Assembly (NCBI GenBank): GCA_949358305.1
Contig: OX442323.1
Span: 7,316,001-7,380,000 of the forward strand
DNA from: Strigamia acuminata
Taxonomy: Eukaryota > Arthropoda > Chilopoda > Geophilomorpha > Linotaeniidae
Direction of reading: 5' to 3'
DNA length: 64,000 bases
The translations under genes and the position numbers were made by a program. How positions within the stretch are numbered: position 1 is the stretch's first letter; every line of letters begins with the position of its first letter. This document shows, piece after piece, positions 1 through 64,000 of this stretch. A model generated the notes under the pieces. That model made no database searches. It was not told the DNA's origin and saw only the letters and a list, made by a program, of their open reading frames with translations.

Positions 1-448
1 TACGACCTTGACACCTATATGGCACTAGCGAGGTAAATGAAAGGGGAAAAAAGGAATTTTATTTTCCAGTTTTTTTATTTTTTTATTTTTAATATTTTTT
101 AATTTTAAATTTTTTTTAAATCAAGAGAGAGTTGTTTGATTGTAGGTTTAAATTTTATCTCTCCGAACCTTTGGTAAAGTCAATTAAAATACTTTAATCA
201 CCAAGTGAAATTTATATTTCAAAATTGTAATCAATTACACCTCGGAATCAAACAATTTATTTTTGAACTGACCCAATTTTATCAACAAATAAAATCGTTA
301 TCAGTTTTGTGAAAACTACAAAAGCAAACACTGATTTCCTCGGAAATTATTTATCAAAGAAATTATTTAAAAATCATTAATTTGCGCGTGGCTACTAATA
401 AACGCCGGGTTATAATAGTAAAGTTTTGAAAAGAGCAGATTCATTCAT
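1..448. other. AT-rich intron DNA of the lipoxygenase gene
   Basis: No coding exon or known repeat is recognised here. The stretch is very rich in A/T with long T and A runs (60-130). Because the lipoxygenase exon at 1231-1722 is read leftwards and ends in a splice donor, this DNA is inferred to be part of its first coding intron, which continues out of the window. Confidence 0.5.
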
Positions 449-1223
449 AAAGTCATTTAAACTTGTTTATATTTCTTCGACTGGTTTACCTTGTAAATTG
501 TTACATTTCGGCTGTTTAACGTGTAAAATGTTACATTTCGGCTGTTTAACGTGTAAAATATAATATTTCGACTGGTTTAACGTGTAAAATGTTACATTTT
601 GACTGGTTAAACGTGTAAAATGTTACATTTCGGCTGTTTAACGTGTAAAATATAATATTTCGACTGGTTTAACGTGTAAAATATAATATTTCGACTGGTT
701 TAACGTGTAAAATGTTACATTTCGACTGGTTTAACGTGTAAAATATAATATTTCGACTGGTTTAACATGTAAATTGTTACATTTCGGCTGTTTAACGTGT
801 AAATTGTTACATTTCGGCTGTTTAACGTGTAAAATATAATATTTCGACTGGTTTAACGTGTAAAATGTTACATTTCGACTGGTTTAACGTGTAAAATATA
901 ATATTTCGACTGGTTTAACGTGTAAAATGTTACATTTCGACTGGTTAAACGTGTAAAATGTTACATTTCGGCTGTTTAACGTGTAAAATATAATATTTCG
1001 ACTGGTTTAACGTGTAAAATGTTACATTTCGACTGGTTTAACGTGTAAAATATAATATTTCGACTGGTTTAACGTGTAAAATATGATATTTCGACTGATT
1101 TAAGATGTAAAATGTTACATTTAGACTGGTTTAAGATGTAAAATGTAACTTTTAGACTAGTTTAAGATGTACAATGTAACTTTTAGACTGGTTTAAAAAA
1201 TATAAACAAGTTTAAATGACTTT
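449..1223. repeat. Minisatellite (30/31-bp unit) bracketed by a perfect 26-bp inverted repeat
   Basis: From about 475 to 1196 a 30- or 31-bp unit is repeated about 23 times. It alternates between forms with TGTTACATTTCG and ATAATATTTCGAC around the constant core TTTAACGTGTAAAAT. The array is bracketed by arms 449-474 and 1198-1223, which are perfect reverse complements over 26 bases. The right arm begins seven bases inside the intron from the lipoxygenase splice donor. It could be a foldback or MITE-like element with an expanded core; no target duplication is visible. Confidence 0.9.
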
Positions 1224-1230
1224 GATTTAC

Positions 1231-1722
1231 CTGCGCAGGTCCATTGGGTACATTGATGGTGTACTCGTAGAGTTTCCTCTTTTCCTCCAATTCTTCGCGT
1301 CTTTTCTCCGCCTGGTGACTGTGGTGCGGCAAACACGAGTCGTACTGGCGCAAACAGTACGGCACGTCGGCTTGGATCCATCGATGTATGGGAAAGATTT
1401 GTCTCTTGCCGTCGAATTTAACGTGCTCGATCTCGATCACGTCCACGAACCACGCGTCGCCCAATCCGAAATTATCTCTGGACAGTTCTATCTCGTGCAC
1501 CAGGTCCAGATAGGTGGTGAGGCCGAACGAGCTCGTCCTGCCTCGCTCGTGGTCGTTTTTGAAGAGATGGTCGAGTTTGCACGCGTCCGACTCGCGGCCG
1601 CGCTCGTCGCGCAGAATTATCTGCACGTTGGCGTCCGTGCCCGCGCCGTGCCGGTCCCCGGTGCGCACGTGCACGATGTGCGTGTGGTTGCCGGCGAAGA
1701 AGGTCTTCACTTTGCTGATCAT
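1231..1722 (-). CDS. Lipoxygenase, first coding exon (PLAT domain); partial gene
   Basis: This is the N-terminal part of an animal lipoxygenase, a non-haem iron dioxygenase that peroxidises polyunsaturated fatty acids. Residues about 13-110 match a PLAT/C2-like beta-barrel: HIVHVRTGDRHGAGTDANV, then KLDHLFKNDHERG, then FGLGDAWFVD. It is followed by the family-typical FPIHRWI and a charged helix REELEEKRKLYEY that leads into the catalytic domain. The start ATG at 1722 has context GCCATGA. The exon ends CCTGCGCAG followed on the minus strand by GTAAATC, a good splice donor, so coding stops at 1231. The catalytic iron-ligand domain must lie on exons left of the window. The subtype (5-LOX-like, AOS-LOX-like and so on) cannot be decided from this exon. 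The plus-strand ORF across it is a shadow. Confidence 0.85.
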
Positions 1723-2156
1723 GGCGACGGACTGGCGTAGATAAGGTCCTGCTCGCAGCCCCGGTCTCGCGAAAGCCAGACTTGTAATTGTCAGTTTTGT
1801 TTCCTTGAAGAAAGTTTCAGCGTTTCACCCGTTTGAGTGGATTCGTCCGGGAAACCCTTTTCGCGAGTTTGGTGAAATTCCGGGCAATTTGGAGAAGAGT
1901 TTTGCCTCGGGGGACGAGGAAGTCGAGTTTGTGGTGGAATCTCGGAGTGGAGTTGGGAAATGGGTGGTTTGTCGATTTTTTTAATGGCAAATATAAAATA
2001 TTTGATAAAAAGAGTGTAGGTATTTGATTTTTGAGATAATTTTTAACTTGATTGACAATATCTTAATTGTTTGTTTTTTTAACCGGAAAACGACGAGTAG
2101 GAAATTGTTCTTGGAATTTGGAGTGGAGGAAAGGGTTGAAATGAATGAGTTTGGGT
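1723..2156. other. 5' flank / probable 5' UTR of the lipoxygenase gene
   Basis: No other gene is visible. The first 150 bases upstream of the start codon are GC-richer and may be 5' UTR and promoter. I see no convincing TATA box on the minus strand. Confidence 0.4.
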
Positions 2157-3464
2157 AGAGCTGGATTAAGGGAGCTAATGACCTGGGTACGCGATTTTAA
2201 AGAGCATCATGGTACTGTACAAAATGCATTTTTTGGGTCTGAAAATGCATTTTTTGGTTTGAAATGCATTTTTTGGGTCTGAAAATGCATTTATTGGGTC
2301 TGAAAATGAATTTTTTGGGTCTGAAAATGCATTTTTTGGTTTGAAATGCATTTTTTGGGTCTGAAAATGAATTTTTTGGGTCTGAAAATGAATTTTTTGG
2401 GTCTGAAAATGCATTTTTTGGGTCTGAAAATGCATTTTTTGGGTCTGAAAATGCATTTTTTGGGTCTGAAAATGCATTTTTTGGGTCTGAAAATGCATTT
2501 TTTGGGTCTGAAAATGCATTTTTTGGGTCTGAAAATGCATTTTTTGGTTTGAAATGCATTTTTTGGGTCTGAAAATGAATTTTTTGGGTCTGAAAATGAA
2601 TTTTTTGGGTCTGAAAATGCATTTTTTGGGTCTGAAAATGCATTTTTTGGGTCTGAAAATGCATTTTTTGGGTCTGAAAATGCATTTTTTGGGTCTGAAA
2701 ATGCATTTTTTGGGTCTGAAAATGCATTTTTTGGGTCTGAAAATGCATTTTTTGGGTCTGAAAATGCATTTATTGGGTCTGAAAATGAATTTTTTGGGTC
2801 TGAAAATGCATTGTTTGGGTCTGAAAATGCATTTTTTTGATCTGAAAATGCATTTTTAGGTCTTAAAATGCATTTTTTGGGTCTGAAAATGCATTTTTTG
2901 GGTCTGAAAATGCATTTTTTGGGTCTAAAAATGCATTGTTTTGGGTCTTAAAATGCATTTTTTGGGTCTAAAAATGCATTTTTAGGTCTTAAAATGCATT
3001 TTTTGGGTTTGAAAATGCATTTTTTGGGTCTGAAAATGCATTTTTTGGGTCTGAAAATGCATTTTTTGGGTCTGAAAATGCATTTTTTGGGTCTGAAAAT
3101 GCATTTTTTGGGTCTGAAAATGCATTTTTTGGTTTTAAAAATGCATTTTTTGGTTTTAAAAATGCATTTTTTGGTTTTAAAAATGCATTTTTTGGTTTTA
3201 AAAATGCATTTTTTGGTTTTAAAAATGCATTTTTTAGGTTTGAAAATGCATTTTTTTGGTCTGAAAATGCATTTTTTGGGTCTGATGATGCATTATTTCA
3301 CCGTTTTGCGTAGAAATGCAATTTTTTCAGCTTAAAATGAATTTATTTCCTTTAAAAATGCATTTTTCCGCTTGCAAATGAATTTTTTTGCTTTGTCATT
3401 TCCGAATATTCATGGGCCCCCTGACGTATGCATTCTGGGCTTCCCAAAGCCTTAATCCGGTTCT
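2157..3464. repeat. 21-bp minisatellite, about 50 units, with inverted flanking motifs
   Basis: Between about 2222 and 3395 the 21-bp unit AAAATGCATTTTTTGGGTCTG is repeated about fifty times, with variants (AATGAATT, TGGTTTGAAATG, TTGGTTTTAAA). A block containing the short TTTTTTGGTTTGAAATG variant recurs about 208 bp apart (2335 and 2543), showing higher-order duplication. As the unit is a multiple of three, both strands give long artefactual ORFs of repeated heptapeptides. The motif AGAGCTGGATTAAG at 2157-2170 and CTTAATCCGGTTCT at 3451-3464 are imperfect inverted repeats outside the array. Confidence 0.95.
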
Positions 3465-4547
3465 GAATTTGAATAACTTAAAGAGAGGACGGTAAAACAC
3501 CTCCAACGGGGAATTTGATTTTTTTTAAAAAAATAATATATTCTACTTTGGTGGTGTAAAGGGGAAATTTTGTTTGATTCTGTTGATAAGGAAGTGGTGT
3601 TATAAAAAGTCCGAACGTTTTTATTTTATCAGTTTCTAACATCTTTTTTGTCGCTTCCTAAGAAGAAAAAAAACTTGTTTGGAATTTAAATTACGCATTT
3701 TGCTTGTTTTCCTAAATAAACTTCAATAATAATTGTTTGGAATGTGAGTAAAAAAAAAAATCAAAGGAAGTTGTTTTGAAACTTCAAACCTGACTTGAAT
3801 TAATGCCAAAACAATTAAATAACACACGGTAGTTGTAATAATGCCAATTAAAAAAAGATAGCACTTTATTAGACAAATGTTGAAAACTAAAATAGCCGAC
3901 AACAATAATTATTTATTATTGTATTGTTATTACAACTAAGTGTCACTTAAAGCACATTTTATTTCTTTTGTAAAATATCCTTCTATGTTGTAGAGGAAAA
4001 ATCCTTGAAGATCCCAGGTGGCTATTCTTTAGAAAAAAAGGCTTAATAATGTTATTTTCCGATAAATAGGTGTTGGGTAATAAATGAGCGTTTATTTAAC
4101 TGAATCAACACTAAACGAATAGTAAATAGATGATGGTAGTTGATGAAGGGGTCCAGATCATATTACTTAGATTAATAAAAGAAAAATTGGAAAATCAATT
4201 TGGCAAAGGCTTGTGCCACAATTAGATGAAAAGTGTAGATTTTTCATCGCATGAGCTTCTACATTCTGCAGACAGGGGGAGAGAAAAAAGGCTCCCAAAG
4301 GTTAACTGATTTGCACACTCTTGATTTAGTTATAGGGTTAAATTGACAGAACACTGTTTAATTGTCTTCATTAAGCAGGTGCTGTTAGTAAAAGCTCCAG
4401 ACAAATCATCTGGCCAAACAAGAGATCATGCGGTGGGTCAGCACAGTGTAGTAATACCTCTAATCAGCTTTTTAATTTAATATTGTTGAAATTTGTAGCG
4501 TAAACTGAAGATTACACGAAGATGACGGATCGGAAGACGTGTAATGC
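3465..4547. other. AT-rich intergenic DNA, nothing recognised
   Basis: No ORF here resembles a known protein and no repeat structure was noticed beyond short A/T runs. Confidence 0.5.
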
Positions 4548-4877
4548 AGTTTATTTATTTATTTATTTATTTATTTAATCACACTCCAAAGGAGTAAAAA
4601 GAAATGAGATACAAGTGGTGATAAATAATTATTGAACAGATAATAAGCGACGATGTAGGCGCCGATGGAAATGACGGCAATGAGACACACACATAGCTGA
4701 AGAACAGTCAAGGGCGGAAGAACGAAGCTCGATGGGGAGATTGTTCCAAGACGAGAAACACCGAAATGGGAACGATTTAGCTCCACTCACAATAAGAAAA
4801 CTACAAATTAACAATGTTTTAATGTTATTTTGTAATGGTTTTTCTCGTAGAGGGGCGGCAACCATTGTTATGATCAT
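4548..4877 (-). mobile_element. 3' end of a non-LTR retrotransposon (LINE), truncated
   Basis: The minus-strand reading frame 4877-4629 contains FRCFSSWNNLPIELRSS. It resembles the WN-LP-(I/E)R motif at the extreme C-terminus of reverse transcriptases of several LINE clades (CR1/L2/Jockey-like). It is followed by a stop, a short 3' UTR and then a microsatellite of TAAA/ATTT units at 4550-4577. A LINE 3' tail made of such a simple repeat is typical of these clades. The 5' part, including the RT catalytic region, is absent, so this is a dead fragment. Clade assignment is open. Confidence 0.6.
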
Positions 4878-5360
4878 TTGATCGTATCAACTGACCTCAT
4901 CCGAAGCTGCGGATCTAGATCCAAGATTGGTGCGAACACTGAACTCTGTTCACGAAGCTAGATTCGTGTGCCCAACAACTCCGTTCATCAATCGAGTTCC
5001 CACAACTCAATTCTCGGATTGGAATTCAATAAACAATGTCAGCACTCTGTGGCATTTCGTTGTTGCACATTTTTATTGATATAAAATGGCAGCCATTGTT
5101 GCTACTACAACCCGGTTTGGTTTGTTTCAATTACATTTTGGTGTGAACACAACTCCATCCAAGTGCATAATGGGAACTCTGTTCAGTTGGATCTGATCGG
5201 GCGGATCGGATCCAGCCAAACTCGATCCGTTGGTGCGAACATGGTGTAAGGCTTGTTTGCAAGGCTGCGAAGCGACTAGCGAAATTTAATTGTTGCGATC
5301 AACGGATTTTCTGTGCTTTGCGTGATAGTAAACAACAATTCGCAACAATGTCCACTCAAC
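4878..5360. other. Intergenic DNA with quasi-repeated short words
   Basis: Words such as TTGGTGCGAACA, GAACTCTGTTCA and CGGATC recur between 4915 and 5250 in direct and inverted form, suggesting an old unclassified repeat. No gene is seen. Confidence 0.35.
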
Positions 5361-5870
5361 CAGTGATTCCCAAACTTTTTTGGTTCACGGCACCCTGTAC
5401 ACCTGTCACAGCGCCCCTGTGGGTGTTCATGATGCTTCTGTAGGTGTTCATGATGTTTCTGTAGGTGTTCATGGTGTCCCTGTAGGTGTTCATGATGTTC
5501 CTGTAGATTTTCATGATGTCTCTGTAGGTGTTCATGATGTCCCTGTAGGTGTTCAGGTTGCCCCTGTAGGTGTTTATGATGTCCCTGTAGGTGTTCATGT
5601 TGCTTCTGTAGGTGTTCATGTTGCCCCTGTAGGTGTTTATGGTGTCCTTGTAGGTGTTCATGATGTCCCTGTAGGTGTTCATGATGTCCCTGTAGGTGTT
5701 CATGATGTCCCTGTAGGTGTTCATGATGTCCCTGTAGGTGTTCATGATGTCCTTGTAGGTGTTCAGGTTGCCCCTGTAGGTGTTTATGATGTCCCTGTAG
5801 GTGTTCATGATGTCCTTGTAGGTGTTCATGATGTCCCTGTAGGTGTTCATGATGTCCCTGTAGGTCAGTC
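5361..5870. repeat. hAT-like terminal sequence followed by a 21-bp minisatellite
   Basis: The segment starts with CAGTGATTCCCAAACTTTTT (5361-5380), which resembles the terminal inverted repeat of many hAT/Charlie-type DNA transposons. From about 5404 to 5865 the 21-bp unit GGTGTTCATGATGTCCCTGTA is repeated about 22 times with single-base variants. No matching right terminus was found. The long ORFs on both strands (repeated VGVHDVP or MNTYRDI) are products of the in-phase repeat and are not considered genes. Confidence 0.85.
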
Positions 5871-6928
5871 CACTGCGCTAAACACTAAAGCATCCAAAAA
5901 CTCAGTAGGGTGCTTATACCGGTCAGTTTGTCCGAGTTTGAAGACCTAATGCCGCCGAGTGGAAACTACGCGTTCCGCGCTGCTAACGAAGATGATTGAT
6001 TTGTATTGGCGGACATTAGAGTGTTGTTTGAGAAATGCATTAATTGGGAGGCGAGTAGAGCGGGAGGCATTAACGAAAAGATTTATCACGCAGTTAAGTG
6101 GTATAGAGTCGCGCATCTATTAAATATGACCAGAAGAGGCTTTCAGGTCAGCACCTGAAATTGTCGCTGCATTCTAATTTGATTGGCGCCCACTTGGTAC
6201 ATTGCGCGCACCTGATGTAGAACATCCAAGCAACAAACTCCCCCTGGTGCACCCGCGCACCCCATTACTCTAATTACACCAGCATCCGCCCGAGGGAGCC
6301 ACTCGTCTCTCCCGCAGGAACACCACCTTTAATTATTCATGCGGCGATTAAAAGTGAAGCAAAGCCTCAGCCGCTCGATCAAATATTCACATGGATTTTC
6401 ATTTTCATTGGCGAGTGCACGTTGCTAGAGGAACACCAGGGAAGGGAAGGGGTGTGCGAAGCGAGGCAAACCCCTTGAAACTTTGATGCACTTGCTTCGT
6501 GGATCTATTGGCCAGCAATAAACACATTCTTGAGGCGTTATCCCTCCCTCTTCCGCCATTTTCTTTCCAGTGACTTCGCGCTTAATTAGCCGCCAGCACG
6601 TGGCTTCATCAATATTGGAACACTATTGCAGACACTAGGAATCTCCAGAGGCTTTTACTGACAAGAAATTTTATATGCTTTTCTTTTTCTTTTTATTTTC
6701 TTGTTGTAGTCTTTTATTGGTGTAGATCTGTAAGGGGATTATGTCTTAAATGATGTCAAAAAGTTAATTTTGGAGTTTTTTATTTCCAGCAAATTGAAAA
6801 ACACCCAGTGGTGCGTTTTTAGCTGTTGAGTCCCCTAAGCACTATGGGATTTATGTGGTGAATGTTGTGTTAGAAGAAAATTCAAAATTGTTACGTTAAT
6901 TTCATAGAGTGGTAAAGAAATGTATATA
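5871..6928. other. Non-coding, unique-looking DNA
   Basis: No gene or repeat is recognised. 6150-6450 is less AT-rich than its surroundings and includes TAATTA-type homeodomain core words, so it could be regulatory; this is only inference. Confidence 0.4.
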
Positions 6929-7097
6929 CAGTCGTATCGCAAGGGACCCGAAAAATCGATTCGTTATAACGAGAATTTGTTATATCAAAATTTTTTAACG
7001 TGGTGGAATATGGCCGGCCAACCAAACCAGCCATTTTTAGGTATTCGTTATATCGATAATTCGTTATATCGCGATTTGTTATAAAGAGTTTTGACTG
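6929..7097. mobile_element. pogo/Tigger-like MITE, first of an abutting pair
   Basis: The 169-bp element ends in GAGTTTTGACTG and begins CAGTCGTATCGCAAGGGACC; the left terminus has lost the internal CTTTATAACGAA part. It is flanked by TA on both sides (6927-6928, 7098-7099). Inside are several CGTTATAACGA-like words, the hallmark of this family in the window (see 7100-7497 and 15183-15750). Confidence 0.8.
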
Positions 7098-7099
7098 TA

Positions 7100-7497
7100 C
7101 AGTCGAAACTCTTTATAACGAATCGCGATATAACAAATTATCGCTATAACAAATTGTTGAAAATGACTTGGTTGGCCAGCCATAGAACACCATGTTAAAT
7201 ATTTTCGTTATAACGAATTTTGATATAACGAATTATTCGTTATAACAAACAAGTTTCAGGTACACTATAATACCCATAAGCCCTCGTTACAACGAATTTT
7301 CAAAACTGATCACATCACTCACAACATCCGATGCCCATATTTAGAAAACAAAGAAAAATGAAAATGGCTGCCAAATGAAAGGCAAATTTTGATTTACGAC
7401 AAGCTGAACATTATTGATGCCATTGACAATGGAAATTCTCGTTATAACGAATCGATTCGTCCGGTCCCTTGCGATTCGTTATAAAGAGTTTCGACTG
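7100..7497. mobile_element. pogo/Tigger-like MITE with decayed transposase fragment
   Basis: Termini CAGTCGAAACTCTTTATAAC and GTTATAAAGAGTTTCGACTG are perfect inverted repeats, with TA at 7098-7099 and 7498-7499. The first TA is shared with the element to the left. On the plus strand 7367-7431 matches the transposase start seen intact at 15183-15750, but is broken by stop codons and small changes. It is non-autonomous. Confidence 0.85.
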
Positions 7498-7499
7498 TA

Positions 7500-8896
7500 C
7501 TTGAAATGTGTCTTTTCTGCAACTAATCGTCAACGTTTGCACATGTATGCAAGTATAAATTATCAGTGCGAGCTGCAAGAGGGATATATCTCTAATTTAC
7601 TGAGTAATCTATAAAAAAAAGTAGGCTTCTTTTCACCCATTGTTCATTCTGTGATAAACACAAGTTAGGGGATGCCACTCCAGTAGGGCCAGATTAAGGT
7701 AGGGCCCTGAGTCTATAGAGTCTCTAGTATAAATAATAATGAGAAGATGCATTTAATCTTTAAAAGACGTATTCACTTCTCTTTAAATCTCTTAGGGAAG
7801 TGACTTAAAGAAGCTAGATTGAACTGAACTAAAAAGATGGCTACCTACAACATGTATTATCGTTTGATCGAAAGGCCTATGGTTTTAGCTACTTGTTTGT
7901 AAGTTTAAGAGCGCCATTAATGTCATTAAAATCATCTTATTTATTACCTATAGCATGTGGTAACAATAGCCGAAGAGATAAGTTACTTTTATAAGTCAAA
8001 GAAGTGATTTCAATATAGTTTTATTCGTGCGCTTTCGTCTTAAACGAATTCTTTAAGGAACATAATTTCTGACGCTATAAATAAGCATTTTGAACCAAAG
8101 ATTTAGTCATTGAGGTATTTTAATTTAATTTTAGCCGAATTACAAATTCAGTTATCGAATTCAATAATAATAATCATTTAGGAGTTGTTGATTCTTGAAA
8201 AACTGATTCTTTCCTCATCACTTCCCATCACTAATGACAATCCGAATAATCCAATTGATCGATTTAACTTAGAAAACACATTTTCTTTCTTCATACGTTG
8301 CATTTTATTTCTTTTTCTATTCTTTTTATTCCACGCATCTGTAAAGAATAAAGGATTCTATTATTCACGCATTTTTTTTCCCTTCCCAAACTCATCCATC
8401 GTTGCAAGGGTCACCCGTGGGGACTCGCTTGTTCGTGGAACTTTTTTTTTTTGTTGAAAATATTGATGGTAAGGATGAAGAAGCAGAAGTCAGTGGTAAT
8501 CCAGTTGCTTGATGAATTGCAGAGCAGTCCAAAATGGCACCTCATTATAAGAAAAAGAGTTGGCTTTCCATACAGTGGACACGGGGGTCGATTTGGAATA
8601 TGAAAAAATGGAGGGGGTCGTTTAGGAAAAGTGATGTATGAAATGGATTTCTTACTCAATTTGTAGGCGACAATTTGAAAGGTGAATTGGCCAAAACCTC
8701 GTTACAGCGAATGCAAACGAGAGAAGGAAACGTGAACGGATCTGACATTAAAAGCTGTCGGCGTCTGGTTGTGGACTCTTGATTTGATTTACAAGTTTCG
8801 GTGGGCGCGAGAAACGACTTGTTCTTAGACGCCAATTTCATGCAAACAGTCATCGACCGACCAACGCTTGCAATTCCTAAGTGGGGGCAGCAAAAT
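7500..8896. other. Intergenic DNA, no gene recognised
   Basis: AT-rich DNA with several small ORFs, none resembling a known protein. CCAGATTAAGG at 7690-7700 resembles the motif flanking the minisatellite at 2157-3464. A possible acceptor-plus-short-ORF at 8667-8782 is discussed under rejected items. The copia element is inserted at the right edge. Confidence 0.4.
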
Positions 8897-9101
8897 TGTG
8901 ACATTTTACTGATCTTGAAGGTTGATTAATAACATTGAAGCTTAATTTATTCCACACTATTTACACCGCCATATTGGTACAGAACGATACGAAAACAGAA
9001 TGTGTCGTTGCTACAGAAACGCGTCACGACACTGTTAAAACTTAAACTCATTATAACAAATACAATTGATTGCTTTTCTTTCCAAGCACTTTAAAATCAC
9101 A
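8897..9101 (-). repeat. 3' LTR of the copia element
   Basis: 205 bp, same sequence as 13735-13939. On the minus strand it starts TGTGATTTTAAAG and ends with GTCACA. Confidence 0.95.
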
Positions 9102-9112
9102 AATCCCCTTTT
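9102..9112 (-). promoter_or_regulatory. Polypurine tract of the copia element
   Basis: On the minus strand the purine-rich AAAAGGGGA directly precedes the 3' LTR. This is the usual primer for plus-strand DNA synthesis. Confidence 0.7.
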
Positions 9113-9136
9113 GCTTGGTAAGGAAAAACTAAAACA

Positions 9137-12100
9137 CTACACAGATCGCCCCCTCATGTCCATCTTCATATCTTGCACGAATTTCTTCATCTTATCCCCT
9201 GATACCGGCTTGGTTAGGGAATCTGCTTTCATTGTATCCGTTGGCACAAAATTCAATCTTACATTGCCCAGTTCGACCTCGTCTTTTATAAACATATATT
9301 TTCTTAGGATGTGCTTCGTACGATCAGTGAGCTGTGTTTCCTCCGCAAAGTTGATAGCTGACTTGCTATCGCAGAAAATATCCAGCCCGACTTGTACAGT
9401 CTCCATTTCGAGCTCCGAAATTAGTCCTCTCAACCACTTGAGCTCCTTTAGCCCCTCAGACAACGCAACTGCTTCTGCCTCGCTTGATGACATGGTCACC
9501 AACTTCTGCTTTCGCGACTTCCAACTGATCAACGATCCTCCATATGTGACAATAAACCCAGTATGGGATCTGGCATCCGGTCCCACACTCCAACTGGCAT
9601 CCGATGTCAGCTCCAGTGGTTTTCTCACCCTATCAAACAGTATCCCGTATCCTTTCGTCCCCTTTACGTACTGCAACACTCCTCGAATCGCTTTTAGATG
9701 CATCTCCGTTGGGGCGCTCGCATAAGACGATAGACGACTTATTGCGTAAGCTAAGTCTGGCCTCGAGCCTAACATGAGGTACATCAAACTTCCTAAGATT
9801 TCTTGATAAGCTGTGCTGTCCACTCTCTTCGAGTCCTTGCACGCATCTAGATCTTGATCCGTCGGTAGTGGACTCTTCTTAATTGCGCAGTCTGACATCC
9901 CGTACTTCTCAATGATCTTGTCCGCATATTCCTCTTGTGACAGGACAATCCCCTTCTTGCCGACCGTCACCTTCAACCCCAAAACTTTCTTCGGTGTCCC
10001 CAAGTCGACCAGCTTGAACGATTTGCGCAGAGCGTCCATGTTGGCGTCGATAAATTCGTCCGTTGATCCAATAGCCACTATATCATCTACAAATACCCCA
10101 ATGGCAAAATAGTCCTTGTCAGTTATATTCGTGTAAATGCACGGATCCCCTTTTAACCGCTTGAGTCCTATGGACTTCAATCTTTTATTTAGCTCTTTGT
10201 TCCAGCACCTTCCACTTTGCTTCAACCCATAGATGCTTTTAAGTAAAACACAAATACAACCTTCCTCCCCTTGTTTTACGTAACCCTCGGGCTGGAACAT
10301 GTGGATTACTTTATCCAGAAGACCATAGAGGTAAGCTGTTTCAACGTCATATAACTTAATCTTCAGCTTTCTCTTCGCCGCTATTGCAAGTAAAAGCCTC
10401 AGTGATTGTAGTTTCATAACTGGAGCAAATGTGCGATCATAATCCTCCCCTGGTCGCTGACCGTACCCAACTGCAACCAATCTAGCTTTATATTTGTCGA
10501 TACTTCCGTCTAGATGTAGTTTGATTTTATAGATCCACTGGCATTTAATAGGTCGCTTGTTTTCCGTCGGTTTGTCAAGTTTCCATACTTTGTGTATTTT
10601 CATCGAATTCATCTCTTTGTCCATGGCTTCTTTCCATTTTTTACTATCTGGGCAAGACATAGCTTCTTTGAATGTGCTCGGAGTAAACAAAACAGTCCCT
10701 GCCATGTGTGCCGCATTCTGGTTTTGTAACCGCGCAGAACGTCTTGCGCCTTCGGCTTGCAACTGGCGTTCTCGCTCCCTCAGTCGCGTAGTATGTTCAA
10801 CTTGTCTCAGAGCTGCTTCCTCGCGTGTCGGCCGTCCTCGTCTGCCCCGTTCGACTTGCGGTTCCGGTGCTGCTGCTACCTCATTGTGTGCGTCGTCCAC
10901 CTCTCCGTCTTCGTTGTGCACGTCTCGCACCTCCCCGTCTCCGTCCTGTGCGTCATGCACCTCCCCTTCAATCTCATGTTCGATTTCCCCCGTTTCAGGA
11001 AAGTCGTCCTCATCGCTTGAGTCTTCATCGTCTAAGTAACACGTATTGCTGTTGCCTTCCAAAGGTTCATTGCCCATCACTAGTCGCTGCCTATTCTGCA
11101 AACGTCCTCTTCGTGCGTTTTCTTCAAAATAGACGTCACGTGCCTCTATGACTCGATCTTCGTCCTCATCGTAAATGCGATATGCTCGCCTGTCCGCCGA
11201 ATACCCGACCATTATCCCTTGTTGCGTCACAGCGTCCAACTTCTTCCGCAACTGTTTGGGAATGTGCCTATGAGCCACACATCCAAAAGCCCGCAAATGA
11301 GTTATCACGGGTTTCTTCGCGTGTCGTAACTCATATGGCGTGGTTCCAGGTCTGGTCGCTGTTGGTGTTCTGTTGATGGCGTGCACTGCAGTTGCCATCG
11401 CTTCACCCCAAAAAACATCAGGAAGTAACGCCCATTTTAATAATACTCGCGTTTTCTCTGTCACCGTCCTGTTATAGCGCTCGACGACTCCGTTACTCTG
11501 GGCTGTGTACCGGACAGTCTTCTCGTGTCTAATCCCAAGTCGCTCCCAAGTAGTTCGCACGTAATCGTTACAAAATTCAGTGCCGTTATCTGTTCTGACG
11601 GTGATCAACTTCAGTCCCGTTGACCTCTCCTCTCTCATTCGGTGTTTCTCGATGTAGTCGAATGCTTGACTCTTCTCCCGTAATCCTGAAAAATATACAA
11701 ATCGAGTGTAGTCATCAACAATGATCAAGGCATAACGACTCCCGTCCAATGCTGTAGGTAATGGGCCCATCAAGTCAATATGCCACAACTGCAATGGCTG
11801 TGTTGTTCGCGCTCCGCCCTTTAGTCGCTTAAAAGGTTTCCTGGGTTGCTTTCCCTGTATACACGCTACACATTCGGATAAGTGACCGGTTCCAAAATCA
11901 GTCCCAATCACAAGCTTTTGTCCCTTTATTTCGTCCATTTTTCGATCGCTAACATGCCCTAATCTCCGGTGCCATAAATCCTTCTTTGCAGTGGCATTGT
12001 CCGAAACTTGTTCAGGCTGTGCCGTCCCCTCGTCGTCCACCAGGTTGGCATAGTCCACTTGAACAACTGCTGTTACGTCTAACACGTACATCTGGTCACG

Positions 12101-13378
12101 TCTGGTCGCTGACATTACAACTGACCCATCACTTGCAATGACCCATGCCCGCTCTTCATCGAAATTAATCTTTAACCCCTTTTTAGCAAGCCCATACACT
12201 GAAAACAGGTTACCCCGCAATCTAGGAGCGTAAACCACATTCGCCAAATCTATATCGATGTCTTCGGTCTCGGTCTGAGTTGTTAACGTCAAAGTCCCTC
12301 GTCCTTTTGATTTTATTGCCGTGGTTGCTTCCGCAATGTGCACTTCACCCTCACCTTCTTCAAAATCTGTCAAAAAATCCCGGTGTGGAGTCATGTGCGT
12401 AGTTGCGCCAGAGTCCAGCACCCAGTCGGTTCGCTTGAGTGACCCCGTAGACATAGCCGCATGAAAAGAATAGGACTTGTAACTGCGCAAGCGATCGTCG
12501 TTAGGCGCACTCGCATATTGCACCGTTGCCGTGTCCCGTCCTCCGTGTTGCGTTTGTTTTGCTCCTCGTCCCTGTGTCTGTCCCTTGCTCCGACAGTCAC
12601 GCGCAAAATGGCCCTTTTTGCCACAATTGAAACAGTTCCCATCACCGACGCCTCGTTCGCCACTTGGCTTGTCTTGACGACTCCTGCAGTTGCGCGCAAA
12701 ATGACCCGGCTTCCCACACTCGTAGCATTTTCCCTTGCTTGGCTTGTCATTTCTTGCCCTTGCCTTATACGCCCCTTCCTGGCTGAAACGTCCATTCTTC
12801 TCGTCTGCCCATCCCGCTTTCGACCGCAGTTGTCGTCGTATGTCCAGAATCGTCATGTCGCGCTTTGCGTGAAAAGCGTCTGCCACACTATCATACTTGG
12901 CTGTCAGCCCCCTCACCAGGTAATAAACAAGCTCATCTTCATCAACTTGTCGTCCTGCCACCGCTGATCTCTTTCCTATCGCCACAACTCTGTCCACGTA
13001 TCGTTCCACTTGCTCGTCGTTACGCATTCGCACGCTGGTTAATTCTCTTCCTATGTCAACTTGTCGGTCTTTCGTGCGTCCCGCATGATGCGCCGCTAAG
13101 TCAAACCACATCTTTTTGGCGTTTTTGGTTCCAAATTGCAAACCGGCTTGTTGTGGGGTGAGCGTCGTGACAATCAATCCGAGCGCAACACTGTTTCGCC
13201 TCTTCCATTTATCCCACGCTGCACCTTGCCTCGGCATTGGCTCGTTCTCCACGATCACCGTTTGCCACAGATTCCTTGAATCTAGTACAGCCTCCATTTG
13301 CATCGCCCAAACCAAGTAATTCTCTTCATCCAATAATGGTACTCGACTCACGCCACATCCTTTCTCCTCGGCCGCCAT
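9137..13378 (-). CDS. Copia gag-pol polyprotein (1413 aa)
   Basis: A single ORF encodes all proteins for reverse transcription and integration of the element. In order: a copia-type Gag domain (about 15-190); two CCHC zinc knuckles CYECGKPGHFARNC (218-231) and CFNCGKKGHFARDC (249-262); aspartic protease with WVLDSGATTHMT (D322); integrase with the HHCC segment starting LWHRRLGH, catalytic WHIDLMGP, VRTDNGTEF and NGVVERYNRTV; reverse transcriptase with QWIYKIK, DVETAYLYG and the active site FVDDIVA; and RNase H with LTSDASW and MSSSEAEAVAL. The integrase-before-RT order defines copia. The length is normal for the family. No frameshift or stop is present. Gag and Pol share one frame, so the Gag:Pol ratio must be set in another way, for example by splicing or processing. 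Confidence 0.97.
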   Translation of the reverse strand: MAAEEKGCGVSRVPLLDEENYLVWAMQMEAVLDSRNLWQTVIVENEPMPRQGAAWDKWKRRNSVALGLIVTTLTPQQAGLQFGTKNAKKMWFDLAAHHAGRTKDRQVDIGRELTSVRMRNDEQVERYVDRVVAIGKRSAVAGRQVDEDELVYYLVRGLTAKYDSVADAFHAKRDMTILDIRRQLRSKAGWADEKNGRFSQEGAYKARARNDKPSKGKCYECGKPGHFARNCRSRQDKPSGERGVGDGNCFNCGKKGHFARDCRSKGQTQGRGAKQTQHGGRDTATVQYASAPNDDRLRSYKSYSFHAAMSTGSLKRTDWVLDSGATTHMTPHRDFLTDFEEGEGEVHIAEATTAIKSKGRGTLTLTTQTETEDIDIDLANVVYAPRLRGNLFSVYGLAKKGLKINFDEERAWVIASDGSVVMSATRRDQMYVLDVTAVVQVDYANLVDDEGTAQPEQVSDNATAKKDLWHRRLGHVSDRKMDEIKGQKLVIGTDFGTGHLSECVACIQGKQPRKPFKRLKGGARTTQPLQLWHIDLMGPLPTALDGSRYALIIVDDYTRFVYFSGLREKSQAFDYIEKHRMREERSTGLKLITVRTDNGTEFCNDYVRTTWERLGIRHEKTVRYTAQSNGVVERYNRTVTEKTRVLLKWALLPDVFWGEAMATAVHAINRTPTATRPGTTPYELRHAKKPVITHLRAFGCVAHRHIPKQLRKKLDAVTQQGIMVGYSADRRAYRIYDEDEDRVIEARDVYFEENARRGRLQNRQRLVMGNEPLEGNSNTCYLDDEDSSDEDDFPETGEIEHEIEGEVHDAQDGDGEVRDVHNEDGEVDDAHNEVAAAPEPQVERGRRGRPTREEAALRQVEHTTRLRERERQLQAEGARRSARLQNQNAAHMAGTVLFTPSTFKEAMSCPDSKKWKEAMDKEMNSMKIHKVWKLDKPTENKRPIKCQWIYKIKLHLDGSIDKYKARLVAVGYGQRPGEDYDRTFAPVMKLQSLRLLLAIAAKRKLKIKLYDVETAYLYGLLDKVIHMFQPEGYVKQGEEGCICVLLKSIYGLKQSGRCWNKELNKRLKSIGLKRLKGDPCIYTNITDKDYFAIGVFVDDIVAIGSTDEFIDANMDALRKSFKLVDLGTPKKVLGLKVTVGKKGIVLSQEEYADKIIEKYGMSDCAIKKSPLPTDQDLDACKDSKRVDSTAYQEILGSLMYLMLGSRPDLAYAISRLSSYASAPTEMHLKAIRGVLQYVKGTKGYGILFDRVRKPLELTSDASWSVGPDARSHTGFIVTYGGSLISWKSRKQKLVTMSSSEAEAVALSEGLKELKWLRGLISELEMETVQVGLDIFCDSKSAINFAEETQLTDRTKHILRKYMFIKDEVELGNVRLNFVPTDTMKADSLTKPVSGDKMKKFVQDMKMDMRGRSV

Positions 13379-13714
13379 GCTTGTCCAAATATCTTTGTAT
13401 CTTTAAAAAACCTCGTTTTGTGTTTGCCGCGCTCGTAGGTCACTAATCGTACGTCAACCGTTCGTCCCTCGTAACGTTTCCCGCACGTTGTGTCGCTTGC
13501 CGCACGTCGTTGTGTCAGCCCTCGTAACGTTTGCCGTACGTCGTAACGATCGACGTGGTCCCGAAACGTTCACTTGCAGAAACGTCAGAACGGCAAAACA
13601 CTCGCTTGCTCACGCTTTCCTCGTTCGAATCTTCCACCGTCGTCAATTAGTCGCTTTGATTCATTACTTGCGCTCGCTCATCCTCCAATAACCGCAGAAA
13701 ACCAACCTTCAGTT
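13379..13714 (-). other. Copia 5' leader
   Basis: Untranslated leader between primer site and gag-pol ATG. It holds two imperfect copies of a word starting CTCGTAACGTTT (about 13469 and 13519) and many CGTACG/CGTAACG words. It is GC-richer than the surrounding host DNA. Confidence 0.6.
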
Positions 13715-13732
13715 AACCACCCTCTGCTACCA
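13715..13732 (-). promoter_or_regulatory. Primer binding site of the copia element (initiator tRNA-Met)
   Basis: On the minus strand, two bases after the 5' LTR, TGGTAGCAGAGGGTGGTT is complementary to the 3' end of animal initiator tRNA-Met with one mismatch (TGGTAGCAGAGGATGGTT expected). Confidence 0.85.
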
Positions 13733-13734
13733 CT

Positions 13735-13939
13735 TGTGACATTTTACTGATCTTGAAGGTTGATTAATAACATTGAAGCTTAATTTATTCCACACTATTT
13801 ACACCGCCATATTGGTACAGAACGATACGAAAACAGAATGTGTCGTTGCTACAGAAACGCGTCACGACACTGTTAAAACTTAAACTCATTATAACAAATA
13901 CAATTGATTGCTTTTCTTTCCAAGCACTTTAAAATCACA
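13735..13939 (-). repeat. 5' LTR of the copia element
   Basis: 205 bp, by eye identical to 8897-9101. It is followed on the plus strand by the target duplication AAAAT. Confidence 0.95.
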
Positions 13940-14545
13940 AAAATGAACCTCCCAGGGGAAAATCCTGCCTTTATCACACGGTCCATTTGGAAATAAGCTC
14001 TGTTCTGTATCAGTTTACTGCGCGTCTAACCCTTTAAACACTTAACTTAATTTTTCTCATTCTGTTTTCTTTGATTAGAATGGAATTGGAATTGGAATGT
14101 AAAAAAAAATTATTTTGTATTTTAAATGCATATTGAAGGTGATTGGTAACCATGGCTGGATTTACGTATAAGCAAAAATAAGCAAAAATAAGTTTGGAAA
14201 ATTTGAAAAAAAATTAAAATTTCCTTCTCATTGTTAATATCGACTCATTATTATTTCTATTTTTATATTGTTTAGGGTTATTTTACATGTAGATTTCAAA
14301 TAAAGAATTAATTTAAAGAATTTTGTGTTTAGGGGCCTCGCAATATCTAAATTCGGTCCTGTCGGTAAACAGTCGAAAAGCCGTTGGTAAAAAGAACGAT
14401 ATTAACCCATGCTTTACATTAATTTATTTTAATACAACAGGTTTAAACATTTAATTTTTGCTGAAATGTAACTGTTTTATATTTAAAATGTGGTGTTCTA
14501 AAAATAATTTTTTTAAATAAAATATCCAGGTAAATTTTTAATAAT
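13940..14545. other. AT-rich intergenic DNA
   Basis: No gene or structured repeat recognised. Confidence 0.4.
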
Positions 14546-14938
14546 GGGTTTACTAAATGACACGCTGAAGGCGCTGAAGTGATTGTTCCAATAATCCCAA
14601 TCCCAATCATTATTGAGGACCAACACTAGGTCCAAGTGATTATTCTGTATGTCACATGACTTTTATTTATACTTTATTTTTGTTATTTATTTATTTGTTT
14701 TTATTAAATTAAATTGATTATTTATTTTTATTTATTTAATAATGTACAGCAAATTCTCTTTTTCTTAGTTTAAGCATTCTTCAGCACTAACAACTCCTTT
14801 TCAGGCGATTATACATAAGCGCTGAAGTGCTGAAGCGATTATTTATGTGATTGGCCCACGCAGGTCACATGATAATCGCTTCAGCAGAATAATTGTCATA
14901 ATCACTTCAGTGTCTTAAGCGTGTCATTTTGAAACTCC
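14546..14938. mobile_element. MITE-like inverted-repeat element
   Basis: The ends are imperfect inverted repeats sharing AAATGACACGCT and CTGAAGTGATTA over about 45 bp. The interior is AT-rich and repeats CTGAAGTGATTATT-like words. There is no coding capacity. The exact ends and target duplication are not certain, so the superfamily is open. Confidence 0.65.
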
Positions 14939-15180
14939 TTAATGTAATTTTTAAAATGTTGCAAAGTTTGCACGGTTTTTTTTAAATTGTCTAGTCAATA
15001 AAACGTGCAGATCTGCGCATTTCGAGAAACATTTTGAGAAACACACATGTTATTCAATGGGAATGACGTCACGTACAAACACGAAACGAGTTTTGCATAC
15101 GTTTTAGACTTTTTGAATGCACTTAGTGGTGACTTGATGCATCACTTCGGCCATGCGTTTTGATAAATTAGAAATATCGG
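14939..15180. other. Intergenic DNA, nothing recognised
   Basis: Short spacer between two DNA elements. Confidence 0.4.
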
Positions 15181-15182
15181 TA

Positions 15183-15750
15183 CAGTCGAAACTCTTTATA
15201 ACGAATCGCAAGGGACCGGAAAATCGATTCGTTATAACGAGAGTTCGTTAAAACGAATTAGGTAAAAAATATTAAATTTTATCATAAACAATATTATTTA
15301 TTCATAGACATGCAAGTTTCATGTCAATTTTATCCCAATTCTTTAAAATTGTTAAAAATTGTAGAACGGGGCAAATTAAACTTATCTGCTACAATTGGTG
15401 GCTTCTTGCCATTGTCAATGGCATTAAAAATGTTCAACTTGTTCTCAATAAAAATTGCCTTTTGTTTGGCAGCCATTTTAAAACAGGAAAATTTTGATTT
15501 TCCTGTGCTTATGGGCATCGGATGTTGTGAGTCATGTAATCAGTTTTGAAAATTCGTTATAACGAGAGCTTATGGGTATTACAGTGTACCTGAAAGCTTG
15601 TTTGTTATAACGAATAATTCGTTATATCAAAATTCGTTATAACGAAAATATTTAACATGGTGTTCTATGGCTGGCCAACCAAGTCATTTACAACAATTCC
15701 TTATAGCGATAATTCGTTATATCGCGATTCGTTATAAAGAGTTTCGACTG
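15183..15750 (-). mobile_element. pogo/Tigger-like element, internally deleted, with transposase N-terminus
   Basis: Termini CAGTCGAAACTCTTTATAAC and GTTATAAAGAGTTTCGACTG are perfect inverted repeats flanked by TA duplications (15181-15182, 15751-15752). The minus strand reads MAAKQKAIFIENKLNIFNAI followed by DNGKKPPIVADKFNLPRST. This matches the CENP-B/psq-type N-terminal helix-turn-helix of pogo transposases (typically K-K-L-x-I-I-x-A-I-x-x-G, then I-A-x-x-F-x-I-P-R-S-T). The reading frame ends soon afterwards at 15330. The rest of the DNA-binding region and the DDE domain are deleted, so the element depends on an autonomous relative. Confidence 0.85.
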
Positions 15751-15752
15751 TA

Positions 15753-17461
15753 TCGGCAATTGGTTTCTTCTTTCGATAAAACAAGATGTTATGGAAAAAT
15801 ATTTTCAAGCCTCCAGTTTGTCAGGAGGTCACTTCAAATCTGTAGAATTCTGTAGAAATAATGATGTTTACGTCATCAAATGGAAATCGGATTTCAGAAA
15901 ATCTGATATCTGAAAATCTACGTGCACAGATTACAGCAGCGGTCGCCAATAGGCAGATGGTCAAAACTTGGACCAGGGTGACGTTTTAGCGACATTTTCC
16001 CCTCGGTTTCTTTGGTTTTTCGGTGTTTTTTTCTTGTTTTTCCTGTTTTTTTCATGTTTTTAAGGTTTTATTGGTATTTTTTGGGTTGTGTGTGTTTATT
16101 GGAGGGGTTTATTTGGTTTTTAAGTGTTTTTTTTTTCGTTTTCTTAGGTTTTTAGTAAGGTTTTTAAGTGTTTCTTTTTCTGGACCTCGATAAAAATTTT
16201 CAATATTATCCGGACCCCACTTAAAATTAATTGCCGATCCCTGGATTAGAGTGTCCACGTGCTTTTTTTGATTTCAGCCATCTTGATTTTCACATAAAGT
16301 GATCAAAGCACATTGTTTTTTGTTTGCTTTATAACAATTTAACATTAAAGTCATTCAAAGTTGGAATCCAATTTGCTTGTTTTCCGAAATTCAAGAAAGT
16401 CAGGATTTACGAAATCCATTTACGATCTAACGCACCTATTGAATGGCAAAAGAATAATACCAATAAAAAACTGTCCACTCGTAGAATGCAATTTTTCTTA
16501 AACATAGAATTTTTTTAAAGTTTAAAGTTTATTGTTTATGGGTTTTGTTTTCTTTATTGGGGTGGAGCAATAATTCCTCATCTCCAATTTTTTTGCAGAT
16601 GGATGCTGAGGGGAAATTTCGCATTTATTTATTATAGCGCTATTTATGGCTATGGTTTTTCAAAAATCTTTAAGCCTAGAAGCATCCATCACGTTTGGAA
16701 TGAAAGGCAACTTAGACCCCGCAGTTTTTTTTCTCAGGAGAATTAAAAAGCATTATTATTTTTTTCTCTTTTAATTTATTTTTTTTCTAATTAAATAAAT
16801 TCAGTTGTTAATTGAGTACAAGTGAAGCGTATTGAAACGCGTGTGGCATAAATAAGAGTCAGTCAGTGTTTGCAGTTGCTATTAGTCACCAAATAGTTGA
16901 CGGTCCGATAAGCATTCGTCAATGAAACCGAGTGAAATATGATGGTGCAACTGTTATTGGTCACCCACACCCCTCTTCAGCTTTAAGCTTAATCTCATTT
17001 GATGTGCATTAACCGAAAAAAAATGGAATGTTCACGCATTGAATGCTTGCTTTTTTTATGTTTTCTAAAAAAGCCTGTTGGTGAATTAAATCTCACTTTG
17101 TCTTCCAAATAAACAGCAAGAGATGGAACTAAAGGGCTTGCCCAACAACAATAGTGTTAATTAACTATTAACTAGTATACTATTATAATGTGTTTTTTTG
17201 GATTTATTTATTTATTTATTGTTTAAATGCATTGGAAATTTAGGAATAACTTTATTTCATTGTAATAATGTCAGAAATAAATTGTCGTTACTGTTAGAGT
17301 CACAGAAGTTATTTTATGTAACAATGGAGGGGTGGACCTATCATTATTGGACGCATCTTAGTGATGATAAATGTATTTTGAATGTGACAATTAATATGAG
17401 TTTATATTAATTGATTGTTATGCTATTGTAGTGTTGCTATGATAACGTGTATTGTTAACTA
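15753..17461. other. T-rich intergenic DNA
   Basis: 15985-16200 on the plus strand is almost all T/G (runs such as TTTTTTCGTTTTC). No gene is recognised in the remaining small ORFs. Confidence 0.4.
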
Positions 17462-17463
17462 TA

Positions 17464-17954
17464 GAGAGTTTGCGGGATTCATTTTTCCCTTACAGTTAAA
17501 CACTATACGGTATAAAAATAGTGTAAGGGAAAAATGATAAATTAAGTTTTTGCGGGCTGCATTTTCTCTTATCACTACACTATTTCAGCCAACTACTGAC
17601 AGTTAGTAATTTTGAGCTTAAAAATTCAATTTGGGGGCGTAAATGTGCAAATTTCTGCATAAAATTCCATTATTATGCCTATAAAGTATGGTTTTGCGCC
17701 TAAAATTCAATTTTGGGCCTCACTTATCATTCAATCTACGTACCTATGACTGGGATGTGTTTGATCGGGACAACAAAATAATCGCCATTTGCAATGGGCA
17801 GAGCTAACAATATAGTGTTCTCAATTCTGATTGGCTGCGCTATATTTTAATTTAGTGTTGAAAACGATACACTAAAGATTTTTCCCTTACGATATGGCAC
17901 TAAAATAGTGTAACGTGGCACAAAATAAGGGAAAAATGCATCTCGCAAACTTTC
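17464..17954. mobile_element. MITE with TA duplication
   Basis: Termini GAGAGTTTGCGGGATTCAT and, inverted, GAAAGTTTGCGAGATGCAT continue into TTTTTCCCTTA on both sides. They are flanked by TA at 17462-17463 and 17955-17956. Internally, the same word (GTAAGGGAAAAATGA) recurs inverted. There is no transposase. A mariner/Tc1-type origin is inferred from the TA. Confidence 0.75.
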
Positions 17955-17956
17955 TA

Positions 17957-19944
17957 ATATGCTTTCATGTACCGTATATCCTCTAATGGCGCGCGGACCT
18001 CCAATTGCGCGCGGGAAAATATTATTTTTGCAAATTGCGCACGGTGGCACGATTGGAAGATGTACGGTATTTCTGATGGCCAGCCTATTAAATTCTAATG
18101 TGTTCAGTATTTGATGATTTAGTACCAACAAGTATAACTAGCTAGTATACTATTATAATATATACGAAGTACTTAATTCCGCGAAATGCTGTACATTTTC
18201 GAAAGCATAATATTGTAAAATATATTTTTGTACGATAATTTTTATTTGTAAATTTTAGAATTTAAAAAATATATATATTTTGACGAATTTTTAGAAAAAA
18301 GTTAAAAAGTGTAATCATAGCAGCTTTAACTATCGGGATGTGCAATATTGAGCGGATGCAACCTTTAATAACCATCAATTCGAGCAAAATTAAACGAGAT
18401 AATGTATCCGTAAGTTGCGCGTATACTTTTCAAGATTTCTCCACACGCAGATAAAATATTCATCTTTGGACAGGTTGAACGCACGGGGGCTCATTGCTTT
18501 TATGCCCGAGTCCATCATTTTGCTCGCCCATTTAAAATGCATCGATAGACCATAAATTTAAAGTGATTTTTGCGAGGATGTCACGGATTTATCAATTATT
18601 AAATATTAAGCAGCAACTGCGATACACACTTGGCATACAACACGCTTTGCCTTAAATTGAAAACACGCATTTAACTATGGGGAATAAATTTTAATCTCGA
18701 AAATGTTATCAAATTCAGCGAAAGGAACGCGAAGAGAAGAGAAAAAACGTAAAAACACAATAAATAATAAAGAAGCAAACAATGGAATAAATATTTCTAC
18801 ATTTTGGATTGCCAAAGTCGTTTTGTTTACGTTTCGTTTGCGTTTTTGTAATAAAAGTGTTTTATTTTCAAGGCTTGCGCGGATGATTTAGGTAAATGAA
18901 CGGCAGGTGGGGAAGGGAGAAGTGGGACGCGTTTGGTCAATTAGCAGTAAATTATCTGGAGTGCGATGCTCTCGCGATCTCGTCATTGGCGCTTAATCTG
19001 CATCCTCCTTTCCCTCCCCGTCGCTTTGTTGGAGGGATCATGGCCGCTGGCAATGTAATCACCAGTCGTCCATTCTTGACTGTGAGTAATGGCGAGTGGC
19101 GCGTGCCGTTTCCATGATCAAACACTGACGGACACGCGTCGTCTCACCCTCCGCCAAATGCGCAGATGGGCACTCTTTGAATGCGCGCACGTTTGTTTTT
19201 CTTATTGGAAGTTTAGTTTTTAACCCTTTTAACCCCGGTTGGAAATTGGATTTAGGAAAGATTGATTTAATGATGAAATAATTAATTTTTTTTTTTTTAT
19301 ATTTCAAGGTTAAATTGGTTGTTTTTTGCTGGGAAGAAATCAATTGGGGGGGCAAATATTGGATTTTTTTGTGTGTTATTCGGTTATTTGATGTGGTGAA
19401 CCTTCTAATCACTAGAAGAGGGACATTGGGGGTCCAGTAAATTGGCACTTATTGCTCCACTGTTCAATTAGCTCGGTGATTTCTTGGACTGGATCTGGTG
19501 CAGATGGTCTGAGATGCGATTTTGCTGATTAAAAAAAATAAAATGGGGAATAAGTTATATATGATGTTGCGGGTTTTATTTTTTTTTATGGCACACATTT
19601 TCGGCTTGAAAATGTGCACTTTGGTGGTCAGTGTTTAATAAATTGAAGAAAATATTTTTTTTTTAATATAAATAAATTTGTAAATTGGAAATTATTATTT
19701 TGATTAAAAAAGGAGGTCGTTAAGTGACCCCTCCCCTCTACGTCCACCCAGCGGCCTGAAATGAAATTGAGAGACGGTTTCTGCACAACTTCATTGCAGA
19801 CTTGATGACAGGATAAGATCAAAGCAATCCCCTTTTCCATCTGGTAGAGGCTAGCCGCTAAGCCTCAAAATGTCATGACGTCATCAGATTATTTAAAATA
19901 TGTCAGGAAAAAAAATAGAAATTGAAAAATTATTTTTTTTTTTA
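17957..19944. other. Intergenic DNA, no gene recognised
   Basis: A few stretches (18330-18540, 18900-19140) look unique and less AT-rich and could be regulatory, but nothing in the sequence proves it. Confidence 0.4.
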
Positions 19945-19950
19945 TTTTAC

Positions 19951-20070
19951 TGGTAGTTGGTTTTATACGCTTTTATTTTAATAAACTCCGCCCGAACTTC
20001 CCCGCATTGCACGAATTTAAATTTGAATTTTTTCCCACTTTTCCCTTTAATCAGAAAATTTTCGAAATGA
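19951..20070. repeat. Dispersed repeat, copy A (partner at 34410-34517)
   Basis: GGTAGT, then CGCTTTTATT, AATAAACTCCGCCCGAACTT and CACGAATTTAAATTT occur in the same order and orientation at 34410-34517. The two copies closely flank the gypsy element at 20074-34108. The left copy ends three bases before it. Confidence 0.75.
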
Positions 20071-20073
20071 CTT

Positions 20074-20745
20074 TGTTACGAATCAACTTAGATGTTTAAT
20101 TGATTTGATCTGAATTTACGCGCAAGGTGATGTTAGCGCAAATCAGCGGGCAAAGTTCGTAGATTTACTCTGTTTGTGCCATCGTCATATGCGGATATCG
20201 GACGGTGAATAAACCTAACTCGCTGTAACACACATTATTTATATTCGACGGGCTCAATCTCACGTTGTGGGTCTTTACGTTTAAAAAGAATGAGTATGCG
20301 CAGTGATATTCGTATGCGGGTGGGCATAGGATGTCACAGGCATGCGAAGGGATAAAAGGTGGGCAAAAAGAGGCGCTATTAAGTGTTAAATTAGAAGAGG
20401 CGCGTGTTAAAGCGCAAAATAAAGATTGACAAACTCAATTCAATCTAAGAGGTGTTAACTCGTTGAAAGAGGTATGAGAAGTGTGGATTATGGATAAAAG
20501 TAGCGACCAGGTAAACATGAGTCATGTGACCAGGTCGATTGGAGTGGGTGAGGGGGTGGAAGGTATAAAATAAGGTTAATTGTTGGAAATAATAAGATGC
20601 GCGCAATGAGGCTGCGCATATATTTAGAGATGATTCATCAATGTTAGATGAAAAGAAAGATTGGGAAAAAATAAGAAAACTTAAGATTGGGACAGTCTAA
20701 GTTAGAAATGAATAAAAAAGAAGGGTGGGTAACCTGCCCGTGACA
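20074..20745 (-). repeat. 3' LTR of gypsy copy 1
   Basis: 672 bp, matching 33437-34108. The sense strand begins TGTCACGGGCAGG and ends TTCGTAACA. It contains a TATAAATA box in the sense direction, equivalent to 42162-42169 of copy 2. Confidence 0.95.
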
Positions 20746-20758
20746 TCCCTCCCCCCTT
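20746..20758 (-). promoter_or_regulatory. Polypurine tract of gypsy copy 1
   Basis: Sense strand AAGGGGGGAGGGA directly before the 3' LTR; the same tract occurs in copy 2. Confidence 0.85.
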
Positions 20759-22637
20759 AGGCTTTTATTATTCGAGATTTATCGAAGAGAATAAAAGGAT
20801 AAGAGACAAGGAAAGTCATACAATAATAATGCGCTATGCGCAAAAACTATACAAATTCTCAAAAAATAAATTAAATAAATTAAACAACAAAAAAGAATGA
20901 TGCGCGTCTGCGCAAAGACTTAATAACTCTGTCTAAAAGGATGCACGTGGTGCAAAGATTTAACAACCTTGTCAAAATAATAAACAAAAGTTAAACAATA
21001 CTAGGTTAAATATCAAAAATCAATTAAATTATTAAAAACAAAGAATTAATAAATCACCATGGCTTTTGAAAATAAATTTAAACTAAGATTTTTGGAAAGT
21101 CACAATGGTAAATTTTAAATCATTCTACTCGAAATCACAAGACGAACAGGGACGACACAAGGAGGGCGAACGCTAAACCTAAAGGGGCCGACAATACCTA
21201 GGACGGACGAGAGTCTATACACTTTACCCAAACAATTTATGAAATAAAAAATTTTAAACACTTTTACTTTTTTGTATAAACAAACTTCTGCTTTCTGTAT
21301 AAAAATCATCGAATAAACAATTTTAAATTAAACAAAAATAAAGAGCCGACACATGAGAATTATCAAGAATCAGGTTGGGATTTATTAATATCAAATTGGG
21401 TATTTATGTTATGGTAGGATGCGCGTAATTGCGCAAAACAAATACAAAATAAAGGTAAGGTACAAAATTATGCAACCTGCATAAGGTAAGTATGATTTCA
21501 GATTAATTAGGAACTTTTAAATGGATGCGCGAAACTTTGCGCAAGGATAATTTAGGTTATTAATTCTATGAATGAAATGGAAAATAGAAACATATAAAAT
21601 ATTATAAAACATAACAAATACCCGCGCGCACAATACTACTCGTATTGCCACGGAATTAAATATGTTGATCAGAAGATATCACAAAATTAAATGAAGGGTC
21701 AAAAAAGTATCACAATAATCTTGATTAAATGCTAAATAATTAAAGAAAAATATTCATTAAATAAATTTAAACATTGAATACTAACTTGGATCATTCCAGA
21801 ATAATTGCGCTAAAATAAAGGTTAACTGAAATCAAATGAAATTAAATTCAAAATTAAATAGAATTAAATTCCTAATCTTTAGGACGATTGTTATAATTAA
21901 ATGAAGGTAATTCTGGAATGATTATGGCACAGAAAGATATTAAACTAAAATAGATATTTCAATAATATAACTAAAAAAATTATCAAAATCATAATTGCAC
22001 TTAAATAAAAACATAATTGTAGCACTAAAAATCTAATTGTCCGATTCTAAAGCACTAAAAACGTAAAAATAATTAAATAAAATATAAATTATCAGTGAGG
22101 ATTATCACAATAGAAAACTTGCGCAAAAATAATAACATTTATGATGAAACACTAATAATAATTATTTGTTCTTCAAATCGACACATTACCGCTGCCCAAG
22201 CTCGTTCCATCAAGTCCTCCAACTCGAGAGATGTTTTACGGAGCGCCTCATCAATGGAATCGCATGGCGGAACGGAAAAATGATGAAGATTTAAAGATGA
22301 TAAAGTTTTGTGGATACCATGTAGATATTGGAATGCAGGCCGGCCCAAACTCAACGCACAAATGCGGAGATGTTTTATTAGGGCATTTACCAGAGATCCA
22401 CGATCTGGCGGCGCATTTTGGACACAATTAGAGATGAAAATATGATGAAAACACAAAATAATGATGAATGGTAGGTTGAAGTGCGCACAAAGTCTTCGCA
22501 AATCACCAGGATCCTCGTATCAAGTCCTTCAACTCAACGCCGAAGCGGAGGAATTTTACGAAACGCCCATTGATGTGATCTCCTGACTTCAATTTGCAAA
22601 AAACTTGCGCACACAAAGTCACGTTTAGGATTGTTGT
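20759..22637 (-). other. Long 3' untranslated region of gypsy copy 1
   Basis: About 1.9 kb, very AT-rich, punctuated by TGCGCA and TGCGCAA words. It contains the 120-codon ORF at 22139-22501 and near its 5' end two diverged copies of a segment with GGACTTGAT. It is almost the same sequence as 53635-55497. Confidence 0.7.
22139..22501 (-). CDS. Small ORF in the gypsy 3' region (120 aa), copy 1
   Basis: The 120-residue ORF is identical in copy 2 (53756-54118). The first 30 residues are hydrophobic (LPFIIILCFHHIFISN). The C-terminal part SIDEALRKTSLELEDLMERA looks helical. The two elements are nearly identical here overall, so conservation is no proof of coding. It may equally be a relic of a longer ORF. 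No function can be proposed. Confidence 0.3.
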   Translation of the reverse strand: MRRLCAHFNLPFIIILCFHHIFISNCVQNAPPDRGSLVNALIKHLRICALSLGRPAFQYLHGIHKTLSSLNLHHFSVPPCDSIDEALRKTSLELEDLMERAWAAVMCRFEEQIIIISVSS

Positions 22638-24911
22638 TCACTCGAATTCCAAGGTTTGACGATGTTGAGGATCTCGGAAATAGATTAGCATATTAAATGC
22701 CACTTCTACCACAACACGTCGCGCATCTTGGAATGAACGTGCGCCCTGCCGATTTATCTCGAAAAGACAGTGAGCCAAAAAATATTCTCCATACCTCCGG
22801 TAGAGAAGATGCAACAATGGATCAGCCTCCGAACGAAGCATATGCAAGTCCGCAATGGCTAAAGATCGGAGAAGCTGTCGCTGAGCCCGAATCGACATAT
22901 CAAATTGGAGACATCCTCGTTCTCCCTCAGCAAAGTTACAACGAATCGTGGTGGGAGGCATCAAGCTTGGAAGAAGTTCCAAAGTTATGAATGGTTGGGT
23001 TGCATCCCACTCACCTCGTCTTGTGCGTGGGGCAGGAGGCAGGAACACGTATCGATAAACAGTCGAACACCGTATTTCGCGCAATTCGGTTAAACGGGTC
23101 CGCTCTCGATTTCGTCTGAATTCCTCCTCACTAGCCTCCTCCACGGCTCGTCTATCTGCCCAATGTCGCTCGCCGAGTCGTTCTATCTCCATCTCATATC
23201 TTCGCATATATTCCAGATTTCGTCGCTCGTCGCCTCCCCTTCTATCTACGTGATGTCGGTCGGCGAGTTGTTTCCTCTCCATTTCATACCTTCTTCGGTA
23301 TTCCGGATTTTGTCGTTCGTCGCCTCCCTCACGTTGCTCACGTCGCCTTAGAACCTGGTGAAGCACTTGGGAGACCTCCTCATGCATTACCCATATTAAT
23401 AACTCCAGCGCATTTACGCGGTCGTAAAGGTCACATTGACTCAAGCGATGCTGAATCTGGTTGGACATGGTACGTATGCGTAGAAGCATTTCGTTAAATA
23501 CTTCTTGAAAATCGGCTTGTAGGATATTAAAATCACGGTCCATCATAAAATTTATCAAAGTTATCCAACCTCGACGCTCCATATAGAATCTGGATGGTGA
23601 GGAATGCACATCTTGCGCATATACATTTACCTCATATCGGTTCAATAATTCGTAAATAACTTCAAACGTATGCACCGGTTTTGTGCTAATTCCAGACCTG
23701 TCTGTGAATAAATCACAATGAGTAGCTGACGTAGTTGTTGATGTACCATCGCCCAGCTGGGGTTGCGCTGATTCTAAATGCGACCCTGTCAAGTATAGTC
23801 GATCAGAAATAGTTACTGTGCTGTTAGGGGGTATAGTTGCGCTGGTGTTTCCCGGGGGTGCATTTGGTACAACTCGAAAATGAGATATAAGGACAGGAAT
23901 TTTGGATTTTTGCGAAGTCTCACGAGGTACAATCTTTACTGTTGCTCGCCTACTCAGTTCACCTGAGACTGGTCTTCTGGTTGGGGATTGTGGCAAATTG
24001 ACTGTACGCGGATCCCTTGCTTTCTTCTCAGGTCCTTGCGCATTTATAACTTGATCAGGAGGTGTCTCGATGATTACCTCATTGATTGATCCTAATAATG
24101 GCGGAGTAGTACTCAACTCGGATCCACAGTCTCGCACTGGCGGCGTGCTGGCCCGTTCCCGCTCAATCTCCTCGTTTTCCTGTTCTATCCTTCCGTCTGA
24201 TACTGCACTGTCGCATTCACAACATAAATTCAAAGTCAAATCCGGGGATGCAGGTGTCAGGCTAGGTTGCGCTTCAAACCGCGACGAGGCGCTTGCAAAT
24301 AACGCATCATCGTCACCACTGCTCCAGCTATCATCAGATTCGACTGGCAAATCCGACAAATGCGCAACAGCCCGCGCAATAGCCTCTTGAACCTGGTGTA
24401 CATTACCATCGAGGGTTTCCTGAAGAGATGAAATAACTTCTCGTCCCATTATTGCACGCGTCGACGACTGCTCACGATGTAATGGGTCCTCAGCCGGTGA
24501 ATCAAGAAGTTGGGCGATGTTGGTACCAGGGTAAATCCATTGTCGAAGATTAATATGACTTGTCTGCGCCAATCGTCGCGCACGCTGCCAATACCAGCGG
24601 TGTACCGTCTCAAATCGCAGAATTGAAGCCGGACTTCCGTTGAGCGACCTAAACGGCGGAAATGTAACGCCGCCAATATTTATGTTGTCTTGCCTGCGTC
24701 GACGTAACACCCATCCAAAAATCTGTCTCATCCAAACCGCGAATAAATCCCTCGGCAAGTCGCCATTCCCGTTGCACGCTCGACAGGTGAGAGCGGCTCG
24801 CGGCGGGTCCTCCTCCATACCATGGCCTGAGCAGACCGGGCATATCTCGTGGCTCGGAAAACCCGTACCGAATGCTTCTACAAAAGGTTCCTCGTCCCGA
24901 TTGGAAGCCAT
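22638..24911 (-). CDS. Gypsy ORF3, DnaJ-type zinc-site protein (757 aa), copy 1
   Basis: Function unknown. I choose the ATG at 24911 because CCAACATGGC is a good initiation context shared with copy 2, while the frame upstream is not conserved. Residues 24-51 carry CPVCSGHG and CRACNGNG, the CxxCxGxG pair seen in the DnaJ zinc-finger domain (enough for one zinc ion). A conserved WMRQIFGWVLRR, LNGSPASI and RQWIYPG block follows. The middle is acidic and low complexity, then comes a highly charged coiled coil (about residues 550-640). The last 120 residues (ITLELLPSLM, RYGEYFLAHC, EINRQGARSF) are the best-conserved part compared with copy 2. No signal peptide or membrane segment is seen, so it is not an envelope protein. 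It is strongly diverged from the copy 2 ORF3 and 167 residues shorter. Confidence 0.85.
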   Translation of the reverse strand: MASNRDEEPFVEAFGTGFPSHEICPVCSGHGMEEDPPRAALTCRACNGNGDLPRDLFAVWMRQIFGWVLRRRRQDNINIGGVTFPPFRSLNGSPASILRFETVHRWYWQRARRLAQTSHINLRQWIYPGTNIAQLLDSPAEDPLHREQSSTRAIMGREVISSLQETLDGNVHQVQEAIARAVAHLSDLPVESDDSWSSGDDDALFASASSRFEAQPSLTPASPDLTLNLCCECDSAVSDGRIEQENEEIERERASTPPVRDCGSELSTTPPLLGSINEVIIETPPDQVINAQGPEKKARDPRTVNLPQSPTRRPVSGELSRRATVKIVPRETSQKSKIPVLISHFRVVPNAPPGNTSATIPPNSTVTISDRLYLTGSHLESAQPQLGDGTSTTTSATHCDLFTDRSGISTKPVHTFEVIYELLNRYEVNVYAQDVHSSPSRFYMERRGWITLINFMMDRDFNILQADFQEVFNEMLLRIRTMSNQIQHRLSQCDLYDRVNALELLIWVMHEEVSQVLHQVLRRREQREGGDERQNPEYRRRYEMERKQLADRHHVDRRGGDERRNLEYMRRYEMEIERLGERHWADRRAVEEASEEEFRRNRERTRLTELREIRCSTVYRYVFLPPAPRTRRGEWDATQPFITLELLPSLMPPTTIRCNFAEGERGCLQFDMSIRAQRQLLRSLAIADLHMLRSEADPLLHLLYRRYGEYFLAHCLFEINRQGARSFQDARRVVVEVAFNMLIYFRDPQHRQTLEFE

Positions 24912-25719
24912 GTTGGTTTCAATATTCGTTGGGAATATAATGCGCCTAAGTTGGTGGAGGTAATGCTTATATAAATACACAGAACAAATAATACGTTTGA
25001 CAAACGATACTCACAATTACGACGCGCAACAACACGAACGCGCACAGAACGAAACAAACAACGAAGACTAAAGAATATTCCCCGGAATGTAACGAGTCAT
25101 AAAACTTTGCTTCGAGAAGCTTCGATGAACGATTGAAAACTCGCACATGTAATAAAGTCGGGTTCGAGGTTAAACACTAACTAATTGCAATTGAAGGGCG
25201 ACATTCAGTGTTGGAATTCGGAAGTTAGCGAAGGTTGTCTTCGCTCAAAACTCTTGTTTTAAAGTGATTAAATAAGGATGGTGAGATAAACAAGTAATAA
25301 TTCAGAACACAGAATATTAATTTAAATAAAGTGCGCATAAATTATATTGATTGAATAATTTAAATGAATTGTGGAAATAGCCACGTGCTATTGTTTAGAG
25401 GTTAATTGGCATTGCGCACTCTGGTGCCGGACATAGTCCCTGATTGAAATGGACTTAGCCATTTTCGAGTGACCGAATATGAACATAAAATACATAACAC
25501 AAAACATTAAATATAAAATATAAAGAAAACATAAAATAACATAAAACATAAAAATTAGGATGAATAAATTTAAAATAAAGGGAAAAATAGTTTTTAAACA
25601 AAATAGGTAGTAAAGATAGATTTACACCGGATTACACTTGGTTTTTTTTTTTTTTTTTTTTGTTGTTTCGTTTGTGTTTTCCCTTTTTTTTTTTATTTAG
25701 CTTAAAAAATAGAAGAAAA
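24912..25719 (-). other. Spacer between pol and ORF3, gypsy copy 1
   Basis: Non-coding, nearly identical to the copy 2 spacer until about 25 bases before the ORF3 ATG. Just after pol it has a long A run on the sense strand (plus-strand T run at 25641-25661). TTATATAAGC lies about 55 bases before the ORF3 ATG and could be an internal promoter element. Confidence 0.6.
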
Positions 25720-28700
25720 TTACTTAAATGAAAGAAAATAGGCAGAAAAAATATCTAAAGTGTTGACAGCAAAAATTTCAACATGTTTATCAATAATTTC
25801 AACGTCTTTTAAAGTTAAAAAGTTGGCCTCGGCAAAAAACCAATGTCGCAATTCCACGACATTATAAGGCTGGGTTTTTTGGCCGTTTTCATCCATTAGG
25901 ATTACTGTATTGGGGCCCACCAATCTATGTATAATATATACACCTTCAGTCCGTTGGCGTAAACCTGCTGCGAATTGTTTATCGGCAGATGAAGGTTGCC
26001 GATTGCGCAAAGTTACCCAGTCGCCAGGACGGAAGTCATGGGGGCGCCGTTTTAAATCGAACCATTTTTTGTGTCGAATTTGGGACTCGCGCAAGTTGTT
26101 AATCGCGCTTTCTCGCATTCTACGCATATGTTCGTGCAAGTTTTCAGCTTCCACGGGCGGCAACGGTTCTCCGTCATCCGTGTCGCTATCCAGGTCGCCC
26201 GGAAATCGAGCTTCCTGGCCTGTTACCATTTTAAAGGGTGAATACTTTAAAGAAATTTGATACGCTGAATTAATCGCGAGCACGAAATAGCCAATGTTGA
26301 CGTCCCATCTAGTATGGTCATCATCAATATATGCTAATATACAGTTCTTTAATGATTGGTTAAGCCTTTCCGCAATATTACCTTGCGGGTGGTATGCGGC
26401 GGTATATCTATTTATTGCGCCAAGTTGCTGGATTTGGCTACGAAATTCTGGTGAGCGAAAAGCAGGCGCATTATCGCTGATAATTATTTTGGGAAAACCC
26501 CATCTTTTGCAGAATTTCTGAATTTGTTTCACCGTAGTGGCTATATTTGAGTTTTCGGTTAGACGTACGTCTAACCATCGGCTAGCAGAGTCGACCATCA
26601 CAAAGGCATAGCAATGTCCCTCTGTGGATCGAGGTTTCTTGCCGTAATAGTCGATGTAGATAGCGGAGAAAAGATGGCGCGATCTGGACATTATCATTTT
26701 TCCATATGGGAGCCTGTTAAGGGGTTTAGCTCTTTGACACGCTTCGCAAACCTGTATCCATGTTCGAATATCTTCGCGCATTTTTGGCCAAAATACGCGC
26801 GATTTAATGCGATGGAGTGTTCGTTCTTGCCCCATATGTCCAACTACGGGAGGATAGTGCATTGCGCGGAAATATCTTTCTCTGAGTTCAAATGGGAGAT
26901 ATATTTGGCGCCTCTTTCTAATTTCATTAATATGGACAGGAGGGAAGCGACATAACATCTCTTTATACATGCCGAAATCTTGCGCGTCAGCCACAATTTT
27001 GGCAGCCTCATCTGGATCAAGTGGTAACATTTGGGCAGTTAAATAAAATATCAACTCACGCGACCAGGGATCCTGTCTTTGCGCCGCAATGATTTCAGCA
27101 GCAGTAGGCAACAGCTCGAACGGAGGATGTTCGATTGGTGGATCGTGCTCCAATTCGGCTTGCTTCTCTGCTTCAGTCCTCGAATCTTCAATTACTGTCC
27201 TTTCCCGTCGCGGACGCAATCTCGATGGAGTTCTTCGCGCTGATGTTGGGGGCGCATAATAATTCCTCGTTGGTGGCGACATGTCACGAATGGGTCCAAA
27301 ACTGTCTTCAGATGATGTAGAGTCAGAATCCGGGTCCGAAGTATATCCCTCTGGCCTCTGCTGTCCTGATGGTCCCACCGCATCGTCATACATCACTGGT
27401 TCAGAATGTTGACGCGGAGAAATAATAGGAAAATCAGTGATAGGAATTGAAGGAGTTGGGGAAGGAGTTGGTAAATTTGGAATTTCAGGAGAAGGTTTAG
27501 TAGTAGGCCTTCGGTGGCTATCAGGTTGAATTATTGGTGCGGGGACTCCAGTGATTCGACGGAAATTTCGTCGTATTTTATCCACCAAAGTTCCAGGTGT
27601 CGGCAATTGTGATGGTGCCGAAGCAGTCTTTTTTCTAAAACTAGACGGATTTATTGGCGCAGGAATTCTGGTTGGAATAATTGCCGAAGGAGGAATGGAA
27701 CTAGGAATAGGAGTGGATATTGGAGTTGCAGGAGGGGTAGGAATAGGTAAGGGTGGTGGAATTAAAACTGATTTAGATTTGGGTTTCACCACATGGGAAG
27801 GAATAGCGGATTTACGTCGCACTGCCTTCAACTTTCCTACTTGCTGTGATTTCAATAACTTTGGAAATGTCCACTTTTTAATAGTTCCCGCATACCTGGG
27901 TGGTAGCCATGGTGGTGATTTAGGAATCAAAGATGGATCCTTTAATCTAGCCCGAGTTCGTGTGGCTATTGCTCGTTTAGCATGAGGAGATAAAATTGGT
28001 ACAATATCAATTTTACGTGGTCTTCCTCGTTTCTTTATCAGAATTGGGATTAAAGAGCGCTGTCGGCGGGTTCGTAAAGGCACTGAAACACGAACTGGTG
28101 ATAAATTAGGAGTTCTCACTTGTGAGGTTGGTTGCGCAACTGGAATTGATGCATTTGGTGTTGCAGTTGGTTGCACAATTGGCGTTAGTGCAACTGGAGG
28201 GATTGTAACCGGCGGTGCCCTCGTTGGAGGAGTAGCTACGCCAGTAGAAGATGGAATTTGCGCACCTGAAGTCGGCGCATTTCCAGTCACTTTCTCTTTA
28301 CCAGTAGGTCGAGGAATAAGAGATTTTTTCTTATTTTTCTTCTTAGTCGGTAAAGAAGCTGCAATGAGAGGCACTTTTTTAAATGTAGATTTAAACAACT
28401 TTCGAAACTGCAAATTAATGTCTTTTGGCAATTCCTTGATGATATTAAGTGCCGGCCACTCGTTGCAATCATCAAAATAGGCAAGGTAACACGCCTCGTC
28501 GACCTCCGGGCTATCATCCTCATCATCGACTTCAGGTGGGTCGACAGGAGCTCGACTTAGTGCATCCGCTACCTTATTTTTGCATCCTGAACAGTGCAAA
28601 AATGTGAATTTATAATCACTCAACGATAATACCCAACGGGCCAAACGTCCAGTTGGTTCCCTTTGCTGAAATAACCACTTAAGAGATTGATGGTCGCTCT

Positions 28701-31365
28701 CGAGGTAGAATGGCATCATCTCGAGGTATGCACGAAAGCGTTTGACACCCCAAACCGCGGCCAAACATTCGATTTCGGTTACTTTATAGTTCTTTTCAGC
28801 GCTGTTTAATGCGCGAGAGGCAAATGCGATTGGAATTCTCACACCTTCATCGTTAAGTTGCATTAAAGCAGCACCTAATCCAGAATAACTAGCATCGGTC
28901 TGCAGTATAAATGGTTTTTTCCAACTGGGAAAACGTCTTTTCAGTGTTGGTATCGCAATCTGGTCTTTCAGATATTCGAACGCTGATTGCTGCGCATCTG
29001 TCCAAATCCAAGTTGCGTCCTTTTTAAGCAATGGTCGGAAAACTTCGCTAATTTTGGAAAAATTTGCAATGAATGATTGGTAATAACCTACCATGCCTTT
29101 AAATCGTTGTAATTCGCGCAAATTGGTTGGCGCGGGATAATTTTGAATAGCAACCACTTTCTTTGGATTTGGTGTAATCTGGCCAGATTCCACTATGTGT
29201 CCCAAAACCTCGAGTCTTTTTTGACAAAGCTCAGTTTTGTTGGCGTTCATGGTGAATCCAGCGTTGAACAATTCCTCTAAAACGAGGCGCAAATGTTGCA
29301 CGTGTTCCTCGAAAGTTCGGCTAAAAATAATCACGTCATCAATATACACAAATACAAATTTGTAAAGATACTTTGCAAGAGTCTTATTCATCGCTCGTTG
29401 GAGGGTAGCGGGTCCGTTGATAGGTCCGAAAGGCATGCGCACATATTCGAATAAACCTCGATGTGTTATAAAAGCTAAATACCGTTCGTCACCTTTGCGC
29501 ACGCCGATCTGATGGAAAGCTTCGCGTCCGTCGATTATCGAAAACCAATGCGCACCTCCCAAATATGCAAAGATGTTATCAATGTCCGGAAGGGGGTAAA
29601 CATCCGGAATTGTTTGCGCATTAATGGGGCGAAAATCCATAGCAGTTCTCCATTCACCTGTCTTCTTGGGTACGACGACTGGAGCAACAGCGCAATCACT
29701 TTGGGATCGCCGAATAATACCTTGCTGCAGCTTTTTGTCGATATATTTATCAATTATCGCCTTTTTCGCAGGGTTCACCGGGCGCACAGGGACATGAATT
29801 GGACGAAAATCCGGTTTCAGGTTCACCTCGTACTCGGTGTTATTACATAAACCAATTTCTTCGCGAAAGATTTGCGAAATGGGCTGCAATGTTTTGATTA
29901 ATAGTTTTATCTGTGGCACTGTCAATTGGTTCCACAACTGGTGGTAAATCCAATCTAAATCGGTCGGATCTCCACTAGGTTGGTACTGCAAAAAATTAAT
30001 GTCATTAATGTTCATTTTAGAGTTATTCCCACCATTGTCAGGTTGCGCAATCGAAAAGATGTTGATTTTCGACTCCTTCTTGGCATTGATGTCTTTAGCA
30101 CGTTGCGCAACGAGTTGTTTGGCAATTGGACGAATAACATTGATTTTTCGTCGTAAACGTCGTAATCGTCGGAACTGACTCAAAGTTAATTTACGTAAAA
30201 TTGTCTTTTTTAAATTGGAGGAAATTTTAGAAGTTTCTTTCCTCTTTGGGGACCAAATATTCGACCATTTGCGTTGCGCACGATGTCGAACTTGTTTAAC
30301 TCGATACTGCGCATCGTCATGTGGATACTCGAATATTTCTTGTTGCAAGGGTCTATGCGCCAGGAGGAGGCAGTTAATTTCACTCACCGGATCCGGTTTC
30401 CTTAGTATTTTCGTCGGAACGATCTCACTAATGGCCGCCGGTGGGTTGGATGGATCCTGCGTTTCTTCCGGCGCAAATGGCAAAACCAGAATTGACTCTG
30501 ACTTTTTTGCTTCTTCATAAGTCATGAATTTGCGAATCTCATTTGAGCCCACCATGCTCCACTGTTGTCTCGCATGGTCGATGTCGATTCCGGCCGCTGT
30601 GCAGAAATCACGTCCAAGGAGCATATCCATTTTGGCATCGGGTAAAACCATGCAAATGAATTTTATTATGCCTATTGGGGCGCGCAAAGCGAGCTGCATC
30701 GATTTGGTGGAATCCACTATGTCACCAGACGCGACCTGCACCCGCTCGTGGAGATTCACAAAGTCCAAACCCATTTTTTCGTGTAGTTGTTGGAACACGT
30801 CCTCACTCATTACACACGTTTGTGCGCCTGAGTCTAGAAGCGCAGTACAAGCTACATTAGCCCAGGAAATCTTTACGCAAGGTGCTTTCTTGCACAAACG
30901 ATCCCCGCGCGTTATCTCAATGATGGGTTCTTGAGTTTCTTTAAGTTCCTCTGGCGTTAACATTACGAAAGATACCTTCATAGGAGAGATCACTTCCTTT
31001 GGAGCCTCAGTCGTTGTTGCACTGGAAGTAGACTTAATTATTGGTAAAGTTTTAGTAATTTTACTCACTATTGTCACTTTCGGGTTTTTCTTCGAAATTA
31101 CAGGTTGCAAATCTGTTAATTTCGGCAATTCGTCCTTTACAGCTTCAGGAACGGCAGTCTGCAGATCTGACGCCTTTGTAGCTGAGGTGATGATGGAAGA
31201 TGATGAAGAAATAACACTACTTACAGGTTTATACTCTGAAAGAGTAATAACAGTAGGAGATGTTGTTGAATTAACCTGTGAAGGATCGTCCTCTTTCAAG
31301 TTAATTAAAGGTGAAGCGCGTCGTTTGGATTTCAGACGTTTTGCGCGAAGGGCCGGTCGACTCAT
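25720..31365 (-). CDS. Gypsy Pol polyprotein (1881 aa), copy 1
   Basis: Same architecture as the copy 2 Pol described at 44403-50048: protease DSGAQ (about residue 178), RT YIDD (674-677), RNase H QTDAS (822-826), a basic proline-rich linker with an AT-hook, HHCC zinc site and DD35E integrase. Reading is open throughout. I find five residue differences from copy 2, including D/N27, L/S390, L/S1005, E/G1024 and V/A1330. The start ATG overlaps the gag stop in ATGA. Confidence 0.97.
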   Translation of the reverse strand: MSRPALRAKRLKSKRRASPLINLKEDDPSQVNSTTSPTVITLSEYKPVSSVISSSSSIITSATKASDLQTAVPEAVKDELPKLTDLQPVISKKNPKVTIVSKITKTLPIIKSTSSATTTEAPKEVISPMKVSFVMLTPEELKETQEPIIEITRGDRLCKKAPCVKISWANVACTALLDSGAQTCVMSEDVFQQLHEKMGLDFVNLHERVQVASGDIVDSTKSMQLALRAPIGIIKFICMVLPDAKMDMLLGRDFCTAAGIDIDHARQQWSMVGSNEIRKFMTYEEAKKSESILVLPFAPEETQDPSNPPAAISEIVPTKILRKPDPVSEINCLLLAHRPLQQEIFEYPHDDAQYRVKQVRHRAQRKWSNIWSPKRKETSKISSNLKKTILRKLTLSQFRRLRRLRRKINVIRPIAKQLVAQRAKDINAKKESKINIFSIAQPDNGGNNSKMNINDINFLQYQPSGDPTDLDWIYHQLWNQLTVPQIKLLIKTLQPISQIFREEIGLCNNTEYEVNLKPDFRPIHVPVRPVNPAKKAIIDKYIDKKLQQGIIRRSQSDCAVAPVVVPKKTGEWRTAMDFRPINAQTIPDVYPLPDIDNIFAYLGGAHWFSIIDGREAFHQIGVRKGDERYLAFITHRGLFEYVRMPFGPINGPATLQRAMNKTLAKYLYKFVFVYIDDVIIFSRTFEEHVQHLRLVLEELFNAGFTMNANKTELCQKRLEVLGHIVESGQITPNPKKVVAIQNYPAPTNLRELQRFKGMVGYYQSFIANFSKISEVFRPLLKKDATWIWTDAQQSAFEYLKDQIAIPTLKRRFPSWKKPFILQTDASYSGLGAALMQLNDEGVRIPIAFASRALNSAEKNYKVTEIECLAAVWGVKRFRAYLEMMPFYLESDHQSLKWLFQQREPTGRLARWVLSLSDYKFTFLHCSGCKNKVADALSRAPVDPPEVDDEDDSPEVDEACYLAYFDDCNEWPALNIIKELPKDINLQFRKLFKSTFKKVPLIAASLPTKKKNKKKSLIPRPTGKEKVTGNAPTSGAQIPSSTGVATPPTRAPPVTIPPVALTPIVQPTATPNASIPVAQPTSQVRTPNLSPVRVSVPLRTRRQRSLIPILIKKRGRPRKIDIVPILSPHAKRAIATRTRARLKDPSLIPKSPPWLPPRYAGTIKKWTFPKLLKSQQVGKLKAVRRKSAIPSHVVKPKSKSVLIPPPLPIPTPPATPISTPIPSSIPPSAIIPTRIPAPINPSSFRKKTASAPSQLPTPGTLVDKIRRNFRRITGVPAPIIQPDSHRRPTTKPSPEIPNLPTPSPTPSIPITDFPIISPRQHSEPVMYDDAVGPSGQQRPEGYTSDPDSDSTSSEDSFGPIRDMSPPTRNYYAPPTSARRTPSRLRPRRERTVIEDSRTEAEKQAELEHDPPIEHPPFELLPTAAEIIAAQRQDPWSRELIFYLTAQMLPLDPDEAAKIVADAQDFGMYKEMLCRFPPVHINEIRKRRQIYLPFELRERYFRAMHYPPVVGHMGQERTLHRIKSRVFWPKMREDIRTWIQVCEACQRAKPLNRLPYGKMIMSRSRHLFSAIYIDYYGKKPRSTEGHCYAFVMVDSASRWLDVRLTENSNIATTVKQIQKFCKRWGFPKIIISDNAPAFRSPEFRSQIQQLGAINRYTAAYHPQGNIAERLNQSLKNCILAYIDDDHTRWDVNIGYFVLAINSAYQISLKYSPFKMVTGQEARFPGDLDSDTDDGEPLPPVEAENLHEHMRRMRESAINNLRESQIRHKKWFDLKRRPHDFRPGDWVTLRNRQPSSADKQFAAGLRQRTEGVYIIHRLVGPNTVILMDENGQKTQPYNVVELRHWFFAEANFLTLKDVEIIDKHVEIFAVNTLDIFSAYFLSFK

Positions 31366-33332
31366 TTGCGGCCTGGTTCCACCGGCTTCCCGAACTTCAG
31401 GCCTTCGGAGTTTTCCGGTCTCCTAAATGGCTGGTAACATATGGGGCACAACGGATGCCAAGTTGCTGTATCTACCAAATACCACCAATCCTTCGGTGTT
31501 TTCCTCCAGGCTGTGCCTTTCTCAGGACATTTGACAGTTAATGGTGGTTTTGGCGCTGGTGGAAACGTGACAATTGACGTAGAGCACACATGGTCCTTTG
31601 GGACGTCTGCTGGAGGTGTCAGAGTAGCTAAATTTATTTTAATTGTTGCCTTCTGAGCCGCCTCGGCGACTGTGCTCTTCTTAATTTCAGGTTCAGCATC
31701 CGTGTCGCTGCTACTACTACTCGTATCGGGTTCCTGCGCAGGTGGAGATTGTTCTGGTCTCGCCTGCACTGCAGCTAACTCGATTAAGAATTGTTTTCGA
31801 TACCTCGCAAAACGTTTGACGTCCTGGGACACGAGAGATTTGACATCATCGTCTCCTTTGGACTTCTCCGCAGCCTTGAGCACTGTGGGGCGTTGCGCAT
31901 CACGCAGAGAGGGCATTCGTTGATCAGCCATACCCAGATCTTTGTATTCGTCTGCTCGAATGGTGTCCAGCTGTAGACGATTGTCGATGTCATTACCTCT
32001 TTGGATCGCCTCGTCCAGCGAGTTTACGTTCCATGCGCGCAAGAGATGAACAACTTCGGTTTGCATCATGTTCTGAGCTTTCTCCCATTGGAGCTCTGGG
32101 TCGGTATATCCTGCAACCTGAAGATAATATACAATCTCACTTAAAAATGACATCGTAGACTCTCCATTTCGTTGCTTTCGCTTGGATAGCTTCACATTGG
32201 CCGCTGCCGAATTCATGGCGAAAGCTCGTCGAAATAGTATCTCAAAGTCCTCCCATGTTTTTGGTTTTGGTTTTAGTGATAACCACCATCGCTGCGCTCT
32301 TCCACGCGTTGCTTGAATGACAAATACTTTTAAATATTCATCCACCGGGGCCTGCATAGAATACATGTGCGCGTACAAATGCGCAAGAAAAAGATTAATG
32401 TAATCAAGATCGGCTTTATCTGGATCAAACAAAGGTGGTTTTCCAGGCTTGAAACAATTTTTATCTTTACTTGCGTGTTGCGCTCTTACTGACGGCAGTG
32501 ACAACTTTGCCTTGGTGTCGGATCTATCCCGAGGATATCCCATCTTGGAGTATAGCATCGAGCTCATTAAATCTCGATTTGCTCGTGTTGAATGGTCCAA
32601 ATGAGCAGATTCCTGTGATGGAGCCTGGGTATAGATCGTTGCCATCGTCGGCATTGGCGGCGTGGTTGTTGTGTAAACAATTTGCGCAGCCTGCGCGGAC
32701 ATTTTCGTCTGCTGGCCTCGATGTTCAACTTCCCGTTGCTGGTGCGGACATGCTGTGGGAAGTCCTAAATCATATGGTGCCGAGGTGCCTTTAACTCTTA
32801 TGGAGCCATGCGAGGATCCACCGTCTAGAGACCGTGCGGTCCCTGTTCGTAGAGAGCGAGGGCCTTGTTGGAATATTTCGCGAATCTCATTTACTAGACC
32901 TCGTGTTTGAGCATAGTATTGGTTGCGCAAGTCGGACATCAGCAAACCTTCCGTATTTAATGTGACGGGGTCTACTAATGCTCTAGGCTGAGTCGAATCG
33001 AAAAAAGATGGCGCCGCCAAAAAGTTAGCGGGTGTTGACGTGGCAAAATTTACTTGAGGTTGCGCTCGTGAATTTGCAACAGCCATTGTCATGATATGAT
33101 TTGATGGGGCTGGCTGTTGTTGCGCAATACTCACAAGCGTTTCCTGTTGTTCGATACGACTTCTTCGTAATTGGTCGTGTTGCTGCCACTCTCGAAATTC
33201 CCTTTCCTCTTCCCGGCGAACACCACTCCTCCGTTCGGACTGTTGCCATTCCTGCTCCATTTCTAACTCACTGAAATCAAATGGATCGCGCGTGACGGGA
33301 CGAATTCCGTCACCTCCCAACTGTCTCGACAT
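31362..33332 (-). CDS. Gypsy Gag (656 aa), copy 1
   Basis: Structural protein forming the virus-like particle. The N-terminus is rich in charged/glutamine helix (EQEWQQSERRSG). The central part, about residues 290-480, matches a retrotransposon Gag domain (RRAFAMNSAAANVKLSKRKQ, then MSFLSEIVYYLQVAGYTD). The usual CCHC zinc knuckle is missing; the C-terminus has only a CPIC pair preceded by WHPL. About eight residues differ from copy 2. The stop TGA overlaps the pol ATG. Confidence 0.93.
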   Translation of the reverse strand: MSRQLGGDGIRPVTRDPFDFSELEMEQEWQQSERRSGVRREEEREFREWQQHDQLRRSRIEQQETLVSIAQQQPAPSNHIMTMAVANSRAQPQVNFATSTPANFLAAPSFFDSTQPRALVDPVTLNTEGLLMSDLRNQYYAQTRGLVNEIREIFQQGPRSLRTGTARSLDGGSSHGSIRVKGTSAPYDLGLPTACPHQQREVEHRGQQTKMSAQAAQIVYTTTTPPMPTMATIYTQAPSQESAHLDHSTRANRDLMSSMLYSKMGYPRDRSDTKAKLSLPSVRAQHASKDKNCFKPGKPPLFDPDKADLDYINLFLAHLYAHMYSMQAPVDEYLKVFVIQATRGRAQRWWLSLKPKPKTWEDFEILFRRAFAMNSAAANVKLSKRKQRNGESTMSFLSEIVYYLQVAGYTDPELQWEKAQNMMQTEVVHLLRAWNVNSLDEAIQRGNDIDNRLQLDTIRADEYKDLGMADQRMPSLRDAQRPTVLKAAEKSKGDDDVKSLVSQDVKRFARYRKQFLIELAAVQARPEQSPPAQEPDTSSSSSDTDAEPEIKKSTVAEAAQKATIKINLATLTPPADVPKDHVCSTSIVTFPPAPKPPLTVKCPEKGTAWRKTPKDWWYLVDTATWHPLCPICYQPFRRPENSEGLKFGKPVEPGRK

Positions 33333-33412
33333 GATGAAGAAAATGTGAAATGATTAAATAAATAACTCAAAAAACTAACCTTTTCGCGCGTTTAAGCCTT
33401 ATAGGTGAGAGC

Positions 33413-33432
33413 GAATCCTGTCAGGCTCGCCA
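33413..33432 (-). promoter_or_regulatory. Primer binding site of gypsy copy 1
   Basis: Sense TGGCGAGCCTGACAGGATTC, four bases inside the 5' LTR. The TGG start is diagnostic. The sequence looks like the complement of a tRNA-Arg 3' end, but I could not confirm the tRNA. Confidence 0.7.
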
Positions 33433-33436
33433 TGTT

Positions 33437-34108
33437 TGTTACGAATCAACTTAGATGTTTAATTGATTTGATCTGAATTTACGCGCAAGGTGATGTTAGC
33501 GCAAATCAGCGGGCAAAGTTCGTAGATTTACTCTGTTTGTGCCATCGTCATATGCGGATATCGGACGGTGAATAAACCTAACTCGCTGTAACACACATTA
33601 TTTATATTCGACGGGCTCAATCTCACGTTGTGGGTCTTTACGTTTAAAAAGAATGAGTATGCGCAGTGATATTCGTATGCGGGTGGGCATAGGATGTCAC
33701 AGGCATGCGAAGGGATAAAAGGTGGGCAAAAAGAGGCGCTATTAAGTGTTAAATTAGAAGAGGCGCGTGTTAAAGCGCAAAATAAAGATTGACAAACTCA
33801 ATTCAATCTAAGAGGTGTTAACTCGTTGAAAGAGGTATGAGAAGTGTGGATTATGGATAAAAGTAGCGACCAGGTAAACATGAGTCATGTGACCAGGTCG
33901 ATTGGAGTGGGTGAGGGGGTGGAAGGTATAAAATAAGGTTAATTGTTGGAAATAATAAGATGCGCGCAATGAGGCTGCGCATATATTTAGAGATGATTCA
34001 TCAATGTTAGATGAAAAGAAAGATTGGGAAAAAATAAGAAAACTTAAGATTGGGACAGTCTAAGTTAGAAATGAATAAAAAAGAAGGGTGGGTAACCTGC
34101 CCGTGACA
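33437..34108 (-). repeat. 5' LTR of gypsy copy 1
   Basis: 672 bp, followed on the plus strand by the target duplication ACTT. It differs from the copy 2 LTRs at roughly a dozen positions, so the two copies are separate insertions. Confidence 0.95.
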
Positions 34109-37100
34109 ACTTGTCGTCATTTTCCATAAAATATGTTAGAAAAAGAAATAAAAATTTGGAGTGTTTCGCACTCCAATTCTGTACATTCCTTTCATTGTTT
34201 AATTGTGACGCACGTCATGCACGTCGCGTTCTCGTGACGTTACGCGATCGCGTACAGCGCCACCTGTACTTTTATGCTAATAAATTCATTCATGCAGATA
34301 TTCATACAACAACCGCCTCGTGTCCGACTCTAATCCAAGTGCATCCAACAATCCGATACAATCCAAAGCACAGAACACACCAAAATTTATTTATTTATTT
34401 ATTTTGTACCGGTAGTCACGCTTTTATTCGAATAAACTCCGCCCGAACTTCCCTGCATTACACGAATTTAAATTTAAATTTTTCCTTTTAATCCAAAAAA
34501 CTCTGAAATTTCGGAAACATTTAAAATTCATCAAGCTCCTCGCGCCACGTTTAATAACACAACACCCCCCGGATGAGTGTTTCCAATTAAGCGTCTCTCC
34601 CCGCGTTGTTTTCCCTTTTGCTGCCACCAAATTTCAATCCAACAACTTTCTCTCTCCCTCGTCCCTCCGAGGGGACGTCCTGACAAATGACCCAGTGCGT
34701 GGGCGGGCGCCACTTTGTTCGTCCTCCAGTTTCCTTTGTGCGAAGGCGGGTAGAAAGCGGGGCGGAAGGAAGGATGGATGGCACTTCACTCGCGGTCCCG
34801 CGGTGCCCCTCGAGAGGGGACGCCCGGTTTATGGCCACGTGACGTCGTCGCTTTCGCCCGCTCGGCGGCAAATGGTGCGTGCGGACCGGGGAGCGCGATT
34901 GGCGCGCACGCGTCCTCTAATTCCCACGGACTCGACGCTCGTCTGGTGACCCCGCGTCCATGTGTAGCGAAACGACGGTCAGTCCGAGGGGGATTGAGCC
35001 CGACGTTTTCCCAGCGATTCGATTTCGCGCTTGCTCCTACCTTATCGCTCGTGGAACCTACCCCTTTACTCTCGTTCCCACGTCCTGGGTGCGGGTGCGG
35101 GTGCGGGGGGGACCCAGGAGGACCCGCGAGGACCTCGTTTGCCTGATGCGATGGAAAATTCAAATTGTCACGCGCCCCGTTTTTGCATTGAATGTGAAAT
35201 TTGCCTAGAGTTTAATGGTCAGCGCGGGAGCGTTTTAAAATTGAATTTTTCGTTCACGGGTCTGCGAATGGATTGGTCATTGGGTCACTCTGGCTATATA
35301 TCAATTTGAGTGGGTTAATTAAATTGAAATTGAATTATTTTTATTTTTTAATTTATTTTTAATGTTTTGGATACACATCGCTCACCTTTTGCGTAATTTT
35401 ATTGATCTTGTCGGTGACCAGCAGGTGTGTTGTGTGCGGAGAGAGTTGCGATGGAGTCGTGTATGCAAACGAGGGGTCTGGCGATGCAGCGGAGTCCTGA
35501 GAGTGCAATTAGGCTGATTAAAAAGAGATCAAGAAACGCCTCGGTTTGCAGCCAGACGCACCTCACCCAGATGCTGCACTCTTGGATAAGATTTGCGCCC
35601 AAAAATCTGGATTTTTTTTTTTTTGGTTTTTTTTTTTTTTTGGTTTTTTTTGGAGGGGGATTGTCCACCGTTTTGTGTATACATGAGATGGGTTGGTAGT
35701 ACGGAGGTTGTGCTATTGCTAATTGAATTACATCAATTATTTTATCGATTGGTCGAGCTAGAAAGTGAATTAGTTGATTGCGGACAATAGTGCTGTAATC
35801 AGACGATGGTAGGGCGCTCTAATGAGATCATCCGCAGTTTCCTTTCTCTTTCTCGCATTTAGATCTCAAATGGTGGGTGCTGACACCGTGAAAATATTCA
35901 CACTACACCAGGAAGATGTATAAATGGATATTTAGTATTATTATTATTTTTTTTTTTTGTTATATATAAGTTTTTTAGAATTTTTTTTATTTTTTTGGGG
36001 GGGGGAATTTGCGATTGTCGAGGTGTGGGTTGGAAATTTGGTGTTTTTTCGTCCGGAAATGACGTAGGGAGTTGGTTTGAGGATTGTAAATATTGTAAAT
36101 CTCAGACTTAGTCCTTGATTGGTCCGTTAATGGTCGTACAGAACTGGCACACGCGCTCAATTAAGCCCTCGCCGACATGAAGTGCGTTCTTCCGCGCGGT
36201 CGACGACGCGGTACCTTTGTCGTGATGAAGAGCACGAGGCACTCTTCCCGTCATCCAATTCGACTAATCAAATTTTCATAAATCACATGTGATGAACTAA
36301 AAGTTGTCAGCGCCGAGAAAAAGTACATTTTTTTCTTTTAAGGTGGAAAAGTAAAAGCAAAAAACGAGGAAGAAGAATAAAAAGAGGAAAAAAAGAAAAA
36401 ACGTTTTTCTGGTTCCAACGTTCGTGAACCCCATACGAAACAGCGTTCCAACTCCCAACGTTGAATTCCAATGAAATATTTTTTTTTCCGTTTCTTCTTT
36501 TCGTTATGTTTATTACTTTATTAGGGATAAATGAGGCGATGGTATTTTTCTATTAATTAAGGGCGATTGCGTTGATTTGTTTGTCTTTTTCTCGTGGACA
36601 ATCGGGAGCGGCGTTTCTACGTGTTTGTTTAAGGTGGAAAATTGGAAAAAATTAGAATTGCGATTCGGTGTTAAATAAATTGTTTATGATACAGGGTAAG
36701 TGGTTCGACCAACATTACGGCTCAAATTAAGTTTGGGTTTATATAGAAATGTGATTATTTCGCGTGGAAATTAGATTGCAAAAGTAATAAGCCTAATTCC
36801 AATTCATTAAACACATCAACACAGACCAGAGGTGATGATAGGAAGAAAAGATAAAAGAAAAAAAAATTTCTTAATTATGAGAAATTTAATTTTTTTTTTT
36901 TCCAATTTAAAATTTAATTTCATTCATTTTTTTTTAAATTTTTTTTAATAATTAAAAATTTAATAACACAAAAAAAATTCCGTAAGGCGTACGTTGATAG
37001 TAGAATTCATCAATTTTGCAACCAAAAATGATTTATCATTTTTTATTTTTATTTTTTTAAATTTAAATTATAATAATGATGATTTGGCGATGCAATTTAA

Positions 37101-37599
37101 TGGCGATTAATTTTATGACAATTTATTACATGATCATCAAGTTGCAATTGAATCTGGACTCGTATAAAAACCTTTTGCAAGCAACCTCCTACTGCGAGCA
37201 CATCTTCCTTTCAGACGGATGAGTTCCTCCTCCTTCCCGGTCTCGTGGCTCATTAATAATATCGCAAGTGCGCTGCCATTGTGGGCTTCTAATTGGTGGT
37301 GTCGAGAACGACCAATGGCGCCTCGCTCCGGGTCTCTTTGGCCCGTTCCATCTCCACCTCGCGCAAAATGGAGGTAGAAAACACAGAAACCCTCAAAGAA
37401 AAAAAGAAAACCGTGCAAAAAAACACGTAAAACGACACGAAAACGACTCCAAAACGACGTTTTGACGCAACTCTCGTGATTGTTGTCGTGGATCCGACGT
37501 TGTGCGCGCGGGGGTTTCGCGTAACCCCGCGTGATGTCACCCCCAGCTCGCGCCAATGAAGAATGTGCGAGTGTTGGGGGAACACTCGACACAGTCGGG
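34109..37599. other. Phox2 upstream region with dispersed repeats and a GC-rich block
   Basis: 34171-34380 shares a segment beginning ACTCCAATTCTGTACATTCC with 58494-58655. 34410-34517 is copy B of the repeat at 19951. 34560-35210 is a GC-rich, CpG-containing block with several overlapping ORFs that match nothing I know. 35610-35660 and 35940-36010 are T runs. The remainder shows no gene. It is probably intergenic and partly regulatory. Confidence 0.45.
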
Positions 37600-37605
37600 T
37601 ATAAA
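37600..37605 (+). promoter_or_regulatory. Putative Phox2 TATA box
   Basis: GGTATAAAGC sits 400 bases upstream of the Phox2 start codon in a GC-rich segment and would place transcription start near 37630, giving a 5' UTR of about 370 nt. This is inference from motif and position only. Confidence 0.5.
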
Positions 37606-38000
37606 GCGCGCGCGAGTGAGAGCAGGGCGGCGGCCGCCCACACCCAACTTCCTGCAGCCCCGGCTTAATCGAATTAGACGATGAATGCCTAAATGAACGC
37701 GAGTTGGAGATTGACAGGCGCCACAACAAAACATCGCTCGTGCAATCGAATCGGCTGAGAGACGCCCCCATTTCCCCACCCGCGCCACCAACGCCACCTC
37801 GTGGCACCCCTCCCAGCCCCTTGCCGGTCGTGCAGCAGCTCGACTGCACTGCACTGCACTGCACTCGAATCGAATTGTGCCGCGACGCTACCGAGTGTCA
37901 TTCGTCGAGAAGATTGCGGTGCCGTAACATCATCATCATCTCCATCATCATCACCATTTGCAAGAGCAACAGCCGCTTTTGTGTCGCAGCCACGGCACAC

Positions 38001-38280
38001 ATGATGGATTACCCCTACCTCAACCAGACCGGCTTCGAGAGCTCCTGCTCCTTGTCGGGCATGGACCCGTCGCTGTCCAATTGCAACCTGCAGTGCTCGT
38101 ACGGAGACCTCGCCTCGTGCGGACAGGTGACGCAAGCCTACCGGTACACTTCGGCCATGCGATCGTTCCCTGGCACGCCTGCCGCTGCCATGGCCGGCGG
38201 AAACTGTGCAGTCATGTCTCGGCCACGCGATGCCCCGCATCATCAGGCGCCGGTCTTCCCGGCCACCATGAACTTGCAGA
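38001..38280 (+). CDS. Phox2: Phox2 homeobox gene, coding exon 1
   Basis: Phox2 is a paired-like homeodomain transcription factor; in animals it specifies certain neurons, including noradrenergic and visceral motor types in vertebrates. The exon encodes 93 residues, MMDYPYLNQTGFESSCSLSG onwards, matching the start of PHOX2A/B (M-x-Y-x-YLN-x-x-x-x-ES). The second ATG (38004) has the better context, A at -3 and G at +4. The frame is open further upstream to an ATG at 37704, but that extension has no family counterpart. Donor GTGAGT follows at 38281 (phase 1). Confidence 0.9.
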
Positions 38281-39339
38281 GTGAGTTTGTGAAACAAAAA
38301 CAACAAAAAACAAGAAAAAAATTGTTTTTTGAGCGAATTAAATTTTTTGGGGGTTGTTGGTGGGTGGTTGGGTGTTTTTTTTTTCGTTGGATAAATTTTT
38401 TTTTTTTTTTTTGGGTTGGTCGTTGGGTTTTTGGCGGGCACGAGTGCCGCGCTTGTTAACCGCATTTATCCGGCTCTTAAGCTCATTTATTTTCTCTTTT
38501 TCGATCAATAATTGAGTTTCCAGCTCTTAACATCCTTGCCTCTATTACATTTGAACATGATAACTTGTGAAGTTTTGCAATAATTACTCGGCTCGCGAGG
38601 TTTGGCTTGCCCAGGAGCGCGCCAGTCGGCGAGCGGGCAGTCGGCGAGCGGCTTCCGCGCGGTGCGGCGCCGAGTGCCGTTCAATGTTGCGTCAACATCC
38701 AGCTTTGACGTAGTTTATTTCCGCAATTCCACGAGGCTCCGCATCGAATGATTTCATTTATTTGTTGGATATGTGTCAAATTCGAGTGGGAAATTTTATT
38801 TTTTTTATTTTTTTTATTTTTTATTTTTTTGTTTCCAATCGAAGGTGAGTGTAAAATGTCGGTTGCAATTTGTTGTTTACGTTGTGCAGACGGTTTGTCT
38901 GCGATGGCAATTACGACGTGCTCGTGACATGGCCGCCGGACGCTCGAAGGCCATGCAATTTTCATCTGACGGATGATTGGCGAGAAAAGTGATTGACTTG
39001 ATCCTTCCCTCTTGCTGTTTTAAGTCTTATAATGGAAGAGCTTTTGGATTTAGTCTCTTATGGTTATAAATGTTTGATCAACTGTCTCGGAGCTCCCCTC
39101 ACTTTATTGCGCAGATTTTCGAGCTATCGGCAATTGAATTCCGCTCTTATTAGCCTTATTTCCGATGAATTATTCTCTAATTTTGAATTAATTAAGTGCT
39201 AACGACTAGGAAATTAAATTTCTTCCTTTTCTGGATATTGTAAATTCGGCTAATTCGGTCTGGCTCGCATTAAAATTAAAACACTCTTAATTAACCTTAT
39301 TGTTTTATTTTATTCTATATATATTTCTTAGTGTATTTC
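38281..39339 (+). other. Phox2 intron 1, first part
   Basis: Intron DNA with T runs (38381-38412) and a GC-rich patch 38585-38690 containing GTCGGCGAGCGG twice. No exon recognised. Confidence 0.5.
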
Positions 39340-39628
39340 TGGTAGCAGAGGATGGTTATTTTATTGTTTGTTAATTTTATTCTATATTTCTTTGTGTATT
39401 TCTGGTAGCAGAGGATGGTTGGTAGCAGAGGATGGTTGGTAGCAGAGGATGGTTGGTAGCAGAGGATGGTTATTTTATTGTTTGTTAATTTTATTCTATA
39501 TTTCTTTGTGTATTTCTGGTAGCAGAGGATGGTTGGTAGCAGAGGATGGTTGGTAGCAGAGGATGGTTATTTTATTGTTTTATTTTATTCTATATTTCTT
39601 TGTGTATTTCTGGTAGCAGAGGATGGTT
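39340..39628. repeat. Nested array of tRNA-iMet primer-site sequences in Phox2 intron 1
   Basis: The 18-mer TGGTAGCAGAGGATGGTT occurs nine times: 39340, 39403, 39420, 39437, 39454, 39517, 39534, 39551 and 39611. It comes in tandem runs of 1, 4, 3 and 1 (period 17, sharing the end T). The runs are separated by an about 45-bp AT-rich spacer that itself repeats (ATTTTATTGTTTGTTAATTT, then TTCTTTGTGTATTTC). The 18-mer is exactly complementary to the 3' end of animal initiator tRNA-Met, the usual minus-strand primer of many LTR elements. Confidence 0.9.
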
Positions 39629-41392
39629 ATTTTATTGCTTGTTAGAAATATTATTTAAGCATAAACATTGTTAGAATTATTTGGTAATTTTTGCTTCTTG
39701 GACACATGTGCGTAAGTTTTAGTTTGGCGTGGAAAAAGTGTTTTGCGCGCGCAGTTTTTCCGTTTGCAAATTGACAGAAACCACAGGCGGTTTTGGCCGA
39801 GATTTGCTGCCGCTATCAGTGCAATTTCTTTGCTGTATCACGCGGCGTTAGATTCGGTTAAGGAATTTGATTATTCCATTATTTGATTTGTAGATTAAAT
39901 AATGACGCTGCTAAATTATGATAACTGCATTAAGGATCTTTTAGTCTAGTCTCGCAAGTGAAGCTGCGATTAATTTAGGTTTCGGATCATATAAGCGACC
40001 AAGTGTAAGTAAGAGAAAGAAAACGACTCGCGCTCCCGAACGAACACGTAGCCACCGCACGCGCACGCGCTTGCAGCGCATAAAATTGCCATTACGGCCT
40101 CATTTATCAAATGATATTTTTTAAATATACACGTGTGTTATTAAATTGTTTGTTTTTATTTTTATTTTTGTTTTTGCATTTTTTTTTTTTAAAGAGGGAT
40201 TTTTGCATTTTTGGGCGGCGATAAATCATTCGGCGGGAAGCGGAGTCGCGCGCTGCGGAGATGGCGTGCGGATTCTGCGGTGACCGCAACAAGAGTCGCT
40301 CGACTCGTAGGCGAGTCAATATGCACGAGATTAATATCTAAAGGCGAGGATATGAAGGAAAAGAGAGGGAGAGACGATGAAGCGGCTCGAAATCCCGCAT
40401 GCATTCAACCCTCGCAAATTCTTTTCACATCTCTATCGGACTTGCTGATTAATATTTTACGACGTTTCGAGCAGAGTCGCTTAACCGAGAGAAGCAATTT
40501 GACTTTAGAAGTTCGCACAAATATAATTTTAAAATGATAAAACACATGTTTATGTTATTATTTTTTGAGATATTGAATTTCTTTTTCGTTTTTAGGTTGC
40601 TTTACAACGTACAGACCATCGACTTGTGGTAATTTTGATTATTTATTAATGGGATTTTTAATTTTTTGATTTTTTTGGTTTTTTTGTTTTTTGTTTAGAG
40701 TAAATAGTTGTTAGGTTTGTAATTGATTAAGTTTTTGTTCGTTTGATTCTGCCTGGCGTGTGGAATAGTTGTTTTATGTTGGCCTCGGGTGGATTCTCAG
40801 CTTTGCTCTTGCTCGGCTCGAGTAATGCATTGCTCTGGATAACATTTGCAATGGTTTTCTTTTCATCTTTGTAAAGATGGAGCATCCATTACTGAAATTG
40901 TAATCGCATTATCCTTTTCTAGATGTATCTGAAGGGTGTTTAGTTCCACTAAGTTAATCATGTCTATATGGTAGGAACGCGAAAAGTGAAAAATGAAGAC
41001 GCATTTCGAATTATTATACACAGTCATAGTGATAGGTGTAAACGGATTAGTAAAATATCAAATTGTGTGCTATAGAGAATGGGGTCTCTCTGCATCCAAA
41101 ATGTCTGCCAACTGGGAAATGCCAATAAACGACTCGTTTGTCAAACTTGGGAATAATTTAAACTCGTTATCGATGCGAAAATCATTTTTTTTTTACTTTG
41201 GAATTTATTGAACATTTGCCAGAATGTTTTAGAGGAATTTAAGTAGTCGGGGGTGGGATGGGGGAGGGAGAGAATTAATTTAAATTAATTTTTTTTAATT
41301 TTTTTTTTTTTTTTTTTAGATTAAAATTATTCAATTTTTACGTGTTTTGGATTTTATTAATTTTTTTTTTTTTTTTTTTTTATTTATTGTAG
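39629..41392 (+). other. Phox2 intron 1, second part
   Basis: AT-rich, with T runs and a pyrimidine tract ending TTATTGTAG at the exon 2 acceptor. No further gene is seen. Confidence 0.5.
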
Positions 41393-41589
41393 CGGGGCTT
41401 CCTTACAAAGTTTATCCTGGTCACGACGGAGTTTTGAGCGAAAAACGAAAACAACGTCGAATTCGTACGACGTTTACGAGCGCCCAACTGAAAGAATTGG
41501 AAAAGGCCTTCCAAGAAACACACTACCCTGACATCTACACACGAGAAGAAATCGCCATGAAGATCGATCTGACCGAAGCACGGGTTCAG
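41393..41589 (+). CDS. Phox2: Phox2 homeobox gene, exon 2 (homeodomain helices 1-2)
   Basis: Joined to exon 1 in phase 1 it encodes [13 protein letters not shown] and then the homeodomain from [20 protein letters not shown] to LTEARVQ (homeodomain residues 1-46, protein 114-159). This is nearly the same as vertebrate PHOX2. The exon ends between homeodomain residues 46 and 47, the conserved intron position of paired-class genes, with donor GTTAGC. Acceptor TTTATTGTAG precedes it. Gypsy copy 2 begins 71 bp after the exon end. Confidence 0.97.
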
Positions 41590-41660
41590 GTTAGCAATAA
41601 AAGCTTAAAACAAACAATTTTCTTTTATTTTATTTTTTTTTTATAAAAAAAAATATATAT

Positions 41661-42331
41661 TGTCACGGGCAGGTTACCCACCCTTCTTTTTTATTCATTT
41701 CTAACTTAGACTGACCCAATCTTAAGTTTTCTTATTTTTTCCCAATCTTTCTTTTCATCTAACATTGATGAATCATCTCTAAATATATGCGCAGCCTCAT
41801 TGCGCGCATCTTATTATTTCCAACAATTAACCTTATTTTATACCTTCCACCCCCTCACCCACTCCAATCGACCTGGTCACATGACTCATGTTTACCTGGT
41901 CGCTACTTTTATCCATAATCCACACTTCTCATATTTCTCTCAACGAGTTTAGACCTCTTAGATTGAATTGGGTTGTCAATCCTTATTTTGCGCTTTAACA
42001 CGCGCCACTTCTAATTTAACACTTAATAGCGCCTCTTTTCGCCCACCTTTTATCCCTTCGCATGCCTGTGACATCCTACGCCCACCCGCATACGAATATC
42101 ACTGCGCATACTCATTCTTTTTAAACGTAAAGACCCACAACGTGAGACTGAGCCCGTCGAATATAAATAATGTGTGTTACAGCGAGTTAGGTTTATTCAC
42201 CGTCCGATATCCGCATATGACGATGGCACAAACAGAGTAAATCTACGAACTTTGCCCGCTGATTTGCGCTAACATCACCTTGCGCGTAAATTCAGATCAA
42301 ATCAATTAAACATCTAAGTTGATTCGTAACA
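41661..42331 (+). repeat. 5' LTR of gypsy copy 2
   Basis: 671 bp, TGTCACGGG...TTCGTAACA, same as 55511-56181. It contains TATAAATA at 42162-42169, the likely core promoter. A 90-codon ORF inside it is also present in the 3' LTR and is regarded as chance. Confidence 0.95.
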
Positions 42332-42335
42332 AACA

Positions 42336-42355
42336 TGGCGAGCCTGACAGGATTC
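42336..42355 (+). promoter_or_regulatory. Primer binding site of gypsy copy 2
   Basis: TGGCGAGCCTGACAGGATTC, four bases after the LTR; tRNA-Arg-like by resemblance, unconfirmed. Confidence 0.7.
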
Positions 42356-42383
42356 GCTCTCACCTATAAGGCTTAAACGCGCG

Positions 42384-42394
42384 AAAAGGTTAGT
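42384..42394 (+). promoter_or_regulatory. Possible splice donor in the gypsy leader
   Basis: AAAAGGTTAGT, between primer site and gag ATG, fits a 5' splice site (AAAAG|GTTAGT) in both copies. It could serve a spliced ORF3 mRNA. CTTTAG at 50697-50702 is a candidate acceptor upstream of ORF3. Motif-based only. Confidence 0.35.
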
Positions 42395-42435
42395 TTTTTG
42401 AGTTATTTATTTAATCATTTCACATTTTCTTCATC

Positions 42436-44406
42436 ATGTCGAGACAGTTGGGAGGTGACGGAATTCGTCCCGTCACGCGCGATCCATTTGATTTCAGTGA
42501 GTTAGAAATGGAGCAGGAATGGCAACAGTCCGAACGGAGGAGCGGTGTTCGCCGAGAAGAAGAAAGGGAATTTCGAGAGTGGCAGCAACACGACCAATTA
42601 CGAAGAAGTCGTATCGAACAACGGGAAACGCTTGTGAGTATTGCGCAACAACAGCCAGCCCCATCAAATCATATCACGACAATGGCTGTCGCAAATTCAC
42701 GAGCGCAACCTCAAGTAAATTTTGCCACGTCAACACCCGCTAACTTTTTGGCGGCGCCATCTTTTTTCGATTCGACTCAGCCTAGAGCATTAGTAGACCC
42801 CGTCACATTAAATACGGAAGGTTTGCTGATGTCCGACTTGCGCAACCAATACTATGCTCAAACACGAGGTCTAGTAAATGAGATTCGCGAAATATTCCAA
42901 CAAGGCCCTCGCTCTCTACGAACAGGGACCGCACGGTCTCTAGACGGTGGATCCTCGCATGGCTCCATAAGAGTTAAAGGCACCTCGGCACCATATGATT
43001 TGGGACTTCCCACAGCATGTCCGCACCAGCATCGGGAAGTTGAACATCGAGGCCAGCAGACGAAAATGTCCGCGCAGGCTGCGCAAATTGTTTACACAAC
43101 AACCACGCCGCCAATGCCGACGATGGCAACGATCTATACCCAGGCTCCATCACAGGAATCTGCTCATTTGGACCATTCAACACGAGCAAATCGAGATTTA
43201 ATGAGCTCGATGCTATACTCCAAGATGGGATATCCTCGGGATAGATCCGACACCAAGGCAAAGTTGTCACTGCCGTCAGTAAGAGCGCAACACGCAAGTA
43301 AAGATAAAAATTGTTTCAAGCCTGGAAAACCACCTTTGTTTGATCCAGATAAAGCCGATCTTGATTACATTAATCTTTTTCTTGCGCATTTGTACGCGCA
43401 CATGTATTCTATGCAGGCCCCGGTGGATGAATATTTAAAAGTATTTGTCATTCAAGCAACGCGTGGAAGAGCGCAGCGATGGTGGTTATCACTAAAACCA
43501 AAACCAAAAACATGGGAGGACTTTGAGATTTTATTTCGACGAGCTTTCGCCATGAATTCGGCAGCGGCCAATGTGAAGCTATCCAAGCGAAAGCAGCGAA
43601 ATGGAGAGTCTACGATGTCATTTTTAAGTGAGATTGTATATTATCTTCAAGTTGCAGGATATACTGACCCAGAGCTCCAATGGGAGAAAGCTCAGAACAT
43701 GATGCAAACCGAGGTTGTTCATCTCTTGCGCGCATGGAACGTAAACTCGCTGGACGAGGCGATCCAAAGAGGAAACGACATCGACAATCGTCTACAGCTG
43801 GACACCATTCGAGCGGACGAATACAAAGATCTGGGTATGGCTGATCAACGAATGCCCTCTCTGCGTGATGCGCAACGCCCCACAGTGCTAAAGGCTGCGG
43901 AGAAGTCCAAAGGAGACGATGATGTCAAATCTCTCGTGTCCCAGGACGTCAAACGTTTTGCGAGGTATCGAAAACAATTCTTAATCGAGTTGGCTGCAGT
44001 GCAGGCGAGACCAGAACAATCTCCACCTGCGCAGGAACCCGATACGAGTAGTAGTAGCAGCGACACGGATGCTGAACTTGAAATTAAGAAGAGCACAGTC
44101 GCCGAGGCGGCTCAGAGAGCAACAATTAAAGTAAATTTAGCTACTCTGACACCTCCAGCAGACGTCCCAAAGGACCATGTGTGCTCTACATCAATTGTCA
44201 CGTTTCCACCAGCGCCAAAACCACCATTAACTATCAAGTGTCCTGAGAAAGGTACAGCCTGGAGGAAAACACCGAAGGATTGGTGGTATTTGGTAGATTC
44301 AGCAACTTGGCATCCGTTGTGCCCCATTTGTTACCAGCCATTTAGGAGACCGGAAAACTCCGAAGGCCTGAAGTTCGGGAAGCCGGTGGAACCAGGCCGC
44401 AAATGA
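42436..44406 (+). CDS. Gypsy Gag (656 aa), copy 2
   Basis: Particle-forming protein with a charged coiled N-terminus, Gag domain at about 290-480 and a serine-rich acidic segment (TSSSSSDTDAE). The C-terminal tail has WHPLCPICYQPF instead of a CCHC knuckle. RNA binding may thus use another part, possibly basic stretches in the Pol N-terminus. It differs from copy 1 Gag by about eight residues. The ATG context is ATCATGT. The stop TGA at 44404-44406 overlaps the pol start. Confidence 0.93.
   Translation: MSRQLGGDGIRPVTRDPFDFSELEMEQEWQQSERRSGVRREEEREFREWQQHDQLRRSRIEQRETLVSIAQQQPAPSNHITTMAVANSRAQPQVNFATSTPANFLAAPSFFDSTQPRALVDPVTLNTEGLLMSDLRNQYYAQTRGLVNEIREIFQQGPRSLRTGTARSLDGGSSHGSIRVKGTSAPYDLGLPTACPHQHREVEHRGQQTKMSAQAAQIVYTTTTPPMPTMATIYTQAPSQESAHLDHSTRANRDLMSSMLYSKMGYPRDRSDTKAKLSLPSVRAQHASKDKNCFKPGKPPLFDPDKADLDYINLFLAHLYAHMYSMQAPVDEYLKVFVIQATRGRAQRWWLSLKPKPKTWEDFEILFRRAFAMNSAAANVKLSKRKQRNGESTMSFLSEIVYYLQVAGYTDPELQWEKAQNMMQTEVVHLLRAWNVNSLDEAIQRGNDIDNRLQLDTIRADEYKDLGMADQRMPSLRDAQRPTVLKAAEKSKGDDDVKSLVSQDVKRFARYRKQFLIELAAVQARPEQSPPAQEPDTSSSSSDTDAELEIKKSTVAEAAQRATIKVNLATLTPPADVPKDHVCSTSIVTFPPAPKPPLTIKCPEKGTAWRKTPKDWWYLVDSATWHPLCPICYQPFRRPENSEGLKFGKPVEPGRK
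44352..44406 (+). promoter_or_regulatory. Gag-pol junction: ATGA overlap, with a possible upstream slippery site
   Basis: Gag stop and pol start share ATGA (44403-44406), with pol in the -1 frame. This arrangement suits termination-reinitiation. The pol frame is also open upstream back to a TAG at 44343, and G GAA AAC at 44352-44358 is in register for a -1 slip, although GGAAAAC is not a strong heptamer. Either could set the Gag:Pol ratio. Confidence 0.6.
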
Positions 44407-47400
44407 GTCGACCGGCCCTTCGCGCAAAACGTCTGAAATCCAAACGACGCGCTTCACCTTTAATTAACTTGAAAGAGGACAATCCTTCACAGGTTAATTC
44501 AACAACATCTCCTACTGTTATTACTCTTTCAGAGTATAAACCTGTAAGTAGTGTTATTTCTTCATCATCTTCCATCATCACATCAGCTACAAAGGCGTCA
44601 GATCTGCAGACTGCCGTTCCTGAAGCTGTAAAGGACGAATTGCCGAAATTAACAGATTTGCAACCTGTAATTTCGAAGAAAAACCCGAAAGTGACAATAG
44701 TGAGTAAAATTACTAAAACTTTACCAATAATTAAGTCTACTTCCAGTGCAACAACGACTGAGGCTCCAAAGGAAGTGATCTCTCCTATGAAGGTATCTTT
44801 CGTAATGTTAACGCCAGAGGAACTTAAGGAAACTCAAGAACCCATCATTGAGATAACGCGCGGGGATCGTTTGTGCAAGAAAGCACCTTGCGTAAAGATT
44901 TCCTGGGCTAATGTAGCTTGTACTGCGCTTCTAGACTCAGGCGCACAAACGTGTGTAATGAGTGAGGACGTGTTCCAACAACTACACGAAAAAATGGGTT
45001 TGGACTTTGTGAATCTCCACGAGCGGGTGCAGGTCGCGTCTGGTGACATAGTGGATTCCACCAAATCGATGCAGCTCGCTTTGCGCGCCCCAATAGGCAT
45101 AATAAAATTCATTTGCATGGTTTTACCCGATGCCAAAATGGATATGCTCCTTGGACGTGATTTCTGCACAGCGGCCGGAATCGACATCGACCATGCGAGA
45201 CAACAGTGGAGCATGGTGGGCTCAAATGAGATTCGCAAATTCATGACTTATGAAGAAGCAAAAAAGTCAGAGTCAATTCTGGTTTTGCCATTTGCGCCGG
45301 AAGAAACGCAGGATCCATCCAACCCACCGGCGGCCATTAGTGAGATCGTTCCGACGAAAATACTAAGGAAACCGGATCCGGTGAGTGAAATTAACTGCCT
45401 CCTCCTGGCGCATAGACCCTTGCAACAAGAAATATTCGAGTATCCACATGACGATGCGCAGTATCGAGTTAAACAAGTTCGACATCGTGCGCAACGCAAA
45501 TGGTCGAATATTTGGTCCCCAAAGAGGAAAGAAACTTCTAAAATTTCCTCCAATTTAAAAAAGACAATTTCACGTAAATTAACTTTGAGTCAGTTCCGAC
45601 GATTACGACGTTTACGACGAAAAATCAATGTTATTCGTCCAATTGCCAAACAACTCGTTGCGCAACGTGCTAAAGACATCAATGCCAAGAAGGAGTCGAA
45701 AATCAACATCTTTTCGATTGCGCAACCTGACAATGGTGGGAATAACTCTAAAATGAACATTAATGACATTAATTTTTTGCAGTACCAACCTAGTGGAGAT
45801 CCGACCGATTTAGATTGGATTTACCACCAGTTGTGGAACCAATTGACAGTGCCACAGATAAAACTATTAATCAAAACATTGCAGCCCATTTCGCAAATCT
45901 TTCGCGAAGAAATTGGTTTATGTAATAACACCGAGTACGAGGTGAACCTGAAACCGGATTTTCGTCCAATTCATGTCCCTGTGCGCCCGGTGAACCCTGC
46001 GAAAAAGGCGATAATTGATAAATATATCGACAAAAAGCTGCAGCAAGGTATTATTCGGCGATCCCAAAGTGATTGCGCTGTTGCTCCAGTCGTCGTACCC
46101 AAGAAGACAGGTGAATGGAGAACTGCTATGGATTTTCGCCCCATTAATGCGCAAACAATTCCGGACGTTTACCCCCTTCCGGACATTGATAACATCTTTG
46201 CATATTTGGGAGGTGCGCATTGGTTTTCGATAATCGACGGACGCGAAGCTTTCCATCAGATCGGCGTGCGCAAAGGTGACGAACGGTATTTAGCTTTTAT
46301 AACACATCGAGGTTTATTCGAATATGTGCGCATGCCTTTCGGACCTATCAACGGACCCGCTACCCTCCAACGAGCGATGAATAAGACTCTTGCAAAGTAT
46401 CTTTACAAATTTGTATTTGTGTATATTGATGACGTGATTATTTTTAGCCGAACTTTCGAGGAACACGTGCAACATTTGCGCCTCGTTTTAGAGGAATTGT
46501 TCAACGCTGGATTCACCATGAACGCCAACAAAACTGAGCTTTGTCAAAAAAGACTCGAGGTTTTGGGACACATAGTGGAATCTGGCCAGATTACACCAAA
46601 TCCAAAGAAAGTGGTTGCTATTCAAAATTATCCCGCGCCAACCAATTTGCGCGAATTACAACGATTTAAAGGCATGGTAGGTTATTACCAATCATTCATT
46701 GCAAATTTTTCCAAAATTAGCGAAGTTTTCCGACCATTGCTTAAAAAGGACGCAACTTGGATTTGGACAGATGCGCAGCAATCAGCGTTCGAATATCTGA
46801 AAGACCAGATTGCGATACCAACACTGAAAAGACGTTTTCCCAGTTGGAAAAAACCATTTATACTGCAGACCGATGCTAGTTATTCTGGATTAGGTGCTGC
46901 TTTAATGCAACTTAACGATGAAGGTGTGAGAATTCCAATCGCATTTGCCTCTCGCGCATTAAACAGCGCTGAAAAGAACTATAAAGTAACCGAAATCGAA
47001 TGTTTGGCCGCGGTTTGGGGTGTCAAACGCTTTCGTGCATACCTCGAGATGATGCCATTCTACCTCGAGAGCGACCATCAATCTCTTAAGTGGTTATTTC
47101 AGCAAAGGGAACCAACTGGACGTTTGGCCCGTTGGGTGCTATCGTTAAGTGATTATAAATTCACGTTTTTGCACTGTTCAGGATGCAAAAATAAGGTAGC
47201 GGATGCACTAAGTCGAGCTCCTGTCGACCCACCTGAAGTCGATGATGAGGATGATAGCCCGGAGGTCGACGAGGCGTGTTACCTTGCCTATTTTGATGAT
47301 TGCAACGAGTGGCCGGCACTTAATATCATCAAGGAATTGCCAAAAGACATTAATTTGCAGTTTCGAAAGTTGTTTAAATCTACATTTAAAAAAGTGCCTC

Positions 47401-50048
47401 TCATTGCAGCATCTTCACCGACTAAGAAGAAAAATAAGAAAAAATCTCTTATTCCTCGACCAACTGGTAAAGGGAAAGTGACTGGAAATGCGCCGACTTC
47501 GGGTGCGCAAATTCCATCTTCTACTGGCGTAGCTACTCCTCCAACGAGGGCACCGCCGGTTACAATCCCTCCAGTTGCACTAACGCCAATTGTGCAACCA
47601 ACTGCAACACCAAATGCATCAATTCCAGTTGCGCAACCAACCTCACAAGTGAGAACTCCTAATTTATCACCAGTTCGTGTTTCAGTGCCTTTACGAACCC
47701 GCCGACAGCGCTCTTTAATCCCAATTCTGATAAAGAAACGAGGAAGACCACGTAAAATTGATATTGTACCAATTTTATCTCCTCATGCTAAACGAGCAAT
47801 AGCCACACGAACTCGGGCTAGATTAAAGGATCCATCTTTGATTCCTAAATCACCACCATGGCTACCACCCAGGTATGCGGGAACTATTAAAAAGTGGACA
47901 TTTCCAAAGTTATTGAAATCACAGCAAGTAGGAAAGTTGAAGGCAGTGCGACGTAAATCCGCTATTCCTTCCCATGTGGTGAAACCCAAATCTAAATCAG
48001 TTTTAATTCCACCACCCTTACCTATTCCTACCCCTCCTGCAACTCCAATATCCACTCCTATTCCTAGTTCCATTCCTCCTTCGGCAATTATTCCAACCAG
48101 AATTCCTGCGCCAATAAATCCGTCTAGTTTTAGAAAAAAGACTGCTTCGGCACCATCACAATTGCCGACACCTGGAACTTTGGTGGATAAAATACGACGA
48201 AATTTCCGTCGAATCACTGGAGTCCCCGCACCAATAATTCAACCTGATAGCCACCGAAGGCCTACTACTAAACCTTCTCCTGAAATTCCAAATTTACCAA
48301 CTCCTTCCCCAACTCCTTCAATTCCTATCACTGATTTTCCTATTATTTCTCCGCGTCAACATTCTGAACCAGTGATGTATGACGATGCGGCGGGACCATC
48401 AGGACAGCAGAGGCCAGAGGGATATACTTCGGACCCGGATTCTGACTCTACATCATCTGAAGACAGTTTTGGACCCATTCGTGACATGTCGCCACCAACG
48501 AGGAATTATTATGCGCCCCCAACATCAGCGCGAAGAACTCCATCGAGATTGCGTCCGCGACGGGAAAGGACAGTAATTGAAGATTCGAGGACTGAAGCAG
48601 AGAAGCAAGCCGAATTGGAGCACGATCCACCAATCGAACATCCTCCGTTCGAGCTGTTGCCTACTGCTGCTGAAATCATTGCGGCGCAAAGACAGGATCC
48701 CTGGTCGCGTGAGTTGATATTTTATTTAACTGCCCAAATGTTACCACTTGATCCAGATGAGGCTGCCAAAATTGTGGCTGACGCGCAAGATTTCGGCATG
48801 TATAAAGAGATGTTATGTCGCTTCCCTCCTGTCCATATTAATGAAATTAGAAAGAGGCGCCAAATATATCTCCCATTTGAACTCAGAGAAAGATATTTCC
48901 GCGCAATGCACTATCCTCCCGTAGTTGGACATATGGGGCAAGAACGAACACTCCATCGCATTAAATCGCGCGTATTTTGGCCAAAAATGCGCGAAGATAT
49001 TCGAACATGGATACAGGTTTGCGAAGCGTGTCAAAGAGCTAAACCCCTTAACAGGCTCCCATATGGAAAAATGATAATGTCCAGATCGCGCCATCTTTTC
49101 TCCGCTATCTACATCGACTATTACGGCAAGAAACCTCGATCCACAGAGGGACATTGCTATGCCTTTGTGATGGTCGACTCTGCTAGCCGATGGTTAGACG
49201 TACGTCTAACCGAAAACTCAAATATAGCCACTACGGTGAAACAAATTCAGAAATTCTGCAAAAGATGGGGTTTTCCCAAAATAATTATCAGCGATAATGC
49301 GCCTGCTTTTCGCTCACCAGAATTTCGTAGCCAAATCCAGCAACTTGGCGCAATAAATAGATATACCGCCGCATACCACCCGCAAGGTAATATTGCGGAA
49401 AGGCTTAACCAATCATTAAAGAACTGTATATTAGCATATATTGATGATGACCATACTAGATGGGACGTCAACATTGGCTATTTCGTGCTCGCGATTAATT
49501 CAGCGTATCAAATTTCTTTAAAGTATTCACCCTTTAAAATGGTAACAGGCCAGGAAGCTCGATTTCCGGGCGACCTGGATAGCGACACGGATGACGGAGA
49601 ACCGTTGCCGCCCGTGGAAGCTGAAAACTTGCACGAACATATGCGTAGAATGCGAGAAAGCGCGATTAACAACTTGCGCGAGTCCCAAATTCGACACAAA
49701 AAATGGTTCGATTTAAAACGGCGCCCCCATGACTTCCGTCCTGGCGACTGGGTAACTTTGCGCAATCGGCAACCTTCATCTGCCGATAAACAATTCGCAG
49801 CAGGTTTACGCCAACGGACTGAAGGTGTATATATTATACATAGATTGGTGGGCCCCAATACAGTAATCCTAATGGATGAAAACGGCCAAAAAACCCAGCC
49901 TTATAATGTCGTGGAATTGCGACATTGGTTTTTTGCCGAGGCCAACTTTTTAACTTTAAAAGACGTTGAAATTATTGATAAACATGTTGAAATTTTTGCT
50001 GTCAACACTTTAGATATTTTTTCTGCCTATTTTCTTTCATTTAAGTAA
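44403..50048 (+). CDS. Gypsy Pol polyprotein (1881 aa), copy 2
   Basis: Enzymes for proviral DNA synthesis and integration. Residues 1-150 are Ser/Lys-rich. Protease: LLDSGAQTCVMS (D178) with MLLGRDF (248-254). A very basic stretch RKLTLSQFRRLRRLRRK lies at 391-407. RT: VVVPKKTGEWRTAMDFRPIN (563-582), IIDGREAFHQ (D612), YIDD (674-677). RNase H: D824, E866, D891, D934. Residues about 945-1400 form a proline-, serine- and lysine-rich linker with an AT-hook KKRGRPRKID near 1111. Integrase zinc site: H1503, H1510, C1540, C1543. Integrase catalytic core: D1572, D1631, E1666 (DD35E). The C-terminal part includes FRPGDWVTLRNRQ, the usual GPY/F-like region. RT before integrase defines Ty3/gypsy; the clade is not assigned. 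No chromodomain is recognised. Confidence 0.97.
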   Translation: MSRPALRAKRLKSKRRASPLINLKEDNPSQVNSTTSPTVITLSEYKPVSSVISSSSSIITSATKASDLQTAVPEAVKDELPKLTDLQPVISKKNPKVTIVSKITKTLPIIKSTSSATTTEAPKEVISPMKVSFVMLTPEELKETQEPIIEITRGDRLCKKAPCVKISWANVACTALLDSGAQTCVMSEDVFQQLHEKMGLDFVNLHERVQVASGDIVDSTKSMQLALRAPIGIIKFICMVLPDAKMDMLLGRDFCTAAGIDIDHARQQWSMVGSNEIRKFMTYEEAKKSESILVLPFAPEETQDPSNPPAAISEIVPTKILRKPDPVSEINCLLLAHRPLQQEIFEYPHDDAQYRVKQVRHRAQRKWSNIWSPKRKETSKISSNLKKTISRKLTLSQFRRLRRLRRKINVIRPIAKQLVAQRAKDINAKKESKINIFSIAQPDNGGNNSKMNINDINFLQYQPSGDPTDLDWIYHQLWNQLTVPQIKLLIKTLQPISQIFREEIGLCNNTEYEVNLKPDFRPIHVPVRPVNPAKKAIIDKYIDKKLQQGIIRRSQSDCAVAPVVVPKKTGEWRTAMDFRPINAQTIPDVYPLPDIDNIFAYLGGAHWFSIIDGREAFHQIGVRKGDERYLAFITHRGLFEYVRMPFGPINGPATLQRAMNKTLAKYLYKFVFVYIDDVIIFSRTFEEHVQHLRLVLEELFNAGFTMNANKTELCQKRLEVLGHIVESGQITPNPKKVVAIQNYPAPTNLRELQRFKGMVGYYQSFIANFSKISEVFRPLLKKDATWIWTDAQQSAFEYLKDQIAIPTLKRRFPSWKKPFILQTDASYSGLGAALMQLNDEGVRIPIAFASRALNSAEKNYKVTEIECLAAVWGVKRFRAYLEMMPFYLESDHQSLKWLFQQREPTGRLARWVLSLSDYKFTFLHCSGCKNKVADALSRAPVDPPEVDDEDDSPEVDEACYLAYFDDCNEWPALNIIKELPKDINLQFRKLFKSTFKKVPLIAASSPTKKKNKKKSLIPRPTGKGKVTGNAPTSGAQIPSSTGVATPPTRAPPVTIPPVALTPIVQPTATPNASIPVAQPTSQVRTPNLSPVRVSVPLRTRRQRSLIPILIKKRGRPRKIDIVPILSPHAKRAIATRTRARLKDPSLIPKSPPWLPPRYAGTIKKWTFPKLLKSQQVGKLKAVRRKSAIPSHVVKPKSKSVLIPPPLPIPTPPATPISTPIPSSIPPSAIIPTRIPAPINPSSFRKKTASAPSQLPTPGTLVDKIRRNFRRITGVPAPIIQPDSHRRPTTKPSPEIPNLPTPSPTPSIPITDFPIISPRQHSEPVMYDDAAGPSGQQRPEGYTSDPDSDSTSSEDSFGPIRDMSPPTRNYYAPPTSARRTPSRLRPRRERTVIEDSRTEAEKQAELEHDPPIEHPPFELLPTAAEIIAAQRQDPWSRELIFYLTAQMLPLDPDEAAKIVADAQDFGMYKEMLCRFPPVHINEIRKRRQIYLPFELRERYFRAMHYPPVVGHMGQERTLHRIKSRVFWPKMREDIRTWIQVCEACQRAKPLNRLPYGKMIMSRSRHLFSAIYIDYYGKKPRSTEGHCYAFVMVDSASRWLDVRLTENSNIATTVKQIQKFCKRWGFPKIIISDNAPAFRSPEFRSQIQQLGAINRYTAAYHPQGNIAERLNQSLKNCILAYIDDDHTRWDVNIGYFVLAINSAYQISLKYSPFKMVTGQEARFPGDLDSDTDDGEPLPPVEAENLHEHMRRMRESAINNLRESQIRHKKWFDLKRRPHDFRPGDWVTLRNRQPSSADKQFAAGLRQRTEGVYIIHRLVGPNTVILMDENGQKTQPYNVVELRHWFFAEANFLTLKDVEIIDKHVEIFAVNTLDIFSAYFLSFK

Positions 50049-50859
50049 TTTTCTTCTATTTTTTAAGCTAAATAAAAAAAAAAAAAGGGAAAACACAAAC
50101 GAAACAACAAAAAAAAAAAAAAAAAAAACCAAGTGTAATCCGGTGTAAATCTATCTTTACTACCTATTTTGTTTAAAAACTATTTTTCCCTTTATTTTAA
50201 ATTTATTCATCCTAATTTTTATGTTTTATGTTATTTTATGTTTTCTTTATATTTTATATTTAATGTTTTGTGTTATGTATTTTATGTTCATATTCGGTCA
50301 CTCGAAAATGGCTAAGTCCATTTCAATCAGGGACTATGTCCGTCACCAGAGTGCGCAATGCCAATTAACCTCTAAACAATAGCACGTGGCTATTTCCACA
50401 ATTCATTTAAATTATTCAATCAATATAATTTATGCGCACTTTATTTAAATTAATATTCTGTGTTCTGAATTATTACTTGTTTATCTCACCATCCTTATTT
50501 AATCACTTTAAAACAAGAGTTTTGAGCGAAGACAACCTTCGCTAACTTCCGAATTCCAACACTGAATGTCGCCCTTCAATTGCAATTAGTTAGTGTTTAA
50601 CCTCGAACCCGACTTTATTACATGTGCGAGTTTTCAATCGTTCATCGAGGCTTCTCGAAGCAAAGTTTTATGACTCGTTACATTCCGGGGAATATTCTTT
50701 AGTCTTCGTTGTTTGTTTCGTTCTGTGCGCGTTCGTGTTGTTGCGCTTGATAATTGTGAGTATCGTTTGTCAAACGTATTATTCGTTCTGTGTATTTATA
50801 TAAGCATTACCTCCACCAACTTAGGCGCATTATATTATTCAATACATATCGAAACCAAC
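50049..50859 (+). other. Spacer between pol and ORF3, gypsy copy 2
   Basis: 811 nt without a convincing ORF. AAATAAA is followed by A runs at 50071-50128 just after pol, possibly an alternative polyadenylation site. TTATATAAGC at about 50797-50806 lies some 55 nt upstream of the ORF3 ATG. The sequence is nearly the same as copy 1 up to GCGCATTATATT (50826-50837), after which the copies diverge. Confidence 0.6.
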
Positions 50860-53634
50860 ATGGCGTGTTGTAATGAAGACTTCCCGGGAAGAAAATATCC
50901 GAAGAACTATCGAACACCGCCTTTACATGCGGCGGGTCCACCGAAGGTTCCACACCACCATCCCGATGATCCGCTCGATGCTGGGTTCCCTAATTACGAG
51001 ATATGTCCGGTATGTTCGGGATACGGAAAGGAAATCGATCCGCCGCGGCCCGAGTGCAAATGCCGGGCGTGTGACGGTCGGGGGGACTTACGGCGCAATT
51101 TACATATCGTTTGGATGCGCCAAATTTACGGTTGGGTGTTGCGAAGATACGAACAAGACCATGTGATTATAGTGAGTGTAACATATCCACCATTCCGCCC
51201 ACTGAACGGTAGTCCGGTGTCAATACAGAGGTTCCGGACGATCCACTTCTGGTATTGGCACCGGGCGCAACGAGTTGCGCACACAAATCGTATTACACCA
51301 CGACAATGGATTTATCCGATGGCGGAAGTGGTACAACTTTTATATATTCAAGTGCCAAATTTGCTCCAGGACGAGGTGGAAGGTTTGGCCCCCATGTTGA
51401 GGGAACAACATCTCGTCGATCAGATGCAATCCGCGACAATTCGCTATTTCCACCCATTTCCAGGGGATGCCTCGATGATGAACGAGCAGGTGGAACTGGT
51501 TGCGGAAACACAGGGCGCCATGGACACCATAGATACGAATGATCAGTCGGTATTGCCCTATTTTACAGGAAATCGTCCTCCATGTTCAATTAACCGACGA
51601 GAGGATCGTACGGAGAAGCTTGCACAGAAAGTATTGGGTAAGATCGAGGACACGAAAATGCCTTTGCGACGTGACGAGACCAAGGACACCAATACGACCC
51701 GATATCGTCCACAGCCATCCGAGGAGACCCTTGCGCAAGCAACAGCGCAGCTGGCCGGTTTATCAATCGATAATAACGGGGATGATGAGGACGACGATGA
51801 TTCCATGTTTACGAGTGTCTCTACCCATCTTGATGTAATTTCAGCTACTAAAGACGAGAACTCAGATCCGCCCTGTGATTTGCGCTATTATTCCGGCCGT
51901 TCTACGTTGGGAAATGTGACTGAGCAAGAAATGGCAAATTTGACGCGGGCACATAATGAAGCAATCGCCCAGTGTCGCGCCAGCACTCCTCCAGTTCGGG
52001 ACAACGAATCAAGTTTCAGTGTAACCCCGTCCATCTGTGGGGTGGCCCATGAGATTTTTGCAGAGACACCGGCTGCGCAGGTCCAAGATGTCCGAAAGTT
52101 GGAGCGAAAGATGGCCGATCCACGGATGTCCAATGTTCCGCCCATGCAGCAATCCCGCGGACCACCGCTCAGTGCACGACTTCCTCCAGCGATGCGGGAA
52201 CGATTTGCGCAATCGCCACAGAACGCGAATTTATCCGCGACATCTTTAAAACCAACTTCTAATAATAATAATCTCAATTCTAACACAGGTGCCCGACCGA
52301 AGCTTTTGGCAAAGAAAAATATTCTCGTGACAACTGCGAGTACTACTTCTACCACGGTAACGGCGGCAAGGGCAACAGAGGCCCCCTCGTGCTCAACGAC
52401 GAAGATTTCGAACATTCCAGTGTCGACGCCTGGACCCATCACCTATGCGCAGTTACCATCGCGCAATGTTTCCACGACTACAAAGGCCGCTTCCACGCCA
52501 AGTACGGTTTCGGTCTCTTCTAGTCAGACTTCGACGCCGCCCCATCGAGTGGCTCCTACCGAAGCCAGCGCGACTGTTGCCTCCGATGGGGCACAGGCTC
52601 TTGGAGATATTGCCTCTCATTGCGATCTGGCAGTTGACCGATACAGCGTAACAACGAAACCGGTAAACTCTCTGGAACTAATTCCCGATTTATTAGATGA
52701 GTTCGAGGTCGAGATTTGTGTAAAGGGGCCAGAGGTGTCTAAGACCCGATTTCATATGGAACGTAAAGGGTGGATTACGCTTTTGGAACATATGATGGAC
52801 AAGGATTTTGAGATACTTCGTGTGGATTTCCGTAACATTCATGGTCAGATGAAGACTCGCATTCGCGATATGGCTGCTCAAGTATTGAGGCGGATGTCGG
52901 AATGCGATATCTACGATCATGATGGCGTTTTGGAGCAGTTAATTTGGATCATGCATGAGGAGATCTCGCGCATGATCTATCACATTCGGCGCCGTCGTGA
53001 CTACGAGCAAATGACCACCGAGCAACGTCAACGGGAGTACGAGCAGAAACATGCGGCGGAAAAAGCACGCGTTGCCGAGATCCATCGTGTTGAGGAGGAA
53101 AAGAAAGCGATCCAGGAGGCTAAGGAAGCGGAGGAAAAGCGATGCGCTGAGGAGACTCGTTTGAACGAATTGCGAGAGATGCTTCAAACTTCAGCCCGCC
53201 ATCACGAGTTTGCGCCATCCATTCCACCAGGTCCGGGTTTCTCGGGTTGGGACGATGCCCCACCCACAATTACCTTGGAACTTTTGCCTAGCTTGATGTC
53301 TCCAGCGGCTATTATCTGCAATTTCGCTAACGGTCGAGGTGAGTGCCTTCAATTTGGAATGTCGACACAAGCGCAACGACAACTTTTTCGTTCCCTCGCC
53401 GTTGCTGATTTGCGCATGTCTTTGGCCGAGGCAAATTTGTTATTAAATTTATTGTATCGACGATATGGAGAGTTATTTCTCGACCATTGTCGGAACGAGA
53501 TTAACCGACGAGGTGCAGTTAACTTTCACGATGCGCAGCGCATAGTGGTGGAAATTGCGCTTAATATGATTAAATATTTCCGAATTCCTCGTCATCGCGA
53601 AATCTTGGAAAAGGATTTCGAACAACAATCCTAA
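50860..53634 (+). CDS. Gypsy ORF3, DnaJ-type zinc-site protein (924 aa), copy 2
   Basis: Function unknown. The ATG at 50860 (CCAACATGGC) is shared with copy 1; an in-frame ATG at 50713 would add 49 residues but the frame is not kept in copy 1. Residues 49-76 hold CPVCSGYG and CRACDGRG, a CxxCxGxG pair as in the DnaJ cysteine-rich domain. WMRQIYGWVLRR, LNGSPVSIQRF and RQWIYP follow. A long Ser/Thr-rich, low-complexity middle (about 220-640) differs greatly from copy 1. FHMERKGWITLLEHMMDKDF is shared with copy 1. A Glu/Lys/Arg coiled coil covers about 755-820. The C-terminal 120 residues (ITLELLPSLMSPAAI, LYRRYGELFLDHC) are well conserved. It lacks signal peptide and transmembrane segments. It could act with DNA, RNA or chaperones; that is speculation. 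Confidence 0.85.
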   Translation: MACCNEDFPGRKYPKNYRTPPLHAAGPPKVPHHHPDDPLDAGFPNYEICPVCSGYGKEIDPPRPECKCRACDGRGDLRRNLHIVWMRQIYGWVLRRYEQDHVIIVSVTYPPFRPLNGSPVSIQRFRTIHFWYWHRAQRVAHTNRITPRQWIYPMAEVVQLLYIQVPNLLQDEVEGLAPMLREQHLVDQMQSATIRYFHPFPGDASMMNEQVELVAETQGAMDTIDTNDQSVLPYFTGNRPPCSINRREDRTEKLAQKVLGKIEDTKMPLRRDETKDTNTTRYRPQPSEETLAQATAQLAGLSIDNNGDDEDDDDSMFTSVSTHLDVISATKDENSDPPCDLRYYSGRSTLGNVTEQEMANLTRAHNEAIAQCRASTPPVRDNESSFSVTPSICGVAHEIFAETPAAQVQDVRKLERKMADPRMSNVPPMQQSRGPPLSARLPPAMRERFAQSPQNANLSATSLKPTSNNNNLNSNTGARPKLLAKKNILVTTASTTSTTVTAARATEAPSCSTTKISNIPVSTPGPITYAQLPSRNVSTTTKAASTPSTVSVSSSQTSTPPHRVAPTEASATVASDGAQALGDIASHCDLAVDRYSVTTKPVNSLELIPDLLDEFEVEICVKGPEVSKTRFHMERKGWITLLEHMMDKDFEILRVDFRNIHGQMKTRIRDMAAQVLRRMSECDIYDHDGVLEQLIWIMHEEISRMIYHIRRRRDYEQMTTEQRQREYEQKHAAEKARVAEIHRVEEEKKAIQEAKEAEEKRCAEETRLNELREMLQTSARHHEFAPSIPPGPGFSGWDDAPPTITLELLPSLMSPAAIICNFANGRGECLQFGMSTQAQRQLFRSLAVADLRMSLAEANLLLNLLYRRYGELFLDHCRNEINRRGAVNFHDAQRIVVEIALNMIKYFRIPRHREILEKDFEQQS

Positions 53635-55497
53635 ACGTGACTTTGTGCGCAAGTTTTTTGCAAATTGAAGTCAGGAGATCACATCAATGGGCGTTTCGTA
53701 AAATTCCTCCGCTTCGGCGTTGAGTTGAAGGACTTGATACGAGGATCCTGGTGATTTGCGAAGACTTTGTGCGCACTTCAACCTACCATTCATCATTATT
53801 TTGTGTTTTCATCATATTTTCATCTCTAATTGTGTCCAAAATGCGCCGCCAGATCGTGGATCTCTGGTAAATGCCCTAATAAAACATCTCCGCATTTGTG
53901 CGTTGAGTTTGGGCCGGCCTGCATTCCAATATCTACATGGTATCCACAAAACTTTATCATCTTTAAATCTTCATCATTTTTCCGTTCCGCCATGCGATTC
54001 CATTGATGAGGCGCTCCGTAAAACATCTCTCGAGTTGGAGGACTTGATGGAACGAGCTTGGGCAGCGGTAATGTGTCGATTTGAAGAACAAATAATTATT
54101 ATTAGTGTTTCATCATAAATGTTATTATTTTTGCGCAAGTTTTCAATTGTGATAATTCTCACTGATAATTTATATTTTTATTTAATTATTTTTACGTTTT
54201 TAGTGCTTTAGAATCGGACAGTTAGATTTTTAGTGCTACAATTATGTTTTTATTTAAGTGCAATTATGATTTTGATAATTTTTTTAGTTATATTATTGAA
54301 ATATCTATTTTAGTTTAATATCTTTCTGTGCCATAATCATTCCAGAATTACCTTCATTTAATTATAACAATCGTCCTAAAGATTAGGAATTTAATTCTAT
54401 TTAATTTTGAATTTAATTTCATTTGATTTCAGTTAACCTTTATTTTAGCGCAATTATTCTGGAATGATCCAAGTTAGTATTCAATGTTTAAATTTATTTA
54501 ATGAATATTTTTCTTTAATTATTTAGCATTTAATCAAGATTATTGTGATACTTTTTTGACCCTTCATTTAATTTTGTGATATCTTCTGATCAACATATTT
54601 AATTCCGTGGCAATACGAGTAGTATTGTGCGCGCGGGTATTTGTTATGTTTTATAATATTTTATATGTTTCTATTTTCCATTTCATTCATAGAATTAATA
54701 ACCTAAATTATCCTTGCGCAAAGTTTCGCGCATCCATTTAAAAGTTCCTAATTAATCTGAAATCATACTTACCTTATGCAGGTTGCATAATTTTGTACCT
54801 TACCTTTATTTTGTATTTGTTTTGCGCAATTACGCGCATCCTACCATAACATAAATACCCAATCTGATTTAATAAATCCCATCCTGATTCTTGATAATTC
54901 TCATGTGTCGGCTCTTTATTTTTGTTTAATTTAAAATTGTTTATTCGATGATTTTTATACAGGAAGCAGAAGTTTGTTTATACAAAAAAGTAAAAGTGTT
55001 TAAAATTTTTTATTTCATAAATTGTTTGGGTAAAGTGTATAGACTCTCGTCCGTCCTAGGTATTGTCGGCCCCTTTAGGTTTAGCGTTCGCCCTCCTTGT
55101 GTCGTCCCTGTTCGTCTTGTGATTTCGAGTAGAATGATTTAAAATTTACCATTGTGACTTTCCAAAAATCTTAGTTTAAATTTATTTTCAAAAGCCATGG
55201 TGATTTATTAATTCTTTGTTTTTAATAATTTAATTGATTTTTGATATTTAACCTAGTATTGTTTAACTTTTGTTTATTATTTTGACAAGGTTGTTAAATC
55301 TTTGCACCACGTGCATCCTTTTAGACAGAGTTATTAAGTCTTTGCGCAGACGCGCATCATTTTTTTTGTTGTTTAATTTATTTAATTTATTTTTTGAGAA
55401 TTTGTATAGTTTTTGCGCATAGCGCATTATTATTGTATAACTTTCCTTGTCTCTTATCCTTTTATTCTCTTCGATAAATCTCGAATAATAAAAGCCT
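53635..55497 (+). other. Long 3' untranslated region of gypsy copy 2
   Basis: AT-rich, with TTGCGCAA at 54131, 54714 and 54822. A segment at about 53687-53745 (CGTAAAATTCC, TTGAAGGACTTGATACGAG) recurs diverged at 54003-54056 (CGTAAAACATC, TTGGAGGACTTGATGGAACG). The 120-codon ORF spans the second copy. Confidence 0.7.
53756..54118 (+). CDS. Small ORF in the gypsy 3' region (120 aa), copy 2
   Basis: Same 120 residues as 22139-22501. It may be a relic of a duplicated coding segment, because its SIDEALRKTSLELEDLMERA part has a stop-containing homologue just upstream at 53687-53745. Coding status is doubtful. Confidence 0.3.
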   Translation: MRRLCAHFNLPFIIILCFHHIFISNCVQNAPPDRGSLVNALIKHLRICALSLGRPAFQYLHGIHKTLSSLNLHHFSVPPCDSIDEALRKTSLELEDLMERAWAAVMCRFEEQIIIISVSS

Positions 55498-55510
55498 AAG
55501 GGGGGAGGGA
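55498..55510 (+). promoter_or_regulatory. Polypurine tract of gypsy copy 2
   Basis: AAGGGGGGAGGGA immediately before the 3' LTR. Confidence 0.85.
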
Positions 55511-56181
55511 TGTCACGGGCAGGTTACCCACCCTTCTTTTTTATTCATTTCTAACTTAGACTGACCCAATCTTAAGTTTTCTTATTTTTTCCCAATCTTT
55601 CTTTTCATCTAACATTGATGAATCATCTCTAAATATATGCGCAGCCTCATTGCGCGCATCTTATTATTTCCAACAATTAACCTTATTTTATACCTTCCAC
55701 CCCCTCACCCACTCCAATCGACCTGGTCACATGACTCATGTTTACCTGGTCGCTACTTTTATCCATAATCCACACTTCTCATATTTCTCTCAACGAGTTT
55801 AGACCTCTTAGATTGAATTGGGTTGTCAATCCTTATTTTGCGCTTTAACACGCGCCACTTCTAATTTAACACTTAATAGCGCCTCTTTTCGCCCACCTTT
55901 TATCCCTTCGCATGCCTGTGACATCCTACGCCCACCCGCATACGAATATCACTGCGCATACTCATTCTTTTTAAACGTAAAGACCCACAACGTGAGACTG
56001 AGCCCGTCGAATATAAATAATGTGTGTTACAGCGAGTTAGGTTTATTCACCGTCCGATATCCGCATATGACGATGGCACAAACAGAGTAAATCTACGAAC
56101 TTTGCCCGCTGATTTGCGCTAACATCACCTTGCGCGTAAATTCAGATCAAATCAATTAAACATCTAAGTTGATTCGTAACA
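55511..56181 (+). repeat. 3' LTR of gypsy copy 2
   Basis: 671 bp, no difference from 41661-42331 seen by eye; followed by ATATATATAT. Confidence 0.95.
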
Positions 56182-56760
56182 ATATATATATCTAAAAGAG
56201 ATTGATGGACGTGTGCATATTTTATTTATTTTATTTATTTTCGGTGTTCTGAGGAGAAGCGAAACGGCTGGGGTTGTGGGGTGCATTGCAGTGAAGCTTA
56301 ATGATGGCTGTGTTGATTGCTGAATGGTGGGTTGATAATTTTGGCTCTTGTGGATAATTCGATGCGCTGTTCTCCGGCTGTGTGGGAGCTGTGTAATGGA
56401 TTAGATTTCTATTTTGAGATCTCCAGTAGGGTGGGAAATGATTTTTACCCCTTTCCCTGACGATTTTCATTCGGGGGAGTGAGCGGAGTGAGCAGTGTGG
56501 TGGATGAAATTACCATTGGTGTAGGCAATGTTTTCGTGTTAATGTTTATTGGAATGAATCGCGGGCCATTTCGGTGACGTTTTTATCAATATTGATAAAT
56601 ATACGAGGTTTGGAAATTGCGTTTTGGGATGAATATAAATTTCGGCTTGTTTGGGGGTGAATATTGGATGATGATTTTTTTTAAGGGGTAAATATTGTGG
56701 ATTGGGAGGTTTTACATATAAATTGTGTTCTGTTTCGGGTAAATTGTGCCATTGTTTAAG
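56182..56760 (+). other. Phox2 intron 2 after the gypsy element
   Basis: AT-rich intron DNA, no gene recognised. Confidence 0.45.
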
Positions 56761-57030
56761 TCGATTTTGATTTTTACACGGCAATTTTGACATTTTACAC
56801 GTCGATTTTGACATTTTACACGCCAATTTTGACATTTTACAAGTCAGTTTTGATTTTTACAAGTCAATTTTGATTTTTACAAGTCAATTTTGATTTTTAC
56901 AAGTCAATTTTGATTTTTACAAGTTAATTTCGATTTTAACAAGTTAATTTTGATTTTTACAAGTCAATTTTGATTTTTACAAGTTAATTTTGATTTTTAC
57001 TAGTCAATTTTGATTTTTACAAGTCAATTG
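56761..57030. repeat. 20-bp minisatellite
   Basis: About 13 units of CAATTTTGATTTTTACAAGT. The first units read GACATTTTACACGTCGATTT, linking it to the 449-1223 array (core ATTTTACACGT). Confidence 0.9.
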
Positions 57031-57127
57031 TGTAATAAATTTGATAGTAAATTGGTGTCATCTATAAGTAAGTTACTTCACTTTTTAAGTATCTTAGTTC
57101 AGTTTTTAAGGAAATTACTTTATTTTC

Positions 57128-57442
57128 ATGCATATTGGTTATTTTACAAGTAAATTACTTCATTTTACAAGTAAATTGCTTCGTTTTACAAATAAATCGC
57201 TTCATTTTACAAGTAAATCGCTTTATTTTGCAAGTAAATTGCTTTATTTTACAAGTAAATCGCTTCATTTTACAAGTAAATCGCTTCATTTTACAAGTAA
57301 ATCGCTTTATTTTACAAGTAAATCGCTTTATTTTACAAGTAAATCGCTTTATTTTACAAGTAAATACCTCCTTTATTTAGCAGGTAAATTGCCTTACTTT
57401 ACAAGTATATTGGTCATTATACAAGTAAATTGCTTCATTTTA
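57128..57442. repeat. 21-bp minisatellite
   Basis: About 14 units of TTTACAAGTAAATCGCTTTAT with variants. The in-phase unit produces the artefactual repeated peptides FTSKSLY and ILQVNRF. Confidence 0.92.
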
Positions 57443-58244
57443 TATCTATCCCCAAAACTAACAAAAATTGAAAACATAATTGCCAAAACGAAAAAAGAAA
57501 AAAAAAATAATCAATAAAAAATTAATCGCGTGCCGTTCTCACTTTCAACTTTGATTGCCCAATTACACTGATGGCATACATGATAAATCGAAGCCGAACA
57601 AGAAAAAAAAGCCGTGACTTATCACGTTTCACCTTTTGTTGTCCGGACACGACCTGTTGAAAAGGGGGAAAACTCGACTCGTCTCAACGAGAGCAACGAG
57701 CGCAGCTGCGCGTGCTCGCTCGTCCGCATCCCGGTCACCAGCCGAGCACCTGCCGGCCGGAGCCCAACAGGGGTGGCGAGGGATGGAGTTAAATAGAGTG
57801 TAGCTCCACGGAAGAGCGGCCAATTACGTTAAGTGGTTGGGGCTTGTAATCGCGCTTTGTGGCGAGGGGGCGCCGGTGTGAAGCGAAAGCGGGGATGATT
57901 TATAAATGATATCTTAATACGCGTGGCGGCTCCGGAACAAGACCCGATCCAACCCCCCCGAACCCGCCACCCATTCACAAACCCCCCACCCTCATCTTAC
58001 CCAGATTACAAAAGCAAAAACACGTGGCCCGCACGTGACGCCTCGTACATCACTATCAAATGACATCGCTAATTCCAATTCCGCCGCCCCACGTTGAAAG
58101 AATAGTTCCAAGTACGATGTTTTGTTGTCATAGTTCAGTTTTGTATGGAAGTATTGAAGTATTTAATGGTGTTTCGACAATAAGTTTACATTTACCATGT
58201 TTACATGTACCCAGTTATCAAGATAAGCGAATTTTACGGACCGA
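57443..58244 (+). other. Phox2 intron 2, mostly unique DNA
   Basis: 57610-58050 is GC-richer (CCAGCCGAGCACCTGCCGG and similar) and looks unique; nothing is identified. Confidence 0.4.
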
Positions 58245-58306
58245 CTGTTGAAAAATTAAGACTGTAAAAATATTTAGACTCTGAAAGCTTATGAGTACTA
58301 GGCTTA
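58245..58306. repeat. Dispersed repeat, empty-site copy
   Basis: About 60 bp beginning CTGTTGAAAAATTAAGACTG match 63329-63384 plus 63714-63722 with very few changes. In this copy the TA at 58299-58300 is uninterrupted, whereas the other copy holds a MITE at that TA. Confidence 0.85.
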
Positions 58307-58813
58307 AAGGCGGAAACGCAAGGGAGTCATTTACAAGCTCACTTGTCCCGCTTTTGGCTTACTAGCTTAACTGGCAAACTCAAACTAGCTAGAAATTCTC
58401 GCCAAAATCTCGTCCAAGAATTTCCTCACGATTGTGATTGGCTGTCAATGTCACACGACCAAAACACCAGCAAGCTTGAAGCTGGTAAATCAAACTCCAA
58501 TTCTGTACATTCCTTTCATTGTTTAATTGTGACGCCACCTGTACTTTTATGCAAAAAAAGTCAATTCATGCAGATATTCTTATAACAACTGCCTCGTGTC
58601 CAATTCCATCCAACTACATCCACTTCCTATCCGATACAATTCGAGCGACAAACACACCAGTTTGATCGGAGCGGGCGAGTACAAGCTCGCTCGAAAACAA
58701 AGCTTTGAGTAAAAACGCAAGCTCGTGTTTGCTCAAGCGGGCGAGTTTTTAGTCGATTTTTCAAGTAAAAGCAAGTTTTTAAATTTTACCCGCTCCCCTC
58801 ACGTTTCCGCCTT
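58307..58813. mobile_element. MITE with AAGGCGGAAACG termini
   Basis: Left end AAGGCGGAAACGCAAGGGAG and inverted right end AAGGCGGAAACGTGAGGGGA, flanked by TA at 58305-58306 and 58814-58815. It has internal CAAGCTCGC/GCGGGCGAG words in both directions and no coding capacity. Segment 58494-58655 is shared with 34171-34380, so a second, decayed copy probably lies there. Confidence 0.7.
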
Positions 58814-58815
58814 TA

Positions 58816-59682
58816 TTTTGGGCGCGAAAATTAAAAACTTGGATCGGAATATCGTGGAATCGTATACCCAACTTTTGGTTGTCGGATATATCTGGGATGT
58901 AGGCCTAATCAGGAACAAAGGTGTACGTGTACGTTTATTTGGATTTCACACGAGCCTTTTTAATTGGAAACTGCGCGATTCTTCTCCGGTAAATGTCTCT
59001 CCCCCACGAAAAGAGACAACGAGGTTACTATGACAACCATATCACCTGTCCAATTCACTCCCACGCGGTTCCTGATAAACATCTAGACACACCCCTGCAC
59101 GGACGGACGCGCGGCTGGTTAGACACGTGATCGGTGCGCCGCCCCCTCAAAGATGGAGCAGTAATGGAGGAGGAGGAGGAGGGAAAGGAAGGCGCACTTT
59201 AATCAAGGAAATGTTGGTGCACAGCGGTGATTAATCACCGCACGAGCTTCGTCTCCTCTCCTCTCCTCTCCTCTGCTCGTGCTCCCCCTCCATCTGGTCT
59301 TGCCCTGGGGGACAGGCGTGCGCAACGGCCCGAAACGCCCACCCGTAGGTAGGGGCCCTCCTCCTTTCTCTCAACGCGTCGCGCCGCGTCGAGTTGGGCA
59401 GGAAAGCCGAAGCGCCGGCGGAGAATTTGAATTTGATTGCGTTAGCGTCACAATACGCTTTTCAATTAGCGCGATAATTTAAGAGGCTTCAATTTTCTTT
59501 TGGTTTTTGCGCTCGTAAATTCGAGTGTTTGATTGACGAGATTAAATGGAGATGTGGGAAAAATGGGGTTAATGTAATGATAAAGTAATATTAAGGAGCG
59601 AAAAAGTTATTAAGGAAAATGATGTGACAGTGCGAGGTGAAAATAATGAAAAAATGAAGCAATATTGAAGTTTTATTTTGTT
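58816..59682 (+). other. Phox2 intron 2, non-coding
   Basis: Includes GGA repeats (59166-59183) and CTCCT repeats (59251-59275). GC-rich unique DNA at 59090-59410. No exon recognised. Confidence 0.4.
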
Positions 59683-60210
59683 TTAAAAAAATACACTAAA
59701 ACGAGGTGGAAACGAAGCTAAATTGGGCAAAATGGAGCAAAATTTGGACAAAATGGAGTCAAATTTGATCAAAATAGAGCAAAATGGAAGCAATATTCGT
59801 TTAAAAACTAAAAAACAAGCTAAAAATGAAACAAAATTTGGTTTAAAAAATGAAAATGAATCAAAATTTGATTGAAAACCCGAAAATAAATCAAAATTTG
59901 ATTGAAAACCCGAAAATAAATCAAAATCTGATTGAAAAAACCAAAAATGATTCAAAATCTGATTGAAAAAACCAAAAATGAATCAAAATTTAATTCAAAA
60001 AACCAAAAATAAACCGAAATTTTATCAAATCTGATTAAAAAAACCAAAAATTAATCAAAATTTAATTCAAAAAACCAAAAATAAACCAAAATTTTATCAA
60101 ATCTGAGCAAAATTTAATTCAAAAAATTGAAAACGAGTCGAAATTTTATCAAAACTGAGCAAAATTCGTTTAAAAAATCCAAAAAATAAAAAATAAACAA
60201 AAACAAACCA
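59683..60210. repeat. Degenerate A-rich tandem repeat
   Basis: Units of about 30 bp with AAAATTTGATTGAAAA, then CCGAAAATAAATC or ACCAAAAATGAATC, repeated with drift. On the minus strand this gives a repetitive Phe/Ser/Asp-rich ORF, not thought to be a gene. Confidence 0.8.
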
Positions 60211-61652
60211 AAATTACAACTACGTGCTGTTTATCCGCCAAAATGTCCAACTTTTATCTCCAGTCGCCTCCCCGAAACTCGCGGGGCGCACTCGGCGAAA
60301 AGCGCAACAAATTTCACCCCCGTTCGATGACAATGGCTACATGCCAGTGGATCGGCGTCCACTTGTCATCAACTTGGGAGTCTGTAAGCAAACACAGCCG
60401 TCTGCGCATGACAAACAACAGAGACTGGTCATCGAGTTAAGTTGCAAGCAGTGTACATCCACCAGCCAAGATTAAGGCCGGAAGGGGTGATGACTGAGCC
60501 GTATTAATAAAAGCATCGCGAGCAGGAGGTGACGCGGGGAGGGACGCGCCAAACGACGCTAAATACGAGGAATAAAAAGCGCCCATTGACCTAGCACACG
60601 CAAAGTGTAACACCTTGGGGGGGAGTAGAACGCAAAGAGGGCTAAAACCAAGCAGCAGGGAATGTTTACACTCTTGATTTTTACTCCCTCCATCGTAATC
60701 CTATTACGTTACAAACACCTGCCGCCATTTTCGATCAAATTGACGAATCGAGTCGAATCGACGCGCAAAAATCGACTTTTCGACGCTGGATTCGAAAAAT
60801 TCGATGAAATTCGAATAAGAAAATTAAATAAATTTTTTTTTTTTAATTTTGGTCATATAGGGGGTCTGGGAGATGGGGTGGAACGCGTCGGCAGATGGTC
60901 GTACAAAGTGCAAACAAAACGGGGGCTTTTCTTTTCAAGTGTGCAGTGCGGTGCAGATGAAGTTGTGATGTGTTCATAAAACACAGGTTGACACAGTGTT
61001 AACACGGAGGGCGTCAATAGGAATTAGCTCGGCTAATACACGTCCCCTTTGGTGGACCCTTCACCCCTCGCATTTAAATTCATAAGGCGCGAATTGTTTA
61101 CACACCTGTCGTTAATAAATGCGCGGAGGTTGGGCTTGTCTGCGCGGCTTTGTTGGGCTTCGCTGCGCGGCTTTGCTGCGCTCGTCTTTTGTTGAGGGCT
61201 CGGTGATAAATTTTTAGTGGTTTTTCGTGACGAACGAGTGTGGATTTGGTTATGAACTCGCGAATAATAATGTAGTCGTTTGAAAGATATGATGGATTTC
61301 TACGTGGTTTGTGTGTCTCCGTTTGTTCGAGTGCGTTTTGCATGAGTTATGGGAGCGGGGAACGAGTGGAGAGCTAAACAATTTTCTTTATTTGCTCGAA
61401 AGCTTGGCACTTCACTTTAGCAAATGAAATCGCATCAGAAAGCCAACTTCTGACATGAGAATTTGACGCCATTTTTTTGAAAAATTTTTTTAAAAAAAAA
61501 AAAAAATTATTTTTTTATTTTTTTTTTTTGATGATGGTGTTGGATGATGTAACCGCGTTTAGCGAAATTAAAGTGGCGTTTAGCCGTTTAGAGTGAATTT
61601 CGTGCTAAGGTGTTGATTTTATTTAATTTGTTTGTTTTTTGTTTTTTGGCAG
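60211..61652 (+). other. Phox2 intron 2, last part
   Basis: Mixed unique DNA. 61121-61190 repeats GCGCGGCTTTG. A/T runs at 61481-61530. Acceptor TTTTTTGGCAG at 61642-61652 ends the intron. Confidence 0.5.
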
Positions 61653-61932
61653 GTGTGGTTTCAAAATAGACGCGCTAAATTCCGTAAACAGGAACGTCAG
61701 AACAAACAGAACCAACAAAATAACAACACGAGCAGTAACAACAACATTTCCAATTCGAACAACGGCAGCAATAACACGACGAATAATGGCGGCGCCAACA
61801 CACCCGCAGCTGGAACCGGAGGAGGGAACGGCGGCAATGTCAAAACCGATCACGCCACGAACCAGACGGGCAAAGATGGAGGCAAAAACATGGCTGCAAC
61901 CACCATCACACCTGATCCGAAAACGATTAATG
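61653..61932 (+). CDS. Phox2: Phox2 homeobox gene, exon 3 (recognition helix and Asn-rich tail)
   Basis: Begins in phase 0 with VWFQNRRAKFRKQER, completing the homeodomain with Q50 and N51 of the recognition helix (protein residues about 163-164), as expected for Phox2. A low-complexity tail follows, rich in Asn, Gly and Thr (about residues 175-235), instead of the poly-alanine of vertebrate PHOX2B. AATG|GTAAGT at 61933 is a near-perfect donor (phase 1), so at least one more coding exon is expected, probably beyond or late in the window. If not spliced, the frame stops at 61998 after 21 more residues. Confidence 0.95.
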
Positions 61933-63328
61933 GTAAGTCCGAACACATTTTATTCAAAATTCAAAATTCAACCCGAAACGCGATCGATAAATATTGAAAT
62001 TTTTATTTATTTTGTTTTATCATTTTTTTTTCATTTCGTAAAGTGCAGAGAAATTTTTTTTCTTTCTTTTTATCCGCTGATGCTGCAAAATCTCCAATTT
62101 CCCAAGCGACCATGTCGCGAGTAAACAACAACGAAACTTTTATTCGGTAACAAAAAAAAAAAAAAAATGGAGGAGGAGAAAGAAAAAACAACAACAAAAA
62201 GAGGAAAAAAGTGTGAAATTTGAGTGTGATCATCAGTGAGCCATAAATTCTTGACACGTGCCCTGGAATCGTCACGGGAGCCGAATCGTGCGCCGTGCTC
62301 GCTGCTTTGAACGATCTGGTGCAGTTAGGGACCCGAAATTAAATTAAGAGATTTCGGCTGGCAGAGGGCGCGCCCACCACCTTTTCGGTCTGTGTGTATG
62401 TGTGTAATGAAATCTATATGCTTTCCGATATGACGAGAGGAAAATAAAAGGGAAAAAAGATGATGAAGTAAGGTGCCGCAGGGACGACCTAAGCTGTAGG
62501 AGCCGGTGGGAAGGAAGGAAACACTCGCTGGCAGAAAGGCGATTATTTGCCTGCCTTTATTCAGCGCATTTATTGTGTACATAAGGGAACGAACGGCGCG
62601 AAAAAATGCCATATTTTTCACTTTTTGCTACAAAATAACATTATCTCGTCCTTGTTTATCAATATTTAATCTGTTTATGGAAAATAGATTTTTTTTTTTG
62701 TGTTTTTTTTTTAGTTATTGGGAAAAGGAAGATGTGGGATGAGTTTAAAAAATGTATTTAAAAGTTGTGGTTTGAGATTTAAAGATGGTGTTTGTTTTGT
62801 TGATTGGTGTAAAGTGAATGAGGAAAAGGCCTATTTTTCTTCACATTTTTTAGTGTTATTCTTTATACATGGAATAGCAAAGAGGGAAATTAATTAATTA
62901 ATTAATTAGTGATGATCGATAATGATCGGAAAGGTCTTTGGGATGTTTTGTATCTTTGCTTCCAAGAAGAAAACCACAAGGCCAAGAGTTGTGCCTAAAA
63001 CCTCATTCTTTTTTCACTTCACTAACGGAAGTGAAAATCCTTTATTGTTTCATTGCCAACCGTTGCTAGGGAGAATGTGGAAGCTGCATGATGCTTTATA
63101 CATTGTATTGTTGACAATACAATGTACTTTCTAATAACTTGTGGTGCAAATACACATTGGGTGTTATATTTGTCGTTTATTATTACCCTGAAGCAGCCAT
63201 TTGCAAAACAAGCAACAATGACTCACACAGTTTAAGAGTACGAAACTTTCGGGTGACAATTTCATGAGTATCACAAATTTATCAGACTCTGAATAATAAG
63301 AGGATAAAACATTCCGCTTGAAATGGTG
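61933..63328 (+). other. Probable Phox2 intron 3
   Basis: No exon of a Phox2 C-terminus is recognised here. A runs at 62151-62167, T runs at 62691-62712. Confidence 0.4.
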
Positions 63329-63384
63329 CTGTTGAAAAATTAAGACTGTAAAAATATTTAGACTCTGAAAGCGTATGAGTACTA
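63329..63384. repeat. Dispersed repeat, MITE-interrupted copy
   Basis: Left part of the repeat whose uninterrupted copy is at 58245-58306. It resumes at 63714 (TAGGCTTAAA). Confidence 0.85.
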
Positions 63385-63713
63385 CAGTCCGCGCACGGTA
63401 TCTTGATGCTAAATTCGTACTGCGCATCCCATTTTGCGCAGACGATTGTCTAATTCCAGTTGTTGTATGGCAGTATTAAGCCTAATATTAGGCCTAATAA
63501 TACGAAAATAAGGTAAATAAACAAAAATATTTTGGTACTACGTTGTAAATTACTTTTAATTATGAGTTTATTGTTGTTTATTTACTTTATTTTAGCATTA
63601 TTAGGCCTAATATTAGGCTTAATACTGCTAAATAACAACTGGAATTAGAAAATCGTCTGCGCAGAATGGGATGCGCAGTACGAACTTAGCATCAAGATAA
63701 CGTGCACGGACTA
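63385..63713. mobile_element. Palindromic MITE with about 120-bp inverted repeats, TA duplication
   Basis: The ends CAGTCCGCGCACGGTATCTT and, inverted, a match with few changes extend inwards through TGCGCATCCCATTTTGCGCA and GGCCTAATATTAGGC-like words to leave an about 90-bp AT-rich loop. TA flanks at 63383-63384 and 63714-63715. The empty-site copy at 58299 proves insertion. No transposase. Confidence 0.9.
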
Positions 63714-64000
63714 TAGGCTTAAATGTTTAAGCCAAAATAGTTATAAAAGATGGCAGCTATTGTTTTGACCTATTTTTGGTATCACTATACAAGTGAAAAG
63801 GCTCAGCCAATCGGAAATAGGCCCAAGTTACACATGGACAAAATGTCTAATTCATTCATTAGACATTTTGTCATTTTACGATGTATTCCAAAATGTAGAG
63901 TATTTCGCAGAATTAAGTACATTTGTACATTAACTAGCGCATTTCGTGTAATACAATTGAAAAAATGCATTTGAGATGTGCATTTTAAATTTAAAGCGAA
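63714..64000. other. Right edge, with a perfect 14-bp hairpin
   Basis: 63837-63850 GACAAAATGTCTAA and 63859-63872 are exact reverse complements around an 8-base loop. Nothing else is recognised. Confidence 0.6.

What the first reader, a model, noticed from the sequence alone, without database searches (positions are those of the whole stretch)
22638..53634. ORF3 is a hypervariable or exchangeable cassette in otherwise near-identical gypsy elements
Seen directly: Gag and Pol of the two elements (20074-34108 and 41661-56181) differ by about 8 of 656 and 5 of 1881 residues. Their ORF3 proteins are 757 and 924 aa, and even well-aligned parts (zinc site, C-terminus) differ at a large share of residues. 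DNA similarity is high up to GCGCATTATATT, about 25 bases before the ORF3 ATG, and returns at AACAATCCTAAACGTGAC at the ORF3 end. Inference: ORF3 has been swapped between lineages by template switching during reverse transcription, or evolves under strong diversifying selection, as an anti-silencing or self-recognition factor might. I know of no described Ty3/gypsy group with this behaviour.
Basis: partly seen in the sequence, partly recalled or inferred. Interest (0 to 1): 0.9.

Follow-up and report, generated by a model that had tools for sequence, protein, structure and literature searches.

The report
Retrotransposon with two interchangeable third genes
A family of otherwise near-identical jumping genes in an animal genome carries one of two very different, old versions of an extra gene, which have been shuffled between copies and kept side by side, somewhat as mating-type variants are kept in populations.

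Summary
Confirmed and extended. Two complete Ty3/gypsy elements (E1 20074-34108, minus; E2 41661-56181, plus) are 98-99.7% identical except in ORF3 (55% DNA, 45% protein identity), with edges at the ORF ends. Of 38 listed RT places of this backbone in the genome, 16 are followed by ORF3 type A, 17 by type B, 5 by none nearby. Seventeen LTR pairs matching E1's LTR over 527 bases bracket 9 A and 8 B elements. On the 3' flank tree (31 copies) the A/B label is scattered as if shuffled (7 changes, shuffled mean 7.4; A as a clade rejected, AU p 1.5e-44). Silent divergence in ORF3 within a type (mean dS 0.29) is about four times that of RT (0.077); A/B is saturated. Yet dN/dS is about 0.08 (B) and 0.12-0.21 (A). 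ORF3 A groups with that of backbone lineage D, B with that of lineage C. So ORF3 is a recombining cassette with two old, constrained alleles, not a gene under diversifying selection. Maintenance by rare-type advantage and a CERV-like role are inferences. Closest precedent: Ty1/Ty1' gag mosaics.

The parts
20074..34108 (-). Element 1 (E1): complete Ty3/gypsy element with ORF3 type A
41661..56181 (+). Element 2 (E2): complete Ty3/gypsy element with ORF3 type B
22638..24911 (-). ORF3 type A, 757 aa: N-terminal four-cysteine (CxxCxGxG x2) site, low-confidence middle, long helices, C-terminal helical region
50860..53634 (+). ORF3 type B, 924 aa: same domain order plus an N-terminal extension and extra blocks shared with type C
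24774..24842 (-). Four-cysteine site of ORF3 A (C24, C27, C43, C46; invariant in the 5 aligned sequences A, A', B, C, D)
51004..51072 (+). Four-cysteine site of ORF3 B
52918..53193 (+). Long helix, probable coiled coil, of ORF3 B (blocks mostly at pLDDT 84-94, falling at its end)
25720..31365 (-). pol of E1 (PR-RT-RNaseH-long linker-IN), 1881 aa
44403..50048 (+). pol of E2, 1881 aa, 5 residues different from E1
31362..33332 (-). gag of E1, 656 aa
42436..44406 (+). gag of E2, 8 residues different
24912..25719 (-). pol-ORF3 spacer of E1, shared with type B up to about 25 nt before the ATG
50049..50859 (+). pol-ORF3 spacer of E2
24945..25018 (-). Stretch upstream of ORF3 with GTGAGT or GTAAGT, TATATAA and TAGG kept in the 8 aligned A, B, C and D rows (possible splice or promoter signals; inferred)
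50752..50825 (+). The same stretch in E2
20746..22637 (-). 3' noncoding region of E1, 99.6% identical to E2
53635..55510 (+). 3' noncoding region of E2
20074..20745 (-). 3' LTR of E1
33437..34108 (-). 5' LTR of E1
41661..42331 (+). 5' LTR of E2
55511..56181 (+). 3' LTR of E2

Best explanation
ORF3 is an exchangeable cassette with two old alternative alleles (A and B) on one recombining Ty3/gypsy backbone. Shown: the same backbone carries either allele; flanking haplotypes are shared between types almost to the ORF3 ends; ORF3 silent divergence within each type exceeds that of RT and spacer; each allele is under purifying selection. Inferred: exchange happens by template switching between co-packaged A and B RNAs during reverse transcription; crossovers fall only in the near-identical flanks, because inside ORF3 the two are too different, so ORF3 moves whole and its edges stay sharp. 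Inferred: the alleles persist because of an advantage of the rarer type acting on the ORF3 protein (type-specific self-limitation or escape from a host factor); silencing by RNA homology would hit both types through the shared 11-12 kb. Inferred, weakest: ORF3 is a non-envelope regulatory protein made from a separate or spliced mRNA, working like Cer1 CERV in handling or exporting the genomic RNA, multimerising through its long helix.
For: Sharp block of divergence. At least 14 A (96-100%) and 23 B (94-100%) long ORF3 copies; backbone flanks compared for 11 of the 14 A and 23 of 23 B. 38 AB-lineage RT places: 16 followed by A, 17 by B. 17 LTR pairs, all 34 LTRs listed at 100% (rounded) to E1's over 527 bases: 9 A, 8 B; 11 pairs at full score, 7 A and 4 B. 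3' flank tree, 31 copies: 7 changes, shuffled mean 7.4, A clade rejected, AU p 1.5e-44; upstream flank, 38 copies: 8 changes, AU p 7.8e-108. Four gametes with the A/B label at 70 of 125 upstream and 44 of 169 downstream sites; PHI-like test 0 of 300 permutations each. RT dS between types (mean 0.071, 15 pairs) is like that within types (0.077, 13 pairs), while ORF3 dS within types averages 0.294. dN/dS 0.08 (B), 0.12-0.21 (A). ORF3 split (A,D)|(B,C): A+D branch support 100/100, A+B clade rejected at p 0.033, 0.011 and 0.0008 for two regions; B and C share blocks absent in A and D. Duplications and near-identical LTRs say the mosaics came in by insertion. No hydrophobic membrane segment.
Against: Upstream, the A label is more clustered than chance (4 of 500 shuffles as low). 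Raw diversity among 15 B copies does not single out ORF3: 0.02-0.08 in ORF3, 0.01-0.07 upstream, 0.04-0.12 in the 3' noncoding part; the depth claim rests on silent sites, which assumes like mutation rates and codon constraint. In 1 of 13 pairs (E2-L010) RT is deeper than ORF3. Gene conversion between inserted copies could give a similar pattern for older copies. One import of A from a D-like lineage, then drift, is not excluded. The C backbone showed type C only (30 of 37 RT places within 8 kb, 36 within 16 kb, none A or B). C and D are single rows on long branches in the ORF3 trees, and the tool warned of long branches meeting. No fold or sequence relative of ORF3 was found, so its function is open. 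No expression data.
Confidence: 0.72

Rival explanations
1. Single ancient import: the AB backbone once carried only class-2 ORF3 (B) and picked up class-1 ORF3 (A) once from a D-like lineage by recombination; both have since persisted by drift and recombination, with no balancing selection.
For: ORF3 A groups with D; recombination is frequent; the C lineage showed type C only and the two D copies one type.
Against: Both types are deep (A versus A' dS 0.27-0.34, B up to 0.39) against RT dS of at most 0.095, so both seem to have outlived the coalescence of the rest of the element. Drift could do that only with luck or structure.
Confidence: 0.3
2. Gene conversion between inserted copies in the chromosomes, not template switching, homogenised the flanks of two old families.
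For: Flank and ORF3 identities vary independently from copy to copy; E1 and E2 lie 7.5 kb apart.
Against: The 5 elements checked look like clean young insertions and the two forms lie on many chromosomes, so the mosaic state most likely existed before insertion.
Confidence: 0.15
3. ORF3 diverges fast by positive (diversifying) selection in place.
For: A and B protein identity only 45% with near-identical flanks.
Against: dN/dS within types far below 1; A/B silent sites saturated while flanking silent sites are near-identical.
Confidence: 0.03
4. Assembly artefact joining parts of two element families.
For: Repeats are easily misjoined; no read data were available here.
Against: The two structures recur at 9 A and 8 B loci with LTRs matching E1's; LTR spacing is 13.29-13.37 kb for all 9 A and 13.81-13.86 kb for 6 of 8 B (one has 20.0 kb, one 12.5 kb with a truncated ORF3); 4-bp duplications at the 5 loci checked.
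Confidence: 0.02

Closest known systems
Ty1 / Ty1' gag mosaics and copy number control in Saccharomyces (PMC7055915, passages read)
   Same: [quoted passage not shown] the divergent version was acquired from another species' lineage; a product of the gene restricts mobility of like elements.
   Different: Ty1, yeast, gag itself. Here Ty3/gypsy, an animal, an accessory ORF behind pol, 45% protein identity, both versions with more silent depth than the backbone; self-limitation not shown.
ORF3 sharing among bdelloid rotifer LTR and Penelope-like retroelements (PMC5408684, abstract and passages)
   Same: Animal LTR elements with non-envelope third ORFs shared between lineages; modular; the paper says ORF3s in LTR elements typically are separate units expressed from spliced messages.
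   Different: There, different ORF3 types (GDSL, DEDDy, env-like) mark different families; here homologous alleles alternate within one family.
CERV of Cer1, LTR retrotransposon of C. elegans (PMC10309623, passages)
   Same: [quoted passage not shown] from a spliced mRNA; no obvious homology outside nematodes; required for genomic RNA export.
   Different: CERV is 517 aa and its first exons share the gag frame; no sequence comparison was made here; no two-allele system appears in the passages read.
Errantivirus-type env third ORF (recalled)
   Same: Position after pol.
   Different: ORF3 here has no membrane segment; highest 19-residue Kyte-Doolittle mean 0.94 (A), 1.42 (B), 1.04 (C).

Membership tests
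Ty3/gypsy LTR retrotransposon | pol order protease, RT, RNase H, integrase | tested here: met
   Pfam order in pol of E1
Ty3/gypsy LTR retrotransposon | two LTRs with short target duplication | tested here: met
Endogenous retrovirus with env | third ORF with membrane segment or envelope match | tested here: not met
   No membrane segment by hydropathy; no envelope Pfam match at E 0.1
DnaJ zinc-finger protein | match above the family cut-off; four CxxCxGxG motifs (recalled) | tested here: not met
   15.8 and 14.5 bits against cut-off 32.7; two motifs only
CERV-like RNA export factor | possible C4 site plus self-association helix, no envelope features | tested here: met
   (general features, shared by many proteins)
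CERV-like RNA export factor | sequence homology to CERV | not tested
   CERV sequence was not at hand
CERV-like RNA export factor | spliced mRNA and need for genomic RNA export | not testable with these tools
   Only splice-like signals seen
Ty1-like self-limiting allele system | divergent gene on shared backbone, breakpoints at ORF ends | tested here: met
Ty1-like self-limiting allele system | type-specific inhibition of mobility | not testable with these tools
   needs experiment
Balanced (trans-lineage) polymorphism | alleles older than the surrounding sequence | tested here: met
   Within-type ORF3 dS above RT dS in 12 of 13 pairs; A/B saturated
Balanced (trans-lineage) polymorphism | allele classes shared across separated lineages | tested here: inconclusive
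   (A,D)|(B,C) supported, but one row each for C and D, and only the AB lineage was seen with both

The most novel reading that the evidence does not exclude
ORF3 is a recognition locus of the retrotransposon itself, comparable to a mating-type idiomorph or self-incompatibility locus: two classes that arose before the present backbone lineages split are kept near equal frequency (16 A to 17 B here) by rare-type advantage, because the ORF3 protein distinguishes own-type from other-type elements, while the rest of the element recombines freely.
Probability: 0.3. Interest if true: 0.92.

Novelty: new variant of a known kind. Interest (0 to 1): 0.74.

Why it matters
Transposable elements are usually treated as clonal lineages classified by RT. 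Here a multicopy family with young members behaves like a recombining population with one locus at which two old alleles persist. That makes it testable whether selection within a genome, between copies of a mobile element, can maintain a balanced polymorphism, and it points to the ORF3 protein as the target. It also warns that RT-based classification can hide the most divergent gene.

Full report
What is there. The window lies on contig C11 (7316001-7380000) of a 237.5-Mb genome in 157 contigs, an animal by its mitochondrial COX1. It holds two complete Ty3/gypsy elements in opposite orientation, E1 (20074-34108, minus) and E2 (41661-56181, plus), each LTR, gag, pol, a 0.8-kb spacer, ORF3, a 1.9-kb AT-rich noncoding stretch, LTR. 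Pol has protease, RT, RNase H and integrase; its RT region has only distant relatives in the protein collection (33-46% identity in the 120 rows listed of 364). Identity drops from 98-99.7% in all other parts to 55.5% in ORF3 and returns at its end. E1's LTRs are identical over 674 positions, E2's at 672 of 673; the 5 elements checked have 4-bp duplications at their edges.

Two alleles on one backbone. Searching the genome gives at least 14 long type A copies (96-100% protein identity) and 23 long type B copies (94-100%) (58 and 47 candidates were scored, so these are lower bounds). Of 38 AB-lineage RT places listed, 16 have an A and 17 a B ORF3 as the nearest one within 8 kb downstream; 5 have none, of which 2 were looked at (one ORF3 deleted, one ending in type A). 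Among 40 LTR hits scored, 34 form 17 pairs around an element whose ORF3 type is known: 9 A and 8 B (one B pair is 20.0 kb apart, one 12.5 kb with a truncated ORF3). All 34 are listed at 100% (rounded) to E1's LTR over 527 bases, and 11 pairs (7 A, 4 B) have the full score. Elements with indistinguishable LTR stretches therefore carry either allele.

Incongruence. On a tree of the 3' noncoding flank (31 copies, 8 A and 23 B) the A/B label needs 7 changes where shuffled labels need 7.4 on average, and a tree with A as one clade is rejected (AU p 1.5e-44). On the upstream flank (38 copies, with one C and one D row) the labels need 8 changes and the A clade is rejected (p 7.8e-108), though A is more clustered than by chance (4 of 500 shuffles as low); the two old A copies there, L056 and L058, fall among old B copies. 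The A/B label shows all four gametes with 70 of 125 upstream and 44 of 169 downstream informative sites, and neighbouring sites are more compatible than distant ones (0 of 300 permutations as low, both flanks). Individual cases, all against E2: L010 has an ORF3 99.1% identical but flanks of 96.3% and 91.8%; L012 has flanks of 99.6% and 97.0% but an ORF3 of 94.7%. The last stretch before the ATG can be nearly the same in an A and a B copy (L058 and L030).

Age and selection. RT (380 codons) of eight AB-backbone copies (E1, E2, four further B, two old A) has dS between 0.02 and 0.095 whatever the ORF3 type; the mean is 0.071 between types and 0.077 within. ORF3 of the same copies has a mean within-type dS of 0.294 (0.361 in the first 70%, 0.153 in the last 30%), above RT in 12 of 13 pairs; the exception, E2 and L010, looks like a recent ORF3 transfer; the spacer differs by 0.050 on average. 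Raw diversity among 15 B copies is not highest in ORF3: 0.02-0.08 per 200-column window there, 0.01-0.07 upstream, 0.04-0.12 in the 3' noncoding part; the depth claim rests on silent sites. Between A and B silent sites are saturated. Within types dN/dS is 0.08 (B, pooled over 104 of 105 pairs) and 0.12-0.21 (A, 10 pairs). So each protein is conserved; the difference is old rather than fast.

Other lineages. Two more backbones were seen. C: RT 94.5% protein identity to E1, at least 29 long ORF3 copies of one type; of 37 C-lineage RT places, 30 are followed by type C within 8 kb, 36 within 16 kb, none by A or B. D: RT 95%, two copies with identical RT, ORF3 interrupted in the copy read. Their RT silent sites are saturated or nearly so against AB. 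In ORF3, A groups with D and B with C (A+D branch 100/100; A+B as a clade rejected at p 0.033; N-terminal region p 0.011, central region p 0.0008); C and D are single long rows, and the tool warned about that. B and C also share an N-terminal extension and internal blocks missing in A and D. The simplest history has the two classes older than the backbone split, the AB lineage keeping both; one later import of A from a D-like element is not excluded.

How it most likely works. Two RNAs, one A and one B, are co-packaged; reverse transcriptase switches template in the near-identical flanks; ORF3, too different for switching inside, moves as a block (inferred; template switching in LTR elements is established knowledge, PMC1950507 seen only as a listing). 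Why both persist is inferred: RNA-homology silencing would see the shared 11-12 kb of both types, so an advantage of the rare type would have to act through the ORF3 protein. ORF3 has an invariant four-cysteine site, a long helix that is probably a coiled coil, no membrane segment, and splice- or promoter-like signals kept upstream in the 8 rows aligned from A, B, C and D. These features recall CERV of Cer1, which sits in the env position, might have a C4 zinc finger, has a potential leucine zipper, comes from a spliced mRNA and is needed for genomic RNA export (PMC10309623, passages). This is a working analogy, not a membership claim.

Known precedents. In yeast, mosaic Ty1 elements are near-identical to Ty1' in LTRs and pol but carry a divergent gag with breakpoints almost exactly at the gag ORF, and the gag-derived p22 restricts Ty1 (PMC7055915, passages). 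In bdelloid rotifers ORF3 modules are shared between element classes (PMC5408684, abstract and passages). The present case combines the two ideas in a way not seen in my searches: homologous, old alleles of a non-envelope ORF3 alternating within one recently active animal family.

Noticed in passing
8896-13941: A complete-looking copia-type element: 208-base stretches at 8896-9103 and 13734-13941 are identical, with one open 1413-aa frame on the minus strand (9137-13378) matching copia gag and pol families.
   Followed up: no
476-1196, 2221-3298, 5415-5865, 56758-57029, 57139-57442, 59822-60106: Several tandem arrays with units of about 20-31 bases and multiples.
   Followed up: no
23163-23328: A 90-bp period repeated about 1.8 times inside ORF3 A; old A copies L056 and L058 are 30 residues shorter in this region.
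   Followed up: partly
37689-38465: A 258-aa open frame between the two elements, no Pfam match; the opposite strand is open over nearly the same stretch.
   Followed up: no
24945-25018 and 50752-50825: Donor-like GTGAGT (GTAAGT in C), TATATAA and TAGG kept upstream of ORF3 in the A, B, C and D rows aligned; may be splice or promoter signals. GTGAGT also occurs early in gag (33271, 33134; 42497, 42634).
   Followed up: partly
L068 (C1:26618400-26619600): An AB-backbone copy in which the expected ORF3 place already matches the 3' end of the element: ORF3 deleted.
   Followed up: partly
ORF3 type B, codons 1-225 against 676-975: Mean silent divergence among B copies is 0.37-0.63 in the first 225 codons and 0.08-0.17 in the last 300.
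   Followed up: partly
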